A stretch of DNA of 64,000 nucleotides from Tilletia caries (lineage: Eukaryota; Basidiomycota; Exobasidiomycetes; Tilletiales; Tilletiaceae). The position numbers and the translations under genes were made by a program. Each line of letters begins with the position of its first letter. The first letter of the stretch is position 1. Positions 1 through 64,000 of the stretch are shown here, piece after piece. The notes below the pieces were generated by a model. That model was not told where the DNA came from, did no database searches, and was given only the letters and a program-made list of their open reading frames with translations. Location of the stretch: NCBI GenBank assembly GCA_032718865.1, contig JALUTQ010000033.1, forward strand, positions 124,001 through 188,000. The letters are read 5' to 3'.

Positions 1-284
1 AGGCGGGTGTCGCCTCGAGCTACCTCCGTGATCGCACTGCCTTCGCCCGACTGACGTCCGACTTGGGCGCAGCCGACGGAACTCCATTCTTCCGTAACCG
101 GTACACTCTGTGTCTATGGCCTGCAGTGACGATATGAGGTGCGCACCTCAAATGATGTGCAGCCGCGATCTCCCGGTCTTGTACCGGTTACGGAAGAATG
201 GAGTTCCGTCGGCTGCGCCCAAGTCGGACGTCAGTCGGGCGAAGGCAGTGCGATCACGGAGGTAGCTCGAGGCGACACCCGCCT
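1..284. repeat. Large palindrome (104-bp perfect arms)
   Basis: Bases 1-104 are the exact reverse complement of 181-284. The symmetry centre lies between 142 and 143, where a 16-bp perfect palindrome (135-150, TGAGGTGCGCACCTCA) sits. The stretches 105-134 and 151-180 between arm and core are diverged. The left arm starts at the window edge, so the true arm may be longer. It may be a foldback element, a recent inverted duplication or an assembly artefact. Confidence 0.9.
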
Positions 285-1659
285 CAGCTACGCCCCGTTT
301 CATCTCATTGAAAATTCTCTGCACTTCCCTCTCTTCTCCCAGCAGACAGGGACATGCAGAACCATCACCTCATTCCTCTCCTCCCGCACTGCCTCTCGGC
401 TCCCTGATCCTTCGTGAGCGTGCGCGAACGTTCTTCGTTGCGTTGTCTCTGTCTCGTTTCATCTCTTTTCTCCCACCCTCCACACCCTCTTCACGCATCG
501 ACACGTCTCGCGCCCAACGTTTTCTTTCACTTTCCGCAGTCGCTCGACTTGCATTCTCGACGCGTTCACGTTTCTTTTTCTCTTGGCGCCGGCCTATTGT
601 CCCGTGTACATACGTGTTTCTATATGCCTTGCCTCGAGTAGTGGCCCACCCACCCAGGGCGGCCCACTCTCGAGCTCGGCCCAAAATCATAGGCCCGCGC
701 CCACCCACCTGCGGTGGGTCGCTCCCAACAATCACTCGCTCACGACAACGGACGGAGGCGACGAGGAAGACTGCGGGTGCGCAGCCCATCCTCATCGGGA
801 CCGAGCTCCTCCAAGAACTACGGAGCACATGTCAAAGAAGGGGGATGCTTCATATCGCCTCCTCTCCATCACCACCCCTGACCGTCCACTTTCGACACCT
901 TCCTCGGCCGATCTCGATCCTCGTGCGTATGCCATCAGCAGGCACCCCCATCTTGTCACCGTCTGTGAGTACAAGCATATCGAAGCTATGTGACTGTGAC
1001 TATACTGACCTGTTTTGCTCATCCTGTGATCATCTAGGCAATGTCGTAGCCATGACCGCACCTTCCACCGTCACATCTCCGACTCCCTCCTCCTGCTCAT
1101 GTAAGTTTCGAGCTCACCTGCAGTCATACGCATTGGTCTATCCTGACCCAAACCTCTCGTGCGTTCCATCTCAATCCAGCATTGGATAACCACAGGTCGG
1201 CTCTCGTTTGCGTGACATTTTGTCGTGCTTATAGACGTGTACCTAGATCCCAACCGGAACGAGGACAGCGTTTACACCTCGTCCTTCTCCCCATCTACAC
1301 TCTCATTCTCTTCCTTCGCTCTTCTCTCTACCTCGCTCTTCTCTCTACCAAGCTCATATATGGTGTACCCTACTTCTATATCCAAGCATAGCCACGCTCG
1401 TTTTGATGTTTAAAACAGTACCGCGCTCCTCCCGGGAGATCTGCTGCCGACCAGAGTGCTGACCCCATTACGTGCAAGTGGAGAGAATTTCTTAAAGGCA
1501 TACTTGTCGTTCAGCGAGTCCACCTTTTTACAGGTCGCCGAAAGAATTCTCCCATCTATGAGCCTGTTTGTTGGACCACGAACAGGTTCTGACCTACGTC
1601 GACAAGTACGTACACATCAACCTCACACATTCTAAAACTTTCCCTTCCAGTGCATCCAG
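285..1659. other. No gene recognised; intron-like pyrimidine-rich DNA
   Basis: No protein family is recognisable on either strand. The plus strand is pyrimidine-rich with several possible GT-AG introns, for example a GTACGT donor near 1606 and an acceptor at about 1650 just before the Cys-family ATG at 1660. Part of this may be the transcribed leader of that gene. Overlapping open frames on both strands are low-complexity Ser/Arg/Pro and I do not call them. Confidence 0.4.
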
Positions 1660-1872
1660 ATGTGCGCAATTATCATCGTCAAGGTCTGCTCTCCCTTCTG
1701 TCGCACCTACATCGACATTTACGCGGACAGAAAACTACCCAGATGCGACTACGAAGACTGCAACAGGACCGTAGAGCGAACGACCGAGGTGGAGGACGTG
1801 GAGGCATGCGATCGTCGTGACAAGGAGAATAACAGTGAGTGGTCGGAACAGATCAATCCTCGCTGTGAGTAG
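1660..1872 (+). CDS. Small Cys-rich protein, diverged member of the MC-CxxC family
   Basis: This 70-aa frame starts Met-Cys like the other family members. Cysteines are at 2, 10, 14, 29, 34 and 50. The usual C11 is Ser, with Cys at 10 instead, and the last pair keeps only its first Cys (ACDRR). The middle (RCDYEDCNRT, then an acidic run) fits the family well. A candidate intron (GTGAGT donor near 1834, acceptor near 1880) could replace the C-terminus, so the 3' end is uncertain. No TATA box is evident; the ATG follows a possible leader-intron acceptor (TTCCAG, about 1650). It is either a divergent working gene or an early pseudogene. Function unknown; metal binding is inferred only from the Cys pattern. 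Confidence 0.55.
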   Translation: MCAIIIVKVCSPFCRTYIDIYADRKLPRCDYEDCNRTVERTTEVEDVEACDRRDKENNSEWSEQINPRCE

Positions 1873-2908
1873 GAGGACAGCACTTGACGAAGCCTTCTTC
1901 TTGCGATCACAGCTACGGAGTGACTATCAGCCAGGTGAAGCGGAGCTGTATCGGTGCTGCAGGCAGCGTAACCTCGCCTCCCCCTGTTTTGCGGGTTTCC
2001 TCCTTGCAGGTCACGTCCCTACCCGACTCGTCCTAAGCTACAACGCCTTGTGGGAGCACAAATACATCCCATCATCACCCTCCACATATCGAAGGACCAG
2101 CAGAGAAGGCCTGTCGAAGTACGCGCTTCGAGCCGTAAGGAAATGATACAACCATGTTGTCACGTCACGTCGGATCTTCACTCTTAAGCCCGGCAGCGGT
2201 CCCATAACTGGTGCGTATGCTCCCAAACGGACATTTGATGTACACCCTTGTTCGCTTCCTTTGGGCGCTTTGATGAAAGCCGAGGGCACACCGTCAAAAC
2301 GACAGTGAATTACGGAGAACTTTCGAGCTCGTTGTAGGTCTGACACCCTTTCCCTTTGTCTTACACCAACCAAAGCAGGTCTTTTGTCGGACGCTTCTCT
2401 TCGATCCACATCTCTTTTCCCTGAGCTCGACTTGCTCAGATACGAGGCCGATCTGCTCCGGCCGCTGTACTGTTTTGAAGCTCGAGTGCTGCCAGCTGAT
2501 GATGTGGCCACTACTTTTCGCCGCAGATACATTGACTTGGGTGAGCGTCCAGCAGCACCGCAGCGGACAAAGGGGACTTATACCTCTGACGCAATACTGA
2601 TCATCTACACAGGATCAATTATCTCGTCGCCACGTCTTCTTCGACCATGATAGCTTACTACGTCTCGAAGCAATCTCTTTTCATCATCATCAAGTCACTG
2701 CCTCGTGGACTTTAATTGCTCAGGTCAGTCAACACCCAGTCCGTTCGTGGGCTTATAAGTAGGAGCCCTTCCGCGTGTCCGCAGAAATGAGCTCCTTCGC
2801 CATTCGTCTTCTCACTGTACTCTCTTCTCCTCCCTGCAATGAACAGGAATCGCCTCAAAAAGACCCACCGCAGGCGACTAGAGCTCTTCCGTCCGCAGAA
2901 GTCCCGCG
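1873..2908. other. No gene recognised; possible leader of the 2909 gene
   Basis: Overlapping short open frames show no domain. A TTATAAG element at about 2753 lies 155 nt before the ATG of the Cys-family gene at 2909 and may be its core promoter. Possible introns are present, but I cannot assign exons. Confidence 0.35.
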
Positions 2909-3088
2909 ATGTGCACTGAATATATCTTCTGGTACATCTGCCCCGTGTGCATGGAAAGGATGCGATCCACGAGACGGCGGACCTCGCCATGCCTTGGAGC
3001 GCCCGAATGCTACGTCACCAAGATTGAGGAGGAGACGATGTCCGTTGATTTTTGCAGAGACTGCGATAGCAGCGAGGAGGACGAGTAG
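2909..3088 (+). CDS. Small Cys-rich zinc-ribbon-like protein (family member, 59 aa)
   Basis: The 59-aa frame has cysteines at 2, 11, 14, 28, 34, 49 and 52: Met-Cys, then CPVC, then C-x5-C, then CRDC, closed by an acidic tail (DSSEEDE). The start is fixed by the family rule that Cys follows the initiator Met with eight residues before the first CxxC. A basic stretch (STRRRT) lies between the first two pairs. There is no signal peptide or membrane segment, so the product is probably cytosolic or nuclear. Paired Cys at fixed spacing suggests one or two structural zinc ions. This is inference; I know no characterised homologue. The longer frame across this DNA in another phase is a shadow. Confidence 0.85.
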   Translation: MCTEYIFWYICPVCMERMRSTRRRTSPCLGAPECYVTKIEEETMSVDFCRDCDSSEEDE

Positions 3089-4316
3089 GCGAACACCGCC
3101 TCGTCGCGTGAAAGCAAAGGTCAGTCAAACGCGATGTCGCTCTTTCACAGTTTACCTGAGAGGACTGATCGCTTTGATGTCTCATTGGTACTCCATTCAG
3201 GACACTCCTTCCAGCGACAGTCGTAGATGTATTCCTCGGCACGACTTTCTCTTCACCTCGCCCCTGGACGCGACCATCTGCTATCGGCTCCTTCATAGCT
3301 ACCACAACAGTCCTGCAATTCATCTCTTCCTTGCACACTTTCTCAATCATACCACAACAGGTACTTGAAACCGGATCCTCCATGACCACTTGAATTAACT
3401 TTCGGCGGAAGATGAGGAATGAGGTAGCATCATCGCCCCTTTCGCCTTCATACCCTCAGCACTAAGACATGATGGAGCGCTTGCCAGCCTTGTCACTGGA
3501 CGCGGACAATGCACTCGCGGAAGACGCGAGCTTATGGGAAAAATGGCGAAGGAGAAGGCGCTGACGGATGCAGGACCTCGATGCGCCTAGTTCGTTCCCA
3601 TCACAGACCTCAATCTTCCTTTCATTGCAGAGCAAGGCCGTGCGATAAACAGCTACTTTGCAAGTCATGAAGTGGCGATTCTCTCGCAAACCAATGAAGG
3701 TCGTTTCGAGAGATGATATACCGCGAAGCTGTGAGACACGTGAAGGTTGGTCCTCGTGCTGCTACGTTGCTGCTGATGTACTGAAAGCGGTTCATCCCGT
3801 TAGGTTGTCTCTCATTGCCAACGCTGCTTCTGCTGTCGTTGCCCCTCCGGAAGTGAAGGGTCGCGGATCTCAATCCCCTGAACGTAGACAGTAACGCGCT
3901 TGATTCTGTTGCTTCTAGTTGATGGTGTCTAGATACATCTGCTCGTACTAACTGAGGAAGGAGTGTGGGCTGAAAAGGGAGGAGAAATGATCATGAATGA
4001 ATGGATAAGGAATGCTGATCATCGATCGACTTTGGCAGAAGGAAGGGAAAGTAAAGCGAAGGAGGGACAACCGAGTGAGCAAGGAGGGTTCTGGAAGCCA
4101 GACCCTACAGGAAGAATGACTCTTCACGCTTCATGAGCTGAATAGGGTAGCGGTAGATGTCAATCTTCCACGCAACCGGCCCGCTGTCGGATACCTCGCT
4201 GGAAATATCGCCTAGCTGCAATGAGGAAAGCTGGTGCTGCTACGAACTATGAGAAGACGACTCAGGTAAAGTTGCGTGATGTGGCGAAGGCATCGGAGGC
4301 AACGGAGTAAGACACG
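3089..4316. other. No gene recognised
   Basis: Only short frames on both strands, none matching a family I know. A minus-strand frame at 3462-3689 contains a few Cys but not the family spacing. Purine-rich DNA near 3950-4100. Confidence 0.35.
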
Positions 4317-5329
4317 CCTTGCTCGCTCAGTGATGTGGCCACGTGTAACGTTTCTAATTGTAACTGGTTCTGGTCTGGATACATGCGCCTATGCACAGCG
4401 TGTGCAGTGAGGGTTGGGTAAGAGCGTTCCCGCTCGCACGTCGATGCAGTCTGACCCGGAGCGTACCCCTCCGCGATAGCTCGCTCGGGAGCAGACTGTC
4501 ACGACGTGCACCCCCCTCAGGCGCTTCAATGCGTGCAGATCGCGGGCCCTGGGGAAAACTTGTGGAGCTCGAGGCGGAAGAAATTGAGGCTGGAGACTGA
4601 CGAAACTTGTGGGTCGAAACCGAAAGGCAGAAAATGAGATTGAAGTCGATCTGACTGGAACGAAACTGGACACCGCATGGCGACATCGTCTTCAGCCGTA
4701 GAACAGGCCGTCGGGCGCAAGGTCGCCAAAGGATGCTGCATGGCGTACGTAGTTGTCGCGGATATAAGTGAGGTAGGCATCGGACTGCCACCCTCCTCTG
4801 GTCCGAATATCCTCCATTGGTTTATTTGCTGCAAAGAAGAGAGTTGCTCCGCCGATACGGAAGCAGTGTCCCGTCACCGGTTCCCGCCCCGCTGCCGAAA
4901 GCCAAGCATTGATGGTCCGCGAGAAGAGACCCTCGGTGAGCTCGTACCGGTTCCCGTTCTCTCCCACGTACGAGAACGCTCCCAGAGCGTCTGCTGACTC
5001 GTCAGCACGCGGTGCATTGAAAGCACGGTGACGTTGCACCGCCTTCACCGGACAAAGATTCGGGAGATTGCGCTGTTCAGAAACGATTCGGTCGAAGCCT
5101 GCGTTTCCGCGCGCCTTCTCAGATGGAAGCGCGAGAATTATCGAAGCCGGACCACCTGGGGATACTGGAGGTTGCTCGATGAGGTGAGCGTAGCGAGCAA
5201 GTCGAGCAAGTGATGGTCACTCGCCACGTCAGTCGTGTCTCTTTCTCATCATTTCTATTCCGCTCTCCTTGCACCTCCACTTCCCTCGCAAGGCTCTGCG
5301 TCCCGCTTACTCCCGCGCAAGACTATCAA
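4317..5329 (-). mobile_element. Deletion derivative of the SINE-flanked tyrosine-recombinase element
   Basis: Three blocks lie in order on the plus strand. 4317-4464 is the 5' (tRNA-like) half of the SINE also seen at 62003-62352. 4465-5183 is the inverted 3' end of the tyrosine-recombinase retroelement present in full at 28-35 kb. 5186-5329 is the 3' half of the SINE. The junction at 4464 (GGAGCG/TACCCCTCCGCG) is the same as at about 35516 in the large copy. Both therefore descend from one composite, and this one has lost gag, RT and most of the recombinase. Confidence 0.8.
4692..5177 (-). pseudogene. Tyrosine recombinase C-terminal fragment
   Basis: The last ~118 codons of the recombinase are open. 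They include the catalytic H-x-x-R (GHCFRIGG) and the region with the catalytic Tyr (YLTYIRDNY), ending at TGA 4692-4694. Upstream codons (APRADESADALG and further) align with 32930-33320 of the large element and stop abruptly at about 5183, where SINE sequence begins. The catalytic Arg of the N-terminal half (MCRPGE in the large copy) is missing, so it cannot act as a recombinase. It shows the uninterrupted sequence at the two sites where MITEs hit the large copy. Confidence 0.85.
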
Positions 5330-5434
5330 TTGCTTGCGATTACGCCGCCTCATTGACGTTCCAGAAGTGAGACAGTTTTGTGAAGCGGTGGACCGCGTTC
5401 AATCAACAGAAAGATGATGTGCGTATTAGGTATC

Positions 5435-5630
5435 GAGGATGAGGATGAGGATGAGGATGAGGATGAGGATGAGGATGAGGATGAGGATGAGGATGAGGAT
5501 GAGGATGAGGATGAGGATGAGGATGAGGATGAGGATGAGGATGAGGATGAGGATGAGGATGAGGATGAGGATGAGGATGAGGATGAGGATGAGGATGAGG
5601 ATGAGGATGAGGATGAGGATGAGGATGAGG
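5435..5630 (+). repeat. (GAGGAT)n hexanucleotide microsatellite, about 33 copies
   Basis: 196 bp of near-perfect GAGGAT/GATGAG repeats. All frames are open and give poly(Asp-Glu), poly(Arg-Met) or, on the other strand, poly-Ser, poly(His-Pro) and poly(Ile-Leu). These frames follow from the repeat and are not evidence of genes. Confidence 0.97.
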
Positions 5631-5876
5631 AAGACAGCTGTGTGCAAAGTGCCAGCCGTGACTCAGAGACGTCAATGAATGAAGATCCACCATGCGCACA
5701 GTAAGCATTTACAACGATGTTTCGAGGCAACGCAGGAGCGCACGGACGACACATTTGCGTGATGATGAAAGGAGAGCCTGCACATCGCTCACGGCAGTGT
5801 TCAAAGGCTGTGAGCTGTCATCGTAGCTGATCCAACAAATCGCATCACTCACCTTCAATGCCGATGCTGACCCGAA

Positions 5877-6086
5877 TCAGCGGTGCGGGTCGATGTCGCT
5901 GTCGTCAGACCACGCCGGCTCCATTTCTGTGCACCGGGTGCATGGCTCTTCGTCAACGATTTCTTCATACTCCGTCTCGGTTTTGTCGCACTCTTTGTTG
6001 TCGCACGGCTCCTCTCTCGATTCTTCTTCCCCTGTGCTGTTGTTGCAGTTGGGGCAAACGTGGTAGTCCGTGAACTTCTTGCACAT
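5877..6086 (-). CDS. Small Cys-rich zinc-ribbon-like protein (family member, 69 aa)
   Basis: Met-Cys start; cysteines at 2, 11, 14, 28, 33, 49 and 52 (CPNC, CDNKEC, CTRC), with a Glu-rich stretch between the second and third pairs and an acidic tail (SDDSDID). A consensus TATA box on the same strand (GTATAAAAGG, 6203-6194) lies about 110 nt before the ATG, the same distance as in several other copies, which supports the start and transcription. It is divergently oriented from the copy at 6729. No signal peptide. Function unknown; a structural zinc-binding mini-protein is my inference. Confidence 0.9.
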   Translation of the reverse strand: MCKKFTDYHVCPNCNNSTGEEESREEPCDNKECDKTETEYEEIVDEEPCTRCTEMEPAWSDDSDIDPHR

Positions 6087-6193
6087 CGAGTCGTTGAATG
6101 GATGGAGCCCGGAATGAAGTTGTGAAATCTGCTGCAGACTGAGAAGTAGATGGTGATATGAAGCGAAAGTAGCAATACATAGGAATTCTGGGT

Positions 6194-6203
6194 CCTTTTA
6201 TAC
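6194..6203 (-). promoter_or_regulatory. TATA box of the 5877-6086 gene
   Basis: Minus-strand GTATAAAAGG lies 108-117 nt upstream of the ATG at 6086. Similar boxes occur at matching distances before the copies at 6729, 11232, 20483 and 26083. Confidence 0.75.
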
Positions 6204-6622
6204 ATAGCTGCAAGCATGGTCTTCGACTGAATTGACCCTGCTGGACGCCTTACACTAGCATTCCTTTTTCTACACGAAGATGGACTTCCAAAAGGAAAGT
6301 CGCCGCATCTGCGCTGCGCTCTCATTCGAGCCATCTTAGGACACTCATGAAGACCTTCATCATCTAATATCCGGTGGCCATCCTCAGCTCAAGCCGTGGC
6401 GCGGTGTAGAAGAGGAGCGGGATGAACGCAGAGGCTAAGCCGTAAAGCGCCCATGTGCTTCTTGTTCCGCCTTCATACTTGTGCTTTCGTTGACGACACT
6501 CAGATCGACGCTCACATCCTGATATCCTGATCAGACAAAGAACAAAGCGAAATATGTCACAAACCAATCTCACTTCGTAATCCCAAGTTGTCCATATACA
6601 TAGCTGCTGACCTTCTTGACTG

Positions 6623-6628
6623 TATAAA
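6623..6628 (+). promoter_or_regulatory. TATA box of the 6729 gene
   Basis: TATAAA (TGTATAAATCG) lies about 105 nt upstream of ATG 6729. Confidence 0.7.
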
Positions 6629-6728
6629 TCGCGGTGACTGATTCTATCCCTCTTCGTCTCTTCAGAGCAATTCTAGATCCCAGCCCGCAACATCCTTCTT
6701 CCTCTTTGACGCCCTTCCAGCTTTCGAC

Positions 6729-6914
6729 ATGTGCGTTCGTCTGTACGAGGATCACATCTGCCCAAAATGCAAGAATCCTACAGGGAAAACGGAGACTCTT
6801 CATCGTGAATGCGGCGAACTCGACTGCGAGGAGATCGATACCGAGTTCGAGGATACCATCGACGAGTCGCCTTGCGAGAAGTGTCAGAGCGAGGCGGGTG
6901 ATGATGACGACTGA
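6729..6914 (+). CDS. Small Cys-rich zinc-ribbon-like protein (family member, 61 aa)
   Basis: This is the clearest family example. Cysteines are at 2, 11, 14, 28, 33, 49 and 52 (CPKC, CGELDC, CEKC), with a Glu/Asp-rich linker (EEIDTEFEDTIDE) and a DDDD C-terminus. The Met-Cys start sits about 105 nt after a TATAAA box. The gene is intronless and lies 310 bp upstream of a sister gene at 7224 in the same direction; the two share only about a third of residues apart from the cysteines. No secretion signal. The pattern is consistent with a zinc ribbon, but no catalytic or nucleic-acid-binding motif is visible, so the role is unknown. Confidence 0.92.
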   Translation: MCVRLYEDHICPKCKNPTGKTETLHRECGELDCEEIDTEFEDTIDESPCEKCQSEAGDDDD

Positions 6915-7162
6915 AGGCATTGATTCGAACAGAAGGTACGTGGATTTTTACACTCGTCTCGTGAACAGGAACTTCCAACGCTGATGCCCGGCCTGTTTCC
7001 TTTTATCAATGATTTGCAACAAAGGGACTTCAAGACAAAGGAATCAATCAATATGCAATCAGCCGTTTTTCTTTCCTGTTCACTGATTGAAGATGAATAT
7101 TGTTGCAGCTGCAGTCGTCTTCCATGCCCTTCCCTCTGTCACACTCATTCTTTCCGTCGAGC

Positions 7163-7168
7163 TTATAA
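7163..7168 (+). promoter_or_regulatory. TATA-like box of the 7224 gene
   Basis: TTATAA lies about 58 nt upstream of ATG 7224, a shorter spacing shared with the gene at 16327. Confidence 0.5.
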
Positions 7169-7223
7169 CTTTCTAAGCCTCATCCCTCTGGTTCAAAAGG
7201 TAACTCACTCGAACAGACAATCG

Positions 7224-7451
7224 ATGTGTCAAGAAGTTCACGAACAGGTTTACTGCCGCCACTGCGAAGAAAAAGTGGGCGATCTACTGATTTGGTACCG
7301 ACTCTGCAAAGAACCGGATTGCGAGACGTTGGACGAATCATACGAACAAAAGTGGACCGATGACCCCTGCGACGAGTGCATCTTGCGCGGAGAAGAAGAA
7401 GAAGACCACGATAGTGGCGCCGAGGACGGAGACGACACAGGCAGCGAATGA
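7224..7451 (+). CDS. Small Cys-rich zinc-ribbon-like protein (family member, 75 aa)
   Basis: Met-Cys start; cysteines at 2, 11, 14, 28, 33, 49 and 52 (CRHC, CKEPDC, CDEC). The C-terminus is extended and strongly acidic (EEEEDHDSGAEDGDD), the longest tail in the family. A longer frame reads upstream without a stop, but the family start and the TATA-like box at 7163 place translation at 7224. It is tandem with the 6729 gene and probably arose by local duplication followed by fast divergence. Function unknown. Confidence 0.88.
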   Translation: MCQEVHEQVYCRHCEEKVGDLLIWYRLCKEPDCETLDESYEQKWTDDPCDECILRGEEEEDHDSGAEDGDDTGSE

Positions 7452-7764
7452 TCAAGTAAAGCAAAACCCAGCCACGAGCTCGCAACGACTACGGACTTTA
7501 TGGCTTGTGAGTATTGGCGAAATCTACTTCTTCCCTCACGCATGACTGATGTCTCTGTGCTTCAACTTCAGCGAAGACAATTGGTCTAAAGGTCGGCAGG
7601 TTCACAATCGAACGTGACAAGCGCAAACTCATACGGAGACGTTCGGATCGGTGGAGAGCTCTAGGCTTGCGAAACTGTTCGATATCAAGAGGACCTGCAC
7701 CATCGAGACGAGGGCAGCTCCTGTCGACATATGATTCCTACCTAACTTCTGCTGGCCCCGGTGC

Positions 7765-7911
7765 ATGTACATGGCCGTTGCTTCCGGCAAGGCATGTTTG
7801 AAGACAAGGGCACGACCGGATAGGGTCGAATTGCATAACTGTCCCTTGCCTTTCGACCCTCGGAGCAAGAGTATGGGTCTTAGCTGCGACTTCTGTCAAT
7901 TGCAGTGCTGA
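7765..7911 (+). pseudogene. Probable degenerate member of the small Cys-protein family (48 codons)
   Basis: The frame starts Met-Tyr where the family has Met-Cys (TAC, one base from TGC), then has exactly eight residues before a Cys at 11. The CxxC partner at 14 is Thr, a Cys at 26 stands near the usual 28, its partner is lost, and the frame ends with SCDFCQLQC, matching the last CxxC. It lies 310 bp after the 7224 gene in the same direction. No TATA box is visible upstream. The best reading is a decaying third tandem copy, but with this few matches a chance resemblance is possible. Confidence 0.4.
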
Positions 7912-8395
7912 AGCAGGGCCAACATTGTTCTATGTGATTCCGCTTCTTTTACTTCACCTTGCGGCCGCAGAGGGAGGGAAATTTTAGAGAACGAGACGTC
8001 CTACGGGCAGATCGAAGAATCGCTGGGAACGTCTGGGTTTATAGGACAAGGCGATGGCGGTAACTGGACTGGGCAAGATGGAGGGGAGAGGCGGTCAGCC
8101 TGCGGAAGGAAGAATGAAGATGGCTGGAGGAAGGAAGCATTTTTTGAAGGACGACAAATACGTGCTGGAGAGTGATGATTAAACTGTGAAGAAATCTGAC
8201 GGAATACCTCTTCATTTGGAAAGATTTATCTTGCTTGTTGGCTTCCAAGTGAGTCTGCCTTTCACAATTCAAACAAGTCATCCCTAATTCCGATCTTCTA
8301 CGAGACAGTACTATTCAAATATGGTGCAAAGATGGAACGTACGAGCAAAGGAGAACCAGAAAATGAGCCAGCTGAGCGGAGTAACATTGCCCTTG
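7912..8395. other. No gene recognised; downstream flank of the 8396-9947 gene
   Basis: Nothing recognisable on either strand. It contains the 3' flank of the kinase-like gene transcribed leftward. Confidence 0.35.
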
Positions 8396-9947
8396 TCACG
8401 TTCCTCGTGTAGCAGAATGTTTGCTTGTCTTCCGCAGAACGGGAAGCGCAAACAGTCGCAACGTCTTGTGCTGAAAGGCGCTCCTCAATCGGGAGCCAAA
8501 GGACTTGCGGTTGACGGACGGACTGCTGTAGTTATGGCCGACTTGAAGAATCTGGCCGCCATACTCTCGAAGACCATTCTGGAAGTATTGCCGGACGTGC
8601 TCGGCCGCGTTGGCAGCGAAGCTAGCATTCGCGACACAGGTGCAACCGGAGCGGCATAGTCTCGTGTTGGAGCACGGCTGCTCTGTGAGGAACTCCGGCA
8701 TCTTGAAAGCTTCTCCGATGGTCGAGACCCGGCACCCTTCCCAGGAGATGACGCCAGATATGGTCCATTGATGGAAAAATTGGCCCGTCGATGAGGACGC
8801 CCAAGGGTTCCCCGACAGCTGCACGTAGATGTTGCGTGGGTCGAGGCCGGGGTGGAAGAACACGAGCTCCTGCTTGTCCGAGCCTTCACTGTCGCTCGAC
8901 ATCTCGTGCCGGAAGGCCGAAAAGACGGAGGCGGCTTTTTGTGACTCGATGGTAGGCCCTGTTCCTCGAAAAGTGGGACAACTCTTCTTCTTCTTGATCA
9001 GTCGCAACCAGTTGCTGCTCAGCGACGCGGGCACGTCCGAGCGGTCGTGCCGGTCGTAACCAGGGGTTACTGAATCTTGTGCGGGTGCGCGTATATGTGG
9101 GAGAAGAGTTCTGAAGGGAAGTGAAGGCGTAGCACGGGCCTGAATGACTCGATTTCCGAAACCGTCAACGACAGCAGGACCCATCTGTTCTGGAGCAGGC
9201 GTGCAGGCAATGTCGGTGATGAGCTTTGCGAGCTGCCAGGCGATGGAGCTGCGCTCCTGAATCGACATTGTCCAATAGACGCTATCGAGAGCAACGCCAG
9301 GAACGTCGGACGTCATCATCCACGGCCGACCGAGAACGTTGTCTGACGTGCGCTGCCTAAAGAGCAGCTCCGGAACTGGCAGGTATGCGTGTTTGCGAAG
9401 CCGACAGATGACGTTCGAAGCAGGCCGGAGATCGTAGTCGGATCGGCGGGCAATGTGTAGAATTCGTGGTGCGTCAGAGTCGAGACTGATGCGAAACAGG
9501 CGGTATGTGGGACTACCGGGAAGGCACAAGATGCGGACGTTGAGGGAAGGGGGAAGGAGACCGAGATCTTGCAAGCCTCTGATTAGCGCGTCGACTTTTG
9601 GCCGGAAGTAGGCAAACGGCCGTCGCGGTTCCATTTGGGATGTGAAGCCGGAGCGGTCGCTACCGACTTCACTGCCATATTCGAAGCCGACGTGCTGGAA
9701 GGCCTCTTCCTCGTCGCTGCTGGAAAGCGGTGTCTCTGGCCGAGCGCGAGATCTCCGACTTTCAGCGCTCGAGTGTGAGCTTGAAAGCGGTGTCGCGATA
9801 TGGGAGTGGAGCTTCCGAATCTCAGTGCTGCAATACGTGAGTGAAAGTGGCCCATCAGCGCCTTCACGCAACACGGAAACGGCAGTGCCCAGAAGATACG
9901 TACCTGGAGCGGGATCGAGAGGCCTGTGTCGTGTCGTATCGCATCAT
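8396..9947 (-). CDS. APH-fold kinase-like protein, predicted pseudokinase (copy 1)
   Basis: Two exons, 9947-9904 and 9827-8396, joined by an intron with a GTACGT donor and TTGCAG acceptor, give 491 aa. The first 90 residues are disordered with an acidic Ser patch (SSSDEEE). The rest resembles fungal aminoglycoside-phosphotransferase-like enzymes: VPELL and GRPWMMTSDVPG match the N-lobe/hinge, HPGLDPRN (about 340-347) the catalytic loop, and GVISWEG (about 373-379) the metal-binding loop. The family normally has Asp in H-x-D-L-x-P-x-N and in I-D-W-E; here they are Gly and Ser. The paralogue at 21202-22669 has the same changes and the same exon structure, so this is not random decay. A Cys cluster (CRSGCTCVAN) follows. 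ATP-dependent catalysis is doubtful; a binding or scaffold role is inference. Confidence 0.75.
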
Positions 9948-11058
9948 GGACTGATGTGTTGATGAGAAGAGTGAAGGTGACGGTGACGGGGAAGGGAGGA
10001 TGTTGACAAGGGCAGTGGAAGTTGGGATGCAGCAGGAATCCTATCTGAGAAGAAAAGAAATGCAAGGTAAAGTGAGGACACCGTCTCGTTCTGCTGAAGG
10101 GTTGAAGACACAGGACACCATCATCTGTCAAGGAGTAAGAGATGGTGATTCAGAAAACAGACTGGACGCCGAAGTCGTTATCGAGAGCAGGAGTAGATGC
10201 CTTCATCATGACAGTAGCCTTGATTTAATGGGAGTGCCATTTTAGCAAGCCAACAAACATACCTTGCTCCTGATGTAAAACGCACGACTGTCGGAGCAGC
10301 TAGTAGCGTAGAGGCTAACAGCGATAGAGTTTGCTATGGGACTTTGAATAGCGATTTGCACGTGCACCGGAAGTGCGAACGCAGGAATGAAAAGAATGTG
10401 GACTCATCAATGAATTATGTTCCAGCTGTGCCTCGCGGTGCGTGCTGCATCAGATATCAGATATCAGATATCAGAGCAGAGGACGAATAGTGCCCAGCGA
10501 ACGTGGACCCTCTCAAGGGCGACTGGCGGTTAGCGAGCGTAATGTATTCCTGAGAAGGCCGCGTTCATAAAGGCTGTCCGGAGAAGCGATGCTCTAACTC
10601 GGCGCAAGTGTTTCTGAGTCGGGAAGAAGGAGTATTTTCAACGAGTGTTTGGTTAGGAAGAGGATACTATGGATCAGACATACTCCTTGGTGAGGTTGAC
10701 GTTCCGACTTCTTGTTCTTTGTCACTCCATCGCAAAGTTGCACCTCGACACATTACCTGATAAGATGATCTGAAATGCAAGACGTCGGCAGCCTTCAAGC
10801 TTCGAGAAGGGCAAGGAGAAGGAGGACAGGAAGGGAAGATGGGAATACATTATGGAGAGATGGAGGAGTGTTGGCTGAGCGTGTGGTTAACGCCCTCAAC
10901 CTGCTGTGAAGGAAAGCAGAACTGTCGAGCACAGCGAGGCGCGTCCTTTGTAAAAGACCTCTTCAGCCCCTGAAAAACAATCGAACACAAGTCAGAAACC
11001 AACTCCTAGAGGTCAAGTCGCTGCGTCACTCACCTATGCGCTGCAGTTCATCGTGCTT
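9948..11058. other. No gene; contains an orphan copy of a Cys-family promoter region
   Basis: 10698-10762 closely matches 61829-61893, the DNA upstream of the Cys-family gene at 61756, in the same orientation. In 10560-10690, where a gene would be expected, no Met-Cys frame remains. A short ATCAGAT tandem repeat lies near 10452-10477. Otherwise no coding signal. Confidence 0.5.
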
Positions 11059-11232
11059 TCACTCCTTTTTCACGCAATCCTTGCAGGGGTCGTCGTCCTC
11101 CTCGTCGGATATAACTTCCTTCACTCTGTTACAGGCCTCGTCGCCGCACTCCTGGATGCCGTGCTCCCACTTGGTATAAATCTTCTTCCCACAGGAGGGG
11201 CAGATGATTCGTTCGATATATCGTTCACACAT
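11059..11232 (-). CDS. Small Cys-rich zinc-ribbon-like protein (family member, 57 aa)
   Basis: The 57-aa product has cysteines at 2, 11, 14, 29, 34, 50 and 53 (CPSC, CGDEAC, CKDC), a Lys-rich stretch after the first pair, an acidic linker (SDEEDDD) and a basic end (VKKE) instead of an acidic tail. A minus-strand TATA box (GCATAAAAGG, 11343-11334) lies 102-111 nt upstream. Several overlapping frames on the plus strand are shadows. No signal peptide; function unknown. Confidence 0.9.
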   Translation of the reverse strand: MCERYIERIICPSCGKKIYTKWEHGIQECGDEACNRVKEVISDEEDDDPCKDCVKKE

Positions 11233-11333
11233 GGACGTTGGTTAGAGCTATGTGGAACGAAAGCCTTGATAATCGTCTTGAGGAAGGGCGAGATTTTGTT
11301 GACTTTGCCGGTATAGACGCAAGTTAGCCATCT

Positions 11334-11343
11334 CCTTTTATGC
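11334..11343 (-). promoter_or_regulatory. TATA box of the 11059-11232 gene
   Basis: Minus-strand GCATAAAAGG, same spacing to the ATG as before the 5877-6086, 20483 and 25910-26083 genes. Confidence 0.7.
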
Positions 11344-14242
11344 GAAACCTCGTGCATCACTGCAGGACTGAAAATCTCTGCAAGGCATCGGGGAGAGGAT
11401 CAGGATGTGAAATGGTCGAGGGCTTGTTGGATAGTGAGTAGTGAGCAGTGAGAGTTGAGGCGCTGTGGTCGGGAGATTTACTGACATTGCATTGGGTAAC
11501 GAGGATTGTGATGTGATCTGGGCAAGGTCATAGGAACAATGGTAAGAGCAGTCAGCCATCAATCGTGGAGTGCTCATTCTGGCTCACCTCCTTTTGTACC
11601 GCCGCATCGCCACAGCCAAACAATCCGAGGCGCCGCAAGAGGAGCAGGTGATCAGGATTCGAAAGTGATGCAAAGGGAAAGTCGATTATGCAGGGCTGCG
11701 TCAGTGCTGTGCTGCTGTACTTGTCGTGGACAAAATGGGTTGGAGTCAAAGATGAGTAGAGAACATCTGACATCGCGATCGCGAGGGCCCCTTTGTCCTC
11801 GAACAATGCGAGATTCTGCAAATGGCTGAAGGAATGGAGGAGTCATAAAACTTTCGGAACAGTGGTAAATTTTTGGAGGGAGGTTGAAACCGAGAGCTTC
11901 GGATCTGTGCTGCCGCCCAGTTGATTTATGGGAGAGTCACTTGTTTTTCAGCATCGGAAGCAGCGAGTGGTTCTGGGATGGGCCGAATAGTCGTCTTGGT
12001 GTGAGGGCCGATGGGCAGGCATCTCTGCCTCGCTTTTCGATATCTGGGTAGGAGGCAAATGCCACCGAGAGACCACAAATATATGGGAGAGGCAACATGC
12101 TGACGTCGGCCCTGCCATAACACCTGATGCGCCACGATATGTCGAAATTCCGGCAGTCTTCGAACCTGTGGCTGGGCTTCCTCTGGCGACCCGATCTGGT
12201 GGTTGGTGCGCGGCTGAACAAGGTGATGGAGGAGCAGAAGATAGCAGGGCCAGATGATCTGCACGGTCGCATAGTTGATTGATACGGTGCGAGCAGGAAA
12301 CCTAGCCCCGGGACCGGGGCCATCGTGGGACCTGAAATCAGAGACCCGGTGAGACGAATAGCTGCTGGTCCAAACCACCAATTAGAACTCCTTCAGGCGC
12401 TCAGAGATAGGTGGGAGCGAAAGGCGGGACGTCCAAGAGAGCTTGGATTTGAGATGCGATTGGCTTGCTGGCAGACGAAAGCGACGGAAGGACTGTGAGA
12501 GAAAGGACGATTCTCAGATTGAGGTCAATCGAGAACCAGGAGTAGAGGCAGGGAACGAGGAGCTCAGGGTATCTGCGCCACACCGAATTGTTCTCGGAGA
12601 GCACTCCTGCGACGATCTATTGTGATCACACATGATAAAGAGTTGGCGCTCTCAAGCCTCAAGTGCCATTTGTTTGTTGCCAACTTTACCGCAACAAACA
12701 AACGCCACCGAGCGGTTTGAGCATGATGTTGTCGAGAGCGATATCTGCACCTGCTCGCACTGGGATAGAAGACGTCAGTTACCCTTTATCATCGAAAGTC
12801 ACCTTCTGCGCGAAGCGGCCCCGTCACACGGGCGGTGGCTGCTGTTATGACGGGCAGCAGAGACTGACTCTCAAACCGAACAATATACGCACCTTAAAAT
12901 CTTTTCCTGATATTGACTTGCTTCGAAGCAGGCTTTTGTACCACCTATGGGGCTGGGTAGCAGATCTGTCCCTCAAATGCCGTGAGGTGACGGCTGCTTC
13001 CAGGCCATCTCCCCCCCTGCACGCGGTCCTCGTAGCTCCGTTCTCCATACGGTACCCAGGACCTGATTCGATGTGCTGTAAATGCGGGCTGTTTTCAAGG
13101 ATGTATACCGGTGCAGTGCAACAGGCTGTGCCAGCTGCCATTCCAGGTGCAGCTTGGACAGCCTGGACGGGTAAGAACGGAGCCGAGAGGCAGGATAACG
13201 ATCCGAGGACTGCGCTGGCGAGTGAACAGCCTCCGTGTCTGTCGCAGAGTAAATCTGCCGCCCTCGGAAGTGCCGATAAAGTGCTGCTGGATGCGCATAC
13301 AGGGCGGCTGACGCGGACATGAGCGGCCAAAGGTGCGACATCATCGTTGAGGCTGTGGACGGTAGCAGACGAAGCAGCAGAGAGATTGGCATGGCGAGTA
13401 TGGGCGTCGAAGAAAGGCGACAATGTATGTATCGCCAGGTGTCATGCCAGGCGAGGACTAGCAGAGCTGAATGACGCGGGACGCGAGCGCGAGGTACAGG
13501 GACAGGAAACTCCGTCCTTAAGGTGCACTCCGTGGCTGAATGATATGGCTGCGATGCTGTTGGTGCACAGGATCGAGATCCGATGCCCACTGAGCTGCTC
13601 AACGAGCGCCCTTGTACAGCGCTGCGAAGATGAGATGCGCGTGTCGCTTTGAAAGCCGTGTAAGGAGAAAGCCGCTTGATACGGTCGGGATGAAACACCA
13701 GACGAGGTCGAACGACAAGTGCCAGAAGCAGGAACGGTACGGACAGTTGGCCTCAGGTGTGGGCTCTGCGGTCGAAGAGAACCTAGTACCGAGACAGGCG
13801 GTGGCTCGAGAATGAATGGATCTGCTGATGCAGTGACGCGACAGAGTAGGCCCCGCGACATAGTAGGCCCTTCGCGTTGGGCATCGCCGAATATTTTGTG
13901 GGGACAGACATCGAGCTTAAAGCGCAGTGCAGATACTGATGCTGCTCATCGCGGAGTAGAAGCGTCGATGCGATAGGAGTGTGGGCCTTATTCGCGAGAG
14001 CCAGCTGCTCTAAGGCGTCAACGAGCAGCTGTAGGGAGCGCCTGCTGATCTAGGGAGCCGACGAGGTTGCTGCAGGGCTAGTCCTCTTGGTGTAGGACGG
14101 GACACCTGAGCTCGAGCAGAGCGTGGTCGCGGAGGGCTTCTGGAGCAAGCAAGATGGTGGATAAATGCTGAGAACGGCGCTGATAAAGCTGCTGGTGCGC
14201 ATAGTCGGCTTCGCTGGTCGGGTCGTCAAGACAAAAGACTCG
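11344..14242. other. No gene recognised
   Basis: Several frames of 100-240 codons overlap on both strands near 12.0-12.4 and 12.7-13.9 kb, but none shows a family motif and codon content looks random. A short inverted repeat (GTTTGTTGC...GCAACAAAC) lies near 12668-12703. Old repeat sequence is the likeliest content. Confidence 0.35.
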
Positions 14243-15926
14243 CTGTCGCTTCGTCCGATGGCATACAGTGACGATGAGGGCGTATATCGAGCCGATGATG
14301 GAAAGCGTCTTGGACGCACAAGTGCGGTGAGGCCTAGCTGGAAGAGGGAACCATGGTACTGAAGTGCGAGTGTGGATGAAAGAAGCTTGGAAATCCGGGT
14401 GTGGAAAACTGGAAAGGGAAGGAAAGACTTGCGGCGCCGAAGGCTGGAAGCGCTAACCAGCAGCCAGAAGGTCCGAGCGCTGGGTCCGTGGATCTGAGGG
14501 TCCGTGGGTCGGCTGAGAACCTGCATTCAAAAGTGTGGAGAAGGAGAGCAGAAGAGCTGTGTCGGAGGATGTGTCAAGGTGCACTCATGGCTCCAGCGGA
14601 GGCATGACGTGGACAGGCTTCTCAACCAAGAATCTGTCACGGATCAATCAGCCACTGCGATGGTCGGCTGTCCGGCTTCAGGTGCCAGGGATGGGACTGA
14701 AGCTGTCAGAGAATGAATGTCAGCGCGAATGGAGGTTGGCATCAGGAGGAGTGAGGCGGCGTGAGGGCGTGCAAAAGTAGGTATGAGAAAGCGCAAGCTG
14801 AGCGCTTAGCTTGCAACTTGTGCACCAGACCATTGGCACTCCAAGTTCGGGTTCAGGGTTCAACAGAGGCACGACACTAACAGACATCCTCAGGCCCGGG
14901 ATCCCAACAGACATGGGTAGAGGACTCGGCCTTCTTCCTCAGAGACACCTATTTAGCAGATGGGGCAAGTACACACTACTGTGAAGCAAGATCGTTTGGA
15001 GATGGGAACAGAGGAAAGGATGTCAATGGCATGACTGAGCGACGAGTTCGATTCGAGGAGGACAAGTCCGAGTCTGAATTTGATGGAGAGAGAGAAGAGG
15101 GTGTGGATGGCGACCAGTAAGGAAAAAATACCGCCTGACTCAACTCGTTGCGGTGTACATCATACGGTCACACTCGTCTTGAGCATCCCACATAACAAAG
15201 GAAGCTCGCCGACAAAGGCAGCTTCAAGCATACCCTCTGTACAGCTTCAGAGCTTCAGGCTTCAGACCTCATCACTTGCGATAGATGAGCTTATGATGAA
15301 TGAAGAACAGTGGAGAGCAGACGGGAGCATCGACAGCCTGGACAGCATTGAGTATGAACGTTCGACGAGAAGCATAGTCTCGAGCATAGCGTCAACGCAG
15401 CGACTTTCCTTCCTCTGTGATCATGTACGTGCATGTCGCTCGGACGTTGTTCTCAAGGCCGGCAGTCTGTGCAGCGCCAGCTCACATCATCGTAGTGATC
15501 GCGTCGGAGAGGTATTGTATATGGCTATAAGCAAACGGCAAAAGGTCACGGCGTTCCAGACGTTCGTGAAAACACCCAGTCCCGCGCGGCACAGACCCTC
15601 GGCAGCGCAAGCCGCTACCGCAGCATCTATCTGTCTCAGGACAGGCCTCTTAGGAACGAAAATCATTCTAAGCCTCCACTCTCCTCGCTTGCTATCTGGA
15701 CGCTCGGACGGGATGCGGGACCACCAAGCGAGGAAGTTTAGAACGTTTGCGGCTGGAAACGTCCGAGCTGGTGCAGTTTTTAATGAGACGTTCTGTTTTA
15801 CATCACGCAAGGGGTGCGTAGAACGTATATTGTCAATCTGTTTGGTTCGCCTCGCAGGGATGCGTGATTGGTACTTGGGCTGGGAAATCTGTTTTATACA
15901 ACTGATCACTGATCGCGCGATCGCGC
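14243..15926 (+). repeat. Unclassified 1.7-kb interspersed repeat (copy A)
   Basis: This stretch recurs in inverted orientation at 62353-64000 with high identity and a few small indels. A diverged partial copy lies at 19049-19480. The shared 3' edge falls in GATCGCGCGATCGCGCA at about 15910-15926. Apparent frames here, including one of 307 codons from 15080, carry no domain. No LTR, TIR or transposase is recognisable, so it may be a non-autonomous element or a segmental duplication. Confidence 0.75.
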
Positions 15927-16264
15927 ATGACGGTTCAGAAGCGTTTATTGAATCTGCAGTACCCTGGCTGGCATATCTCTTTAATGATTCACCACTTGCA
16001 TGATAGGGCGCCACAAACAGCGGGCAGGTGAATGTCGGCAAACGTTCTCCGCGGGCTCGTCCGCAACGATTGGGTTGATCACGCGAGATAAGGACGACGC
16101 ATAGCTCGTATGGCCTCTCGGCGCAGAGCAGGACTCGGCTCAGTGCAGGAGGGGCGCATCAGGCATCCGGGTAGAGGCTTTTTGGCTGTACTTGGGAACG
16201 TGTTGCGGTGAATTCATCTCTTCCGCTCATCTCTCCAACGCAGTGAAGGAGATCCATGAATGTC

Positions 16265-16272
16265 TATATATA
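16265..16272 (+). promoter_or_regulatory. TATA box of the 16327 gene
   Basis: TATATATA lies 55-62 nt upstream of ATG 16327. Confidence 0.65.
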
Positions 16273-16326
16273 GCCCGAGTCTGACCAGCCCTTGTCCATA
16301 TTTCCTCTTCCCCTCAGAACCCCAAG

Positions 16327-16533
16327 ATGTGTCGCTCTCTCGTGCAGTGGATTGTGTGCGTGAGGTGCGCGGAGCACGCTCAGGGCCATCGAGTTTTTTT
16401 TGAGCCCTGCCCAGACTACCAGGTCTGCGGCGGATCCTTCATCGACCACGACCTGGCCGCCACGGCCCCCCTCTGCTACCAGTGTCAAGAAGAGGAGACG
16501 GGATCCACAGGATCCGACAGCAGCGACGACTAA
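16327..16533 (+). CDS. Small Cys-rich zinc-ribbon-like protein (family member, 68 aa)
   Basis: Cysteines are at 2, 11, 14, 28, 34, 50 and 53 (CVRC, CPDYQVC, CYQC); the product ends in an acidic Ser/Asp tail (DSSDD). The Met-Cys start follows a TATATATA box by about 58 nt. The linker between the second and third pairs is less acidic than usual and ends in hydrophobic residues (AATAPL). A GTGAGT directly after the stop may open an intron in the 3' UTR. No secretion signal; function unknown. Confidence 0.88.
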   Translation: MCRSLVQWIVCVRCAEHAQGHRVFFEPCPDYQVCGGSFIDHDLAATAPLCYQCQEEETGSTGSDSSDD

Positions 16534-17994
16534 AGTGAGTTTCTCCACTCTTATCCTTGCGAGCATTCATCACCTCTCACTTAACCCAGCATTCCTCTGT
16601 TCACGTCCACCATAGTTCGCTACGACCCGGAGAGGATTCTGCCACCACCGCCGTTCCCTCTCATCCTCCTCGTTCTTTTGCAACCATAGTAAGTTCTTCT
16701 CCATCCCTGTTCACATTCTCCTCACTCGTACTGACCATCATCTGATGGCCTCCTCTTCGATTCTCCTCAGCAAAGATACCCTCATCAGTGCCCCCCCTTC
16801 TCGTGAACGCATCCCTCACACACACTCGCCTCCAGCATCCTCTAGGTCCCACTCTGACTCTCCCTTCTCCGTCCTTGTACCTGTACTAGTATCACCAAAT
16901 CCATTCACAACATCCGTCTACGGACGCGCTTGCTCATCAGTGCCTTTGCATTTCGCATCAATCTCTATGGAACGCCGTTTCATCACCTTCATCGCCCTTC
17001 ATCGCAACCCGTTACCGCCTGCTCACCTCGTCTTCTCCCGTCTGCTCACCTCTCCCCAAGTTGACGTTCTCCTCTCTCTTTTCCTTTGCATCACATATCA
17101 CAGCACCTTTCCATCACGATTTTGCGTGTCTCTCTCTCTGCCGCGTTGCGTCTCTCCTTTCGACCTCTTCATTCTCTGCAGCGGCTTACGACTCAGATGT
17201 CTCCCGGTTCCTGCGCACTTCAGCCTCGGCCCTCGTGCCGCGTGCTTTATCGATGATGGACGCCGCATTTTTAGTGATGGGTGAGTACAACTTGTCCCCT
17301 TTCCATCCCTCACCGCATTACACACGTCGCACCGCCGTATCTCGAATGACTGACTATTATTGCCTCGCTTCTCTGCTCTCCAGCACCTCGCAGCCATACA
17401 TCTCCGTCCCTGGCTGATTGGCTCTCGCGCAAGCGGAAATTGGGAGGCTGACCCCTGTCTCGCTCCATGGGGTGAGTATGATTGCAATGCTTCCCGACTG
17501 TGCTGCTGCTTTCAATGCTCATACACCTATACACTCTTATCCTTTTACTCCAGTCACGTACGCTGTAGGACATCAAGCCAACCACAAAGACGGTGAAATA
17601 ATCACCCTATCCCCTGTCCTAGTTCCCAGCGAATGTTTCTTAGGCGATTCAACGTCTCAACTCTCTCTTCGCCGTGTCTGTCTCTTCGGTACATAGAACC
17701 ACAGCTGCGAGTATCACGATTCAGACACACATGGCATCAATCAATGATGGAGCATTCATTGATGATGACAGATTAACAACAACGACGCGCGCGCGATGCA
17801 GGATACGGAGAATGGAGAAATGGAGAGAGTGTCAGGTCGAGAGAAAATGACATCTCTATGTATGTATGTATGAGGATGAGAAAACAAACCAAACCAGTTC
17901 AGTTTCTCGTCAACTACGAGGGTCTCTTTTTGGGAAACGGGAGGGGAGATTTATTCACCCAGCTTGTACGCTCTCAAACGCAGCAATAGTGTGG
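16534..17994. other. Possible intron-containing gene, not resolved
   Basis: The plus strand has several well-formed donors (GTAAGT 16689, GTGAGT 17280, GTGAGT about 17472) and acceptors. Short exon-like stretches between them are open, such as 17180-17279 (YDSDVSRFLRTSAS). I could not join them into a protein I recognise, and it may be a decayed gene. An (ATGT)n tract lies near 17857. Confidence 0.3.
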
Positions 17995-18560
17995 TCAGGA
18001 TAATTCATCTGCGGTGCGGAGCAGAACGACGCGAAGAAAGCGATGAAGCCGTTCGAGATCCGTCATGACCGTCTGGAGCCGTGCCAGCATCGTCGTGAGC
18101 ATGGGATTCAGAAAGGGCTGCATCGAATCACTGTGCGGTAAGGAAGGCAAAAAGTGAGAGATGAGGATGGATACGGTGCACTTCATCATGTAGTCGTTCT
18201 CCGCCACCTTTTCGGGGGAGGGGTCGCTTCGGATCGTGCGTAAGGCGGCGAGGAGGATCGCTTCCGCGAAGAACTTGACGTCGTCGGCAGTGGATCTGCA
18301 ATACAGATCACCGGTTTCCCGTCAGCCTCATCAGTCCGAATCCTGAACGCAACTTACGAAGTTCGTTCTGCTTTGACTCACAGCATGGTTATCGCCGTCT
18401 TTTCATTCAAAATTAACACCCGCTCCATCATGAAGGCCGCATGCTAAGCCCTCGCATGATGTGGTGACTCCAGATGCTGGACACACAGCGGCATCACAAT
18501 CAGCAGCTGCTCTCTGTTGAGCTGTTTCCGGAAGGTGTGCAGAAACTTGATCGCGCCGGC
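17995..18560 (-). pseudogene. CSE1: CSE1/CAS (exportin-2) relic
   Basis: Two exon-like blocks on the minus strand match conserved segments of the importin-alpha re-exporter CSE1/CAS. The first (18560 leftward) reads IKFLHTFRKQLNREQLL and VQHLESP, typical of the central HEAT repeats. After an intron (GTGAGT donor near 18380, TTGCAG acceptor near 18303) the second has SPEKVAENDYMMKC. The first block carries an in-frame TAG at the site of the conserved Tyr-Ala-Ala stretch. The rest of the ~960-residue protein is absent on both sides, and the C-terminal sequence from about 18090 no longer matches. It is therefore a dead fragment; a working CSE1 must exist elsewhere because the gene is essential in yeast. 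Confidence 0.7.
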
Positions 18561-19048
18561 CTAGAGAATGGGAGCGACAGAGCCCGAGTCGGCTTGAGGC
18601 TGAGAGTGAGCTCGCCGTAGCTGTCTTTTCTCAGTTCTGCGTGGATGTGAGAGTAAGTGAAAGGCTTAAAGAGCAAAGGCAAGTAAGAGGAGATCGGGGA
18701 AGATAGGACAGGGAGGAAAGGATGAGAGAATGTGAGCAGCATCAGGTTAAGAGAGATCGGCCTGGAAAGAAGGCGAGAAGTGAGCAGCAGGCCATACAAT
18801 GAGACTTTGAAAAAGGTCAGGAAACAGGAACATCTACCTAGTTTTTAATGGCTGAGTGCGGAAAGAGCGAGAAGCCGAGCGTATATGTGGCGAGAAGCCA
18901 GAATATCCGTTGCAGAAAGCGGCCGCTCATCTCCACAGGCGATGAAATGATTGCAGTGCCGGTACTCTTGACGCCGAACGGCATACATGAAGCCCGAACA
19001 GGGCGTTGTGGTGTCGGGCTACTTGAGCGAGAAAGGTGGTGGACAGAT

Positions 19049-19480
19049 GCTGAGAACGGCGCTTATGGAGCTGCTGGCGCGCATAGCTGGCGTCGCTGGT
19101 CGCGTCATCAGGACGAGAGATTTACCTTCGCTTCGTCCAATAACATGCAGTGATGGCGAGGGTGTGCATCAAGTTGATGCTGGAAAGTGGCCTGGACGCA
19201 GGAGTAAGGCGAGGCGAAGCCGGAAGAGGGGACCATGGTGCTGAAGTGGGAGTATGGATGAAAGAAGCCTGGAAATCGATCCGGGTGTGGAAAGGAAAGG
19301 AAATACTTGCGGCGCCGAAGGCTGGACGCGCTAGCGGCCAGAAGGTCCGAGCGCATATTCCGTGGATCCGAGGGTCCGTGGGTCGGCGAAGACCTGTGCC
19401 AGAGGAGGTGTCAAGGTACACTCATGACTGCACGGACATTGGCAGGCTCCTCAACCTACAATCCGTTACGAATCACAGCT
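19049..19480 (+). repeat. Diverged partial copy of the 14.2-kb repeat family
   Basis: Starting ATGCTGAGAACGGCGCT, this stretch follows 14165-14640 with many substitutions and indels, including the GGCGCCGAAGGCTGGA motif near 19313. It is clearly older than the copies at 14.2 and 62.4 kb. Confidence 0.65.
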
Positions 19481-20366
19481 AGTGCGGTAGTGCGGTGATC
19501 AAGGACGAATCGCAAGTCAATTCTGGTCAGCCGAGGAGCGTGATGGGAGCACAAAGGGGTACGCAGTACAGGGGAAGGAAATGAGAAAAGGCAGAGAGGC
19601 GCTGTCAGAAGAGATCAGACATCATCCTGACAAAGGGAGATGTTGGCGCAATAGACACTTGCTTTACGGAAGCTCGTTTCAATTCGTCGGGTTGAGCTCG
19701 GAGCGCTTGAACCGCGAAATGAGGTGGCATAAGGGAGAACTCACGCCAACTCGACTAATGGAGCTGCAACGACCTCCATCCCAGGCCACCTGCAAGGAAG
19801 ATTAAATATGCAAAGGTAAAACTATTCAACCACCTAGGAAAATCAGTTCTTCAGCTGATCGATCCAGCAGTAACCTGCACCTTCTTACTCGTATCTAAGA
19901 TCGAAAATATGAGGAGAAGGCAAAGGGGCAATGGTGGTCCTGCCAGCGAGTCCTGTATGACAGAAAAATGAGTGGAAGTCAACAGAAGAGCACATTGGAT
20001 ACGCAGATACGCACGACGAAGTGACGAACCCGCGCTATAACCTGTCAGCAAGGTGTCTGCACCTTGCTGCAATCTTACAGCATGTTAACTCATCTCAACG
20101 AGTTGCTCTCGCAACGACCTTCCGTAAAGTGTGAAATGAGGTGTTTGTCATTTCAAAGTTCCTGGCCGGGTGGTTTGAGTCCATCAGCTTTCGTAAACTG
20201 TCTAAGTTCTTGCGGCTGCACATCCCAGCAGGTTCTAGGCTACAAGCCTCAACCCTTCCGGTGTGAATGATGGTCGGAAGCTTCACAAACAAAAATTGCT
20301 TCACCTCTCTCCGATCAGGCTCTCATCCGTGATTCTCTGTACGTAGCTCTCTCAGAGACTCTGGTG
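19481..20366. other. No gene recognised
   Basis: Short random frames only. The right end is the upstream region of the Cys-family gene at 20483. Confidence 0.35.
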
Positions 20367-20375
20367 TATATAAAA
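20367..20375 (+). promoter_or_regulatory. TATA box of the 20483 gene
   Basis: TATATAAAA (GTGTATATAAAAGGAGG) lies 108-116 nt upstream of ATG 20483. It is the strongest TATA box of the family. Confidence 0.8.
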
Positions 20376-20482
20376 GGAGGAAGCCTGATGTCCGATGGTC
20401 AATATCACCCTTCTCATATTCACAAACGAACCCTGACCGGCTACTTCAGCACCTCCTGGAATCCCTCCCCTTCACAGTCAAC

Positions 20483-20650
20483 ATGTGTCTTACGACGATT
20501 ATGATACATTGTTGCCCGGAATGTGACGAACCTACGGGTGAACGGACCGTGGAATTCCTCGACTGCTCAGATTTGGATTGTACACCGACTCCTACGCACG
20601 AAATGGATGTTGAAGACCCCCAGCCGTGCTCTACCTGCAAAGCTGGCTAA
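20483..20650 (+). CDS. Small Cys-rich zinc-ribbon-like protein (family member, 55 aa)
   Basis: The shortest intact member: cysteines at 2, 10, 11, 14, 28, 33, 49 and 52 (CCPEC, CSDLDC, CSTC). The extra Cys at 10 is also seen in the diverged copy at 1660. It lacks the acidic tail and ends KAG. An ideal TATATAAAAGG box and a pyrimidine-rich leader precede the ATG. It lies about 550 bp from the 3' end of the second kinase-like gene, which runs toward it. No signal peptide; function unknown. Confidence 0.9.
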   Translation: MCLTTIMIHCCPECDEPTGERTVEFLDCSDLDCTPTPTHEMDVEDPQPCSTCKAG

Positions 20651-21201
20651 TCCGAATGAGATAGTACTGGGAACCAGAAGGCGGCATCGACGGGCCCAGC
20701 CACCATTTAGTGAGTCCGAACGTGTATAAGTGGCAGCTATACCGGTGGTTAACATTCCTTTCCATGTGGACGTCTCCCAGAACTCGCATTCATATGTACC
20801 CAGAGCGTTTCTGATGCGTTGACACCTACCATAGAGTCATTCCAAAATGCAGCTGACGCCTGCCACTCCGTGACAGCCACATATTGATCGTATGAAAAAG
20901 GTCTTAAAGATAAGCTTCAGCACTGAGGTGAACGGCGTCGGACGATCTTGGCCATCGTATCATAACCCAGTACAGCTTGCGTAGAAGCACGCGAAGGGTC
21001 AGCCACATCTGGTGATGAGATACGTTGTGATATTTGACTCCAAACGGACCTGTTCTTTCAAGGCATTCGTCAAGCTGAACTGTCTGCAGAAGTTGGGTAC
21101 GAAGTTTTTTTGATTCGAGTGTAAGGCCAAGGACTAAGGAGAATATGCAGTTCGAAGAAATATAGGTGAGGCAGAGAGAGCTTTTGAAACGAAGGGTGTC
21201 T

Positions 21202-22669
21202 TCAGGTTTCTTCGGCAACCGAATGGTTCCTTGTCGTCCGCAAAACCGGGAGCGAGTGTTTTTTGGAGATTCGAGATGTCTTGCTCCGGAAGACATGCTT
21301 GATGCGAGAACCAAATGACTTGCGAATTGTGGACCGATCGCTGGTGCTGCTACGATGCTCTATGAGTCCGTCATGGAAGTGTTTCCGGATGTGCGCAGCC
21401 GCGACGGGCGTTAGATCGTCGTTCGCGACACATGTACAGCCCGAGCGGCAAAGGATCGTTTTGGAGCACGGCTGGTCGGTAAGGTACGCCGGTGTCTTGA
21501 ATGCCTCTTCGATGGGCACTACACGGCAGCCATCCCAGGACATGACGCCGGTTATGACCCATTGGCGACGGAGAGGCCCTGTTGATGCTTGCGCCCATTG
21601 ATTCCCGGAGGCCTGGACGTAAACGTTACGAGGGTCGAGGCCGGGGTGAAAGAGGACAGGATCCTGATCATCCGAGCCTTCGCGTCTGCCGAATACCTTG
21701 TGATGGAAAGCCGCAAAGACAGAGGGGGTCGTCTGCGGGCTGAGAGCTCGGCCCGCATCGTGCAGATCAATACTGCGCTTCTTCTTAACCAGCCGCAGCC
21801 AGCTGCTGCTATTGAGCAGCGCCGAAGCATCGGAACGGTCTTGACGAAAAGCTTTTGGGCCGCGTGCTGGTGCGCTCAGATGCGGTAAGGACATGCTTGT
21901 GGGAGGAGGAGGAGATGCTGGAGAGGTCTGGACGACCAAGTTGCCGTAATCGTCTATGACCGTGTGGCCTGTCTCTGCTGGGACTGGAGCACAGGCGATA
22001 TCGGTGATGATCTTGGCGAACTGCCGTGCGATGGAGCTGCGTTCCTGTATGGTCATGATACGGTATACACTGCTGAGCGCGGTGCCAGGAACGAGCGATG
22101 TTATCAACCAAGGCCGACCGACAACGTTAGCCGCCGAACGATGCCTGAGCAGGAGATCCGGTGCCGGTAGGGTCGTGTTCTGGCGCAGCCAACAGATCAT
22201 CCTGGTAGTGTGTCTGATGTCGTACTCTGATCGACGGGCGACGCGGAGCACGTAAGAGGTTTGGACGTCGAGACCGATGCGAAAGTGTCGGTAGGCGGCG
22301 GTGCCTGGGAGGCGGAGAACGTAGACATTGATCGACTGAGGGAGGTGCCCAACATCCTGCAGGCCGCGCACGAGGGCTTCTACCTTTGCCCGGAAATAGG
22401 TGAACGACCGGCGAGGCTCCAGCTGAGCTGTGAGGCCCGAGCTGCTGCTGTCGCCCTCGCAGGTTTCTTCATCTGCGAATTGCTGATACCCCTCCTCCTC
22501 GTCGCTGCTTGATAGGGGGGTCTCTGAGCGTGGGCGGGACACGTCACTCTCGGCGCTGAAAGTGAGGGAGAGATTTCAGCTCTTTGTAGAATCACGGGAA
22601 TCCTAGAGAAAGTGAAGATGCTCACCTGGAATGCGCTCGCGGAGACAGTGTCGGATTGTACTGCATCAT
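21202..22669 (-). CDS. APH-fold kinase-like protein, predicted pseudokinase (copy 2)
   Basis: Exons 22669-22626 and 22555-21202 give 465 aa. Exon 1 is 44 nt, exactly as in the copy at 8396-9947, and the intron sits at the same codon. The N-terminus again has an SSSDEEE patch. APH-like features are LPAPDLL, GRPWLITSLVPG, HPGLDPRN (catalytic loop with Gly for Asp), GVMSWDGC (metal loop with Ser for Asp) and the shared CRSGCTCVAN cluster. Two basic stretches (VKKKRS and the C-terminal KSFGSRIKH) could be nuclear targeting signals, but this is weak. Divergence from copy 1 is substantial, yet length, gene structure and the altered motifs are retained. This argues for a maintained non-catalytic function or an unusual catalytic mechanism. 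Substrate unknown. Confidence 0.75.
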
Positions 22670-25600
22670 GAGCAGATGCAATGGGTGTGAAAAGTGAAGT
22701 TGGTGGAGTAACGATGATGTTGGTTGGTGAGAGAGAGGGGGAATCCAAATGGAGGGGCGATTCAGGCTGTATGGGTGGAAGGAGCTGGAAGCGGGAAGAA
22801 GGCACCTCGCTTTTGAGGCAAGACCGCAGACATGGAAGACCGAGGTGTGTTGGCTACAGTGGCTACGAGAAGAAAAAATGACTGAGCCGACCTGGTCATA
22901 CGGCAGCAGCGGTTGTGATGGCGTCCTGTCATGAAGATGAGTTAGGGATGTGAGTGCGAGAAGAATGAAGAAGGATGCACATGCACTTATGTACACTGCC
23001 AATGAATCGAAATGCTTTGAAGGGATCCGGGCCAAGGCTCACAGAAGGCTCACCCCACCTAAGCTAGCTGAGCCTTATCCCATACTAGAAACATACAAAA
23101 AAATGCCTTCCTGAGAATATTCAAGCGCTTTTTCAAAGGGTTGGTTGCCAGCCTTGGGCAAGGATCACCGACAGGATACATCATGAGTTACCGATGTGCC
23201 TCACTGAAGGCTGCCCGCCAAGCCTCAGACAATGCCTACTATGAGGTCACGCACATCACTCGTGAAAGGGTTGATAAAAGGCATAATGATGTATGATTCT
23301 GGTTGGTATAAGAAAAGACAACAACGAGCAGTAACGCAACCTGAAGGCGACAGACGTTTGAGGCTTGAGGCTTCAGTGCTTGGTTTTCGCGCCTTTCTCT
23401 TAAGAACTGGAAACCTGTGGACGAGGGGGGGAAAGCAGACCAAGCAAAGGCGACTGCTACCGTTGATGCGCGCCGCCTGGCGCGGGCGGCGAGATCGACA
23501 ACGGGAGTTTTTATTGCGCGCAGACTCCTGTGGAAGATTAGAGATGTCGCATGTCAGTCGTCACCCGCAGAGATTTGGGTTCGGATCGCAGCAAGCACGT
23601 ACGAGGTCCATCTCATTGGTAGTGGGCTATCCGCTGTAAGTGGCAGACAAGAGGGAAAATATTATCTTGTCAGTACCGATGACATGGGTGGGAAGGGCAT
23701 GGGACGGGAATGAGAAGGGAGAGAGAATGACGATGTCGGCGAAGTACTCACAGAGGGCGGAGACGATAGGAACGGAGAGCTGTGATGCGATGGCCATAAG
23801 ATTGAGTGAGATTGAGTGAGATCGAGTGAGGTCAGTAACTCTGTCATGCGCCAGGTCGCAAACGCGAGCTGTGGAGACTGAGGGAGGGAAAGGGAATAAG
23901 CTCACCGTATGTCACAGCACAGCACATTGCGTCGGAGAGGGTGAAGCTGATGCTGGTGGGCGATGGCGACAGAAACTGGGAAGCTGGAGAGGAAAGATGA
24001 GGATCTGAGACTCGCAACTCACAGTGAACGGCGCGTGCTGGTGAGCGGTGAGCCTTGAGCTGATAGTGCGGTGGATTGGAGGTCAGTGAGGGAGTGAGGA
24101 GGATAAGAGGGGGTGGGTAAGGAAGACATAACGCGGACTGTGGGCTGTGAAGTTGAGGATGTGGTTAGCCGTGTATCATGTGTGGGATGCTGTGGTGGTG
24201 AAGAAGAGAGTTGGAGTGGTCCGTGGAGGGGCGAAAGGGGCAAAGGTGCGAGGCGGAGAGGCCCATGCGCGCACACGCGTCGACTTGAGCTTGGGCCATA
24301 CTGGTGCGGGATCCAGAAGCAGGGCGACCCGTCGAGGAATGCTTGGTCAAGCCTTTCTAGTAGCCCGGTAAGTCTTTCAACAGGCTTATGGCGGAGGCTC
24401 CTCCAAGGATTTCTGTGAGCCTGCGACAAGCATCTGCCTGAGGGACTGTGCCAGGAAAATTTGTCAAAGGCTTGTTCAAGGCCATTTTTCAAAAGTCTCG
24501 CGGACCTCCCTTCTCCATGTATTGTCAAAGCCTTTTCACTAATAAGGTCCTGACCATTTGGGCCCCACAGGCTTGACCCAGAGCGGCCGACCATTGGCAG
24601 TGTACCATCGACAACTTAGCGGGTGAGAGCTCTGTGAAGATACTGCTGCAGCGGCAGTGGAGTGACACAAAGGATTTCTTTGTGATGGTGGTGGTGGTCC
24701 GGTCTCTGACGCGCTGCTCAGTGCTCATCGACCCACGAAGACTATGCGGCAGACCAGCGGGAGCAGCAATGAACCGAGGATTCGGCCCTTATCACATATC
24801 ACATGCGAATATGCGAAGAAAGAACAATTAACAAGAGTCGTTATTGATGTAACCACGCTAGACAGGGCTCGCTCTGCGACTGGAAGCTTGAAGCTTGAAG
24901 TGCAATTACTTACGCTTACCACATGCAGCAGAAACGTGGTCGCAGTGGACAAGAAAGAGTGCTGGCTGATTCGATGATGTTCCAGCTTTATGTCATCAGG
25001 CATCGAAGCAGACAAGGGGCAGTCTACTCTAGATTATTGCGGCGACTCGGACCTAAGCGTGAATACATGGACCTTGGACGCTTGGATCCCGTTCCTAGGT
25101 GGCGTCGATTCAACGAACGGAATGAACCCCTGAGAAGCCCCTTCCGGCGTGTACGGACTGTCCGGTCATCCGATGCAAGCTTTGCCAGGTCAGTAACAAG
25201 AAGTTTTTCGGGCGAAGGAACGGAGAAGCACCTGGAGAAGCGTAACCACGCTCGAGAGTCCCGTTACCCACGGCTCAGGAAGGACCCGAATATGCGTACC
25301 AAACACTGCACGAGCTCAGAACACTTTGCGCGAGTCAGACAAAGCATGAGAAGAGATTTGGCAAGGACATAGTGCGACAATGTGACTTCCACTGTTCTTT
25401 GTCCATGCTATCCTTTGTTCTTTCAGGTCAGAAGTCGCACCGAGAAGAAAACTTCAGCGTCCCTTTCCTTTTGTCTGCCACTCCTTTGTTCACTTGGTGT
25501 CCACGGTGGGTCCAAATCACATCGCTCCTTCTGCCCAAATCCCACTATCATCATCCCGTTGCGGAAACAGCATCATCGATTGGACGACGTTCAGGCGGTG

Positions 25601-25909
25601 AACTGCTTATGATGATCGATGAGGAACGGAACTTTTTTTCTATCACAGCTCGCCTTTATGTCAGAAATTCAGACGACAAGGTGCGCTTTACCAGTATAAG
25701 ATTGGTCAGGTCCAGCTGATTATTCTTATAAGTTCTGTGAAACGAGAACAGCCTACCCATCGCTATGAATATGTGGGTTGTTTAGGAAAACGGAAATGGG
25801 AAGAAAGGAGGAAGAGCCATAAACGGTCTGGGAGCGCATGAGGGATCAGTAAAAGAGAATTGAGTGAGACTTCATCCATGTGCTCACCCGAATCGCCTTG
25901 CCTCCGAGG
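22670..25909. other. No gene recognised
   Basis: About 3.2 kb with only short overlapping frames. Purine-rich DNA dominates 22.7-24.3 kb, and short tandem GATTGAGTGA units lie near 23800-23830. I see no conserved protein, TIR or LTR. Confidence 0.35.
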
Positions 25910-26083
25910 TCATTCCCCTTTGGCCTCGCAGAAGTCACATAAGTCCCCACCGACTTCTTCCTCCGTCTGTCGATCCGTGACGGCGGTGCAATCAGCGTCG
26001 TCGCATCGATCAAAGGACACGAGCCGGATCGTGTTGGCGGAGCAGTTCCCGCAGATAAATTGGGTCGCGAGCTCGGTACACAT
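25910..26083 (-). CDS. Small Cys-rich zinc-ribbon-like protein (family member, 57 aa)
   Basis: Cysteines are at 2, 11, 14, 27, 32, 49 and 52 (CGNC, CDDADC, CDFC), with an acidic linker (TEEEVGGD). The Met-Cys start fits the family, and a TATA-like CATAAAG lies about 105 nt upstream on the same strand (26191-26185). The plus-strand frame covering the same DNA is a shadow. No signal peptide, no membrane segment; function unknown. Confidence 0.88.
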   Translation of the reverse strand: MCTELATQFICGNCSANTIRLVSFDRCDDADCTAVTDRQTEEEVGGDLCDFCEAKGE

Positions 26084-26184
26084 GATTGTTGTTTGGGCGA
26101 GATTGTCGTTTGAAGAGGGTAGAAGTGAGTGGGAGTAGGTAAGGGACAGAGGTTAATCAGACAGAATCTTCAGTTGTGTCCTGA

Positions 26185-26191
26185 CTTTATG
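26185..26191 (-). promoter_or_regulatory. TATA-like box of the 25910-26083 gene
   Basis: Minus-strand CATAAAG at the same ~105-nt spacing as in sister genes. The sequence itself is a weak match. Confidence 0.45.
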
Positions 26192-27890
26192 TCCTTGACT
26201 CTGCTCCCAACGGACTGAGGAACCTGAGCAATAGCTGATGAGCCTGTGATTCGCACTGTTCGTGCTGGTAGTAAGAAAGACTAGATGGATCACTGAGTTG
26301 AGACAAGGAATAAAAGCACGCATTCCGGATTGCGCCCAGCTCGTGCATCAGCGATGCTGCCTTTGTCCAAAATCATGAAGAATTCTGCCATAGATGTGCC
26401 GTGTTCATTTTCGGATGGGTTGAATGGATTCATGTGTAGGGCAGCCGGAAAGGATCTGGGCTGGATATCTGAAGCGCAGATATCATCTTGTTAACAGAGC
26501 CATTGTGGTCTCGATTCGGAGTTCGGGGCTCTTCCATCCGACGACTGTAAGGAGCAGGAAGGTGCCGGATTCCCATAAAGGGAAGCATCTAAAGTTGAAG
26601 TTTGATAGGAGGGAGAAGGACGGGTTTGATGCCTGCAGCGGATGGATGAAGAACGTTCAGATTAGTATTGAATTCGAGCGCGGTACCCATAAAGACGCCT
26701 TCATACCCTCACTCGCCGCAGAAGGGGGACTTGCGCGAGGCCAGTCGTACCTAGTTGTCTGTGTGTCAGGCGACCTTGCAGACAAACATCGACTGGAACG
26801 GCGCGCACATCGCCGTAATAGTTGACTGAGGCGTGGTGAGTTAGATCCGTACAATCCGCTGCGGAGCTCGGACGACGGTTCGAGGGTCCGCGCGGCGAAT
26901 GCGATTGATGTTGGAGACATGCCGGTACGTTGCGCGAGTCTGGAGCAGTTACAGAAGGAGTTTCAAGAGAAGGAGGTCTAGCGGGCGCAGGCGGCGGCAG
27001 CTATCCTTCCGGAAGCCTGCTTCGTGACGGAAAAAGAGAGATAGTTAGTGGCCCGAACAGTGTAGCCACTGCTGGCATGGCCTAAGGCTCTTCTGTTACC
27101 GGTGGGACGAGGCGTTACAAGCCAAAGTCGCACTTGAACCGCTCCAAGGCTAGACTCCGAGAGGTTGGTAAAGGTCATCGACCGGTATTTTGCTGCGGGA
27201 GAAGAAAGATGAAGAAGGAGAAATAAGCTGCGGCAATGAAGGGGCTGGAGAGAAAGTGGGGAAGGAAGGAGGAGGAGAAGACGACTGCTCTACTCGCTGC
27301 GCAGGGTTCTGGTGAGGGTGCTGGGGAGGAGGAGGAGGATGACGAACATGGTGATGGCAAAGACGATGATCGAGGGCTGGGCTCGGATGAATAGGAAGAG
27401 CCCGAAGGCCACTCTCTGCGCTGGACGTCGTCGTGTGCGTGGTCAGTCTCTGTAAGTGAGAGTAGACGAGAGTAATGAGTAATGAAATCGCGAGGGAAGG
27501 AGCAAGGAAAACAGGTGGCAGCCCGACTGCCTCGTGTGGGATGAGCAAGCCTAGCGAGCTCGAACGCTGTCCGGTCGCGCATGCGAACCGGGGAGCAGCG
27601 CTTGGGGAGGAAGAACGCACGGGGAGGTGGGTGGGAAAACTCAGAAGTTAACGTGAGCCGACTGAGAGAGCGATACCGCTGCAGAGGGATGCTGTAGCGA
27701 ACGAAGGAGGTTATGATTGAAGAGGAGAAGGAAAAGGAACGCATCTTCGCTGCCACGTCTGCCCTGCGAGATGAGAATACGGAACGGCAGCTGGGAAGAG
27801 AAGATGAAGGAAGAGAAAAGGTCATGTTTACGGACACGTCGCGTCTCTCCTACCTCACGTGGCCGATTGTCCCTCGCTCTCGCTGGGGAC
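26192..27890. other. No assured gene; possible small membrane-protein exon
   Basis: Minus-strand codons at about 27295-27425 read VAFGLFLFIRAQPS followed by a very hydrophobic stretch (FAITMFVILLLL) and a stop, which could be the last exon of a one-pass membrane protein. An acceptor-like CAG precedes it, but I could not find matching upstream exons. The rest shows nothing recognisable apart from a possible Cys-family relic at 26766-26810. Confidence 0.25.
26766..26810 (-). pseudogene. Possible 5' remnant of a small Cys-family gene
   Basis: Minus-strand ATG-TGC is followed by exactly eight codons and a Cys, as in the family, but the CxxC partner is Ala and a TGA follows at codon 15. A PFCGE-stop sits further along in the same frame. 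This may be a decayed copy or chance. Confidence 0.25.
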
Positions 27891-28082
27891 TTGATAGTCT
27901 TGCGCGGGAGTAAGCGGGACGCAGAGCCTTGCGAGGGAAGTGGAGGTGCAAGGAGAGCGGAATAGAAATGATGAGAAAGAGACACGACTGACGTGGCGAG
28001 TGACCATCACTTCGCTCGACTTGCTCGCTACGCTCTGTTCAAGGACAAAAAACTCACCAAGTAACACTCTTCAGCACCAACA

Positions 28083-29705
28083 ATGGCCGACGCCCCGAAC
28101 CCCGACCCAGCTCCTGCTGCTGCTGCTGCTGTGTAACGGAGCAAGATATGCTACCGTTAATGTGCAGTGACAAGTAGAGTGAATTGATGATGGAAAGGAG
28201 AGAGAATACAGGAAGGAGAGCAAGACGAGAGAGCTGCTGTGTGACTGTTGCTATGCGGAGGGAAGGAAAAAAGGTATCGGCCGAGAGAGATGCCAGTGAG
28301 AGGAGCAGTTGAGAGGGAAGGAATTAGGAAAGGCAAGAGATTAGATAAGATAGTGAGAATGGAGTGAGGACGGAAGAGAAATGGTATAAGAATGGAAGAG
28401 AGGGAAGAGGGAAACTAATGCTCCGCTACATGCTGCTGCGGCGGCGGCGGCTGCTGCGGCCGCTGCACAACAGACCGGCCTCGCTCGGGCCTTTGTGGAG
28501 GAACTGCGGCTCTTCCGCGAAGGGAACGCAGCGGGCGACAAGCAACAAGGTCTCCCGTCCTTCCAAGTCGACCCCGACCATGCAGACACAATCGTCGAGC
28601 CTTGGCCAGGCGCATCCTTCAACGTCCCGGCCGACATCGTCGAGCTCGTCAGGACGGGACGCCGCCCCCCACTGATCTGGTTGACGGTCGAGGCGCTAGT
28701 CAGTTCTGAGGACGGGGAGACGCGCAAGCCGCTCACCTTCCCCCTCAACAACAAGAACCAGGAGCGCCTCAACGACGCTTACCGCAAAGACTCCTTCCTT
28801 CCCCGCGGCGCCACTCACCAAGCCATCCAGGTGCTGGCCAGCCTGTGTCGCGCCCTGGGGTCTCCCACCGAGGACGCTGACAAGAACCATGCCGTCCTCC
28901 TCGAGGAGATGCACCTCACCGTCATCACCCGCGCGACCGACGAGCACTGGGCCGTCTGGCGCCTCTATATCAAGCGCTGTCTGGAGGCAATGTGGGCGAA
29001 GCGGAAGTCAGGTGTGGGAATGGCGTTTGACATAGGAAAAATAAACGAATCACTGCTCCGGAAGGCCGAGCGCCAGTGCAACAAGCCGCCAGGATACGGC
29101 AACGACTTCACAAGAACGACATCCACACTCGTCGCCGATCTCTTGCGCGCCGAGGGCGACACCACCGGCAAGGTGGGAGCGGCCATGGAAATGCTCCGCG
29201 ACCAGAGCGTCTACGGACCGACAGTAGCTCCGCTGCCCTCGGCTGCTGCCCCTGTTTCATCCTCAAAGTTCCAGCCCACCCAGCCCCAAGCCTCATCATC
29301 CTCTGGCGGCCCTTCCGTACCGGCCCTCAAACGCCGAGAGCGCGACTGGGACGACGTGCCCTTTCAGCGGGCGCCTCCCTCCTACTCTCCCCGGGATGGA
29401 GGCGCGATCCATCCAAAGGGGCCCGCGCTGGCAACGACCGGCCCGACCGTCGACCGTCGCTCTACTGTACGGCCTGCTGCCGCTGATGCGACCACGACTT
29501 CCGAGCCTGTCGACAGGCGTTCTCTCCCGACCTCGAGAATCTCGGCAAGCTGGGATGGCGTTGGAAGGGCAAGTCTGTCGCTTTCTGCGACCGATTCAAC
29601 AGGTCCATCAATTGCCTGGCAGCAGGAAACTGCAGCTGGGGCCACTACTGCTCGAAGTGCGGCGCTGACGGTCACCCAGCACTCAAGTGTCACGGCTCCA
29701 TCTAG
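28083..29705 (+). pseudogene. Gag-like ORF of the DIRS-like element
   Basis: The likely start is ATG 28083 (MADAPNPDPAP, then Ala-rich), with an intron from the GTGTAA donor at 28131 to CAACAG 28473, then continuing from TGLARAFVEELRLF. The long middle (to about 29380) is hydrophilic with no domain I can name. The C-terminal part (about 29487-29705, another phase) has a Cys/His cluster (GNCSWGHYCSKCGADGHP, then C) like the zinc fingers of DIRS/Ngaro Gag proteins, ending at TAG 29703-29705. The two parts are joined only through a frameshift near 29390-29420, and a TGA lies at 29484, so the gene is broken. Confidence 0.7.
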
Positions 29706-31720
29706 TTCTGAAAGCGCGTGCCACGCCTTCCGGGTAGCGCGACTCTCTCCTCTCGTTGCGCAGACGTTCGAGACCGCGCTTCGAGTACTTCCAGCTTCAC
29801 ATCAAGTTCGGCTAGCCCACATTGTCGAGGGATTGAAGACAGGCTTCTCGGTTGGTCCTCTGTCCCTCCCGAACAAGACAGTCATTGCTCCCAACCACTT
29901 CAAGAACGAGCAGATCGAGATCGTGCGGATGTGGTGCGACAAAGCCTTGGAGGACGGACACGCACACGGTCCATTTGCCCAGTCCGACATAGAGAGGGAG
30001 GTGGGACCCTTCATTTCGATCCCCCTCCTCATTGTCCACACGCCAGCAACGTCGACCAAACCAGAAAAGAACCGATTGTGTTTTAACGCCTCGTGGCCGA
30101 GACTCGAACACACGGACGCCAACGCACAAGCAGGCGAAGGGATCAAGTCTATCAATGAGGAGGTTAAGGATGAGGGATGGGAGTGCGAATGGTTTATATT
30201 GGAGGAAGTTAAGGTGAGAACAAGCTCCAGAGTCCAGACCCCAGCCCAGTCACGCGTTCGGCCTCAGTGCCGTCGCCCCCCAGTCCGTCCAGTCCATTCC
30301 AGTCTAGCGCTCGGCCTTGTGTTGTCGTCCTCCAGCCCAGTCCAGCCCAGTCCAGTCCAGCTCAGTCCAGTCCAGCTCAGTCCAGTCCAGTCCAGTCCAG
30401 TCCAGCGTTCGGCCTTTGCGTCGTTGCCCTCCAGTCCAGTCCAGTCCAGTCCAGTCCAGTCCAGTCCAGTCCATCTCCGTCTCCAGCCGAGACGGATCCA
30501 GTCCAGCCGAGACGGATCCAGTCTCCGGCGTAGCGGAGTGCCCCGTCATTTTACAGTGTTCGAGCACTGAGCAGCCTAGTGCGTCTTCGTCGGCTAGAGG
30601 GACAAGGGATGAGATTGGACAGGGACACTGGACACAGACAGGCAGTGGGATCTTGCAGAGCGTGAAACAGTATGATGCGGATTGACTTCGGAACGTGATG
30701 CTGACTTATAAGCCATTATGACTCCACAGACCTTGCTTTCCACGGCTACTACGACGGCGACGGTTATGGGGTTCGATCTTTCCGACGCCTACCAGCAAGT
30801 CCCAAACCTCCCAGCCCAGCGCCAGCGGTTTGTCTTCTCGGTGGAGGGTCAATTCTTCGTGTGGGTAGTGGGAATGTTCGGCATCGCGACGATGTCTGCG
30901 ATCTTCGGCCAACTCTGCGACGTCTTGTGCGCGTGGTTGGAGCACCGCTTTCCCTCTGTGCGAGCGCGACACTTCGCCGACGATCACATGGTGATGCGGG
31001 ACGCGCCGGTACTGACGGAGGACGAGGTGTACGAAGAGGTCAAATCTTTTGGCTGGAAGGTTCACCCGACAAAGCGCTTTGGGTGGACGCGGCAGTTTGC
31101 CTTGCTGGGGTTTGTGTGGGATCTAGATGCGGGGACGGTTGCTATAGGAGAGGAGAAGAGGGACAAGTATCTGCGCCTGAGCTTTCGACTGCTGCAAGGC
31201 GAGAGGCAAAGGAGTGGACTGCCTTTCTTCAGCTCCCAAACATCTCCAGGTCGTTCCACATCCCCGCCCGGTCGTTTGAGCAAACTCTGCGCTCCGACGC
31301 CTCTGACATGGGATGCGGCGTGGTGATTGACGGGCGGGCAAGATTCTGGCCGCTGCCAGGATGGATCGAGCGTCCCGAAGTCGACATCGGCGTCATGGAG
31401 GCATGGGCGCTCCACCTTGCCCTTCAAGCCAGCATTGCGGAGGGAGCGAGGGATTGCGTGGTGAAGTTCGAGGTGGACAACCTTGGTGTGGTTTTTGCGG
31501 TGCGCAAAGGGAGGTCACGCAGCTGGTGGACCAACCGGTGCCTTTGGGAATTTCAGAGATTGCCTCACAACACCGAATCTCGATGACGGTGTCGTACATC
31601 GCGTCGGCGGCGAACCCGGCCGATGCGCCTTCTCGGGGTGACTGCACGCAGTTCGCCCCACTCACTTTCGATTGGGTGGCACCCTGGCAGGAGCTCCAGG
31701 TTGTCACCTGCCAGTCATGA
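29706..31720 (+). pseudogene. Reverse transcriptase-RNase H of the DIRS-like element
   Basis: RT motifs: FDLSDAYQQVP (motif A, catalytic Asp) near 30775 and RHFADDHMV (motif C, Asp-Asp) near 30970. An apparent in-phase intron (GTGAGA donor 30211 to CTCCACAG 30729) separates the palm motifs from the upstream domain and contains a CAGTC pentanucleotide repeat. RNase H follows: SDASDMGCGVVIDG (first Asp), VMEAWALHLAL (Glu), FEVDNLGVV (Asp) and NPADAPSRG (last Asp). The phase changes at about 31150-31200 and again at about 31540, so at least two frameshifts inactivate it. It would copy the element RNA into DNA. Confidence 0.8.
30332..30473 (+). repeat. (CCAGT)n pentanucleotide repeat inside an intron-like insert
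   Basis: Imperfect runs of CCAGT/CAGTC in two blocks (about 30332-30408 and 30431-30473), separated by a CG-rich spacer that is itself repeated (GCGTTCGGCC). All lie within the 30211-30729 intron candidate. Confidence 0.9.
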
Positions 31721-33324
31721 GTTCGTCGGAGGTTCCTCGTCCGTCCAGTTCGGGATGAGGGACGGCCTTACCACCGAACGGAACTCCCCTGACCTCCGGT
31801 CTCCATTCCTCCAGACCTCGGATTCGTGACCGAGTCCGGGGCGCCAGCACGTATTCCCACGAGTTCACCTTACTTCCACTGCCCGTCTCTGGTATGTCGG
31901 GCGCCCAGCGTCGCGATCGTCGTCTACGATCCGACAATCCGACCTCGAACCCGTCGTCTCCCGCTGCGTTCGAGCTCAGCTCTCAGCGATCAGCGTCTGC
32001 TCTTTCCTCCCTCACTCTCCCAGCCACTCAACTCTCTCCGACCATACCCCCCTCGTCCCGCCCCACTCTGCCTCTTCCAGTCCCTTCCAGCTCCGCACCT
32101 CGCCGCTCTCGATTTCGGAAAATCCCACCCTCATCCCGTACGACTCGGTCCCGGTCCACCCTCGCAGCAGCGTCGACAGCAGCGTCGGAGCCGGCGGCTC
32201 CCGCAGACAACCCCTCCCAGTCCTTGACCCAGATCGTCCCAGCAAGAAGCCTTCTCACAGCGGACGTGTGGTCCACTTTGTCCGTCGACAATGTGGCCAC
32301 CTCCGTCCTCACGGCCGACGCTGCACACGCGCTGAAGCCTCGAGAAGAGCTTGCGCTCCGGCTGACTCCGGCCTCACACTTGGTCCAGATGGCGCACGGG
32401 TTTGCGGATCTGGCGGTTGCTCGCGCTGCGTTCTTGCTTCTGTGGTCGTCCGTGAAGACAAAGACGCGTGTAAAGTATGCGGGCCATATCATTGCGTTTC
32501 TCTGCTGATGTGACGAGTTGGGCGTACCCCTCCACTTCCGGTTTCCTACAGCTTCCAATATTCTCCTCCTCTACTTGCACAAAGACATGACGAGCCTGCG
32601 AGCGTCCACAATCGAGCACCGCACGCACGCACTTGCCTGGTGGCACAAGGTTCAGCGCATGCCGTGGTCACTGGAGCGCAAGGAGCAGAAGGCGTTCCAG
32701 AAAGCCGTCAAGATCGAGTCGCTTCCCCCCCTCGAGAAGCGTCGCCCCGTCCGCCTGAACGACATTGTCGTCATCTCCCAGTCTCCCAAGCCCAACGATC
32801 GCGCCCATGTGGCTATCGTAGCCGCGGCTCTCTTTGCATTCTACGCCATGTGTCGCCCGGGCGAGTTCACGGTCCGGAACGGCACGTCACCCCATGAGGA
32901 TCGTCCTAGATGGACCCATCTCATCGAGCAAGCTCCAGTGTCTCCAGGTGGTCCGGCCTCGATAATTCTCGCGCTTCCATCTGAGAAGGCGCGCGGAAAC
33001 GCAGGCTTCGACCGAATCGTTTCTGAACAGCGCAATCTCCCGAATCTTTGTCCGGTGAAGGCGGTGCAACGTCACCGTGCTCTCAATGCACCGCGTGCTG
33101 ACGAGTCAGCAGACGCTCTGGGAGCGTTCTCGTACGTGGGAGAGAACGGGAACCGGTACGAGCTCACCGAGGGTCTCTTCTCGCGGACCATCAATGCTTG
33201 GCTTTCGGCAGCGGGGCGGGAACCGGTGACGGGACACTGCTTCCGTATCGGCGGAGCAACTCTCTTCTTTGCAGCAAATAAACCAATGGAGGATATTCGG
33301 ACCAGAGGAGGGTGGCAGTCCGAT

Positions 33325-34068
33325 TTAAGGAAAGGCGCGGAGGAACTCCACGCCTCCGCGCCTCCGCCCGCCTACCTCCGCCAAAACTCCGCGCTCATTT
33401 TTGGGCGGATTATTCCGTCCGCTCAAGACAGTGGTGTCAGCAAGGCCGGTATTATTCCGTCCGCCGTAGCAGGGTGGTCCTCACCGAGGCCGCCTCCTCC
33501 GTCCGCGGTCGGTAGGCGGAGTTTTTCAAGGAGGGAATCTCCGTCCGCCTTCCTCCGGCGGAGTTCCGGCTGAGTTCCGCGCCTCCGCGATCCCAACTTC
33601 CTGGCCCAAGTCTTGGTCTGAGACTTTGGAGTTACATGCTTTAATCGGCGAAAAAAATCATTTGAAGAGGGGTCTCAAGTCTCGAGACTCCGGCGTGACT
33701 AGCGATCACGTGACATGACACCCGAGACTCCGTCTTCTGAGACCCCTTCAATTGGAGAGACCCTGTGTAACCCCTGGCTTTTCAGTCTCAGAGCGGAGTA
33801 AGCGCGGAGGCGCGGAGTTCCGGCGGAACTCCGTCGAAGTTGGGGCTGTCGACACCTCCGTCCGCGCTCAAGTCCGGGAACCTCAAACTCCTCCGCCCTC
33901 CGTCCGCGTTCAAGTCGTTGGCGGTACTTCTCCGTCCGCCCCTCCGCTGTCAGCCTCCGCGGTGCGGAGGACGTCCTCGGGCGGAGTAAAATCGGCGGAG
34001 TTTTGCGGTACGGAGGCGCGGAGGACGCGGAACTCCGCCGAGAGCGCGGAGGTGACGCCTTTCCTTAG
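33325..34068. mobile_element. 744-bp hAT-like MITE inserted in the recombinase gene
   Basis: Terminal inverted repeats are TTAAGGAAAGGCG and CGCCTTTCCTTAG. The flanks are AGTCCGAT (33317-33324) and ACTCCGAT (34069-34076), an 8-bp duplication with one mismatch; the uninterrupted copy at 4692-5177 has a single AGTCCGAT. There are no transposase codons. The interior is packed with CTCCGCC/GGCGGAG motifs in both directions, especially near the ends. The 8-bp duplication and subterminal repeats suggest hAT; this class is inference. Confidence 0.8.
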
Positions 34069-34105
34069 ACTCCGATGCCTACCTCACTTATATCCGCGAC
34101 AACTA

Positions 34106-35228
34106 CACCCCCAAAGTCTGAGGATTTTTTAATTTCATCTTAAGTATTTTTGAGGAGCCTCCTCAGCCCCAGTGGTGGCCATAGGCGGGAGGATCATCCT
34201 CGACATGCTTTAGACCCTATCCTCAACATGTCGAGGAGGATAACATGTCAGGGATGATCCTGAGGCCTATAATAGAAGCGGCAGAATTTCCCTTCATCCT
34301 CCTCATGCTACCTTTCAATCAAACTGACGACACTATGATATGTATGTGATACCATGATGTGGAATTGTGGGTGAGGAAAAAGGACAGGAAGGACATATGA
34401 TACATTATACACAACATAACAACGGAGAAACAAGGACAGAAGAGAACTGGACCATCCGGGACAGCGCGTGCGTGTCGGATCAAGGACTTGACTGTAAGGT
34501 GGGACGAGGACAGAGGTCATAAGGGAAGAAAGTGAGAAAAAATAGAAGTTGAAATCTGCAGGGTGTGTGAAGAAAAATCAGCAGCGTGGAAGGGAAGACG
34601 GAAGTCAGCAGTCAATGCCGGAAGAGAAGAGAACGAAGGCAAGCTGTGCTGACTGCTCTGGGAAAGAGAACGATGAGTGATTAGTCAGACGGCGGTGACG
34701 CGATGTGAAAAAGTCAGTGATGGTGTCAGATGGCGGATGCGGGTGCGGATGGGAGTGGGTGGGCTAGGGAAGAAGCTGGTGCTGCTGTGGGCGAGCGCAG
34801 GGAGGACACTGATGCTCGGGTGCTGATACGCATGCGCATGCTATCGCCCGGGTGCATGGGAAGGGGGGATGAAGATTGGTGAGCAGAGGTCTGAGGGTGT
34901 GGAGGGAGGTCAGGGTGCGTGTGTGGATGGTGAAAATTTTTTATGGCAGAAATTCTCGCGACACCGTGTCGCACACTTCGCGACACCGTGTCGCACACTT
35001 CGCGACACCGGGTCGATCAATTCGCGACACCGTGTTGCGAAGTCTCGGAGGAGTCTCTTCGGAAATCCTGGATCAGGATACCCCAGGAGATCCACAGGAG
35101 ACTCCTAGACATGTAAATTCCCAGAATTGTAAAATTTCATCTTGAAGAGCATCCCTGACAATCCCCTAAGATTACAGGAGAGGATTTCAGTCAGGAGGAT
35201 CCCGGGTCCTCTTAAAATTTTGGGGGTG
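34106..35228. mobile_element. 1,123-bp MITE with TA target duplication (Tc1/mariner-like)
   Basis: Ends are CACCCCCAAA and TTTGGGGGTG (10-bp perfect TIR). TA at 34104-34105 and 35229-35230 flanks it; the empty site in the 4692-5177 copy has one TA (AACTACGTACG). There is no transposase. Four 22-bp tandem units with the inverted core GCGACACCGTGTCGC lie at 34957-35046. Confidence 0.75.
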
Positions 35229-35663
35229 TACGTACGCCATGCAGCATCGTTTGGCGACCTTGCGCCCGACGGCCTGTTCTACGGCTGAAGACGATGTCGC
35301 CATGCGGTGTCCAGTTTCGTTCCAGTCAGATCGACTTCAATCTCATTTTCTGCCTTTCGGTATCGACCCACAAGTTTCGTCAGTCTCCAGCCTCAATTTC
35401 TTCCGCCTCGAGCTCCACAAGTTCTCCCCAGTGCCCGCGATCTGCACGCATTGGAGCGCCTGAGGGGGGTGCACGTCGTGACAGTCTGCTCCTGAGCGAG
35501 CTATCGCGGAGGGGTACGCTCCGGGTCAGACTGCATCGACGTGCGAGCGGGAACGCTCTTACCCAACCCTCACTGCACACGCTGTGCATAGGCGCATGTA
35601 TCCAGACCAGAACCAGTTACAATCAGAAACGTTACACGTGGCCACATCACTGAGCGAGCAAGG

Positions 35664-36650
35664 CTAGACAAGGGCGGCAGCGAGAGGAAGAAGATGAGGT
35701 TGTTCGGTGGTCCCTATTGAAGCACAACTCTGCTCTCCTTGCTTCCTGGGGCTCATCAAGACCTGGCGCACTATCTTGCATGAAAGCTGGGCTTGTACGA
35801 TCTCCCCGCGCACTAAAACTACTCATCTCTTACCCAAGTACCCAACATGGATGGCGGACCTAACGTAATGAGTTCCTCATATCCTCATAGAAGGGCACGG
35901 TTCCCTCAATCGTGGTCAGCGCTTCCTCCTTTCCCCGTCCCCGCGCTCCCAACTCCCAAGTGGTCAGAAACTCTCTATTCTGCATCCGAAAGGACCGTGC
36001 CCATGACTCCGCAGCTGACAGGACTGTTCCCTTGTCTTCGCAGCTGACAGGACTGTTCCCTTGTCTTCGCAGCTGACAGGGCTGTGCCCTTGTCTTCGCA
36101 GCCAAAAAGACTGTGTCCCATGTTTCCTTGCCTTTGTTAGGGAGGGCAATATGATCGAGTGTACGACAGGCGGCTGACGGCCCTGTGCACGAAGATTTCG
36201 GACTCGTTGACCTTGCAGCCATGTCAACCCTCGGAAATTCAAAGAGCTCCAATCATAGACGCACAGGAACCAGCAAGAACCGCTTTGTCCTCGACTCTCA
36301 ACCCAGAACGCTCTTCAACACTGCCCCGGCCCCCCACCCCCGCCTTTTGCTACTACCGCTCGGTTTCACCCCAAGCCCCAAGGCCAGACATAAAAGACTG
36401 GATACAGTATACTGTATAGGAGGCTTGTAGCACAGTTACGCACGACTCATTATCGGAGCGCTTTGATGACATGACTGACTAGCCAATGCAATCGTCTAGG
36501 CTTCAAATCTGTAAAACCCGCCGTGTTCAAGCTCGCCCCTCATTGTTCGTACAGGACGTCTGCTCTTTTTTGACCCCAATCACTCCATCTCGCTCTCCTC
36601 CCCTAACTTGTCCCTTTATATCCATATTATTTCCTTCATCCATATTCACG
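35664..36650. other. Intergenic; 29-bp tandem repeat and lipase promoter
   Basis: No gene recognised. A 29-bp tandem repeat lies at 36011-36115. The last 60 bases hold a pyrimidine-rich leader and TTTATAT (36614-36620) about 35 nt before the lipase ATG. Confidence 0.5.
36011..36115 (+). repeat. 29-bp tandem repeat, about 3.6 copies
   Basis: The unit begins GCAGCTGACAGGACTGTTCC and starts at 36011, 36040, 36069 and 36098, with the last unit diverged. Each unit carries CTGAC and TTCGCAG, which resemble a branch site and a splice acceptor. Confidence 0.9.
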
Positions 36651-38886
36651 ATGCAGCTCGCCAAGTCCTTCGTCCTTCTCGCCGCCGTCCTCACCAATGT
36701 CGTCATAGCCTATCCCTACAGCGAGCGCTCGGTTGGGCGCCGTCTGATCTTCGGCGTCGACATCGGTGTCGGCAGCAGTAGCGACAAAACCGTCGCCGCT
36801 GGCCTTCCTTCCCAGGACGCTTTCTACAAGCCTCCCTCCGGCTGGCAGCGCAAAGCGAACGGAGCCATCCTCCGCTCTCGCCAGGTCAGGCCTTCCAGCT
36901 CCAACGCTGCGGCCGCGTACCAGATCCTCTTCAAGACTACTGACGCTCTCGGTGCCCCTGGTGAGTCCCGGAGCTTCATCTTTTCCTCGGCTCAAATTCG
37001 AAACCACTGAACATCTCTCCCATATCTCCAGATCACACGGTTACCACCATCCTGGTGCCCCAGAAGCCTCAGAGCCCAGCAAAGATCGTGTCCATCCAAC
37101 TCCCTCAGGACTCTCCCTCGCTTGACTGTGCCCCTTCCGCAGCCCTTGTCGCGCACAGCAAGTCCAATTTCGCCGTGATTGTCCCCTTCGTCAACCAGGG
37201 TCTCGAGCCTTCGCTCCAGAACGGTTACTACGTGAGCATTCTTCGCAATAAACATTGCTGTGGTATCCTATGTTCACACTTTACTGTCGAATTTCAGGTG
37301 AACGTCCCTGACCACGAGGGTAGCCGTGCCCTCGCCTTCGTTGGTGATATGGAGGGTCATGCCGTGCTTGACTCTCTTAAGGCAACTACCAGCTTCCCTA
37401 CTGCCATCCCTGGAGTCAGGTACGTGTCCCTAGCATAGAATTCACCGCCCAATTCAACCCTCACCATATAATCCCGCATTTGCTGACCCTTTCACCATTA
37501 CAAAAATCAGCATTAAGACACCGATCGTGCTGGGCGGCTATTCCGGTGGTATGTACATTCGACAGCACTCATTCGATGCTCAACATTGTTCTGATCCCGC
37601 GCGTTGATATGTATAGGTGCCCACGCAAGTGCTTGGGGAAGCCAATTGTATCCGCTGTATGCTCCCAACCTAAACATCATTGGACAGGTCATTGGTGGCA
37701 CTCCGGTTCGACTCAGCAACATAGTGAACTACTTGAACAAGTGAGTGAGTCATCAACATGAATTTTTCGTAGGGATTCGACTGACGGACCAAAACTTTCC
37801 GCGACCTCGCTCTCAGGGGTGTATGTTGAGTCTTTCAGTCTGCTACGTGGGACCAGAGAAGAGGTCTGACGTGGTTGTGGAATTGATCGACCTCTTGCAG
37901 ACCTTCGTCGGCTTCGCTGCTGCGGGTATCGTGGGCGAGTGAGTCGATCCCTACCAGGCTGTTCTAGTGCCATCTGCAAACAAAAGCGGGTTAATTTGTT
38001 ATGACTACGATGTACAGATACAAAGCCTATCCTGACATCAAGGTGCGCAAACTTGCTACTTTCCCTCCCTTTCATGACGCGAAGCTTGCTTCCTGAAATC
38101 TGACTTGTGCTCTCTTCAAATCAAACAGAATTACATCGACGCCCACGTCCTCCCGAACGGCACCGCATTGATTGAGGACATCCAGGACAACAAGTGCATA
38201 GGCCAAGGTAAGTACTTCTTTTATCTCAAAGAAGGAGCAAGCTTGGCAGTGGGGAAGAGAATGCTGACATCGACCATTCTTATGTAGTTGTTCTAAACTA
38301 CTCCGGCAAGGATCTGTTCTCTCTTTTCAAGATCAAGGAGCCTCTCAGCGCCAATATCCCCCAGAAGCGATTGAACCAGAACATGCTCGGCAACGACGGT
38401 AGCACGCTCAAGGTCAAGACGATCATGTATCACTCGGAAAAAGATGACATGTGAGAACTGGGCTAGATCTTGCCATTTGACCGATACCAGGCACCAGAAC
38501 TGACTCATTTGCTTTGTCTTTCTCTCTGCACCAGTATTCCCTTCGGGGACGCTCAGAAGTATGCTGCCGATCAGTGTGCCAAGGGTAAGTTCTCTCGTTT
38601 GATGCAAAGACTCGAGGTTCGCAAACGATCCTGCTGACCTCGCTAGGTCTCTCTACCTTCCTTCTGCCGCAGGTGCTTCGCTCAACTTTATTGTTGACAC
38701 TGGTCGGAGCCACGCCGAAGAGGGTGAGCTTGAACATCAGCATCCAGACTCTCGCTGAGTTTTTGCAAGGGCTTTCGATCGGCTTCACTGATACTCCCTG
38801 TCTTTACAGAGTTCGGCCGTGGCGACGACCTCGGCAAGTGGATCGAAGAATTCCACAAGGGCACTGCCGACAGCTCGTGCAAGTAA
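36651..38886 (+). CDS. Secretory lipase (Candida antarctica lipase A type)
   Basis: Thirteen exons join to 426 aa: 36651-36960, 37032-37231, 37298-37419, 37511-37548, 37617-37740, 37817-37820, 37901-37938, 38018-38042, 38129-38207, 38288-38450, 38535-38584, 38673-38723, 38810-38886. Residues 1-20 are a signal peptide (KSFVLLAAVLTNVVIAYP). Matches to fungal secretory lipases are the nucleophile elbow GGYSGG, the acid region SEKDDIIPF and the catalytic His in TGRSHAEE. Length fits the family (about 430-460). It would hydrolyse triacylglycerols or esters outside the cell. The splice choice around 37741-37900 is the least certain: a 4-nt exon keeps frame and best fits the family; the alternative is a 32-nt intron with a longer exon. 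Confidence 0.88.
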
Positions 38887-40289
38887 ACTCACGAGCCCTC
38901 GATGCCGATGTCAACTCTGAATTCCGAACGGCTCATTTGCTGCTACGGTCCCTGCACATGGCAAACACACTCCTTCTTCGGTTTCTACCCAACCTCGAGA
39001 CGGAACCGTCCAATTTCTGCCTCTCTTACTTTCCTTAATTGTTGTGTATCCCGACTTCCCTTTGCTTTCATATTTCATTACATGTTTATCTGCCTTGCAC
39101 TACTCTGCATGATCACTGCAAGAAAGTAATCAAGTGAAATCAACTCTCTCTGGAGCTACCTCATGAGCTGTGAGCTATGAGCTGTGACTTCAAAGCAGCG
39201 AGGGTAGTCCGAGAGGAGAAAATGACTGCGGATGATAGGAACTTCAGTGATCAAGCGATCAAGCTGAGTTGAGGTCAAGGACGCCAGCGGGTTTCGCTTC
39301 ATCATACGCACATACATATGAGGAGTGGACACGATCTGTTTGTTTATTGCGTTCCGGAACGCAACAAACACAAGGCAAAGAAACGTTCCGAGCATGCAAC
39401 GCGTCTTCACTTAACATCACGAATGCTCCAGCGCTCCAGTCCTTCAAGGAAGCGCATCGTTTTCACAGCTACAAAACGGTATTATGGATTCATCAGCGTG
39501 CGACTGCACCCACCGCGTTCAAGAGGCTGACCGACGTTGCAAACAGTGCCCATCAGGATCGTTTCTCTAGGAGTGCGAAGGGACGATTACGAGCCCATCA
39601 GCAGACGGACTACGTTCCCGACTTCGCAAATCCCTCTTTTCGCTCCAGAAGATAGTGATGGCCCACCGGAAATCTCTGCACGGGGTGAATTTTTCGAGAA
39701 ACGTCCCGACCGACCGCAGGCTGGAACGGGATCTCTCCCAGCCCTAACGCCGCGGCTGTCGTCGCTCTGTCATCTACCGCTCTGACATCACACAGCAGGG
39801 GCACCGGGTGGCACTACATTCTCTATACGGGGACCTGATACTGCTGATGCACGTGCAGGAAGGGCCGAGGCCACAAGCGGTGTCCAATCGACCTGCACAC
39901 AGACTTACAGTGCGGGCGTGCAGAGACCAGAAGACAGAACATGGCTCGGACTTTGTTTCTCGTTTGTTTGCCCCGCTGCAGCCTTGCTTCACGCTCTATA
40001 ATCGATATGGGCTTTTAAAGGCCTCGCGGTGCTCTGTCGTGCTATAGTGCTGCCGTCCAAATCGATCACGAGCAAACCACAACAGGTTTCAGATCACATC
40101 GGATGGGAAAAATACATCACGGTCCAATCATCTATGTAGATAACGTTTTGACGCCTTTCTCGCTCGCTGTGGTATCGTCTGTCTGTGTGTAATGGAATGT
40201 AATTGTCAGCGTCAGCGTGTCAGCACTTCCTTACGCCTCTAACGAGACGCGTATGTGGGTTTTGAGCGGAGTTGATCCGCTCGAACGCT
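38887..40289. other. No gene recognised
   Basis: Downstream flank of the lipase. It includes a short GAGCTGTGAGCTATGAGCTGTGA repeat near 39165 and a 30-bp near-perfect palindrome at 39341-39370. Short frames show no family. Confidence 0.35.
39341..39370. repeat. 30-bp near-perfect palindrome
   Basis: The core TTGCGTTCCGGAACGCAA (39347-39364) is a perfect 18-bp palindrome; TGTTTA and CAAACA extend it with one mismatch. Confidence 0.85.
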
Positions 40290-40500
40290 GCGACCGAGCC
40301 CGTGCGGCTGCGTGAGCGCATGCGCTAAGGGGGAGGACCCTTCGGGGAAGGTGGGTGGGGTCAAAAATTGTCGGCTCGCGAGTCAGAAGGGGAGGAGAGT
40401 GAGGAAAGGTGGTGGTTGTCCACCTTGCGATGCAAATTTTCTTCCTCCTTACCTTCACTTCTCGCAAGGCCGCTCGTTACGCTCGTTCCAATCGCTAAAC
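40290..40500 (+). mobile_element. Diverged SINE-like copy
   Basis: It shares the SINE core (GGGGGAGGACCC, then AAGGTGGGTGGGG, near 40330-40362) and the 3' part (ACTTCTCGCAAGGC, 40456-40470) with the copies at 54575 and 62003. The tRNA-like head is not recognisable. An old or separate subfamily. Confidence 0.5.
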
Positions 40501-40672
40501 TAATATTTTGGCCGTTGGTTCTGCCTGCATTACATGTACCGGTATCTCTTGATCGCCCTTCCTCATTCTTCTTGCCCGCCCCATCATCTGCCGTGGCAGC
40601 GTTCCAGGTAAGCGTCTCTGCTTCCCAGCACTTTCAACCCTCGTAGGAGTACTGACAGAATATCCCTTCTCT

Positions 40673-41010
40673 TTGCGCTCGGTCAAAAACTCGCTCTCCA
40701 GCAGCGACGAAGAAGAGGGCTTCCAGCACGTCGACTATGACTATGGCAGTGAAGTCGGTAGCGACCGCTCCGGCTTCACAGCACAGCTCGAGCCTCGCCG
40801 GTCGTTCACCTATTTCCGGGGGCACCTCCCTCAGTCGATCAATGTCTACATTCTCCGCCTCCCAGGTACCGCCGCCTACCGACACTTTCGCATCGGTCTC
40901 GACGTCCAAGCCTCTTACGTGCTCCGCGTCGCCCGTCGATCAGAGCACGAAGCTCCATCCTCTGGCAGCTTGCATAGCCAATCTTCACTTCTGTCCTCGT
41001 ATGGTGAGTA
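40673..41010 (+). pseudogene. Truncated relic of the APH-like kinase family (copy 3)
   Basis: Codons give SSSDEEEGFQHVDYDYG and DRSGFTAQLEPRRSFTYFR, then GHLPQSINVYILRLPGTAAY, closely matching copies 1 and 2. A stretch of about 13 codons after TYFR is deleted. After ARRSE the sequence jumps, out of frame, to DNA equivalent to the ERSSIAWQLA region and ends. The first part resembles the 8396-9947 copy (YGSEVGSDRSG) and the second the 21202-22669 copy. Upstream at 40585-40612, CATCATCTGCCGTGG then TTCCAG/GTAAGC looks like exon 1 with its ATG lost. Confidence 0.8.
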
Positions 41011-41957
41011 AGCAGCATCGCGGTGGTACTGACACATCTTCTTTCGTTCCCGTTAGAGCTTTCGAATCCAGTCATCACGCATAGCAACATCCACTGAACG
41101 ATCAGTTTCGATAGCAACACTCAAGCCTCATTTCTTGCGTTGACGGTCATGGCATCTACGGCTCGACGTGAGCCCTTCCTTCCGCTGAGTGATCTCGTTG
41201 AATCTCAATCTGCTCAATCTGCGCTGACACCTTTTGTCTTACTTCGCTTTTCATATTCGCACGCTCAGCACGACCTTCGCCGTCTCTCCTTTCGTCGCGC
41301 CGAACCAGTCATGGAAAGCCCTTTTGTCGGCGACATCTACACCGAGGACTCGAGCATGAGTCTATGCCCAGGACACGCGGGCGAACAAAGTCGGACACTA
41401 CTGCCGGAAAAAAGGGCAGTACGATTTGGCAGCACTGATCTGTTTGGCCAGGTCAAGCTGACTGTATTCCTCCGCGCAGCTCATCGGTCTCTTCTAGCAG
41501 CAACGTATTGGCAAGCTCGATCCTTCCCAGTCAAAGACGAAGACATCGGACGAACGCTCCAGAATCTCCTTCGCGGACGACCTATCTCTTGGACCTTCAG
41601 GATTAGAGAAGCAATCTGTGAACACCAGGCCGTGGGCGATGGTAGAAGGAGCAACGTGCTGCTGGCTTACTCGACGCTGCTGACTTGCTTGTAGTGGCGA
41701 TACCAGCACTCGTACCCTTGGCCATATCTACAAACTGCAATCATTACTCAGTTTCTGCTTTGCTCCTGCGTACAATTTCAAACCCAGTTCTTTGCACATG
41801 TCTGAGAGCGTTGCCTTACGATCCACTGCTGTTTAGTTCGATAGTTGAACATGCTCCATGCTCCATGCTCCAGCTGCTCACCCACTCAACTATGATGCCG
41901 TCCGACCTACATTGCGGCAGGGCGTATCAGCCGTCGGAGTCCACATAGTAGTAGTAG

Positions 41958-42003
<46 letters not shown>

Positions 42004-42275
42004 CATGTTGTTGCGCCGAGCTGATGTATGTCTAGGCTGTTTGCTGAGCAGCGGAAGGGTGGGAAGCTGGGTCAAGGTACAGGGGAAAAGAAAAGCCAGT
42101 CTGACCCCGATCGCGATATGGATCCGGACTCCAGCGAGCGTCTGATTCCGACCATGCAGGGAAACGATGACTTGATGTCTAGCTTCACGGGGCTCATGAT
42201 ATCCACTGACGCGCAGTCGAAGCCGGGTGAAAGGTGTATCATTGCTAAAGAAAGCATGACCATCAATGAGAGACT
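41011..42275. other. No gene recognised; 3' flank of the proteasome gene
   Basis: Frames such as 41140-41694 (plus) show no domain. A (GTT)n tract at 41948-42003 gives false poly-Val/poly-Thr frames. The right end is the 3' UTR of the leftward proteasome gene. Confidence 0.4.
41948..42003 (+). repeat. (GTA)3(GTT)n trinucleotide microsatellite
   Basis: About 56 bp: three GTA units, then about 15 GTT units. Confidence 0.95.
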
Positions 42276-43218
42276 TTACTCCTGCATGTCGCCTATCCCT
42301 GGGTCTGCGGATTCTGTTGCTTCTGTTGATGTCTCTGTTGCTGCTGCTGCCGCCGCCGCTGCTGAGCCGGCCGTGACTCTTGTTGGGATTCTGTGAGAAT
42401 GGAAGCCGAGATAGAGGGAAAAGGAAGGATGTCAGTGCATGTATTGATGAACAGGAGAGACAAGCCCAAACGCACCGGTCAAAGTAGGGCTTAAGCTCGT
42501 CTCCCTCGATGATCCTGAACTTCTCTCCCGACCGCGCAGCGGCGGTGTTCAAGTCGGCATCCGCGCCCGGCCCGACAAGAGAGACGGAGATGGCATCGAG
42601 GTCGAGCTCCTTGCTCTGAGGCAGGGTGTCGCGCAGGGCAGTGAGGCCGTGGAGGAGCAAGTCGTCGAGGGATGCCTCGGGGAACTTCTCAAAATTGCGC
42701 TCGAGGTACGTCTTAGCACTGGCTGAGCGCGCGCCGAGAGCCATGGCGACGTATTCGAGGCAGTTTCCGGTTGGGCTGAATTCGAAGAGGTGGGGCCCTG
42801 CGCCGTCGACGCCGATGATGAGGAAGCCGACACCGTACGGGCGCTTGCCGTACTGCATTGTGTTGAGCTGGGCGCGGTCTGCAAGGGCGGAAGCGATACG
42901 ACTAAGAGGCAGGGGTCGGGCGTAGAGCATGCGGGAGGAGAGGGCGAGCTGGCGCATGTAGTTGGACAGCACACGGGCGTCGGAGGTGAGGCCGGCGAAG
43001 GCGATGCCGACGTGGTTGTCGACGCGGAGCATCTTGTTCTGGTAGGAGGCGAGCTCGGAGGGCGCGCGCTTGAGGGCGACGAGCACGGCGTGTGTGTTGG
43101 AGCGGAGGCCGACGACGGCGCTGCCCTGCTTGATGGCCTCCTGTGCGTATGCGATCTGCCAGATCTGCCCCTGCGGACTGAACACGGTGATGTCGGAGTC
43201 GTACGTGTTGCGGAACAT
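42276..43218 (-). CDS. PRE5: 20S proteasome subunit alpha6 (PSMA1/PRE5 type)
   Basis: Exons 43218-42476 and 42390-42276 (donor GTGCGT, acceptor TCACAG) give 285 aa. The N-terminus MFRNTYDSDITVFSPQG, then QIAYAQEAIKQGSAVVGL, is the alpha-subunit signature and is closest to PSMA1/alpha6. Further matches are THAVLVALKRA, DNHVGIAFAGL, RPYGVGFLIIGVD and GARSASAKTYLERN. The second exon codes an Ala/Thr/Glu-rich acidic tail, as in other alpha6 subunits. The product forms part of the outer heptameric ring of the 20S core and has no protease active site. It is divergent from the gene at 43961, with about 740 bp between. This is an essential housekeeping gene and looks intact. Confidence 0.95.
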
Positions 43219-43960
43219 CGCTGCTATTCAGTGTGAGTGAGTGTGAGTGTGTGAATACCAAAGCGAGTGAGTGTATTGATTTCTGCTCGATGCTGGCACG
43301 GTGATGCTGAGCAGAGCGACCTTGGGAATTGGGATGAGCGTCTGTGCGAAGCTGAGTGGGGCGGGAGGGAGGGAGGGAGGGTGGGAGACGCAACCTCGGC
43401 TTCTCGGCCCGACACGCGGCGAACAGCGGAACAACGCGGAACTCAGCAAGCCCGGCCTGTTCCGAGCCAAGGTTCCCACGTTCCCACTTCCCACTTCCCA
43501 CGGCCTTCCCTTTGTGCCACTCGCCCTTTGTCCAGCAGCAAATTGAATTGAATATTGAACCCGACATGAGACATTCGGTCGCGTGGAAATCAACAAATCT
43601 CCTTTGTTCCAAGTGACCGCCTCAGACTGGCACAAAGGATCGATGTCCATTTCGCCGTCGACGTCCAGAGCAGAACACTGACACAATGCGGGCGCAGCTG
43701 ACACTCCTTTGTTCTTCTGACAGCTGCCAGATAGATGAGAATGGGCGATAAGCTGCCGGCCAGTAGCCAGGGTTTGGCTGCATCCTGAGCGCTGAGCTAC
43801 AGTGTCCCTTTAAAGAGCCTCTCGCATTTCGCATCCTCCCCCCGACACCCATTCCCACTCTGCCTCCCACCATCTTCCCTTCTCCTCTTTCCCTTCTATA
43901 CCCTCCAGCCCCCAAGCATTTCGAGTCAGCTCCTCCCGCAACACAAGACCTCCAATCAGG
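43219..43960. promoter_or_regulatory. Divergent intergenic region between PRE5 and the 43961 gene
   Basis: 742 bp shared upstream DNA. Near the right gene are TTTAAAG at 43810 and a CT-rich leader; near PRE5 a TGAGTGTGAG repeat at about 43230. I see no confident proteasome element (GGTGGCAAA). Confidence 0.5.
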
Positions 43961-46900
43961 ATGTCCACATCCATCTTCTCCAGCTCAAACCCAAGCCTCA
44001 GCCTTGGTCCTGCACTCGGCTCTTCTCCCCGTCGACCTTTCGTTCCGCCACCTCCGTCGTTTCACAGTCCGCAACCGACAGTCGTCCCTTCGCTGGCACG
44101 ATCCGACGACGAATCACCCGCCAAGCGGGCACCCATTTCAACTCCACCTTCACTGCTCTCTCCTCCACGGAACAAATACCCTCCGTCAGCATCTCAGAGT
44201 CACAAGCTCTCACCCAGTCTTACGAGTCCCGCCGCAGTCCCGGCCACAAGGCGACGCAGCAGCTCCACCGCATCCGCTTCAAAGCTGAGCAACATCATCA
44301 CTCGATCATCCACCCATAGCACCTTGGCCCAATCCCGCTCAGCACCAGTATCAGCCTTTAGTCCTCAGGGCAGCCCAGCAGCTACTCGCCAACGGCGTCC
44401 GTCTTCCTCAGCATCAGCCTCGGCGGCCGCCTTCGCCCTCACCAGAGCCCTGCGCGCAAAACTCTATCGCACCGACACCGACGCCGGAGCATACTATGAC
44501 TCCGACGAGAGCTGGGACGACGGCGAGCTTGATCCCATGTCAGAGTTCGCACTCCCAGATTGGAGATTCAAGCATGCTGCACGCACAACCGAGGACGTCA
44601 GGACGGCGAGCCTCTCGCAATCTCAATCTCCATCACCAGGCAAGAAGCCGCTGATCATGGAGGCCACCTTGCGCGGTTGGACTGCAGAGCCCGAGCTCCC
44701 ATCCAATGATTCGTGAGTTGCACGATGCCAATCCGCTCAATATCACATATCTTCATACTCATTCGTTCCTCTACTCTTCCAGCACGGTTCCAGCGCACTC
44801 GCCGACCGTGAGGAAGTTCAGCGACAACTTTGCTCCTCCCGCCAAGCACCTCTCTCCAGCGGCGACCACGGGAAGTCCTCGCTTCCACAGTCCAAAGTCT
44901 CCATTTATGTCTCCGGAATCCAGGGCCAAGAATGAGCCACCAGCGGCCTCCTCCACCGGTCGAGGCTCGCCTATGCTCTTCTCCTCCCGTCCCGCACACA
45001 CAAAGCAGGCCTCCAGTCTCAGTCTCGCCCATACCAGCTCATTCGAACCGGACGCATCGTCGTTGCTTCCTCCGTTCAAGACGCCTCCGATCCAGACCGC
45101 CGATCTGCCCGCGCTCTTCACCGATTCTGAGGTGGAAGAGCGCCTGGAAGACGAGCTGAGTCCTCGCGCCTTCATTTTCCACCCTGCGCAGAACCGGAGT
45201 CACTTCGCCAAGGAGCCAAAATCGGACGTCAAGGAGGTCGCCGGAAAGCGCTCGGTACTCAAGAAGAAGTCATCTGGATCATTGAGCACAAGCGACATCT
45301 CCTATCCGACGAGTCATCAGGTGGTCAACTTGAGAGCTGTCAAGGCCGATCCGCGACCTACCATCCCCAGTCCGCGCGCCCTCAGCTTTGACGGAAAGAG
45401 CCTCCAGCTGGGTCTGGTAAACCGACAGGAAATCTTCGAGACCTCCTCGCAGCAAACACCTAGGCATTCTCCGGCTCAGGTCAAGAACTCGGTCTCGATC
45501 AGCTCCATTCGCAAGGCGAGCAATGCGGCCCTTGGGCGTACCTTCGGCTCCAACATCGCTGCCCTCTCCGACTCGGAACAGCTGGCACGTACTCAAAAGA
45601 CGGCCGTCGTGCCTTCTCGTCCGTCAACACCGCCTCCCTTCAGCGATCTGATCACGATGCCAACTCCGACTGTGCGGCAGTCGAAGGCGGAACGGATCTT
45701 GGGTCTGTCGGCCGGCGCAGCGGCGGCGATTCGCGGAACGGCAACAACGACCGCGCAGGTCAATCAGCCCCCGTCTGCCCCTTCGCTGGTACCACCTGAG
45801 AAGCCGAACCCATACGTGCGCGTCCGATCGCCGTTCGAGCTCCTCCCCCGCGCAGTGACGCCTCAGCCTCCTCCTTCCGGCTTCAAGAAGTGCGTCGGCG
45901 CATCCGCGTCGGGTCAAAAGAAGCAGGTGGCTTTTGCTCAACCGATAGCGCCGCCTGCAGGCGCGCCGCAACATGCCCCCTTGCTGAGCTACGACCCGCG
46001 TCGACGACCGAAGCAGGCTTTGCCGTCCATGTCGCAGGAGAGCTTGCCTCCCAGCGACGGAAGCGGTGGTTCGGCTTCATCACCGGACACGCCGGACTCT
46101 CTTCAGAAGACGACGGAGCTGCCGTGGGTGCCGGCAACACTGGCTTCACTCTCGCGATCATTGCCGCCGAGCAAGACTGCGCCTTCCATCATCCGGAAGC
46201 TCTCAGCTAAGCGGCCGGGAATGGCAGCTGCAGCCAGCTTCGGGAAGGCCATCATGGGCGGAGCGCCGCTGCGCCCTCGACGCGCCAGTGACGTTGAGGT
46301 CATCGGCATTCAGGAGGAGGAAGAGGAGGACAGCCCAGATTCGTCGAACAACTGGTCCGCAGGCGAGATGCCTCCAAAGCATCGCAAGTTGACTCCTGTC
46401 TTGCCTCCAGGGCAGACGGCACGCAGCAGTCCGAGGTTCGAGCTGAGGGATCATCAGCTCCTTCCACCACTACCAAAGCGCATGCAAGCACCGGCGTTCG
46501 CACCGCCCATGGTTCTCCAGACATCACCCGCGCCCGCGCCCATCAAGAAAGATACCTGGCTTGCGCGACAGAAGGCCAACTATGCGCAGACGATATCATC
46601 TGCTCCCGGCGCGATGGAGCAGGACCATCTCGAGCCGGTCGAGTTCAGCACTGGGCCGATGTGCTCGAGTGAGTCCCTCCCGTTCATGGACGAGCCGTGT
46701 TGGACGTCGGAGGACAGCCCGAGCGATGCTAAGCCTTCTTCACCGGAGATTGACGCTGGTCGTCGACGGCAGCTTGGAGAGGAGTGCATGGCAGAGGAGG
46801 CAGCGGAAGCAGCGGTCGTCCAGAAGCCCACTGCCAGCTCGGAAGAACCTCACCCCGCGGTTGTGGTACCAGCAGCAATCAAGCCGGTTCCTGCCTTCCA

Positions 46901-48290
46901 CGCCACCGTGCTGGGTACGCAGCTTATTCCAGCATCGGACCTGGACGGACGCAGGCTCTACGATCTAGACGGTCTGCCTGCATCTGTATTGCTCCGGAAA
47001 CGACGAGTCATCGTCCAGCTGATGGTGAAGAAGGAGACGTACTGGACGACAAAGGAGATCTTCTTTGCGAACGGTGCCGCTGATGCTGATGCTCCGAGGC
47101 TCGCTTCGATGATCAAGAACACTGCGGATATGGCCGAGAAGCTGTTCGGACCGGACGACTTCGAGGAGGAGCCTGCGAAGACTACTCTTAAGGCTCGCTC
47201 ATCCCTTGCTCCATCTCAGACACCGATGTCGGACACTGCGTCGTTCGAGTTCAACCTGCAGCATCCTTTCCATCTTGGCTGCTCAGGAGCCTCCAAGTCG
47301 ACCTTGGAGGTTGACCTGACGCCAACCTCGGCCAACTATCACCTTTCCGGCGACGGAGCCTCTGCCGGCACGCCCAGTCCCATCTCCAGTCCTTCCAGCA
47401 TGGGCTCAACGATCGTCTTCACGCCGAAAACTCCGGCCAACTTGCGGGCCTCGAACACGTCCATGTTCGCTAGGGCCTTGGGCCCGCTCGTTGTTCAACA
47501 AGCCGCCTATATCGCTCGATTGCGAATCCAGCACCAGGAGGACGAAAGCTGCTATGATGGACAAGGTCATCGTATAGGGTGGGGTGGACCGAGCGATGTC
47601 TCCTTGGAGGAGAACGAGTGGGACGCTGGCGAGGAGGGGTCGGGCTTCAGTCCGAGGAGCAACTCCAACCGCGAGCGCCGGGCATTGACTCTGTCTAGAG
47701 TGGAGGAGGAGGACCAATTCGACTCGCGATGCTCGATGTCTTCCTGGATCCACGGACGCTCTCCCTCGCCGGACCTCTTCCCATCCCGACGACCGAGTGA
47801 AATGGTGTACCTAGTCGAAGAAGAGGCGGAGGGGTATGCAGCGGTGCCGCACATCACCATCGAGCCCGCCGCGCCTTCGATCGTCGGTGTTGAGGAGGAG
47901 GACCCTGAGCCAACCAGTCCCCGACCGGACCGGATGCACATCTTGATCACCCTCAAGCTCGATCGCGACCCGAACCCTTATCCGAGCATCTTGGCCGCCC
48001 TTTGCAAAGATCCGCACGCAGAGATCGGAGCACACGCGCAAGATATCGACATGTCCTCGTCGGAGTCTGGACATTCGGCCGGTCACCTTCGGTCTTCCGT
48101 CTTGCTTCAGCCAGTAGACGTCGGCACCATCAGTCGACGCCGACGTGGAAAGGACCTGAGCGCTCATCGGAGTCCAGCATCGCTGTCTTCGGCATCGGAC
48201 TCGGATGCTGGCGAGCAGGGGCGGACCGCCCGTCGAACGTGGGCTTCGACACAGGAGAAGGAAGAGGCAGCGTGGCTGGGTCTCGTCTAG
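43961..48290 (+). CDS. Large disordered Ser/Pro-rich protein, 1,419 aa, unknown function
   Basis: Exon 1 43961-44712, intron 44713-44782 (GTGAGT...TTCCAG), exon 2 44783-48290. Most of the protein is low-complexity Ser/Pro/Ala with many S/T-P sites and short basic patches, typical of a phosphorylated scaffold or cell-polarity protein. One more ordered part lies at about 735-850: HATVLGTQLIPASDLDGR, then VIVQLMVKKETYWTTKEIFF, then DMAEKLFGPDDFEE and FEFNLQHPFHLG. Part of this block (from the IPASDLDGR region onward) is duplicated as a pseudogene at 60779-61300. Another structured stretch (HILITLKLDRDPNPYPSILA) lies near the C-terminus. I do not recognise a family. Codon use and the single long frame leave no doubt that it is a gene. 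Confidence 0.88.
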
Positions 48291-49337
48291 ACCACGATCG
48301 CATGCGCCTTCTTACTACTGGACTCAGTCCCAGCCTCAACCTCAACCTCTTAACATCATTAATCATCAGCTCCACACCTGAACAAAGAAAGTCACCCGGG
48401 CCTGTACTGTATACGCGCAACGCGCGAGTGTCGTCGAACTAATCTCAACAAGTGAACCAGCTCATCGATCCAATACCTCGAAGTGAAGCACAGAACATGC
48501 GATGAGCGATGAGTAATGAGTCTGCTCCGCGCCGCTCGATGAGCTTGTGACGTGCAAACTACAAACTGGGCATGGGATCAGTTTCTGGCGATAGTAGTAG
48601 AGGAAACAGTCTTGGCGCACGATGCACGGACTGGGCTGAACAACGTAACTTTCATTGACCACTAAAAAGCCAAATGTACAAACGTCCAACGCACTGGTCC
48701 GTTCACTTATAGATTGGTCCGTCTACTCATAAATCTCTGGCCCTCTGAACCATTATTTTCAGACGCTTTGTCCAATTCTTTCCTCCGTTTCCCCGTCATC
48801 CACCCATATGATTTGGTCCTCTCGCCCACCTTTTGCTCCGTTCCCCCCTTTGGTTTAACCAAGGAAAAACAACAATTTACCTCCCCAAAAGTCTTAAAAG
48901 AGGACCGAAATCCTCAGAACGGAACGAGCGTGGCGCTGCCCGTCCTCAGTGGCAGCCTCAGTGCCTCTTTTGTATTCTTGCAGTCCCAGTTTTGTAAAGG
49001 ACATACAATATGGAAGCCACAAACGACAACGTTTGTAATCATAACCGTTCTTTAATTTTCAGGATTAGCCAAGACTTTTTATTTTTGGAAGCGGGGGAAC
49101 GGACCTTTTGACGGGGTGGTTTGTGGCAAAATTTTGGGTAAGTAGGATCTGGGTACTGGGCAAACGGATTCCACTTTCCGTGGGGTGAACGGACCAATCC
49201 ATGGGCTAACGTTGGGAAAAAAGGACGTTCGTCTATCCTGCCACTAAAAATAGACCGGGGCGCTACGTTCCGAGGTGGCTTGATGCATGGGCGATCTATC
49301 GATTTAAAGAACAAGGAATGATTGATGATGACAACCA
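48291..49337. other. No gene recognised; left flank of the copia element
   Basis: 3' flank of the 43961 gene, then AT-richer DNA (48.7-49.3 kb) with only short frames. It ends at the copia target duplication CGTAC. Before the insertion it was continuous with 58907 onward, so it may contain the original upstream region of the Cys-family gene at 59126. Confidence 0.45.
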
Positions 49338-49342
49338 CGTAC

Positions 49343-49606
49343 TGTTGGACTTTTGACTAAGGCAAGCCACGCGGTCCAATGTATTCGTATCGAGGCCTTG
49401 GTAATCTCGCGGAGAGATGCTGAGAAGGTAATACGAATGCCTGATGTTCTGCCTAGATTGAGCGGTGGTCTGGGTCTGCTAAGGGTCTCTTATATACTGT
49501 GTGTGCTAGTGGTCTGTGCGTATTTCCAGAGGTTTCCACCGCCCACGCCGTGTGAGAGTCCGGCGCCATATGAGATTTCCATACCATTCGCCGATGGTCT
49601 CCAACA
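49343..49606 (-). repeat. 3' LTR of the copia element (264 bp)
   Basis: I see no difference from the right LTR over all 264 bp. On the minus strand it contains CAGTATATAAGAGACC (49502-49487), a likely TATA box for the element transcript. Confidence 0.95.
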
Positions 49607-49667
49607 CTCCCACCATGGCGTCGTGGCCGAACCGCCTCTTTCCAACACCCAAGCCCCGTCACCCCGA

Positions 49668-52600
49668 TCAACCGCTGAGCCCGAGTCGTCGACGCGCTAC
49701 TTCCAGCTTCCCGCGCGGCAGTACCTTTGTGAAGATGTCCGCAAGGTTGTTGTTGGTATCCACCCGGCTGACTTTGAGTTGTCCGCGTCGCACTCGATCG
49801 CGTGTGAAATGATACTTGAGATCGAAGTGCTTGCTTTTCCCGAATGCCGCAGGCTTATTCGCGATTGTGGTTGCCGCTTCGTTGTCGCAGTAGAGTGGTG
49901 TCGCTGCCTTCTGCTGCATGCCGAGTTCGCCGAGGAAGTTGCGGATCCACAGTGCCTCGCGTGCGGCCTCGAACAGAGCCATGTACTCTGCCTCGGTCGT
50001 CGACCACGCTGGCGTCTTCTGCAACTGGGACTTCCAAGACACCGCGCATCCGTAGACGAGGAACACCCATCCGGTGGTACTCTTCATGTCCACGCGATCT
50101 CCGCCATGGTCGGCATCGGCGTAGCCTTCCAGCACGATATCCGACGACGGCTTGTATGTCAGTTTGAGATCCGATGTCTTGCGCAAGTGCCGAAGCAACT
50201 GCTGAGCGTCCTGTGCTGCTTCCTCATCCGGTGATCCCATCTTCCTTGCCAGAACTCCCACCGGAAAGGTGAAGTCTGGTCGTGTGCATTGCCCCAACCA
50301 CATCAAGCTCCCCACCCTTGCGGCGTAGTCGCCGGGCACACTCGGTGAGTCTAATGTATTGCCCTTGCCGCGTTCGAGGAGAGGAAGGTCGCGTCCCTTG
50401 GCGTTGTCCATGCCGTAGCGCTGCAGAGTCGCGTTCGCGTATGCTTGCTGACTGAGTGTGATTGTTCCCGCAGCTTCGTCTCGCAGGACCTGCACGCCAA
50501 GGAAGTGATGAACCGCGCCGTTCTTTTTGATCTCGAACTCGTCGCGTAAGTGTTTCTTGACGTGCTCGCATTCTTCTCGGCTGGGGGTGAAGATGAGGAT
50601 GTCATCGACGTATACCCCGAGGACAACGATGCGCTTCCAGTCTTTCGGGTTCCGGACAAAGATGCAGGGCTCAGAGTCAAGTTGGGCGAACCCAGCCTTG
50701 ATCAGTGCAGCAACTAACACCTCGTTCCATTCCCTACCACTCTGCTTCAGCCCGTATAGAGCTCGCCGCAGCAGAAGCACGTCGCTTGTTCCGTCCTCGA
50801 AGCCTGGGGGCTGCTCCATGTACACGGTGTCGTGCAGCACGCCGTTGAGGTAGGCGGTGACGACATCGGACTGCTCGACGATCCAGCCAATCTTGGCTGC
50901 AAGGACGAGCAAGATGCGCAGACTGGCCATGCGAGCCACCGGGGAGAACGTCTCTCCATAATCGATGCCGGCTCGTTACGTGTTTCCCATGGCTACCAGT
51001 CTCGCCTTGTGCCGGAGCGCCCTTCCCATTGCGTCCAACTTCAACTTGTAGACCCTCCGACTCCGTATTAGCCTCTTCGCCTGACGCCTCGAGACCTTCT
51101 CCCAAGTCTTCTTCTTCACTAGTGAGTCATACTCCTCTTGCATGGCGCTTCTCCACTTGTCCCACTCTGGGCGTGATCTTGCCTCGCTTAGAGTCTTGGG
51201 CTCAAGTGGTACACCATCGGCGCTGACCCTTCCTCCCACCAACAGCGCACCCCGGACCGCCATCGCGTACGCTCGCACCAGCTTGGCTTGGCCGTGTTGC
51301 TGGTGTAAGCGCGGTGATCGCCGCGTCGGTTCGCGGCTCTCCCGGATGCGCTTGATGTACGCGCGCTCCGCCTCCGGGATTCGGTCGGGTGGTGCTGCTG
51401 TTGCCGTCGGTGCCGGTGGTGAGTCCTGAGGTTGCGTCTGTGGGTCGCTCGGTGCTTGCCGGTTTGGGTCGCTGATCGCTGGCGCCATCGCCTCTTTGAC
51501 CTCCTCAGAACTGGGAAGGCCGTCGATTTGGGCGCGCAGCAGTAGCTGCTCGAGGTGAGCTGTCTCGTCGGGCTCTTCGTCCTCCTCCATCTCCCACTCC
51601 TTCCGCATCCGCATCCAGCACCGCCACATCTCCCGCATCCCTCTCCGCCGACTCCACCACCCTCCGGTCATCCGCCTGCCGCTCCTCCTGAGCGCCGTCC
51701 TTGGTGAGTCCTCCCTCACCCTCTACTCCCACCGGTCCTGCCGCCTCTTCCGCTCCTGCTGCTCCAACTCCTTCTCCCGACCACTGATCTCCCCGCTCCT
51801 CATCCCTGTCCTCCACCAGACTCCACTCATCGTGCCACTCGAGCACGTCATCCAGGGAGCCCGTCTTCCGGGGGGGACCGGAAGGTCCTGGTACCGACGA
51901 TCTTCGTCGAAGATGACGTCCCGGCTGGTGCCCATCCGATGGGTGGACTTGCTCGGTATGGACACCTTCCATCCCTTTGTCGTCTCTCCGTAACCCAGGA
52001 ACACAGCTGGGACTCTCCGCAACGCAAGCTTACCCTTTCTCTGCGCACTTTGAACCAGAGGCCAGCACAGGCAGCCGAACACGCGAAGGTTCGAGAGGTC
52101 TACCTTGCGCCCTGTCCAGATCTCCTCGGGTATGTGCCCTCCGTCCTTCAGCCGTGGAGTACGGTTCAGAACGTAAGCAGCTGCTCGCATTGCGTGTGGC
52201 CAGTACGAGCTGTCCAGTCCTGACGTCAGGAGCATGGCTCTCATTCTGTCCTGCAGTGTCCGGTTCCATCTCTCGGCGACTCCGTTCTGCTGGCTGGTGT
52301 ATGGGTTAGTGGTCTCCCACCAAACCCCGAGTTCCTTGGCCCAGTCTTGGGATTGTCGGTTGATGAACTCTCCCCCGTTGTCTGACCGAACCACCACCAG
52401 CTGCTTGCCCGTCTCCTTCTGTGCGCGGCGCACCCAATCGAGGAACACTGTCAGTGCGTTCCCCTTTGCCGTCATGGGATTCGCCCACACCTTCCGGCTT
52501 GCGCTATCGACAATGATGAGTGTATATTTCTCCCCATCCCCACCGGTTCCCTCCTCCATGGGACCGATGACGTCCACATGGACCAGGCTCAGCCGACGAT

Positions 52601-54413
52601 GCGAAACCGTCTCTGAGTGGGGGAATGGTGCGCGCACGCCATTCCCTTGCTTGCAGTTGTCACAGTCGTGACTGGCCTTGATTAAGGCACTCTTGCTGAC
52701 TGCCGTTCCCTTCGTGCAGCCCTTGTCCCACATTACGCCCGCGACCTTGGGAGAGGAGTGTCCCTTCCGTTGATGAAGCAGACGAGCTTCCAGGCTCGCG
52801 CCTCCCGTGCGCACGTGTTGCGCCGTCGCTTGCCGTCCCTTGATTTCCGTGGTGAGTATGCACCCACCCCGCTCCTTGACATGTGGGGCCAATACTGACA
52901 TGTCTCCCTCACAACCCATCCGCATCCCTCCAGGTGCCAGCTCAAACCTGATGTCTCCCTCCACAGCCCGCATGACGGACAGCAGATTCGACGTGAGGTC
53001 GGGCACCCATAGCACGTCGTGCAGTCGCAGCACGCGCTCCCCATCTTCCCCAGCTACCTTGAGAGTGAGTTTCCCCATTCCCTTGATAGCAAGCTCGCTA
53101 TCGTCAGCTAGACTGACGCTTCCGAACTCTCCCTCGTCCAACTCATCGAACAGGGCTTTGCACCAAGTCATGTGGTGTGATGCAGCCGTGTCGAGTATCC
53201 ATTGGTACCAAAGGTGAGCTCTCAGACCGGGCGGAACCTCCGCTGCTAAGCATGCACGAGAGAAAGAAGCTGACGCTCGTATATTGCTAGCAGTGAGAGG
53301 TACCGCCCCGAGTCCCTATTGGCGAGAAATGGAGTTTCGGCCCTTGTTGGCTCGGGCCTCGGTGTTGTGAGTGTTTGTGTTTTCGGTGCCGACAGCCGAC
53401 TTGTCGAGCTTCGGGCAATTTCGCTTGATGTGTCCCTTTTCCTGTCACTCGTAGCAGATCGGGCCACCTTTGCCACGACGACCACCACCTCCGCCGCCAG
53501 AGTTTCCGTTCCCTTTCTTGTGAGTATTCGCTGCCTTTGCCGTCGCCGACACATCCGCCTTGGTGCGATCGTTGAACATCTGCTCTTCTTGCTTGAACTT
53601 CTCCAGAGCCGAGTGGAATGTAATAGGTTCGTGCCTGTCGAGTGCTTCCAGGATTGCCGACCGACGCGACGCGTAGCGCTCAGTGACAGCCCTCACCAGA
53701 TAGACTACCTGCTGACGCTCTGACAACTCTATTCCCGCATTCTCTGCGCGCTCGAACAGCCCTAGCAGCTTGTCTCCAAGCTTCTGAATAGATTCGCTCT
53801 GTTGCCGAACACCAGTCAGCTCGTCCTGGATGCGTATCTGGGAGGCCGTGTCACTGGACGAAACATGCCCCTTGAACGCCTGGTGAAGGTATGTGATACG
53901 ACTTTCCCCTTTCCGAATCAGACGCATAGTGACATTGGTTAGCGTCGGACCCACAGTGTTGACAAACAGGGTACCGAGCGCAGCGTCGAGTTCGGGGTCG
54001 TAGCCGTCGGATTGCGTCGGTGCGGGGAAATCGTCGCCGTGTCGTTGGAAGCCCTTCGGATATTCATCGCCGTCGAAATGTGCCAAGGCACCGGGGATCG
54101 ACTGAATGTGAGTGCGGAACCGATAGTGCCATGTTGCATAAGTGTCGTGCTCAAGCTTGGGGACGAGGGTAACCGTTCTTGCTGCAGTGTGATACATCGA
54201 TGTTTCGAGCGGCGAAACTTTCTTTTCAGGTGCACGAGGCGGGTCACTCAGGGCTCGCTCAACACGCTCACCCGTCGCAACCACCATCACCTCACGGAGG
54301 GCATCTTCCAGCGGCGTTCCCTCGCGGGTCTTCCGGGCAAGCTCCTCCAGCACCTGCTTCGTGCGGTCGTCGTGATCGTGCTCCATACTCTCGGATCGAG
54401 TAACTGATCTCAT
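49668..54413 (-). pseudogene. Copia gag-pol, one frame with four in-frame stops
   Basis: A single reading frame runs from ATG 54413, directly inside the 5' LTR, to TGA 49668. Gag (about 320 codons) ends in a zinc knuckle, GPICYE then QEKGHIKRNC, where TGA (53447-53445) replaces the second Cys codon. Then come the protease (ILDTAASHHM), the integrase zinc region (HQRKGH, CDNCK) and catalytic core (HVDVIGPM, VRSDNGGEF, GVAERWN), RT (YVDDI) and RNase H (EGYADADHGGD, STTEAEYMAL). Further stops are TAG 53318-53316, TAG 51725-51723 and TAA 50978-50976. I found no frameshift. Unless the stops are suppressed, only Gag lacking most of its knuckle could be made. Confidence 0.92.
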
Positions 54414-54417
54414 AACC

Positions 54418-54574
54418 TGTTGGACTTTTGACTAAGGCAAGCCACGCGGTCCAATGTATTCGTATCGAGGCCTTGGTAATCTCGCGGAGAGATGCTGAGA
54501 AGGTAATACGAATGCCTGATGTTCTGCCTAGATTGAGCGGTGGTCTGGGTCTGCTAAGGGTCTCTTATATACTG
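54418..54574 (-). repeat. 5' LTR of the copia element, left part (157 bp)
   Basis: Identical to 49343-49499; the remaining 107 bp of this LTR lie at 58795-58901 beyond the nested insertions. Confidence 0.95.
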
Positions 54575-54886
54575 CCTTGTTCGCTCAGTTCCGGTTCTCA
54601 GTGAGTATATCGTCCTGTGCACAGCGTGTGCAGTGAGGGTTGGGTTAGAGCACTTGGTGCTCGCACGTCGGTGCAAGTCCGACCCGGAGCGTGGGTGCGG
54701 CGCAGACGCGAAGGGGGAGGACCCGGGGAGGTGGGTGGGTTTCTGAAGCAGCGCGAGCGAGGCAAGTCGAGCGAAGTGGTGGTTCTCGACGCGACCGCGC
54801 GCATCTTCGTCTCATAATAAGGGGTTTCGTCAGATCCACGACAAGTGTGAAGTGAGATGAAAAAAAGGTGACTCGCTCCCGTTGAA

Positions 54887-56775
54887 ATGAACACCCCCGA
54901 ATCACCGCGTCCACGACAGACACGAAGTGCACGAAATGAGAAAGACAGCCATACGAGCTCCCTTCAGCTCCGCGTCGGAAGCCTGCTCTGCACAACCACG
55001 TCCTCGCCATTAAGCGCTCTATGGAACATGCCACGGACATCAGCAAAGCAGCAGGTCCTCAAGCAGACGGCGGAGGCCCTCGTCGAGTCCTGCGCCTTGC
55101 GCCGTCGCGTTCAAGATTGGCTCGAGAACAGCAGCATTGGTACCATAACCCCTCCAAGGTCGACATCGGGACTCGACTCCGAGTCGTCTCCTGTCTCCGT
55201 CTCAGTCACCGTCACCAGCAGCAGCGAATGCTCGCTCTCCCTCTCGGCCCTCTCCGGATCCGACTCCGTCGACAGCGATAGCGACGGCGCGCGCTCCAGT
55301 GTCTCGGACATGAGCACCATGACGGACAGTGATGGCTCGACGGCACGGGAGCTTAGGCTCATACGAGACATTATTCAGCAACTGGAGCAGCGTCGCGTCT
55401 TGCTGGAACGGCGGACTCCTCGAAACGCGCCCACTCTCGTGCAGCTGCTGGACAAGTTACGCGACTCAGGGCGTGCGACAGACCTGGCCTACTTTCGCCA
55501 CCTGGTACGCGTCCTCCCTCCCGCATTCGATGCAATCGTCAACCTCATATCGTCGCACGAGGCCTTTAAGGTCAATCCCAAGCGACCTGGAGCATCTGCG
55601 CGGGAGCAAACGGCAGTCGCGCTGTATTGGATGGGACGGTCGGGCAACGGAGGAGGTGTGAGGGATGTTGCCTTCGCATGCGGTTGCTCAGAAGGATCGG
55701 TACATGCGTACACGACACGGGTCATCCTGGCCTTATGCAGCATTCGGTCTCAGGTCTTGTGTTGGGCTAGCGAGGCGGAAAAGTAGGAAGCTCGCGCCTG
55801 GGTGGCGCAACGGTCCGGCTGCACCGCGTTCGCCAATGGATGGTCCATGGTAGATGGGAGCCTCATCCCATTAGCGTACACACCCAGTCGCACTGCGCAT
55901 CCACGAGAATACTTCGATCGCAAGGCACAGTATTCGCTCAACCTCCAAGCCGTGGTTTTGCCGACGACACTCCGCTTTATCGACTACGTCGCGGGATACA
56001 AAGGATCCACTCAGGACTCTCGAGCTTTCGCCGCTAGCGATATCGTCAAGCAGCCTCGAAAGAACTTGGATGAGGGGGGGAATTCGTTTGGACGGACAAC
56101 GGATACGGCCTCTCGGAGTTCACCTGCGGCCCATACGATCACATTGTGGCTGCTAAGTCCCCCGACGTCAAGGCGTACAACAAAGCGGTCAGCGGGGTGC
56201 GAGTCAGGAGCGAGCATGCGTTCGGCTATTTCAAGGGCCGATTCCAATCCATGAAGGGCCTACGAGTGCAGATTCAGGACTCTGAGGATCATCATCGAGC
56301 GGTGCAAATCATTGTGGCTGCAATGGTTGCTCACAACATTGCTCTACGATGGGATGGACCGGCGGAGCGCGACTGTTTCGTGGACCTGAGTGGTGTTTCG
56401 AACCAGGCAAGGAAGGCGTGGCATGAGCTTCAAGAACCTGATGCAGAGACGGAGACGGTGCAAAAGGCGGCTTGGGCTCGAAGGATCAATGCTCAAAGGA
56501 GACACGACCAGAAGGAACGCAAACGAGCAGCCCAACTTTCCCAGTACCGTCTCGACACAGACCGAAAATCGAAGGCAAAGGAGGTGCGAGAGAAGCTTCA
56601 CTCCGTGCTTTTCAACGCCATCGAGCGGCCATTCTTCGACACTACGCCCGAGTCCCGAAAAGCGGACAAGACGGAGAAAGAGTATCTGGAGATGTTGGAG
56701 AAGCGGAGAAACAGACGCAATGCATCGCGGGGACGAGGAAGGGGTCAAAGTGCGCGCTCATCCAGAGGTCGTTGA
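54887..56775 (+). pseudogene. Harbinger DDE transposase (broken)
   Basis: The N-terminal ~260 residues have a Ser/Asp-rich linker and a helix-turn-helix-like region (VRDVAFACGCSEGSVHAYT). The DDE_4-type nuclease follows: VDGSLIPL (first Asp), GSTQDSRAF (second Asp), then SEHAFGYFKGRF (Glu) and a basic C-terminus (RGRGRGQSARSSRGR). An in-frame TAG at 55784-55786 separates the N-terminal region from the nuclease, and a frameshift at a G7 run near 56075-56081 separates the second Asp from the Glu. As read, no complete transposase can be made. Both lesions could be checked as sequencing errors, the G7 run in particular. Confidence 0.88.
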
Positions 56776-56933
56776 TAGTTGATGCTCAGGTTGCAATAGC
56801 ATGACACTTGATTGATAGACATGAATCATTTTGAATTTCAGATTGAGTGGTGGATTGTGAGGGGGGGCTTAGGGCGTTTACATTGGAGCAATGGGCCAAG
56901 GGCAGAGGCAGACTAACGCCTTAGGTCTGGCTC

Positions 56934-58275
56934 TCAGCGACCGGCGAGCTTGGACATGACGGAGTCGAGCTTGACATTAACCGTGGAAAGGAGCGCCAGG
57001 ATATTGTCGATGCGAGACTCAAGGAGCGTAAAGCGGGCGGTCTGAAGCTCCATGTCCCGCTCGCACTGCTTGGACTTCAGCTCCAGTTCCTGCGCTCGTA
57101 CGTCCAGCTTGCGCCGCTTCGTTTGCTCTCGCTCCGCGATAATTGCTGCCCTTTCCTCAGTCGATCGCTGCGTCAGGTCCTCGATCGCGCTGTCGATGAT
57201 GCTGCTTGTGCTGGGTTTGGCGCGACCTTTTTCCTTTGTCGTGGGTCCGGCTCGTCTTGATACCACCTCGACGGGCGCTAGAGGAAGCGCGGCTTGAGGA
57301 TGCGTTGGAGTCGTGGGCACTGACAGCAGACGCACGCATTCCGTCGGACGATGACTGAGCCGCAAGGCGCTCGAGACCAGGCAGAGAAGATCCGGAGCGG
57401 TTCCCTATGCGAGGAGTTTGGAAGGACTGAGAGTCGCGTGCCACAGAAGCGTCGTCGTCATCCAGTTCATCGAAGTTGTCTTCATGTCCGAGAAGTCGGC
57501 GCGCGCGTGAGTATTGCGACAGACCAGCCAGATCGTCGTCATCGTCGTTCGAATCCCCGTTCTCAGATTCGTCCATATCTTCGTCGTCCTCGGCTTCGCC
57601 GCCCTGTGTGTCGATCTCGCCGGCTCCTGTGACGACTATGTCCGGATCAGACGAAGCTCTGTCCTTCATCATTTCGTGCATCAGGTCCCACCACGGCACG
57701 CGCTTGAGAAGGATCTCCCGCTGAGTCTTGACATGGCCGTCCCTCATCTCCGACAGGAGAAGTCCCTTGCCCGTTTCGCTCATCGCTTGTAGCTCGGAGT
57801 TGTACTTCTTGACCAAGCCGGTGATCTTGGCGCGAATCTGGTCGGGATCTTTGGCCTCATCTTCGGCGAAGATCTCCTTCGAAATGGCCCGCAGCATGGT
57901 GTTGCCTTTCATCTTGAGGTTGGCGTCCAGTTTGCTCTTGCTGTGGCCGGGAAGGAAGGAGGTCTGGTAGGCGGGGTTGTCCTTAATCAGCCGAACGAGG
58001 TGTACGGTCTCTTCTACGGTCCATTGTCGATGCGGACGCGCGGAGCCTACTGGACGTTGACGTTTGCCGGTGCCTGCATGCACGAGGCCCGGAGACGAGG
58101 AGTGAACTTGCGACTGGGACATTGAAGTCGAGGTGGATTGAGAATGAGCAGGGCCCGTCGATTGCGAAGAGTCTAGCTCGATCGGATTGGCCAGGGAGCT
58201 GCCAATGCCCCCTGCCGAGTAGACCATGATCGAATCGTGCTTTGGATGGGCTGACGGGCAGGAAACGAGACTCAA
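56934..58275 (-). pseudogene. Harbinger accessory DNA-binding protein (Myb/SANT-like), frameshifted
   Basis: From ATG 58275, or more likely 58227 (MVYSAGGIGSS), the frame has a Ser-rich N-terminus and then a SANT/Myb-like helical domain at about 85-200 (HRQWTVEETVHLVRLIKDN, RVPWWDLMHEMMK) and a long acidic stretch. Near 57235 (an A5 run) coding potential shifts to another phase that ends in a coiled-coil (RAAIIAEREQTKRRKLDV to VMSKLAGR, stop 56934-56936). PIF/Harbinger elements need such a protein to bring the transposase to DNA in the nucleus. The shift is either a mutation or a homopolymer read error. Confidence 0.75.
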
Positions 58276-58794
58276 GAGGCGTCTAGCTGTGAAGATGCAA
58301 GAGAAACAGGGGAATGAGAGGTAACTGTAGAGGCTTGAGAAGAGGAGGTATTGAACTCACTGTGATTCTTGGACGTTGCCTTCTTATCGTGCACCTGCTG
58401 GACGCGCACCCCGAGGAAGCGAAGATCTTGACCGACGTCGACGATCGTCGAAGGAACCAGAAGAGTATGTTGGAAGCTGATAGAATGTCATGGATGCAGG
58501 AAGAAGATGAGGAAGATGGACGCGGTGCAGCCGGTTGACGTGAAGTACGATGAAGATGAAGTGTGCCAAAATGGCGGTCCGATCAGCGTTTGGCACACAC
58601 GACAAACTTGACGTACTCAATTAGGGGAGACGCCGAAACGCCGACAAAGACCTCATCTCCCACGATATCTCCGAAGTACGTTTTCGTACTTCATTTTCTC
58701 GCGAAACCCCCTAATAAAATTTTCTTCGCTCTCCTTGCTTCCTCCACTTTCTCTCAAGGCTCAGCATTCCGCTTGCGTGCGCAGAACTAACAAG

Positions 58795-58901
58795 TGTGTG
58801 CTAGTGGTCTGTGCGTATTTCCAGAGGTTTCCACCGCCCACGCCGTGTGAGAGTCCGGCGCCATATGAGATTTCCATACCATTCGCCGATGGTCTCCAAC
58901 A
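58795..58901 (-). repeat. 5' LTR of the copia element, right part (107 bp)
   Basis: Identical to 49500-49606; ends TCCAACA, followed by the target duplication CGTAC. Confidence 0.95.
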
Positions 58902-59125
58902 CGTACGATCCATCATCCATGATTCTCGAGCAGTCGAAGCTCATCACAGCGTACTCGATACCTATGACAATGGGAGCTCGCTCCATAAGGTGAGTTACCT
59001 TTCTCTCTTGACTATGCCACACCTTGACCATCATTGCACCAATCTTCCTCTTTCTTCGAGAACGCATCGACAAGGGCGGCATCCGTCTGAAGGCACAGAC
59101 CTACGGTCCTCACTACAACACGAAG

Positions 59126-59296
59126 ATGTGCACACGAGTATCTGTTTGGCACGTCTGCAGCTCGTGCGGCTCGCGTCTGAATTATCGAGAGGTACTATTT
59201 CGATCTTGCGGCTCGAGGAGTTGCACGGAGACAATAGACGCAGAAGACGAGGAGGTGGACGGCGACGACTACTGCGACGGGTGCTCCTCGGATTAA
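59126..59296 (+). CDS. Small Cys-rich zinc-ribbon-like protein (family member, 56 aa)
   Basis: Cysteines are at 2, 11, 14, 28, 33, 50 and 53 (CSSC, CGSRSC, CDGC), an acidic linker (DAEDEEVDGDD) and a short tail (SSD). An upstream in-frame ATG (59024) would add 34 residues, but the Met-Cys rule fixes 59126. No TATA box lies in the 220 bp before the ATG. That DNA ends at the right edge of the copia element (58906), so the original promoter may now be 9.6 kb away, left of 49338. A possible leader intron (GTGAGT at about 58991) precedes the ATG. It is convergent with the next family gene. Confidence 0.85.
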   Translation: MCTRVSVWHVCSSCGSRLNYREVLFRSCGSRSCTETIDAEDEEVDGDDYCDGCSSD

Positions 59297-59560
59297 GTTG
59301 TGGGGCTTCGTCGAGGCGCAACGTGTGAGTGATGGCCAAGGGCGAAAGTTGAGGATGAGACGCCAGGCTAACCGTGCTCTGGAAGATCCTCCAGCTTTTT
59401 GAAGACTTCGCTACTTCGACAAGCCTGGAGGCATCCTGGTGGCGATCGTCGGACAAGGTGCGGAGCGAGGGAAGAAGCGCAACGGACGCCATTGGTCAGA
59501 AGCGTGTCGTCGATCAAAGCATTCGAGTTCGTCCCGAAAACGGCTTCCACTCACAGCAGG

Positions 59561-59761
59561 TCATGAGTATTGCCGCGCGATCTCGCAGACCGAACACATC
59601 ACTTCGGTGCCTTCGATCTTTCTGATGTCGTCGACGAAGCGATCATGAACGTCCATGCGTTTGCATCTGTCGTCGTCGCACGTCTCGGGTTCCTTATGCC
59701 AGTCGTAGAGGAAGCGACCGCAGTCGGGGCAGTGAATTTGGAGGACTTCGCGGCGGCACAT
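59561..59761 (-). CDS. Small Cys-rich zinc-ribbon-like protein (family member, 66 aa)
   Basis: Cysteines are at 2, 11, 14, 28, 33, 56 and 59 (CPDC, CDDDRC, CSVC); the linker between the last two pairs is the longest in the family. The frame is open further upstream to 59983, but Met-Cys at 59761 fits the family. Its start (CRREVLQIHCPDCGRFLYDW) is visibly related to the copy at 61756 (CHLQILEVHCNMCKRYLYKW), and the DNA just upstream of both starts is also similar. They are therefore the youngest pair in the window. No clear TATA box. Confidence 0.88.
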   Translation of the reverse strand: MCRREVLQIHCPDCGRFLYDWHKEPETCDDDRCKRMDVHDRFVDDIRKIEGTEVMCSVCEIARQYS

Positions 59762-60778
59762 GAGGATTGAGGTTTGAGGCTTGAGGCTTGAGGCGCGAAG
59801 AAACTTTGGGAAAGCCGTGCAGTAAGAAGGTTTGTTCTGTGAGAAAGGAGGTACTGTGGGCCAGTCATTCTTCACGTTCACCCGCCTTATCAACCCAACA
59901 GGGTCCTTCGACACAGCATCCTCTTGACAATTCAGCGATTGGACCTGGACACGTCTCCTTCTAAGAGCATACTGCTGGCACAATACTCAAGATTGATTGA
60001 TGGCAGAATGGCGTCGCTCGCGCTTATGAATACATTCGCTATTAGCACTACGACTCTTGTCCAGTCTATCGATTTTGCAGAGATGCCCTCTTGATTTATG
60101 TACTCGCTCGTAGGTACCAAGTTAAATGTGGGCTCGTAATTGCGCTTCTTGTACCACATCGTGCAATGCAGAGCTGGTTATCCGGGACTTACACAAAGAT
60201 AGAAGCCGGCTGGGCACGGACACAGGCGGTCTGAGCGCCAGAGTATTGATATTTTTCGGCGCTAGCGTCGTTTTCTTTGTTCAAGAGGCCGGGCATGTAT
60301 AGCCTTCTCAAGAGTTACGTTGTGGCGGTGACGGCTGCGATGACTTCGTGACACAGATAAGCACGTTAATTCCCATCCCAAGAGCAAGGTGGTGCTAGGT
60401 TCTTACTTCATTCAGTGAGTAATTGAGACATGTCCAAAGCTCACGATTTGCTGCGATGTCCAGAAAGCTGGGCCCTAACGAAATACATCTGGAACGTGGC
60501 TGCTTGTGCACGGAGCGAGATGACTTGCGGCGAATGATCCTTCGGTTGGGGCGAGTTTGGGAAGAAGCGCCTGCATGACGTGCAAAGTGGGTATGCGGAT
60601 CTGGCTACATATCTGATCCTGTTAGAGTCATATTCTTGTCAGCCAGCGATATCCGTCCGGCATAGCAACCGCCATCGGACCTGCTACGGTATTATCCCAA
60701 TCTCTTTCGCCAGCTCCCTTCGAGAAGGGGACACGTCCCGTTCGACCGAGAGCCGGCTTTGCGGACTTGTTTGCACCA
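59762..60778. other. No gene recognised
   Basis: A short GGTTTGAGGCTTGAGGC repeat near 59767 adjoins the Cys-family ATG. The rest has only small random frames. Confidence 0.35.
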
Positions 60779-61300
60779 CATCGCCTGGCTAGGCGCGACG
60801 GCCATTCCAGCTTCGGATCTGGACGGACGCAAGCTTGCCGATTTCCATGGTGTCGGTGAATCGCATCAGAACGTAGAAGACGGACGGTTGTAAAGCTGAA
60901 GATGAAGCAAGGGACGTTCTGGAAGACAGAGGGACATCGTCCCTGAGAACGGCGCGGCCAACGCTGATGCTGCGAGGCTCGCTTCGGTGATCGACAAAAC
61001 TGTGGATATGGCCGAGAAGCTGTTCGGACCGGACGACTTCGAGGAAGATTCAGGGAGGACTGCAACCACTCTCAAGGCTCGCTCACCCCTCTCTCCATCT
61101 CAGACGCCGATGTCGATGTCAGTGTCAGACACTGCCTCGTTCGAGTTCAACCTGCAGCATCCTTTCCATCTTGGCTGATCAGGAGCCTCCATGGCGGCCC
61201 TCGAGGTTGACTTGACACCGACCTGGGCGAGCTGATGCCTGTCCAGCGAAGGAGCCTCTGCCAGCACGCTCGGCTCCATCCTGCAGCATGGCTTCGACCA
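60779..61300 (+). pseudogene. Partial duplicate of the 43961-48290 gene
   Basis: It aligns with about 46915-47405 of the large gene: IPASDLDGRKL, ARLASVIDKTVDMAEKLFG, then FEFNLQHPFHLG and ALEVDLTPTWAS. It is broken by an early TAA at about 60891, a phase change, TGA after HLG where the gene has Cys, and a further TGA at about 61231. A small insertion adds residues in LSPSQTPMSMSVSD. Both ends are lost. Confidence 0.88.
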
Positions 61301-61579
61301 CGGTCAACACCTCCAATACTACGGTCTGCTCACAAGTCTCAATCGCGTTCACCTGTACGAAGACAAACTTGTTCGTCGATCGATTGCGGGTTGATCGGCA
61401 GGTAGTCGGGTGTCACTGCCACAAACATGGTCCTTGTCAGGGATGAGGTGGCTGGGTAACTTCTCTTTTGACGGGAAAAGATGGGACCTTAGAGAAGGCA
61501 AATGATCAGTCAGGAACTTGACATTAACCAACGCTACAGGAAGCGATACTTACCGATGACGGGTCCCACTCGTAGCAAA
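61301..61579. other. No gene recognised
   Basis: Short flank between the pseudogene and the next Cys-family gene; nothing seen. Confidence 0.35.
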
Positions 61580-61756
61580 TCATCGATTCTTGCAGGCCGA
61601 ACATAATTCTCCGTTGTTGTCGACCCTGTGATACGTTTTGCGCATGCCGGGGCAATCTTCATCGTCCTCATCGCACAGCTCAGGCTCCGAGCTCCACTTG
61701 TAGAGGTAGCGTTTGCACATATTGCAGTGAACTTCGAGGATCTGTAGATGGCACAT
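61580..61756 (-). CDS. Small Cys-rich zinc-ribbon-like protein (family member, 58 aa)
   Basis: Cysteines are at 2, 11, 14, 28, 35, 52 and 55 (CNMC, CDEDDEDC, CSAC), ending KNR. Closest relative is the gene at 59761. A TATA-like AATAAAAGG lies 84-93 nt upstream on the same strand (61849-61840). The upstream block 61829-61893 recurs at 10698-10762 without a gene. A further in-frame ATG at 61825 is discounted by the Met-Cys rule. No signal peptide; function unknown. Confidence 0.88.
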   Translation of the reverse strand: MCHLQILEVHCNMCKRYLYKWSSEPELCDEDDEDCPGMRKTYHRVDNNGELCSACKNR

Positions 61757-61839
61757 GAGAATTGAGCCTTGGGGCGAGGTGGTGAAGGTAGTGATTCGAT
61801 GCTTGGTAAGGAAGGGGATACTCATGGTCGACGTCCCGA

Positions 61840-61849
61840 CCTTTTATTC
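61840..61849 (-). promoter_or_regulatory. TATA-like box of the 61580-61756 gene
   Basis: Minus-strand AGAATAAAAG lies 84-93 nt upstream of the ATG. Confidence 0.55.
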
Positions 61850-62002
61850 TTTATCACTCCATCGCAAAGATTGCACCTTGACACACTACCTGATTCTAAT
61901 CTATAAAGTCCAATCGGCCTCGCACAATGCAGAGTACTCCCGGAAGGGCTCGACGAGCTCGGCAATGATATCATAGGCGTCGTTGCATGTTTCCAAGAGT
62001 AA

Positions 62003-62352
62003 TTGATAGTCTTGCGCGGGAGTAAGCGGGACGCAGAGCCTTGCGAGGGAAGTGGAGGTGCAAGGAGAGCGGAATAGAAATGATGAGAACGAGACACGAC
62101 TGACGTGGCGAGTGACCATCACTTCGCTCGACTTGCTCGCTACGCTCTGTTCAAGGACCCACCCACCTCCCCGGGTCCTCCCCATTTGCGTCTGCGTCGC
62201 CCCAACGCTCCGGGTCAGACTGCATCGACGTGCGAGCGGGAACGCTCTTACCCAACCCTCACTGCACACGCTGTGCATAGGCGCATGTATCCAGACCAGA
62301 ACCAGTTACAATTAGAAACGTTACACGTGGCCACATCACTGAGCGAGCAAGG
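62003..62352 (-). mobile_element. Full-length tRNA-derived SINE (350 bp)
   Basis: On the minus strand it starts CCTTGCTCGCTCAGTGATG and ends GCGCAAGACTATCAA. It has the tRNA-like head, the GGGGAGGACCCGGGGAGGTG core and the CTTGCACCTCCACTTCCC tail in one unbroken unit. It shows that the two flanking halves of the 4.3-kb and 27.9-35.7-kb elements belong to one repeat. It sits at the edge of the 62.35-64.0-kb repeat. Confidence 0.85.
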
Positions 62353-64000
62353 CTGCGCGATCGCGCGATCAGTGATCAGTTGTATAAAACAGATTTCCCA
62401 GCCCAAGTACCAATCACGCATCCCTGCGAGGCGAACCAAACAGATTGACAATATACGCTCTACGCCCCCCTTGCGTGATGTAAAACAGAACGTCTCATTG
62501 CATACTGCACCAACTCGGATGTTTCCAGCCGCAAACGTTCTGAACTTCCTCGCTTGGTGGTCCCACATTCAATTCCGTCCGAGCGTCCAGATAGCAAGCG
62601 AGGAGAGTGGAGGCTTTAGAACGACTTTTGTTCCCAAGAGGCCTGCCTTGAGACAGATATAGATGCTGCGGTAGCGGCTTACCCTGCCGAGGGTCTGTGC
62701 CGCGCGAGACTGGGGTTTTCACGGACGTCCGGAACGCCCTGACCTTTTGCCGCATTGCTCACGGTCATATCCCATACTTCTCCCACGCTATCACTCCGAA
62801 GCTATGAGCTGGCGCTGCACGGACTGCCTGCCTTGAGAACAGCGTCCAAGTGGCGTGCACATCCAGATTTACACGGGAAGGAAGGTTGCTGCGTTGACGC
62901 TATGCTCGAGACTATGATTCTCGTCGAACGTTCATACTCAATGCTGTCCGGGCTGTCGATGCTCCCGTCTGCTCTCCACTGTTCTTCATCATCATAAGCT
63001 CATCTATCGCAAGTGATGAGGTCTGAAGCCTGAAGCTCTGAAGCTGTACAGAGGGTATGCTTGAAGCTGCCTTTGTCGGCGAGCTTCCTTTGTTATGTGG
63101 GATGCTCAAGACGAGTGTGACCGTATGATGTACACCGCAACGAGTTGAGTCAGGCGGTATTTTTTCCTTACTGGTCGCCATCCACACCCTCTTCTCTCTC
63201 TCCATCAAATTCAGACTCGGACTTGTCCTCCTCGAATCGAACTCGTCGCTCAGTCATGCCATTGACATCCTTTCCTCTGTTCCCATCTCCAAACGATCTT
63301 GCTTCACAGTAGTGTGTACTTGCCCCATCTGCTAAATAGGTGTCTCTGAGGAAGAAGGCCGAGTCCTCTACCCATGTCTGTTGGGATCCCGGGCCTGAGG
63401 ATGTCTGTTAGTGTCGTGCCTCTGTTGAACCCTGAACCCGAACTTGGAGTGCCAATGGTCTGGTGCACAAGTTGCAAGCTAAGCGCTCAGCTTGCGCTTT
63501 CTCATACCTACTTTTTGCACGCCCTCACGCCGCCTCACTCCTCCTGATGCCAACCTCCATTCGCGCTGACATTCATTCTCTGACAGCTTCAGTCCCATCC
63601 CTGGCACCTGAAGCCGGACAGCCGACCATCGCAGTGGCTGATTGATCCGTGACAGATTCTTGGTTGAGAAGCCTGTCCACGTCATGCCTCCTCTGGAGCC
63701 ATGAGTGCACCTTGACACATCCTCCGACACAGCTCTTCTGCTCTCCTTCTCCACACTTTTGAATGCAGGTGCTCAGCCGACCCACGGACCCTCAGATCCA
63801 CGGACCCTCAGATCCACGGACCCAGCGCTCGGACCTTCTGGCCGCTGGTTAGCGCTTCCAGCCTTCGGCGCCGCAAGTCTTTCCTTCCCCTTACAGTTTT
63901 CTGCACCCGGATTTCCAGGCTTCTTTCATCCATACCCGCACTTCAGCACCATGGTCGCCTCTTCTAGCTATACACTGCATGCCATCGGACGAAGCGACAG
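62353..64000 (-). repeat. Unclassified 1.7-kb repeat (copy B, inverted), cut by window end
   Basis: Reverse complement of 14243-15926 with high identity. It includes the frame beginning MMEREKRVWMATSKEK at 63208 that mirrors 15080. It has a three-fold CCACGGACCCTCAGAT micro-duplication near 63780-63820 and lacks about 80 bp near the right end. It continues beyond the window. Confidence 0.85.

What the first reader, a model, noticed from the sequence alone, without database searches (positions are those of the whole stretch)
1660..61756. A multigene family of 55-75-aa Met-Cys / CxxC mini-proteins, apparently undescribed
Eleven intact genes (2909, 5877-6086, 6729, 7224, 11059-11232, 16327, 20483, 25910-26083, 59126, 59561-59761, 61580-61756) and a diverged one (1660) share Cys at 2, 11, 14, 27-29, 32-35, 49-56 and 52-59, while almost everything else varies. 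Cys directly after the initiator Met, then exactly eight residues to the first CxxC, is kept in all eleven. This points to selection on a metal-binding core under rapid divergence. The proteins are intronless, lack signal peptides and usually have an acidic linker and tail. They are too small for most annotation pipelines. Fungal genomes do contain other unnamed proteins starting Met-Cys with later Cys pairs, so wider relatives may exist. Zinc binding is inferred.
Basis: partly seen in the sequence, partly recalled or inferred. Interest (0 to 1): 0.92.

Follow-up and report, generated by a model that had tools for sequence, protein, structure and literature searches.

The report
Fast-diverging seven-cysteine mini-protein gene family
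This stretch of a fungal (probably bunt-fungus) genome carries an unnamed family of tiny, probably zinc-holding proteins in which seven cysteines stay fixed while most other positions change unusually fast, as in proteins used for recognition or conflict.

Summary
In detail: all eleven ORFs exist as stated, 1660 is a degenerate twelfth, and 60 Markov simulations give none. I read 30 intact members in this genome: 18 on C28, 9 near one end of C1, 3 on C3; others were located, not read. Three protein searches found one outside relative, a Tilletia indica hypothetical protein; no Pfam or NCBIfam hit was significant. New: several recent duplicates are more alike around the gene than inside it (6 of 10 pairs examined). 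In an inverted 7.7-kb duplication identity sinks to 64% at the mini-gene; its kinase neighbour has dS 0.05/dN 0.03, the mini-gene dS 0.47/dN 0.45. On C1, identical upstream flanks carry different cores and near-identical cores sit in different flanks: gene conversion or cassette exchange. Another subfamily is under purifying selection (omega 0.22). Two AlphaFold models share a beta-beta-beta-helix order; the top-ranked but weak, tied match is PerR's Zn(Cys)4 region. Likely: cytosolic zinc-stabilised modules with diversified surfaces in recognition or conflict. Zinc, expression and target are untested; positive selection is only suggestive (p 0.07, 0.12).

The parts
2909..3088 (+). intact member, 59 aa
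5877..6086 (-). intact member, 69 aa
6729..6914 (+). intact member, 61 aa; AlphaFold model 1 (pLDDT 83)
7224..7451 (+). intact member, 75 aa, acidic tail; 61% identical to the Tilletia indica protein P0001
11059..11232 (-). intact member, 57 aa; lies at the bottom of the divergence valley in the 7.7-kb duplication; relatives at C28:74258, 85203, 190977
16327..16533 (+). intact member, 68 aa; relatives at C28:116391 and 55323, C25 (3 places), C21 (partial); AlphaFold model 2 (pLDDT 76)
20483..20650 (+). intact member, 55 aa
25910..26083 (-). intact member, 57 aa
59126..59296 (+). intact member, 56 aa
59561..59761 (-). intact member, 66 aa
61580..61756 (-). intact member, 58 aa (a database entry, P0002, is an 81-aa form from an upstream in-frame ATG)
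1660..1872 (+). degenerate member, 70-aa open frame; first CxxC altered, last Cys lost
8250..15927 (.). one arm (C28:132250-139927) of an inverted segmental duplication of 7.7 kb; the other arm is C28:186354-194175
62354..64000 (.). the part of the other arm that lies in the window
8396..9634 (-). APH-like kinase (Pfam APH 21.5 bits, just under its cut-off of 23.2) inside the duplication; the copy at C28:192833-194026 is 94% identical: internal control for the age of the duplication
21202..22575 (-). ORF holding a second APH-like kinase (match 21211-22422), 55% identical to the first
10970..11033 (-). 3'UTR intron-like segment of 11059 (GTGAGT..CTGAC..CAG)
   Evidence: coordinates worked out from its offsets
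7507..7571 (+). 3'UTR intron-like segment of 7224
   Evidence: coordinates worked out from its offsets
59325..59394 (+). 3'UTR intron-like segment of 59126
   Evidence: coordinates worked out from its offsets

Best explanation
A true, fast-expanding family of small cytosolic proteins. Shown: seven Cys at near-fixed spacing, intact frames, arrays towards the ends of C28 and C1, copies in some recent duplications whose coding cores differ far more than their flanks, mosaic cores and flanks, and one subfamily under purifying selection. Inferred: the chain folds as strand-knuckle-strand-loop-strand-knuckle-helix. The two CxxC pairs (C11, C14, C49, C52) hold one zinc at one end of the sheet. C2, C28 and C33 meet at the other end as a three-Cys site; the N-terminal amine freed when Met is removed from Met-Cys could be its fourth ligand, which would explain why Cys is pinned to position 2. 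The metal core makes the fold tolerant of change at the surface. Duplication supplies copies, gene conversion keeps flanks alike and moves cores between loci, and selection keeps cores different. The most likely use is protein-protein recognition in a conflict (allorecognition, defence against selfish or viral elements, or a host-facing role); I rate an internal conflict or recognition role slightly above a host-facing one.
For: Cys framework and chance control. HMM scan of all frames of C28:64001-227400: 18 intact (E <= 1.5e-11; these also trained the model) and 2 degenerate members (E 1.1e-6, 6.9e-6), reversed control best 0.2. Valley: kinase dS 0.053/dN 0.030 against mini-gene dS 0.473/dN 0.448 in one duplication; outside the valley the lowest 100-nt bin inside the block is 79%, apart from the bin at its very edge. 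C28:74258/85203: core 26 of 153 nt differ, flanks 5 of 430 (Fisher 7e-12). C1:2035724/2047910: 0 of 334 nt differ at -600..-250 but 45% of the core (41% in the alignment); 2047910/2162506: core 4.5%, that flank 17%. Codon models: sets A and B omega 1.05 and 0.85, with 36% and 27% of sites at omega about 3 and Cys sites near zero posterior; set C omega 0.22. Two AlphaFold models share topology (same 12 sequences, so not independent). PerR residues 90-144/145 rank first for both in the VIA look, and the range ends place C11, C14, C49/50, C52/53 on PerR C96, C99, C136, C139, the Zn site (numbering from a passage of PMC8063818). No signal-peptide-like stretch except one 10-residue apolar run in 1 of 30.
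Confidence: 0.5

Rival explanations
1. Leaderless effectors: the proteins leave the fungus by an unconventional route and act in the plant; host recognition drives the change of their surfaces.
For: The only public relative found is from a wheat bunt fungus; contig-end arrays, duplication and diversification are typical of effector families (general knowledge).
Against: No signal-peptide-like N-terminus in 29 of 30 members read, a 10-residue apolar run in one; CxxC knuckles and long D/E tails suit a reducing interior rather than disulfides (inference); no expression data.
Confidence: 0.2
2. Mutation- or conversion-driven pattern without selection for difference: old cores persist because diverged stretches no longer exchange, or a local hypermutation process acts on the gene.
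For: dS is also raised in the core (0.47 against 0.05); 20 of 26 core changes in one pair are transversions and 8 are adjacent to another; set A omega about 1.
Against: Seven Cys are kept in all 30 intact members (the motif was part of how they were found); another subfamily shows omega 0.22 with cores more alike than flanks; the valleys seen are centred on the coding core.
Confidence: 0.17
3. Small zinc-ribbon-like regulators with acidic tails (transcription or RNA factors) that happen to be duplicated.
For: Weak sub-threshold hits to several zinc ribbons; acidic tails on six C1 members.
Against: No single ribbon model recurs (each matched 1 of 12 members); spacing and the seventh Cys differ; rapid divergence is unlike core regulators.
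Confidence: 0.1
4. Metal buffering (metallothionein-like).
For: Cys-rich, small, multicopy.
Against: Only 7 framework Cys in 52-62 core residues, ordered fold predicted.
Confidence: 0.04

Closest known systems
Tilletia indica hypothetical protein CF326_g3565 (P0001)
   Same: Full framework and acidic tail; 61% identical to the 7224 gene
   Different: Unnamed and uncharacterised; it is a member, not an explanation
Zn(Cys)4 dimerisation region of PerR/Fur (2fe3, 2rgv, 9ire)
   Same: Top-ranked in the VIA look for both models; by the range ends the two CxxC pairs fall on the Zn ligands of PerR
Conotoxins (PMC3823881, passages incl. part of the abstract seen)
   Same: Fixed Cys with hypervariable loops in between; gene duplication
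   Different: Secreted, with leader and disulfides; here no leader, CxxC knuckles, probably metal
Podospora hnwd allorecognition genes (PMC2873952, passages incl. part of the abstract seen)
   Same: Fungal family combining exchange between loci with diversification
   Different: WD-repeat proteins (NLR type: recalled); unrelated sequence
Small Cys-rich secreted effectors of Tilletia, e.g. TcSCP_9014 (PMC11174917, search listing only)
   Same: Small Cys-rich proteins of bunt fungi
   Different: Secreted; sequences not compared
Pfam zinc ribbons (YjdM, LITAF-like, Zn_ribbon_3 and others)
   Same: CxxC pairs
   Different: Best E 0.0071, each in 1 of 12 members

Membership tests
Any Pfam-A zinc-ribbon/zinc-finger family | score above the curated gathering cut-off | tested here: not met
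   A1, 12 members: best E 0.0071 (which prints cut-offs for the first member only, none reached; the rest judged by E). 7 further proteins: best E 0.0028, 17.8 bits against 24.8
NCBIfam | score above curated cut-off | tested here: not met
   A3, 12 members, best E 0.051 (cut-offs printed for the first member only)
Fur/PerR family | Zn(Cys)4 C-terminal domain fold | tested here: inconclusive
Fur/PerR family | N-terminal DNA-binding domain | tested here: not met
   window members are 55-75 aa and consist of the Cys core and a tail
Classical secreted small Cys-rich effectors | N-terminal signal peptide | tested here: not met
   hydropathy scan only, no predictor: 1 of 30 (C3:106397) shows a 10-residue apolar run
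Classical secreted small Cys-rich effectors | expression during infection | not testable with these tools
   no RNA data
Metallothioneins | very high Cys content, little folded structure | tested here: not met
   7 framework Cys per 52-62-residue core; ordered models
Hypervariable Cys-scaffold families (conotoxin-like evolution) | conserved Cys, diverging loops, flanks more alike than loops | tested here: met
   6 of 10 pairs; not in the conserved subfamily
Hypervariable Cys-scaffold families (conotoxin-like evolution) | significant positive selection | tested here: inconclusive
   M1a/M2a p 0.066 and 0.118
Allorecognition genes | different specificities trigger incompatibility | not testable with these tools
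   needs strains and crosses

The most novel reading that the evidence does not exclude
Bunt fungi carry a cytosolic repertoire of N-terminal-cysteine zinc mini-proteins that works as a recognition (immune or allorecognition) system, its specificities generated by duplication and exchange of short coding cores between loci with homogenised flanks: a categorically new kind of fungal recognition family.
Probability: 0.15. Interest if true: 0.9.

Novelty: new variant of a known kind. Interest (0 to 1): 0.66.

Why it matters
A sizeable family, probably in a group of economically important fungi, seems to have escaped annotation because its genes are tiny, and part of it shows a clear sign of conflict-driven evolution: recent duplicates whose surroundings match and whose coding cores do not. 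If the recognition reading holds, it would point to an undescribed recognition layer in smut-like fungi; if the leaderless-effector reading holds, effector lists that require a signal peptide miss a whole class. The valleys also make a testable case for how gene conversion and selection act together at kilobase scale.

Tried and rejected
Spurious ORFs: rejected (omega 0.22 in set C). Known domain: no significant hit; the PDB profile search gave one match under E 0.001, 15 residues of an HVO_2753-like zinc pocket (E 4.3e-4), taken as a generic zinc knuckle. Foldseek with model 1 against PDB and BFVD: 101 and 159 matches at E <= 10, none at E <= 0.001; model 2 was only given to the VIA look. Absent structural families are not treated as excluded. 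Wider protein relatives: three searches (A1, A2, A4; 64, 594 and 7,994 candidates) gave only P0001 and the window's own P0002; the search needs shared 5-residue words, so distant or unannotated relatives are not excluded.

Genome-wide counting with the pattern MC-x8-C: 1,066 matches against 677 for the reversed pattern. I do not use the excess as a member count, because the control differs in composition and the listing is cut off. Interior members on C1 and C3 are therefore not excluded.

Site-specific Cys codon bias as in conotoxins: TGC and TGT both occur at all 7 positions, not claimed. That script mis-assigned the fourth and fifth Cys of one member (C28:195746; the alignment gives C28 and C33), so its single spacing of 8 for C3-C4 is an artefact. 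Adenine-directed (retroelement-type) mutagenesis: changes involve all base pairs, not supported.

Searches that showed no description of the family: (listings only; one search returned no paper); main texts of PMC10684912 and PMC9172201 searched for terms: 'cysteine' 0 times in both. The organism was not identified directly: Tilletia is inferred from P0001 and from genome size (38.10 Mb, 40 contigs here; 38.18 Mb, 46 contigs reported for T. caries).
Full report
What is there. All eleven ORFs named in the finding exist at the given places. Their Cys cores are 52-59 residues long with seven invariant Cys, and mean column identity is only 31% (with 1660; with the Tilletia protein in its place). 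The framework is Met-Cys, 8 residues, CxxC, 12-14 residues, C, 4-6, C, 14-20, CxxC in the window members. In 60 order-2 Markov versions of the window the strict motif never occurred. 1660-1872 is a degenerate relative.

How far it extends. The window is C28:124001-188000 of a 38.1-Mb, 40-contig genome. Protein searches of that genome and fetched stretches gave 30 intact members that I could read: 18 on C28 between 67 and 196 kb, 9 on C1 between 2.016 and 2.256 Mb of 2.309 Mb, and 3 longer ones (99-193 aa) on C3 near 105-110 kb of 2.164 Mb. Places located but not read: C28:55323, C25:1070629, 1240674 and 1242684, a partial one at C21:1091984, and weak ones at C28:3490 (E 0.07) and C7:1385928 (E 0.03, one stop inside). 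An HMM of the 30 cores over all six frames of C28:64001-227400 finds the same 18 plus two degenerate copies (66431 and window 1660); the reversed control reaches only E 0.2. No member lies between 196 and 227.4 kb. The arrays read lie towards contig ends, but most of the genome was not read and contig lengths of C21 and C25 were not seen.

Who else has it. Three searches of 5.8 billion proteins returned one outside relative, a hypothetical protein of Tilletia indica, 61% identical to the 7224 gene. That, and the genome size (T. caries 38.18 Mb, passages of PMC10684912), suggests a Tilletia-like bunt fungus; this is inference. No Pfam or NCBIfam match is significant.

Gene evidence. In 22 of 30 members a strong splice-donor word lies within 65 nt after the stop codon, against 4.8% of random stretches; 14 of 30 also have branch-point and acceptor in reach, against 4.0%. 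Members are related, so these are not independent events, but they span C28 and C1; the three C3 members lack it. A subfamily of three C1 copies plus C28:67764 has omega 0.22, and between two of its copies there are 5 synonymous and 1 non-synonymous differences. So these look like selected, probably spliced genes; RNA was not available.

The main new result. Several recent duplicates differ most inside the gene. (1) C28:74258 and 85203 share a unit of about 0.6 kb with sharp ends: flanks differ at 5 of 430 nt, the core at 26 of 153, with 22 non-synonymous and 4 synonymous changes and no change in any of the seven Cys codons. (2) An inverted duplication, C28:132250-139927 against 186354-194175, is mostly 90-100% identical per 100 nt, yet identity sinks over about 1 kb on each side to 64% at the gene 11059 and its partner; elsewhere in the block single bins go down to 79%, and the bin at its very edge to 60%. 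An APH-like kinase in the same block gives the age: dS 0.053, dN 0.030; the mini-gene has dS 0.473, dN 0.448, 41% amino-acid identity. (3) On C1, 2035724 and 2047910 are identical over 334 of 334 nt at -600..-250 and again at 97-100% from about +520 to +720, but differ at 45% of core sites (41% in the alignment), while 2047910 and 2162506 differ at 4.5% of the core and 17% of that flank. Cores and flanks thus have different histories: gene conversion or cassette exchange. Against this, 4 of the 10 pairs that I chose for one search do not show it, two of them in the conserved subfamily; pairs share members and p values are uncorrected. Both arms of each inverted pair lie on one contig, so they are not two haplotypes assembled apart, but an assembly error cannot be excluded.

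Selection. Codon models give omega 1.05 (four C28 genes) and 0.85 (six C1 genes). A class with omega about 3 covers 36% and 27% of sites, and Cys sites have almost no weight in it, but the likelihood-ratio tests give p 0.066 and 0.118. So diversifying selection is suggested, not shown. Raised dS in the cores means that exchange, old age of cores, or local mutation must also be at work.

Reading. I commit to zinc-stabilised cytosolic modules with diversified surfaces in a recognition or conflict role, without choosing firmly between internal conflict and a host-facing role. What is shown: the family, its framework, the valleys, the mosaics, the purifying subfamily. What is inferred: zinc, cytosolic place, recognition. 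Its evolution resembles that of conotoxins (passages) and of Podospora hnwd genes (passages), without membership in either.

Noticed in passing
window 4316-4464, 5186-5334, 27891-28000, 61998-62147, 62205-62353: Dispersed repeats of about 150 bp (two kinds by position), 98-100% identical to copies at C28:194174-194530. C28:186205-186353 and 194174-194325 abut the two ends of the 186-194-kb arm of the duplication: a possible mediator. The piece at 27891-28000 was cut by the query edge.
   Followed up: partly
window 5435-5631: Perfect (GAGGAT)n tract of 32.8 copies, open in several frames.
   Followed up: no
window 49668-54431: Ty1/copia-type retroelement ORFs (integrase, Pol_BBD and SH3-like domains in 51723-53315), observed only.
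   Followed up: no
window 28390-33573: ORFs with a reverse transcriptase domain (30712-31326) and, by eye only, a tyrosine-recombinase-like ORF (32509-33573, no Pfam hit): possibly DIRS-type.
   Followed up: no
window 56074-58356: DDE_Tnp_4 ORF next to a Myb/SANT-like ORF on the other strand (the latter below its cut-off), possibly a Harbinger-like pair.
   Followed up: no
window 8396-9634, 21202-22575, 40817-40963: APH-like kinases: the genome search finds 3 copies and a fragment, all on C28 inside the mini-protein array; 94% and 55% identities.
   Followed up: partly
L046:1502-6883 (C3:104.5-109.9 kb): Three longer family members; two end in similar tails (..LHSAQYW..LRSARYWE). A related frame at C3:108014-108400 matches the 193-aa one only from residue 12 on.
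   Followed up: partly
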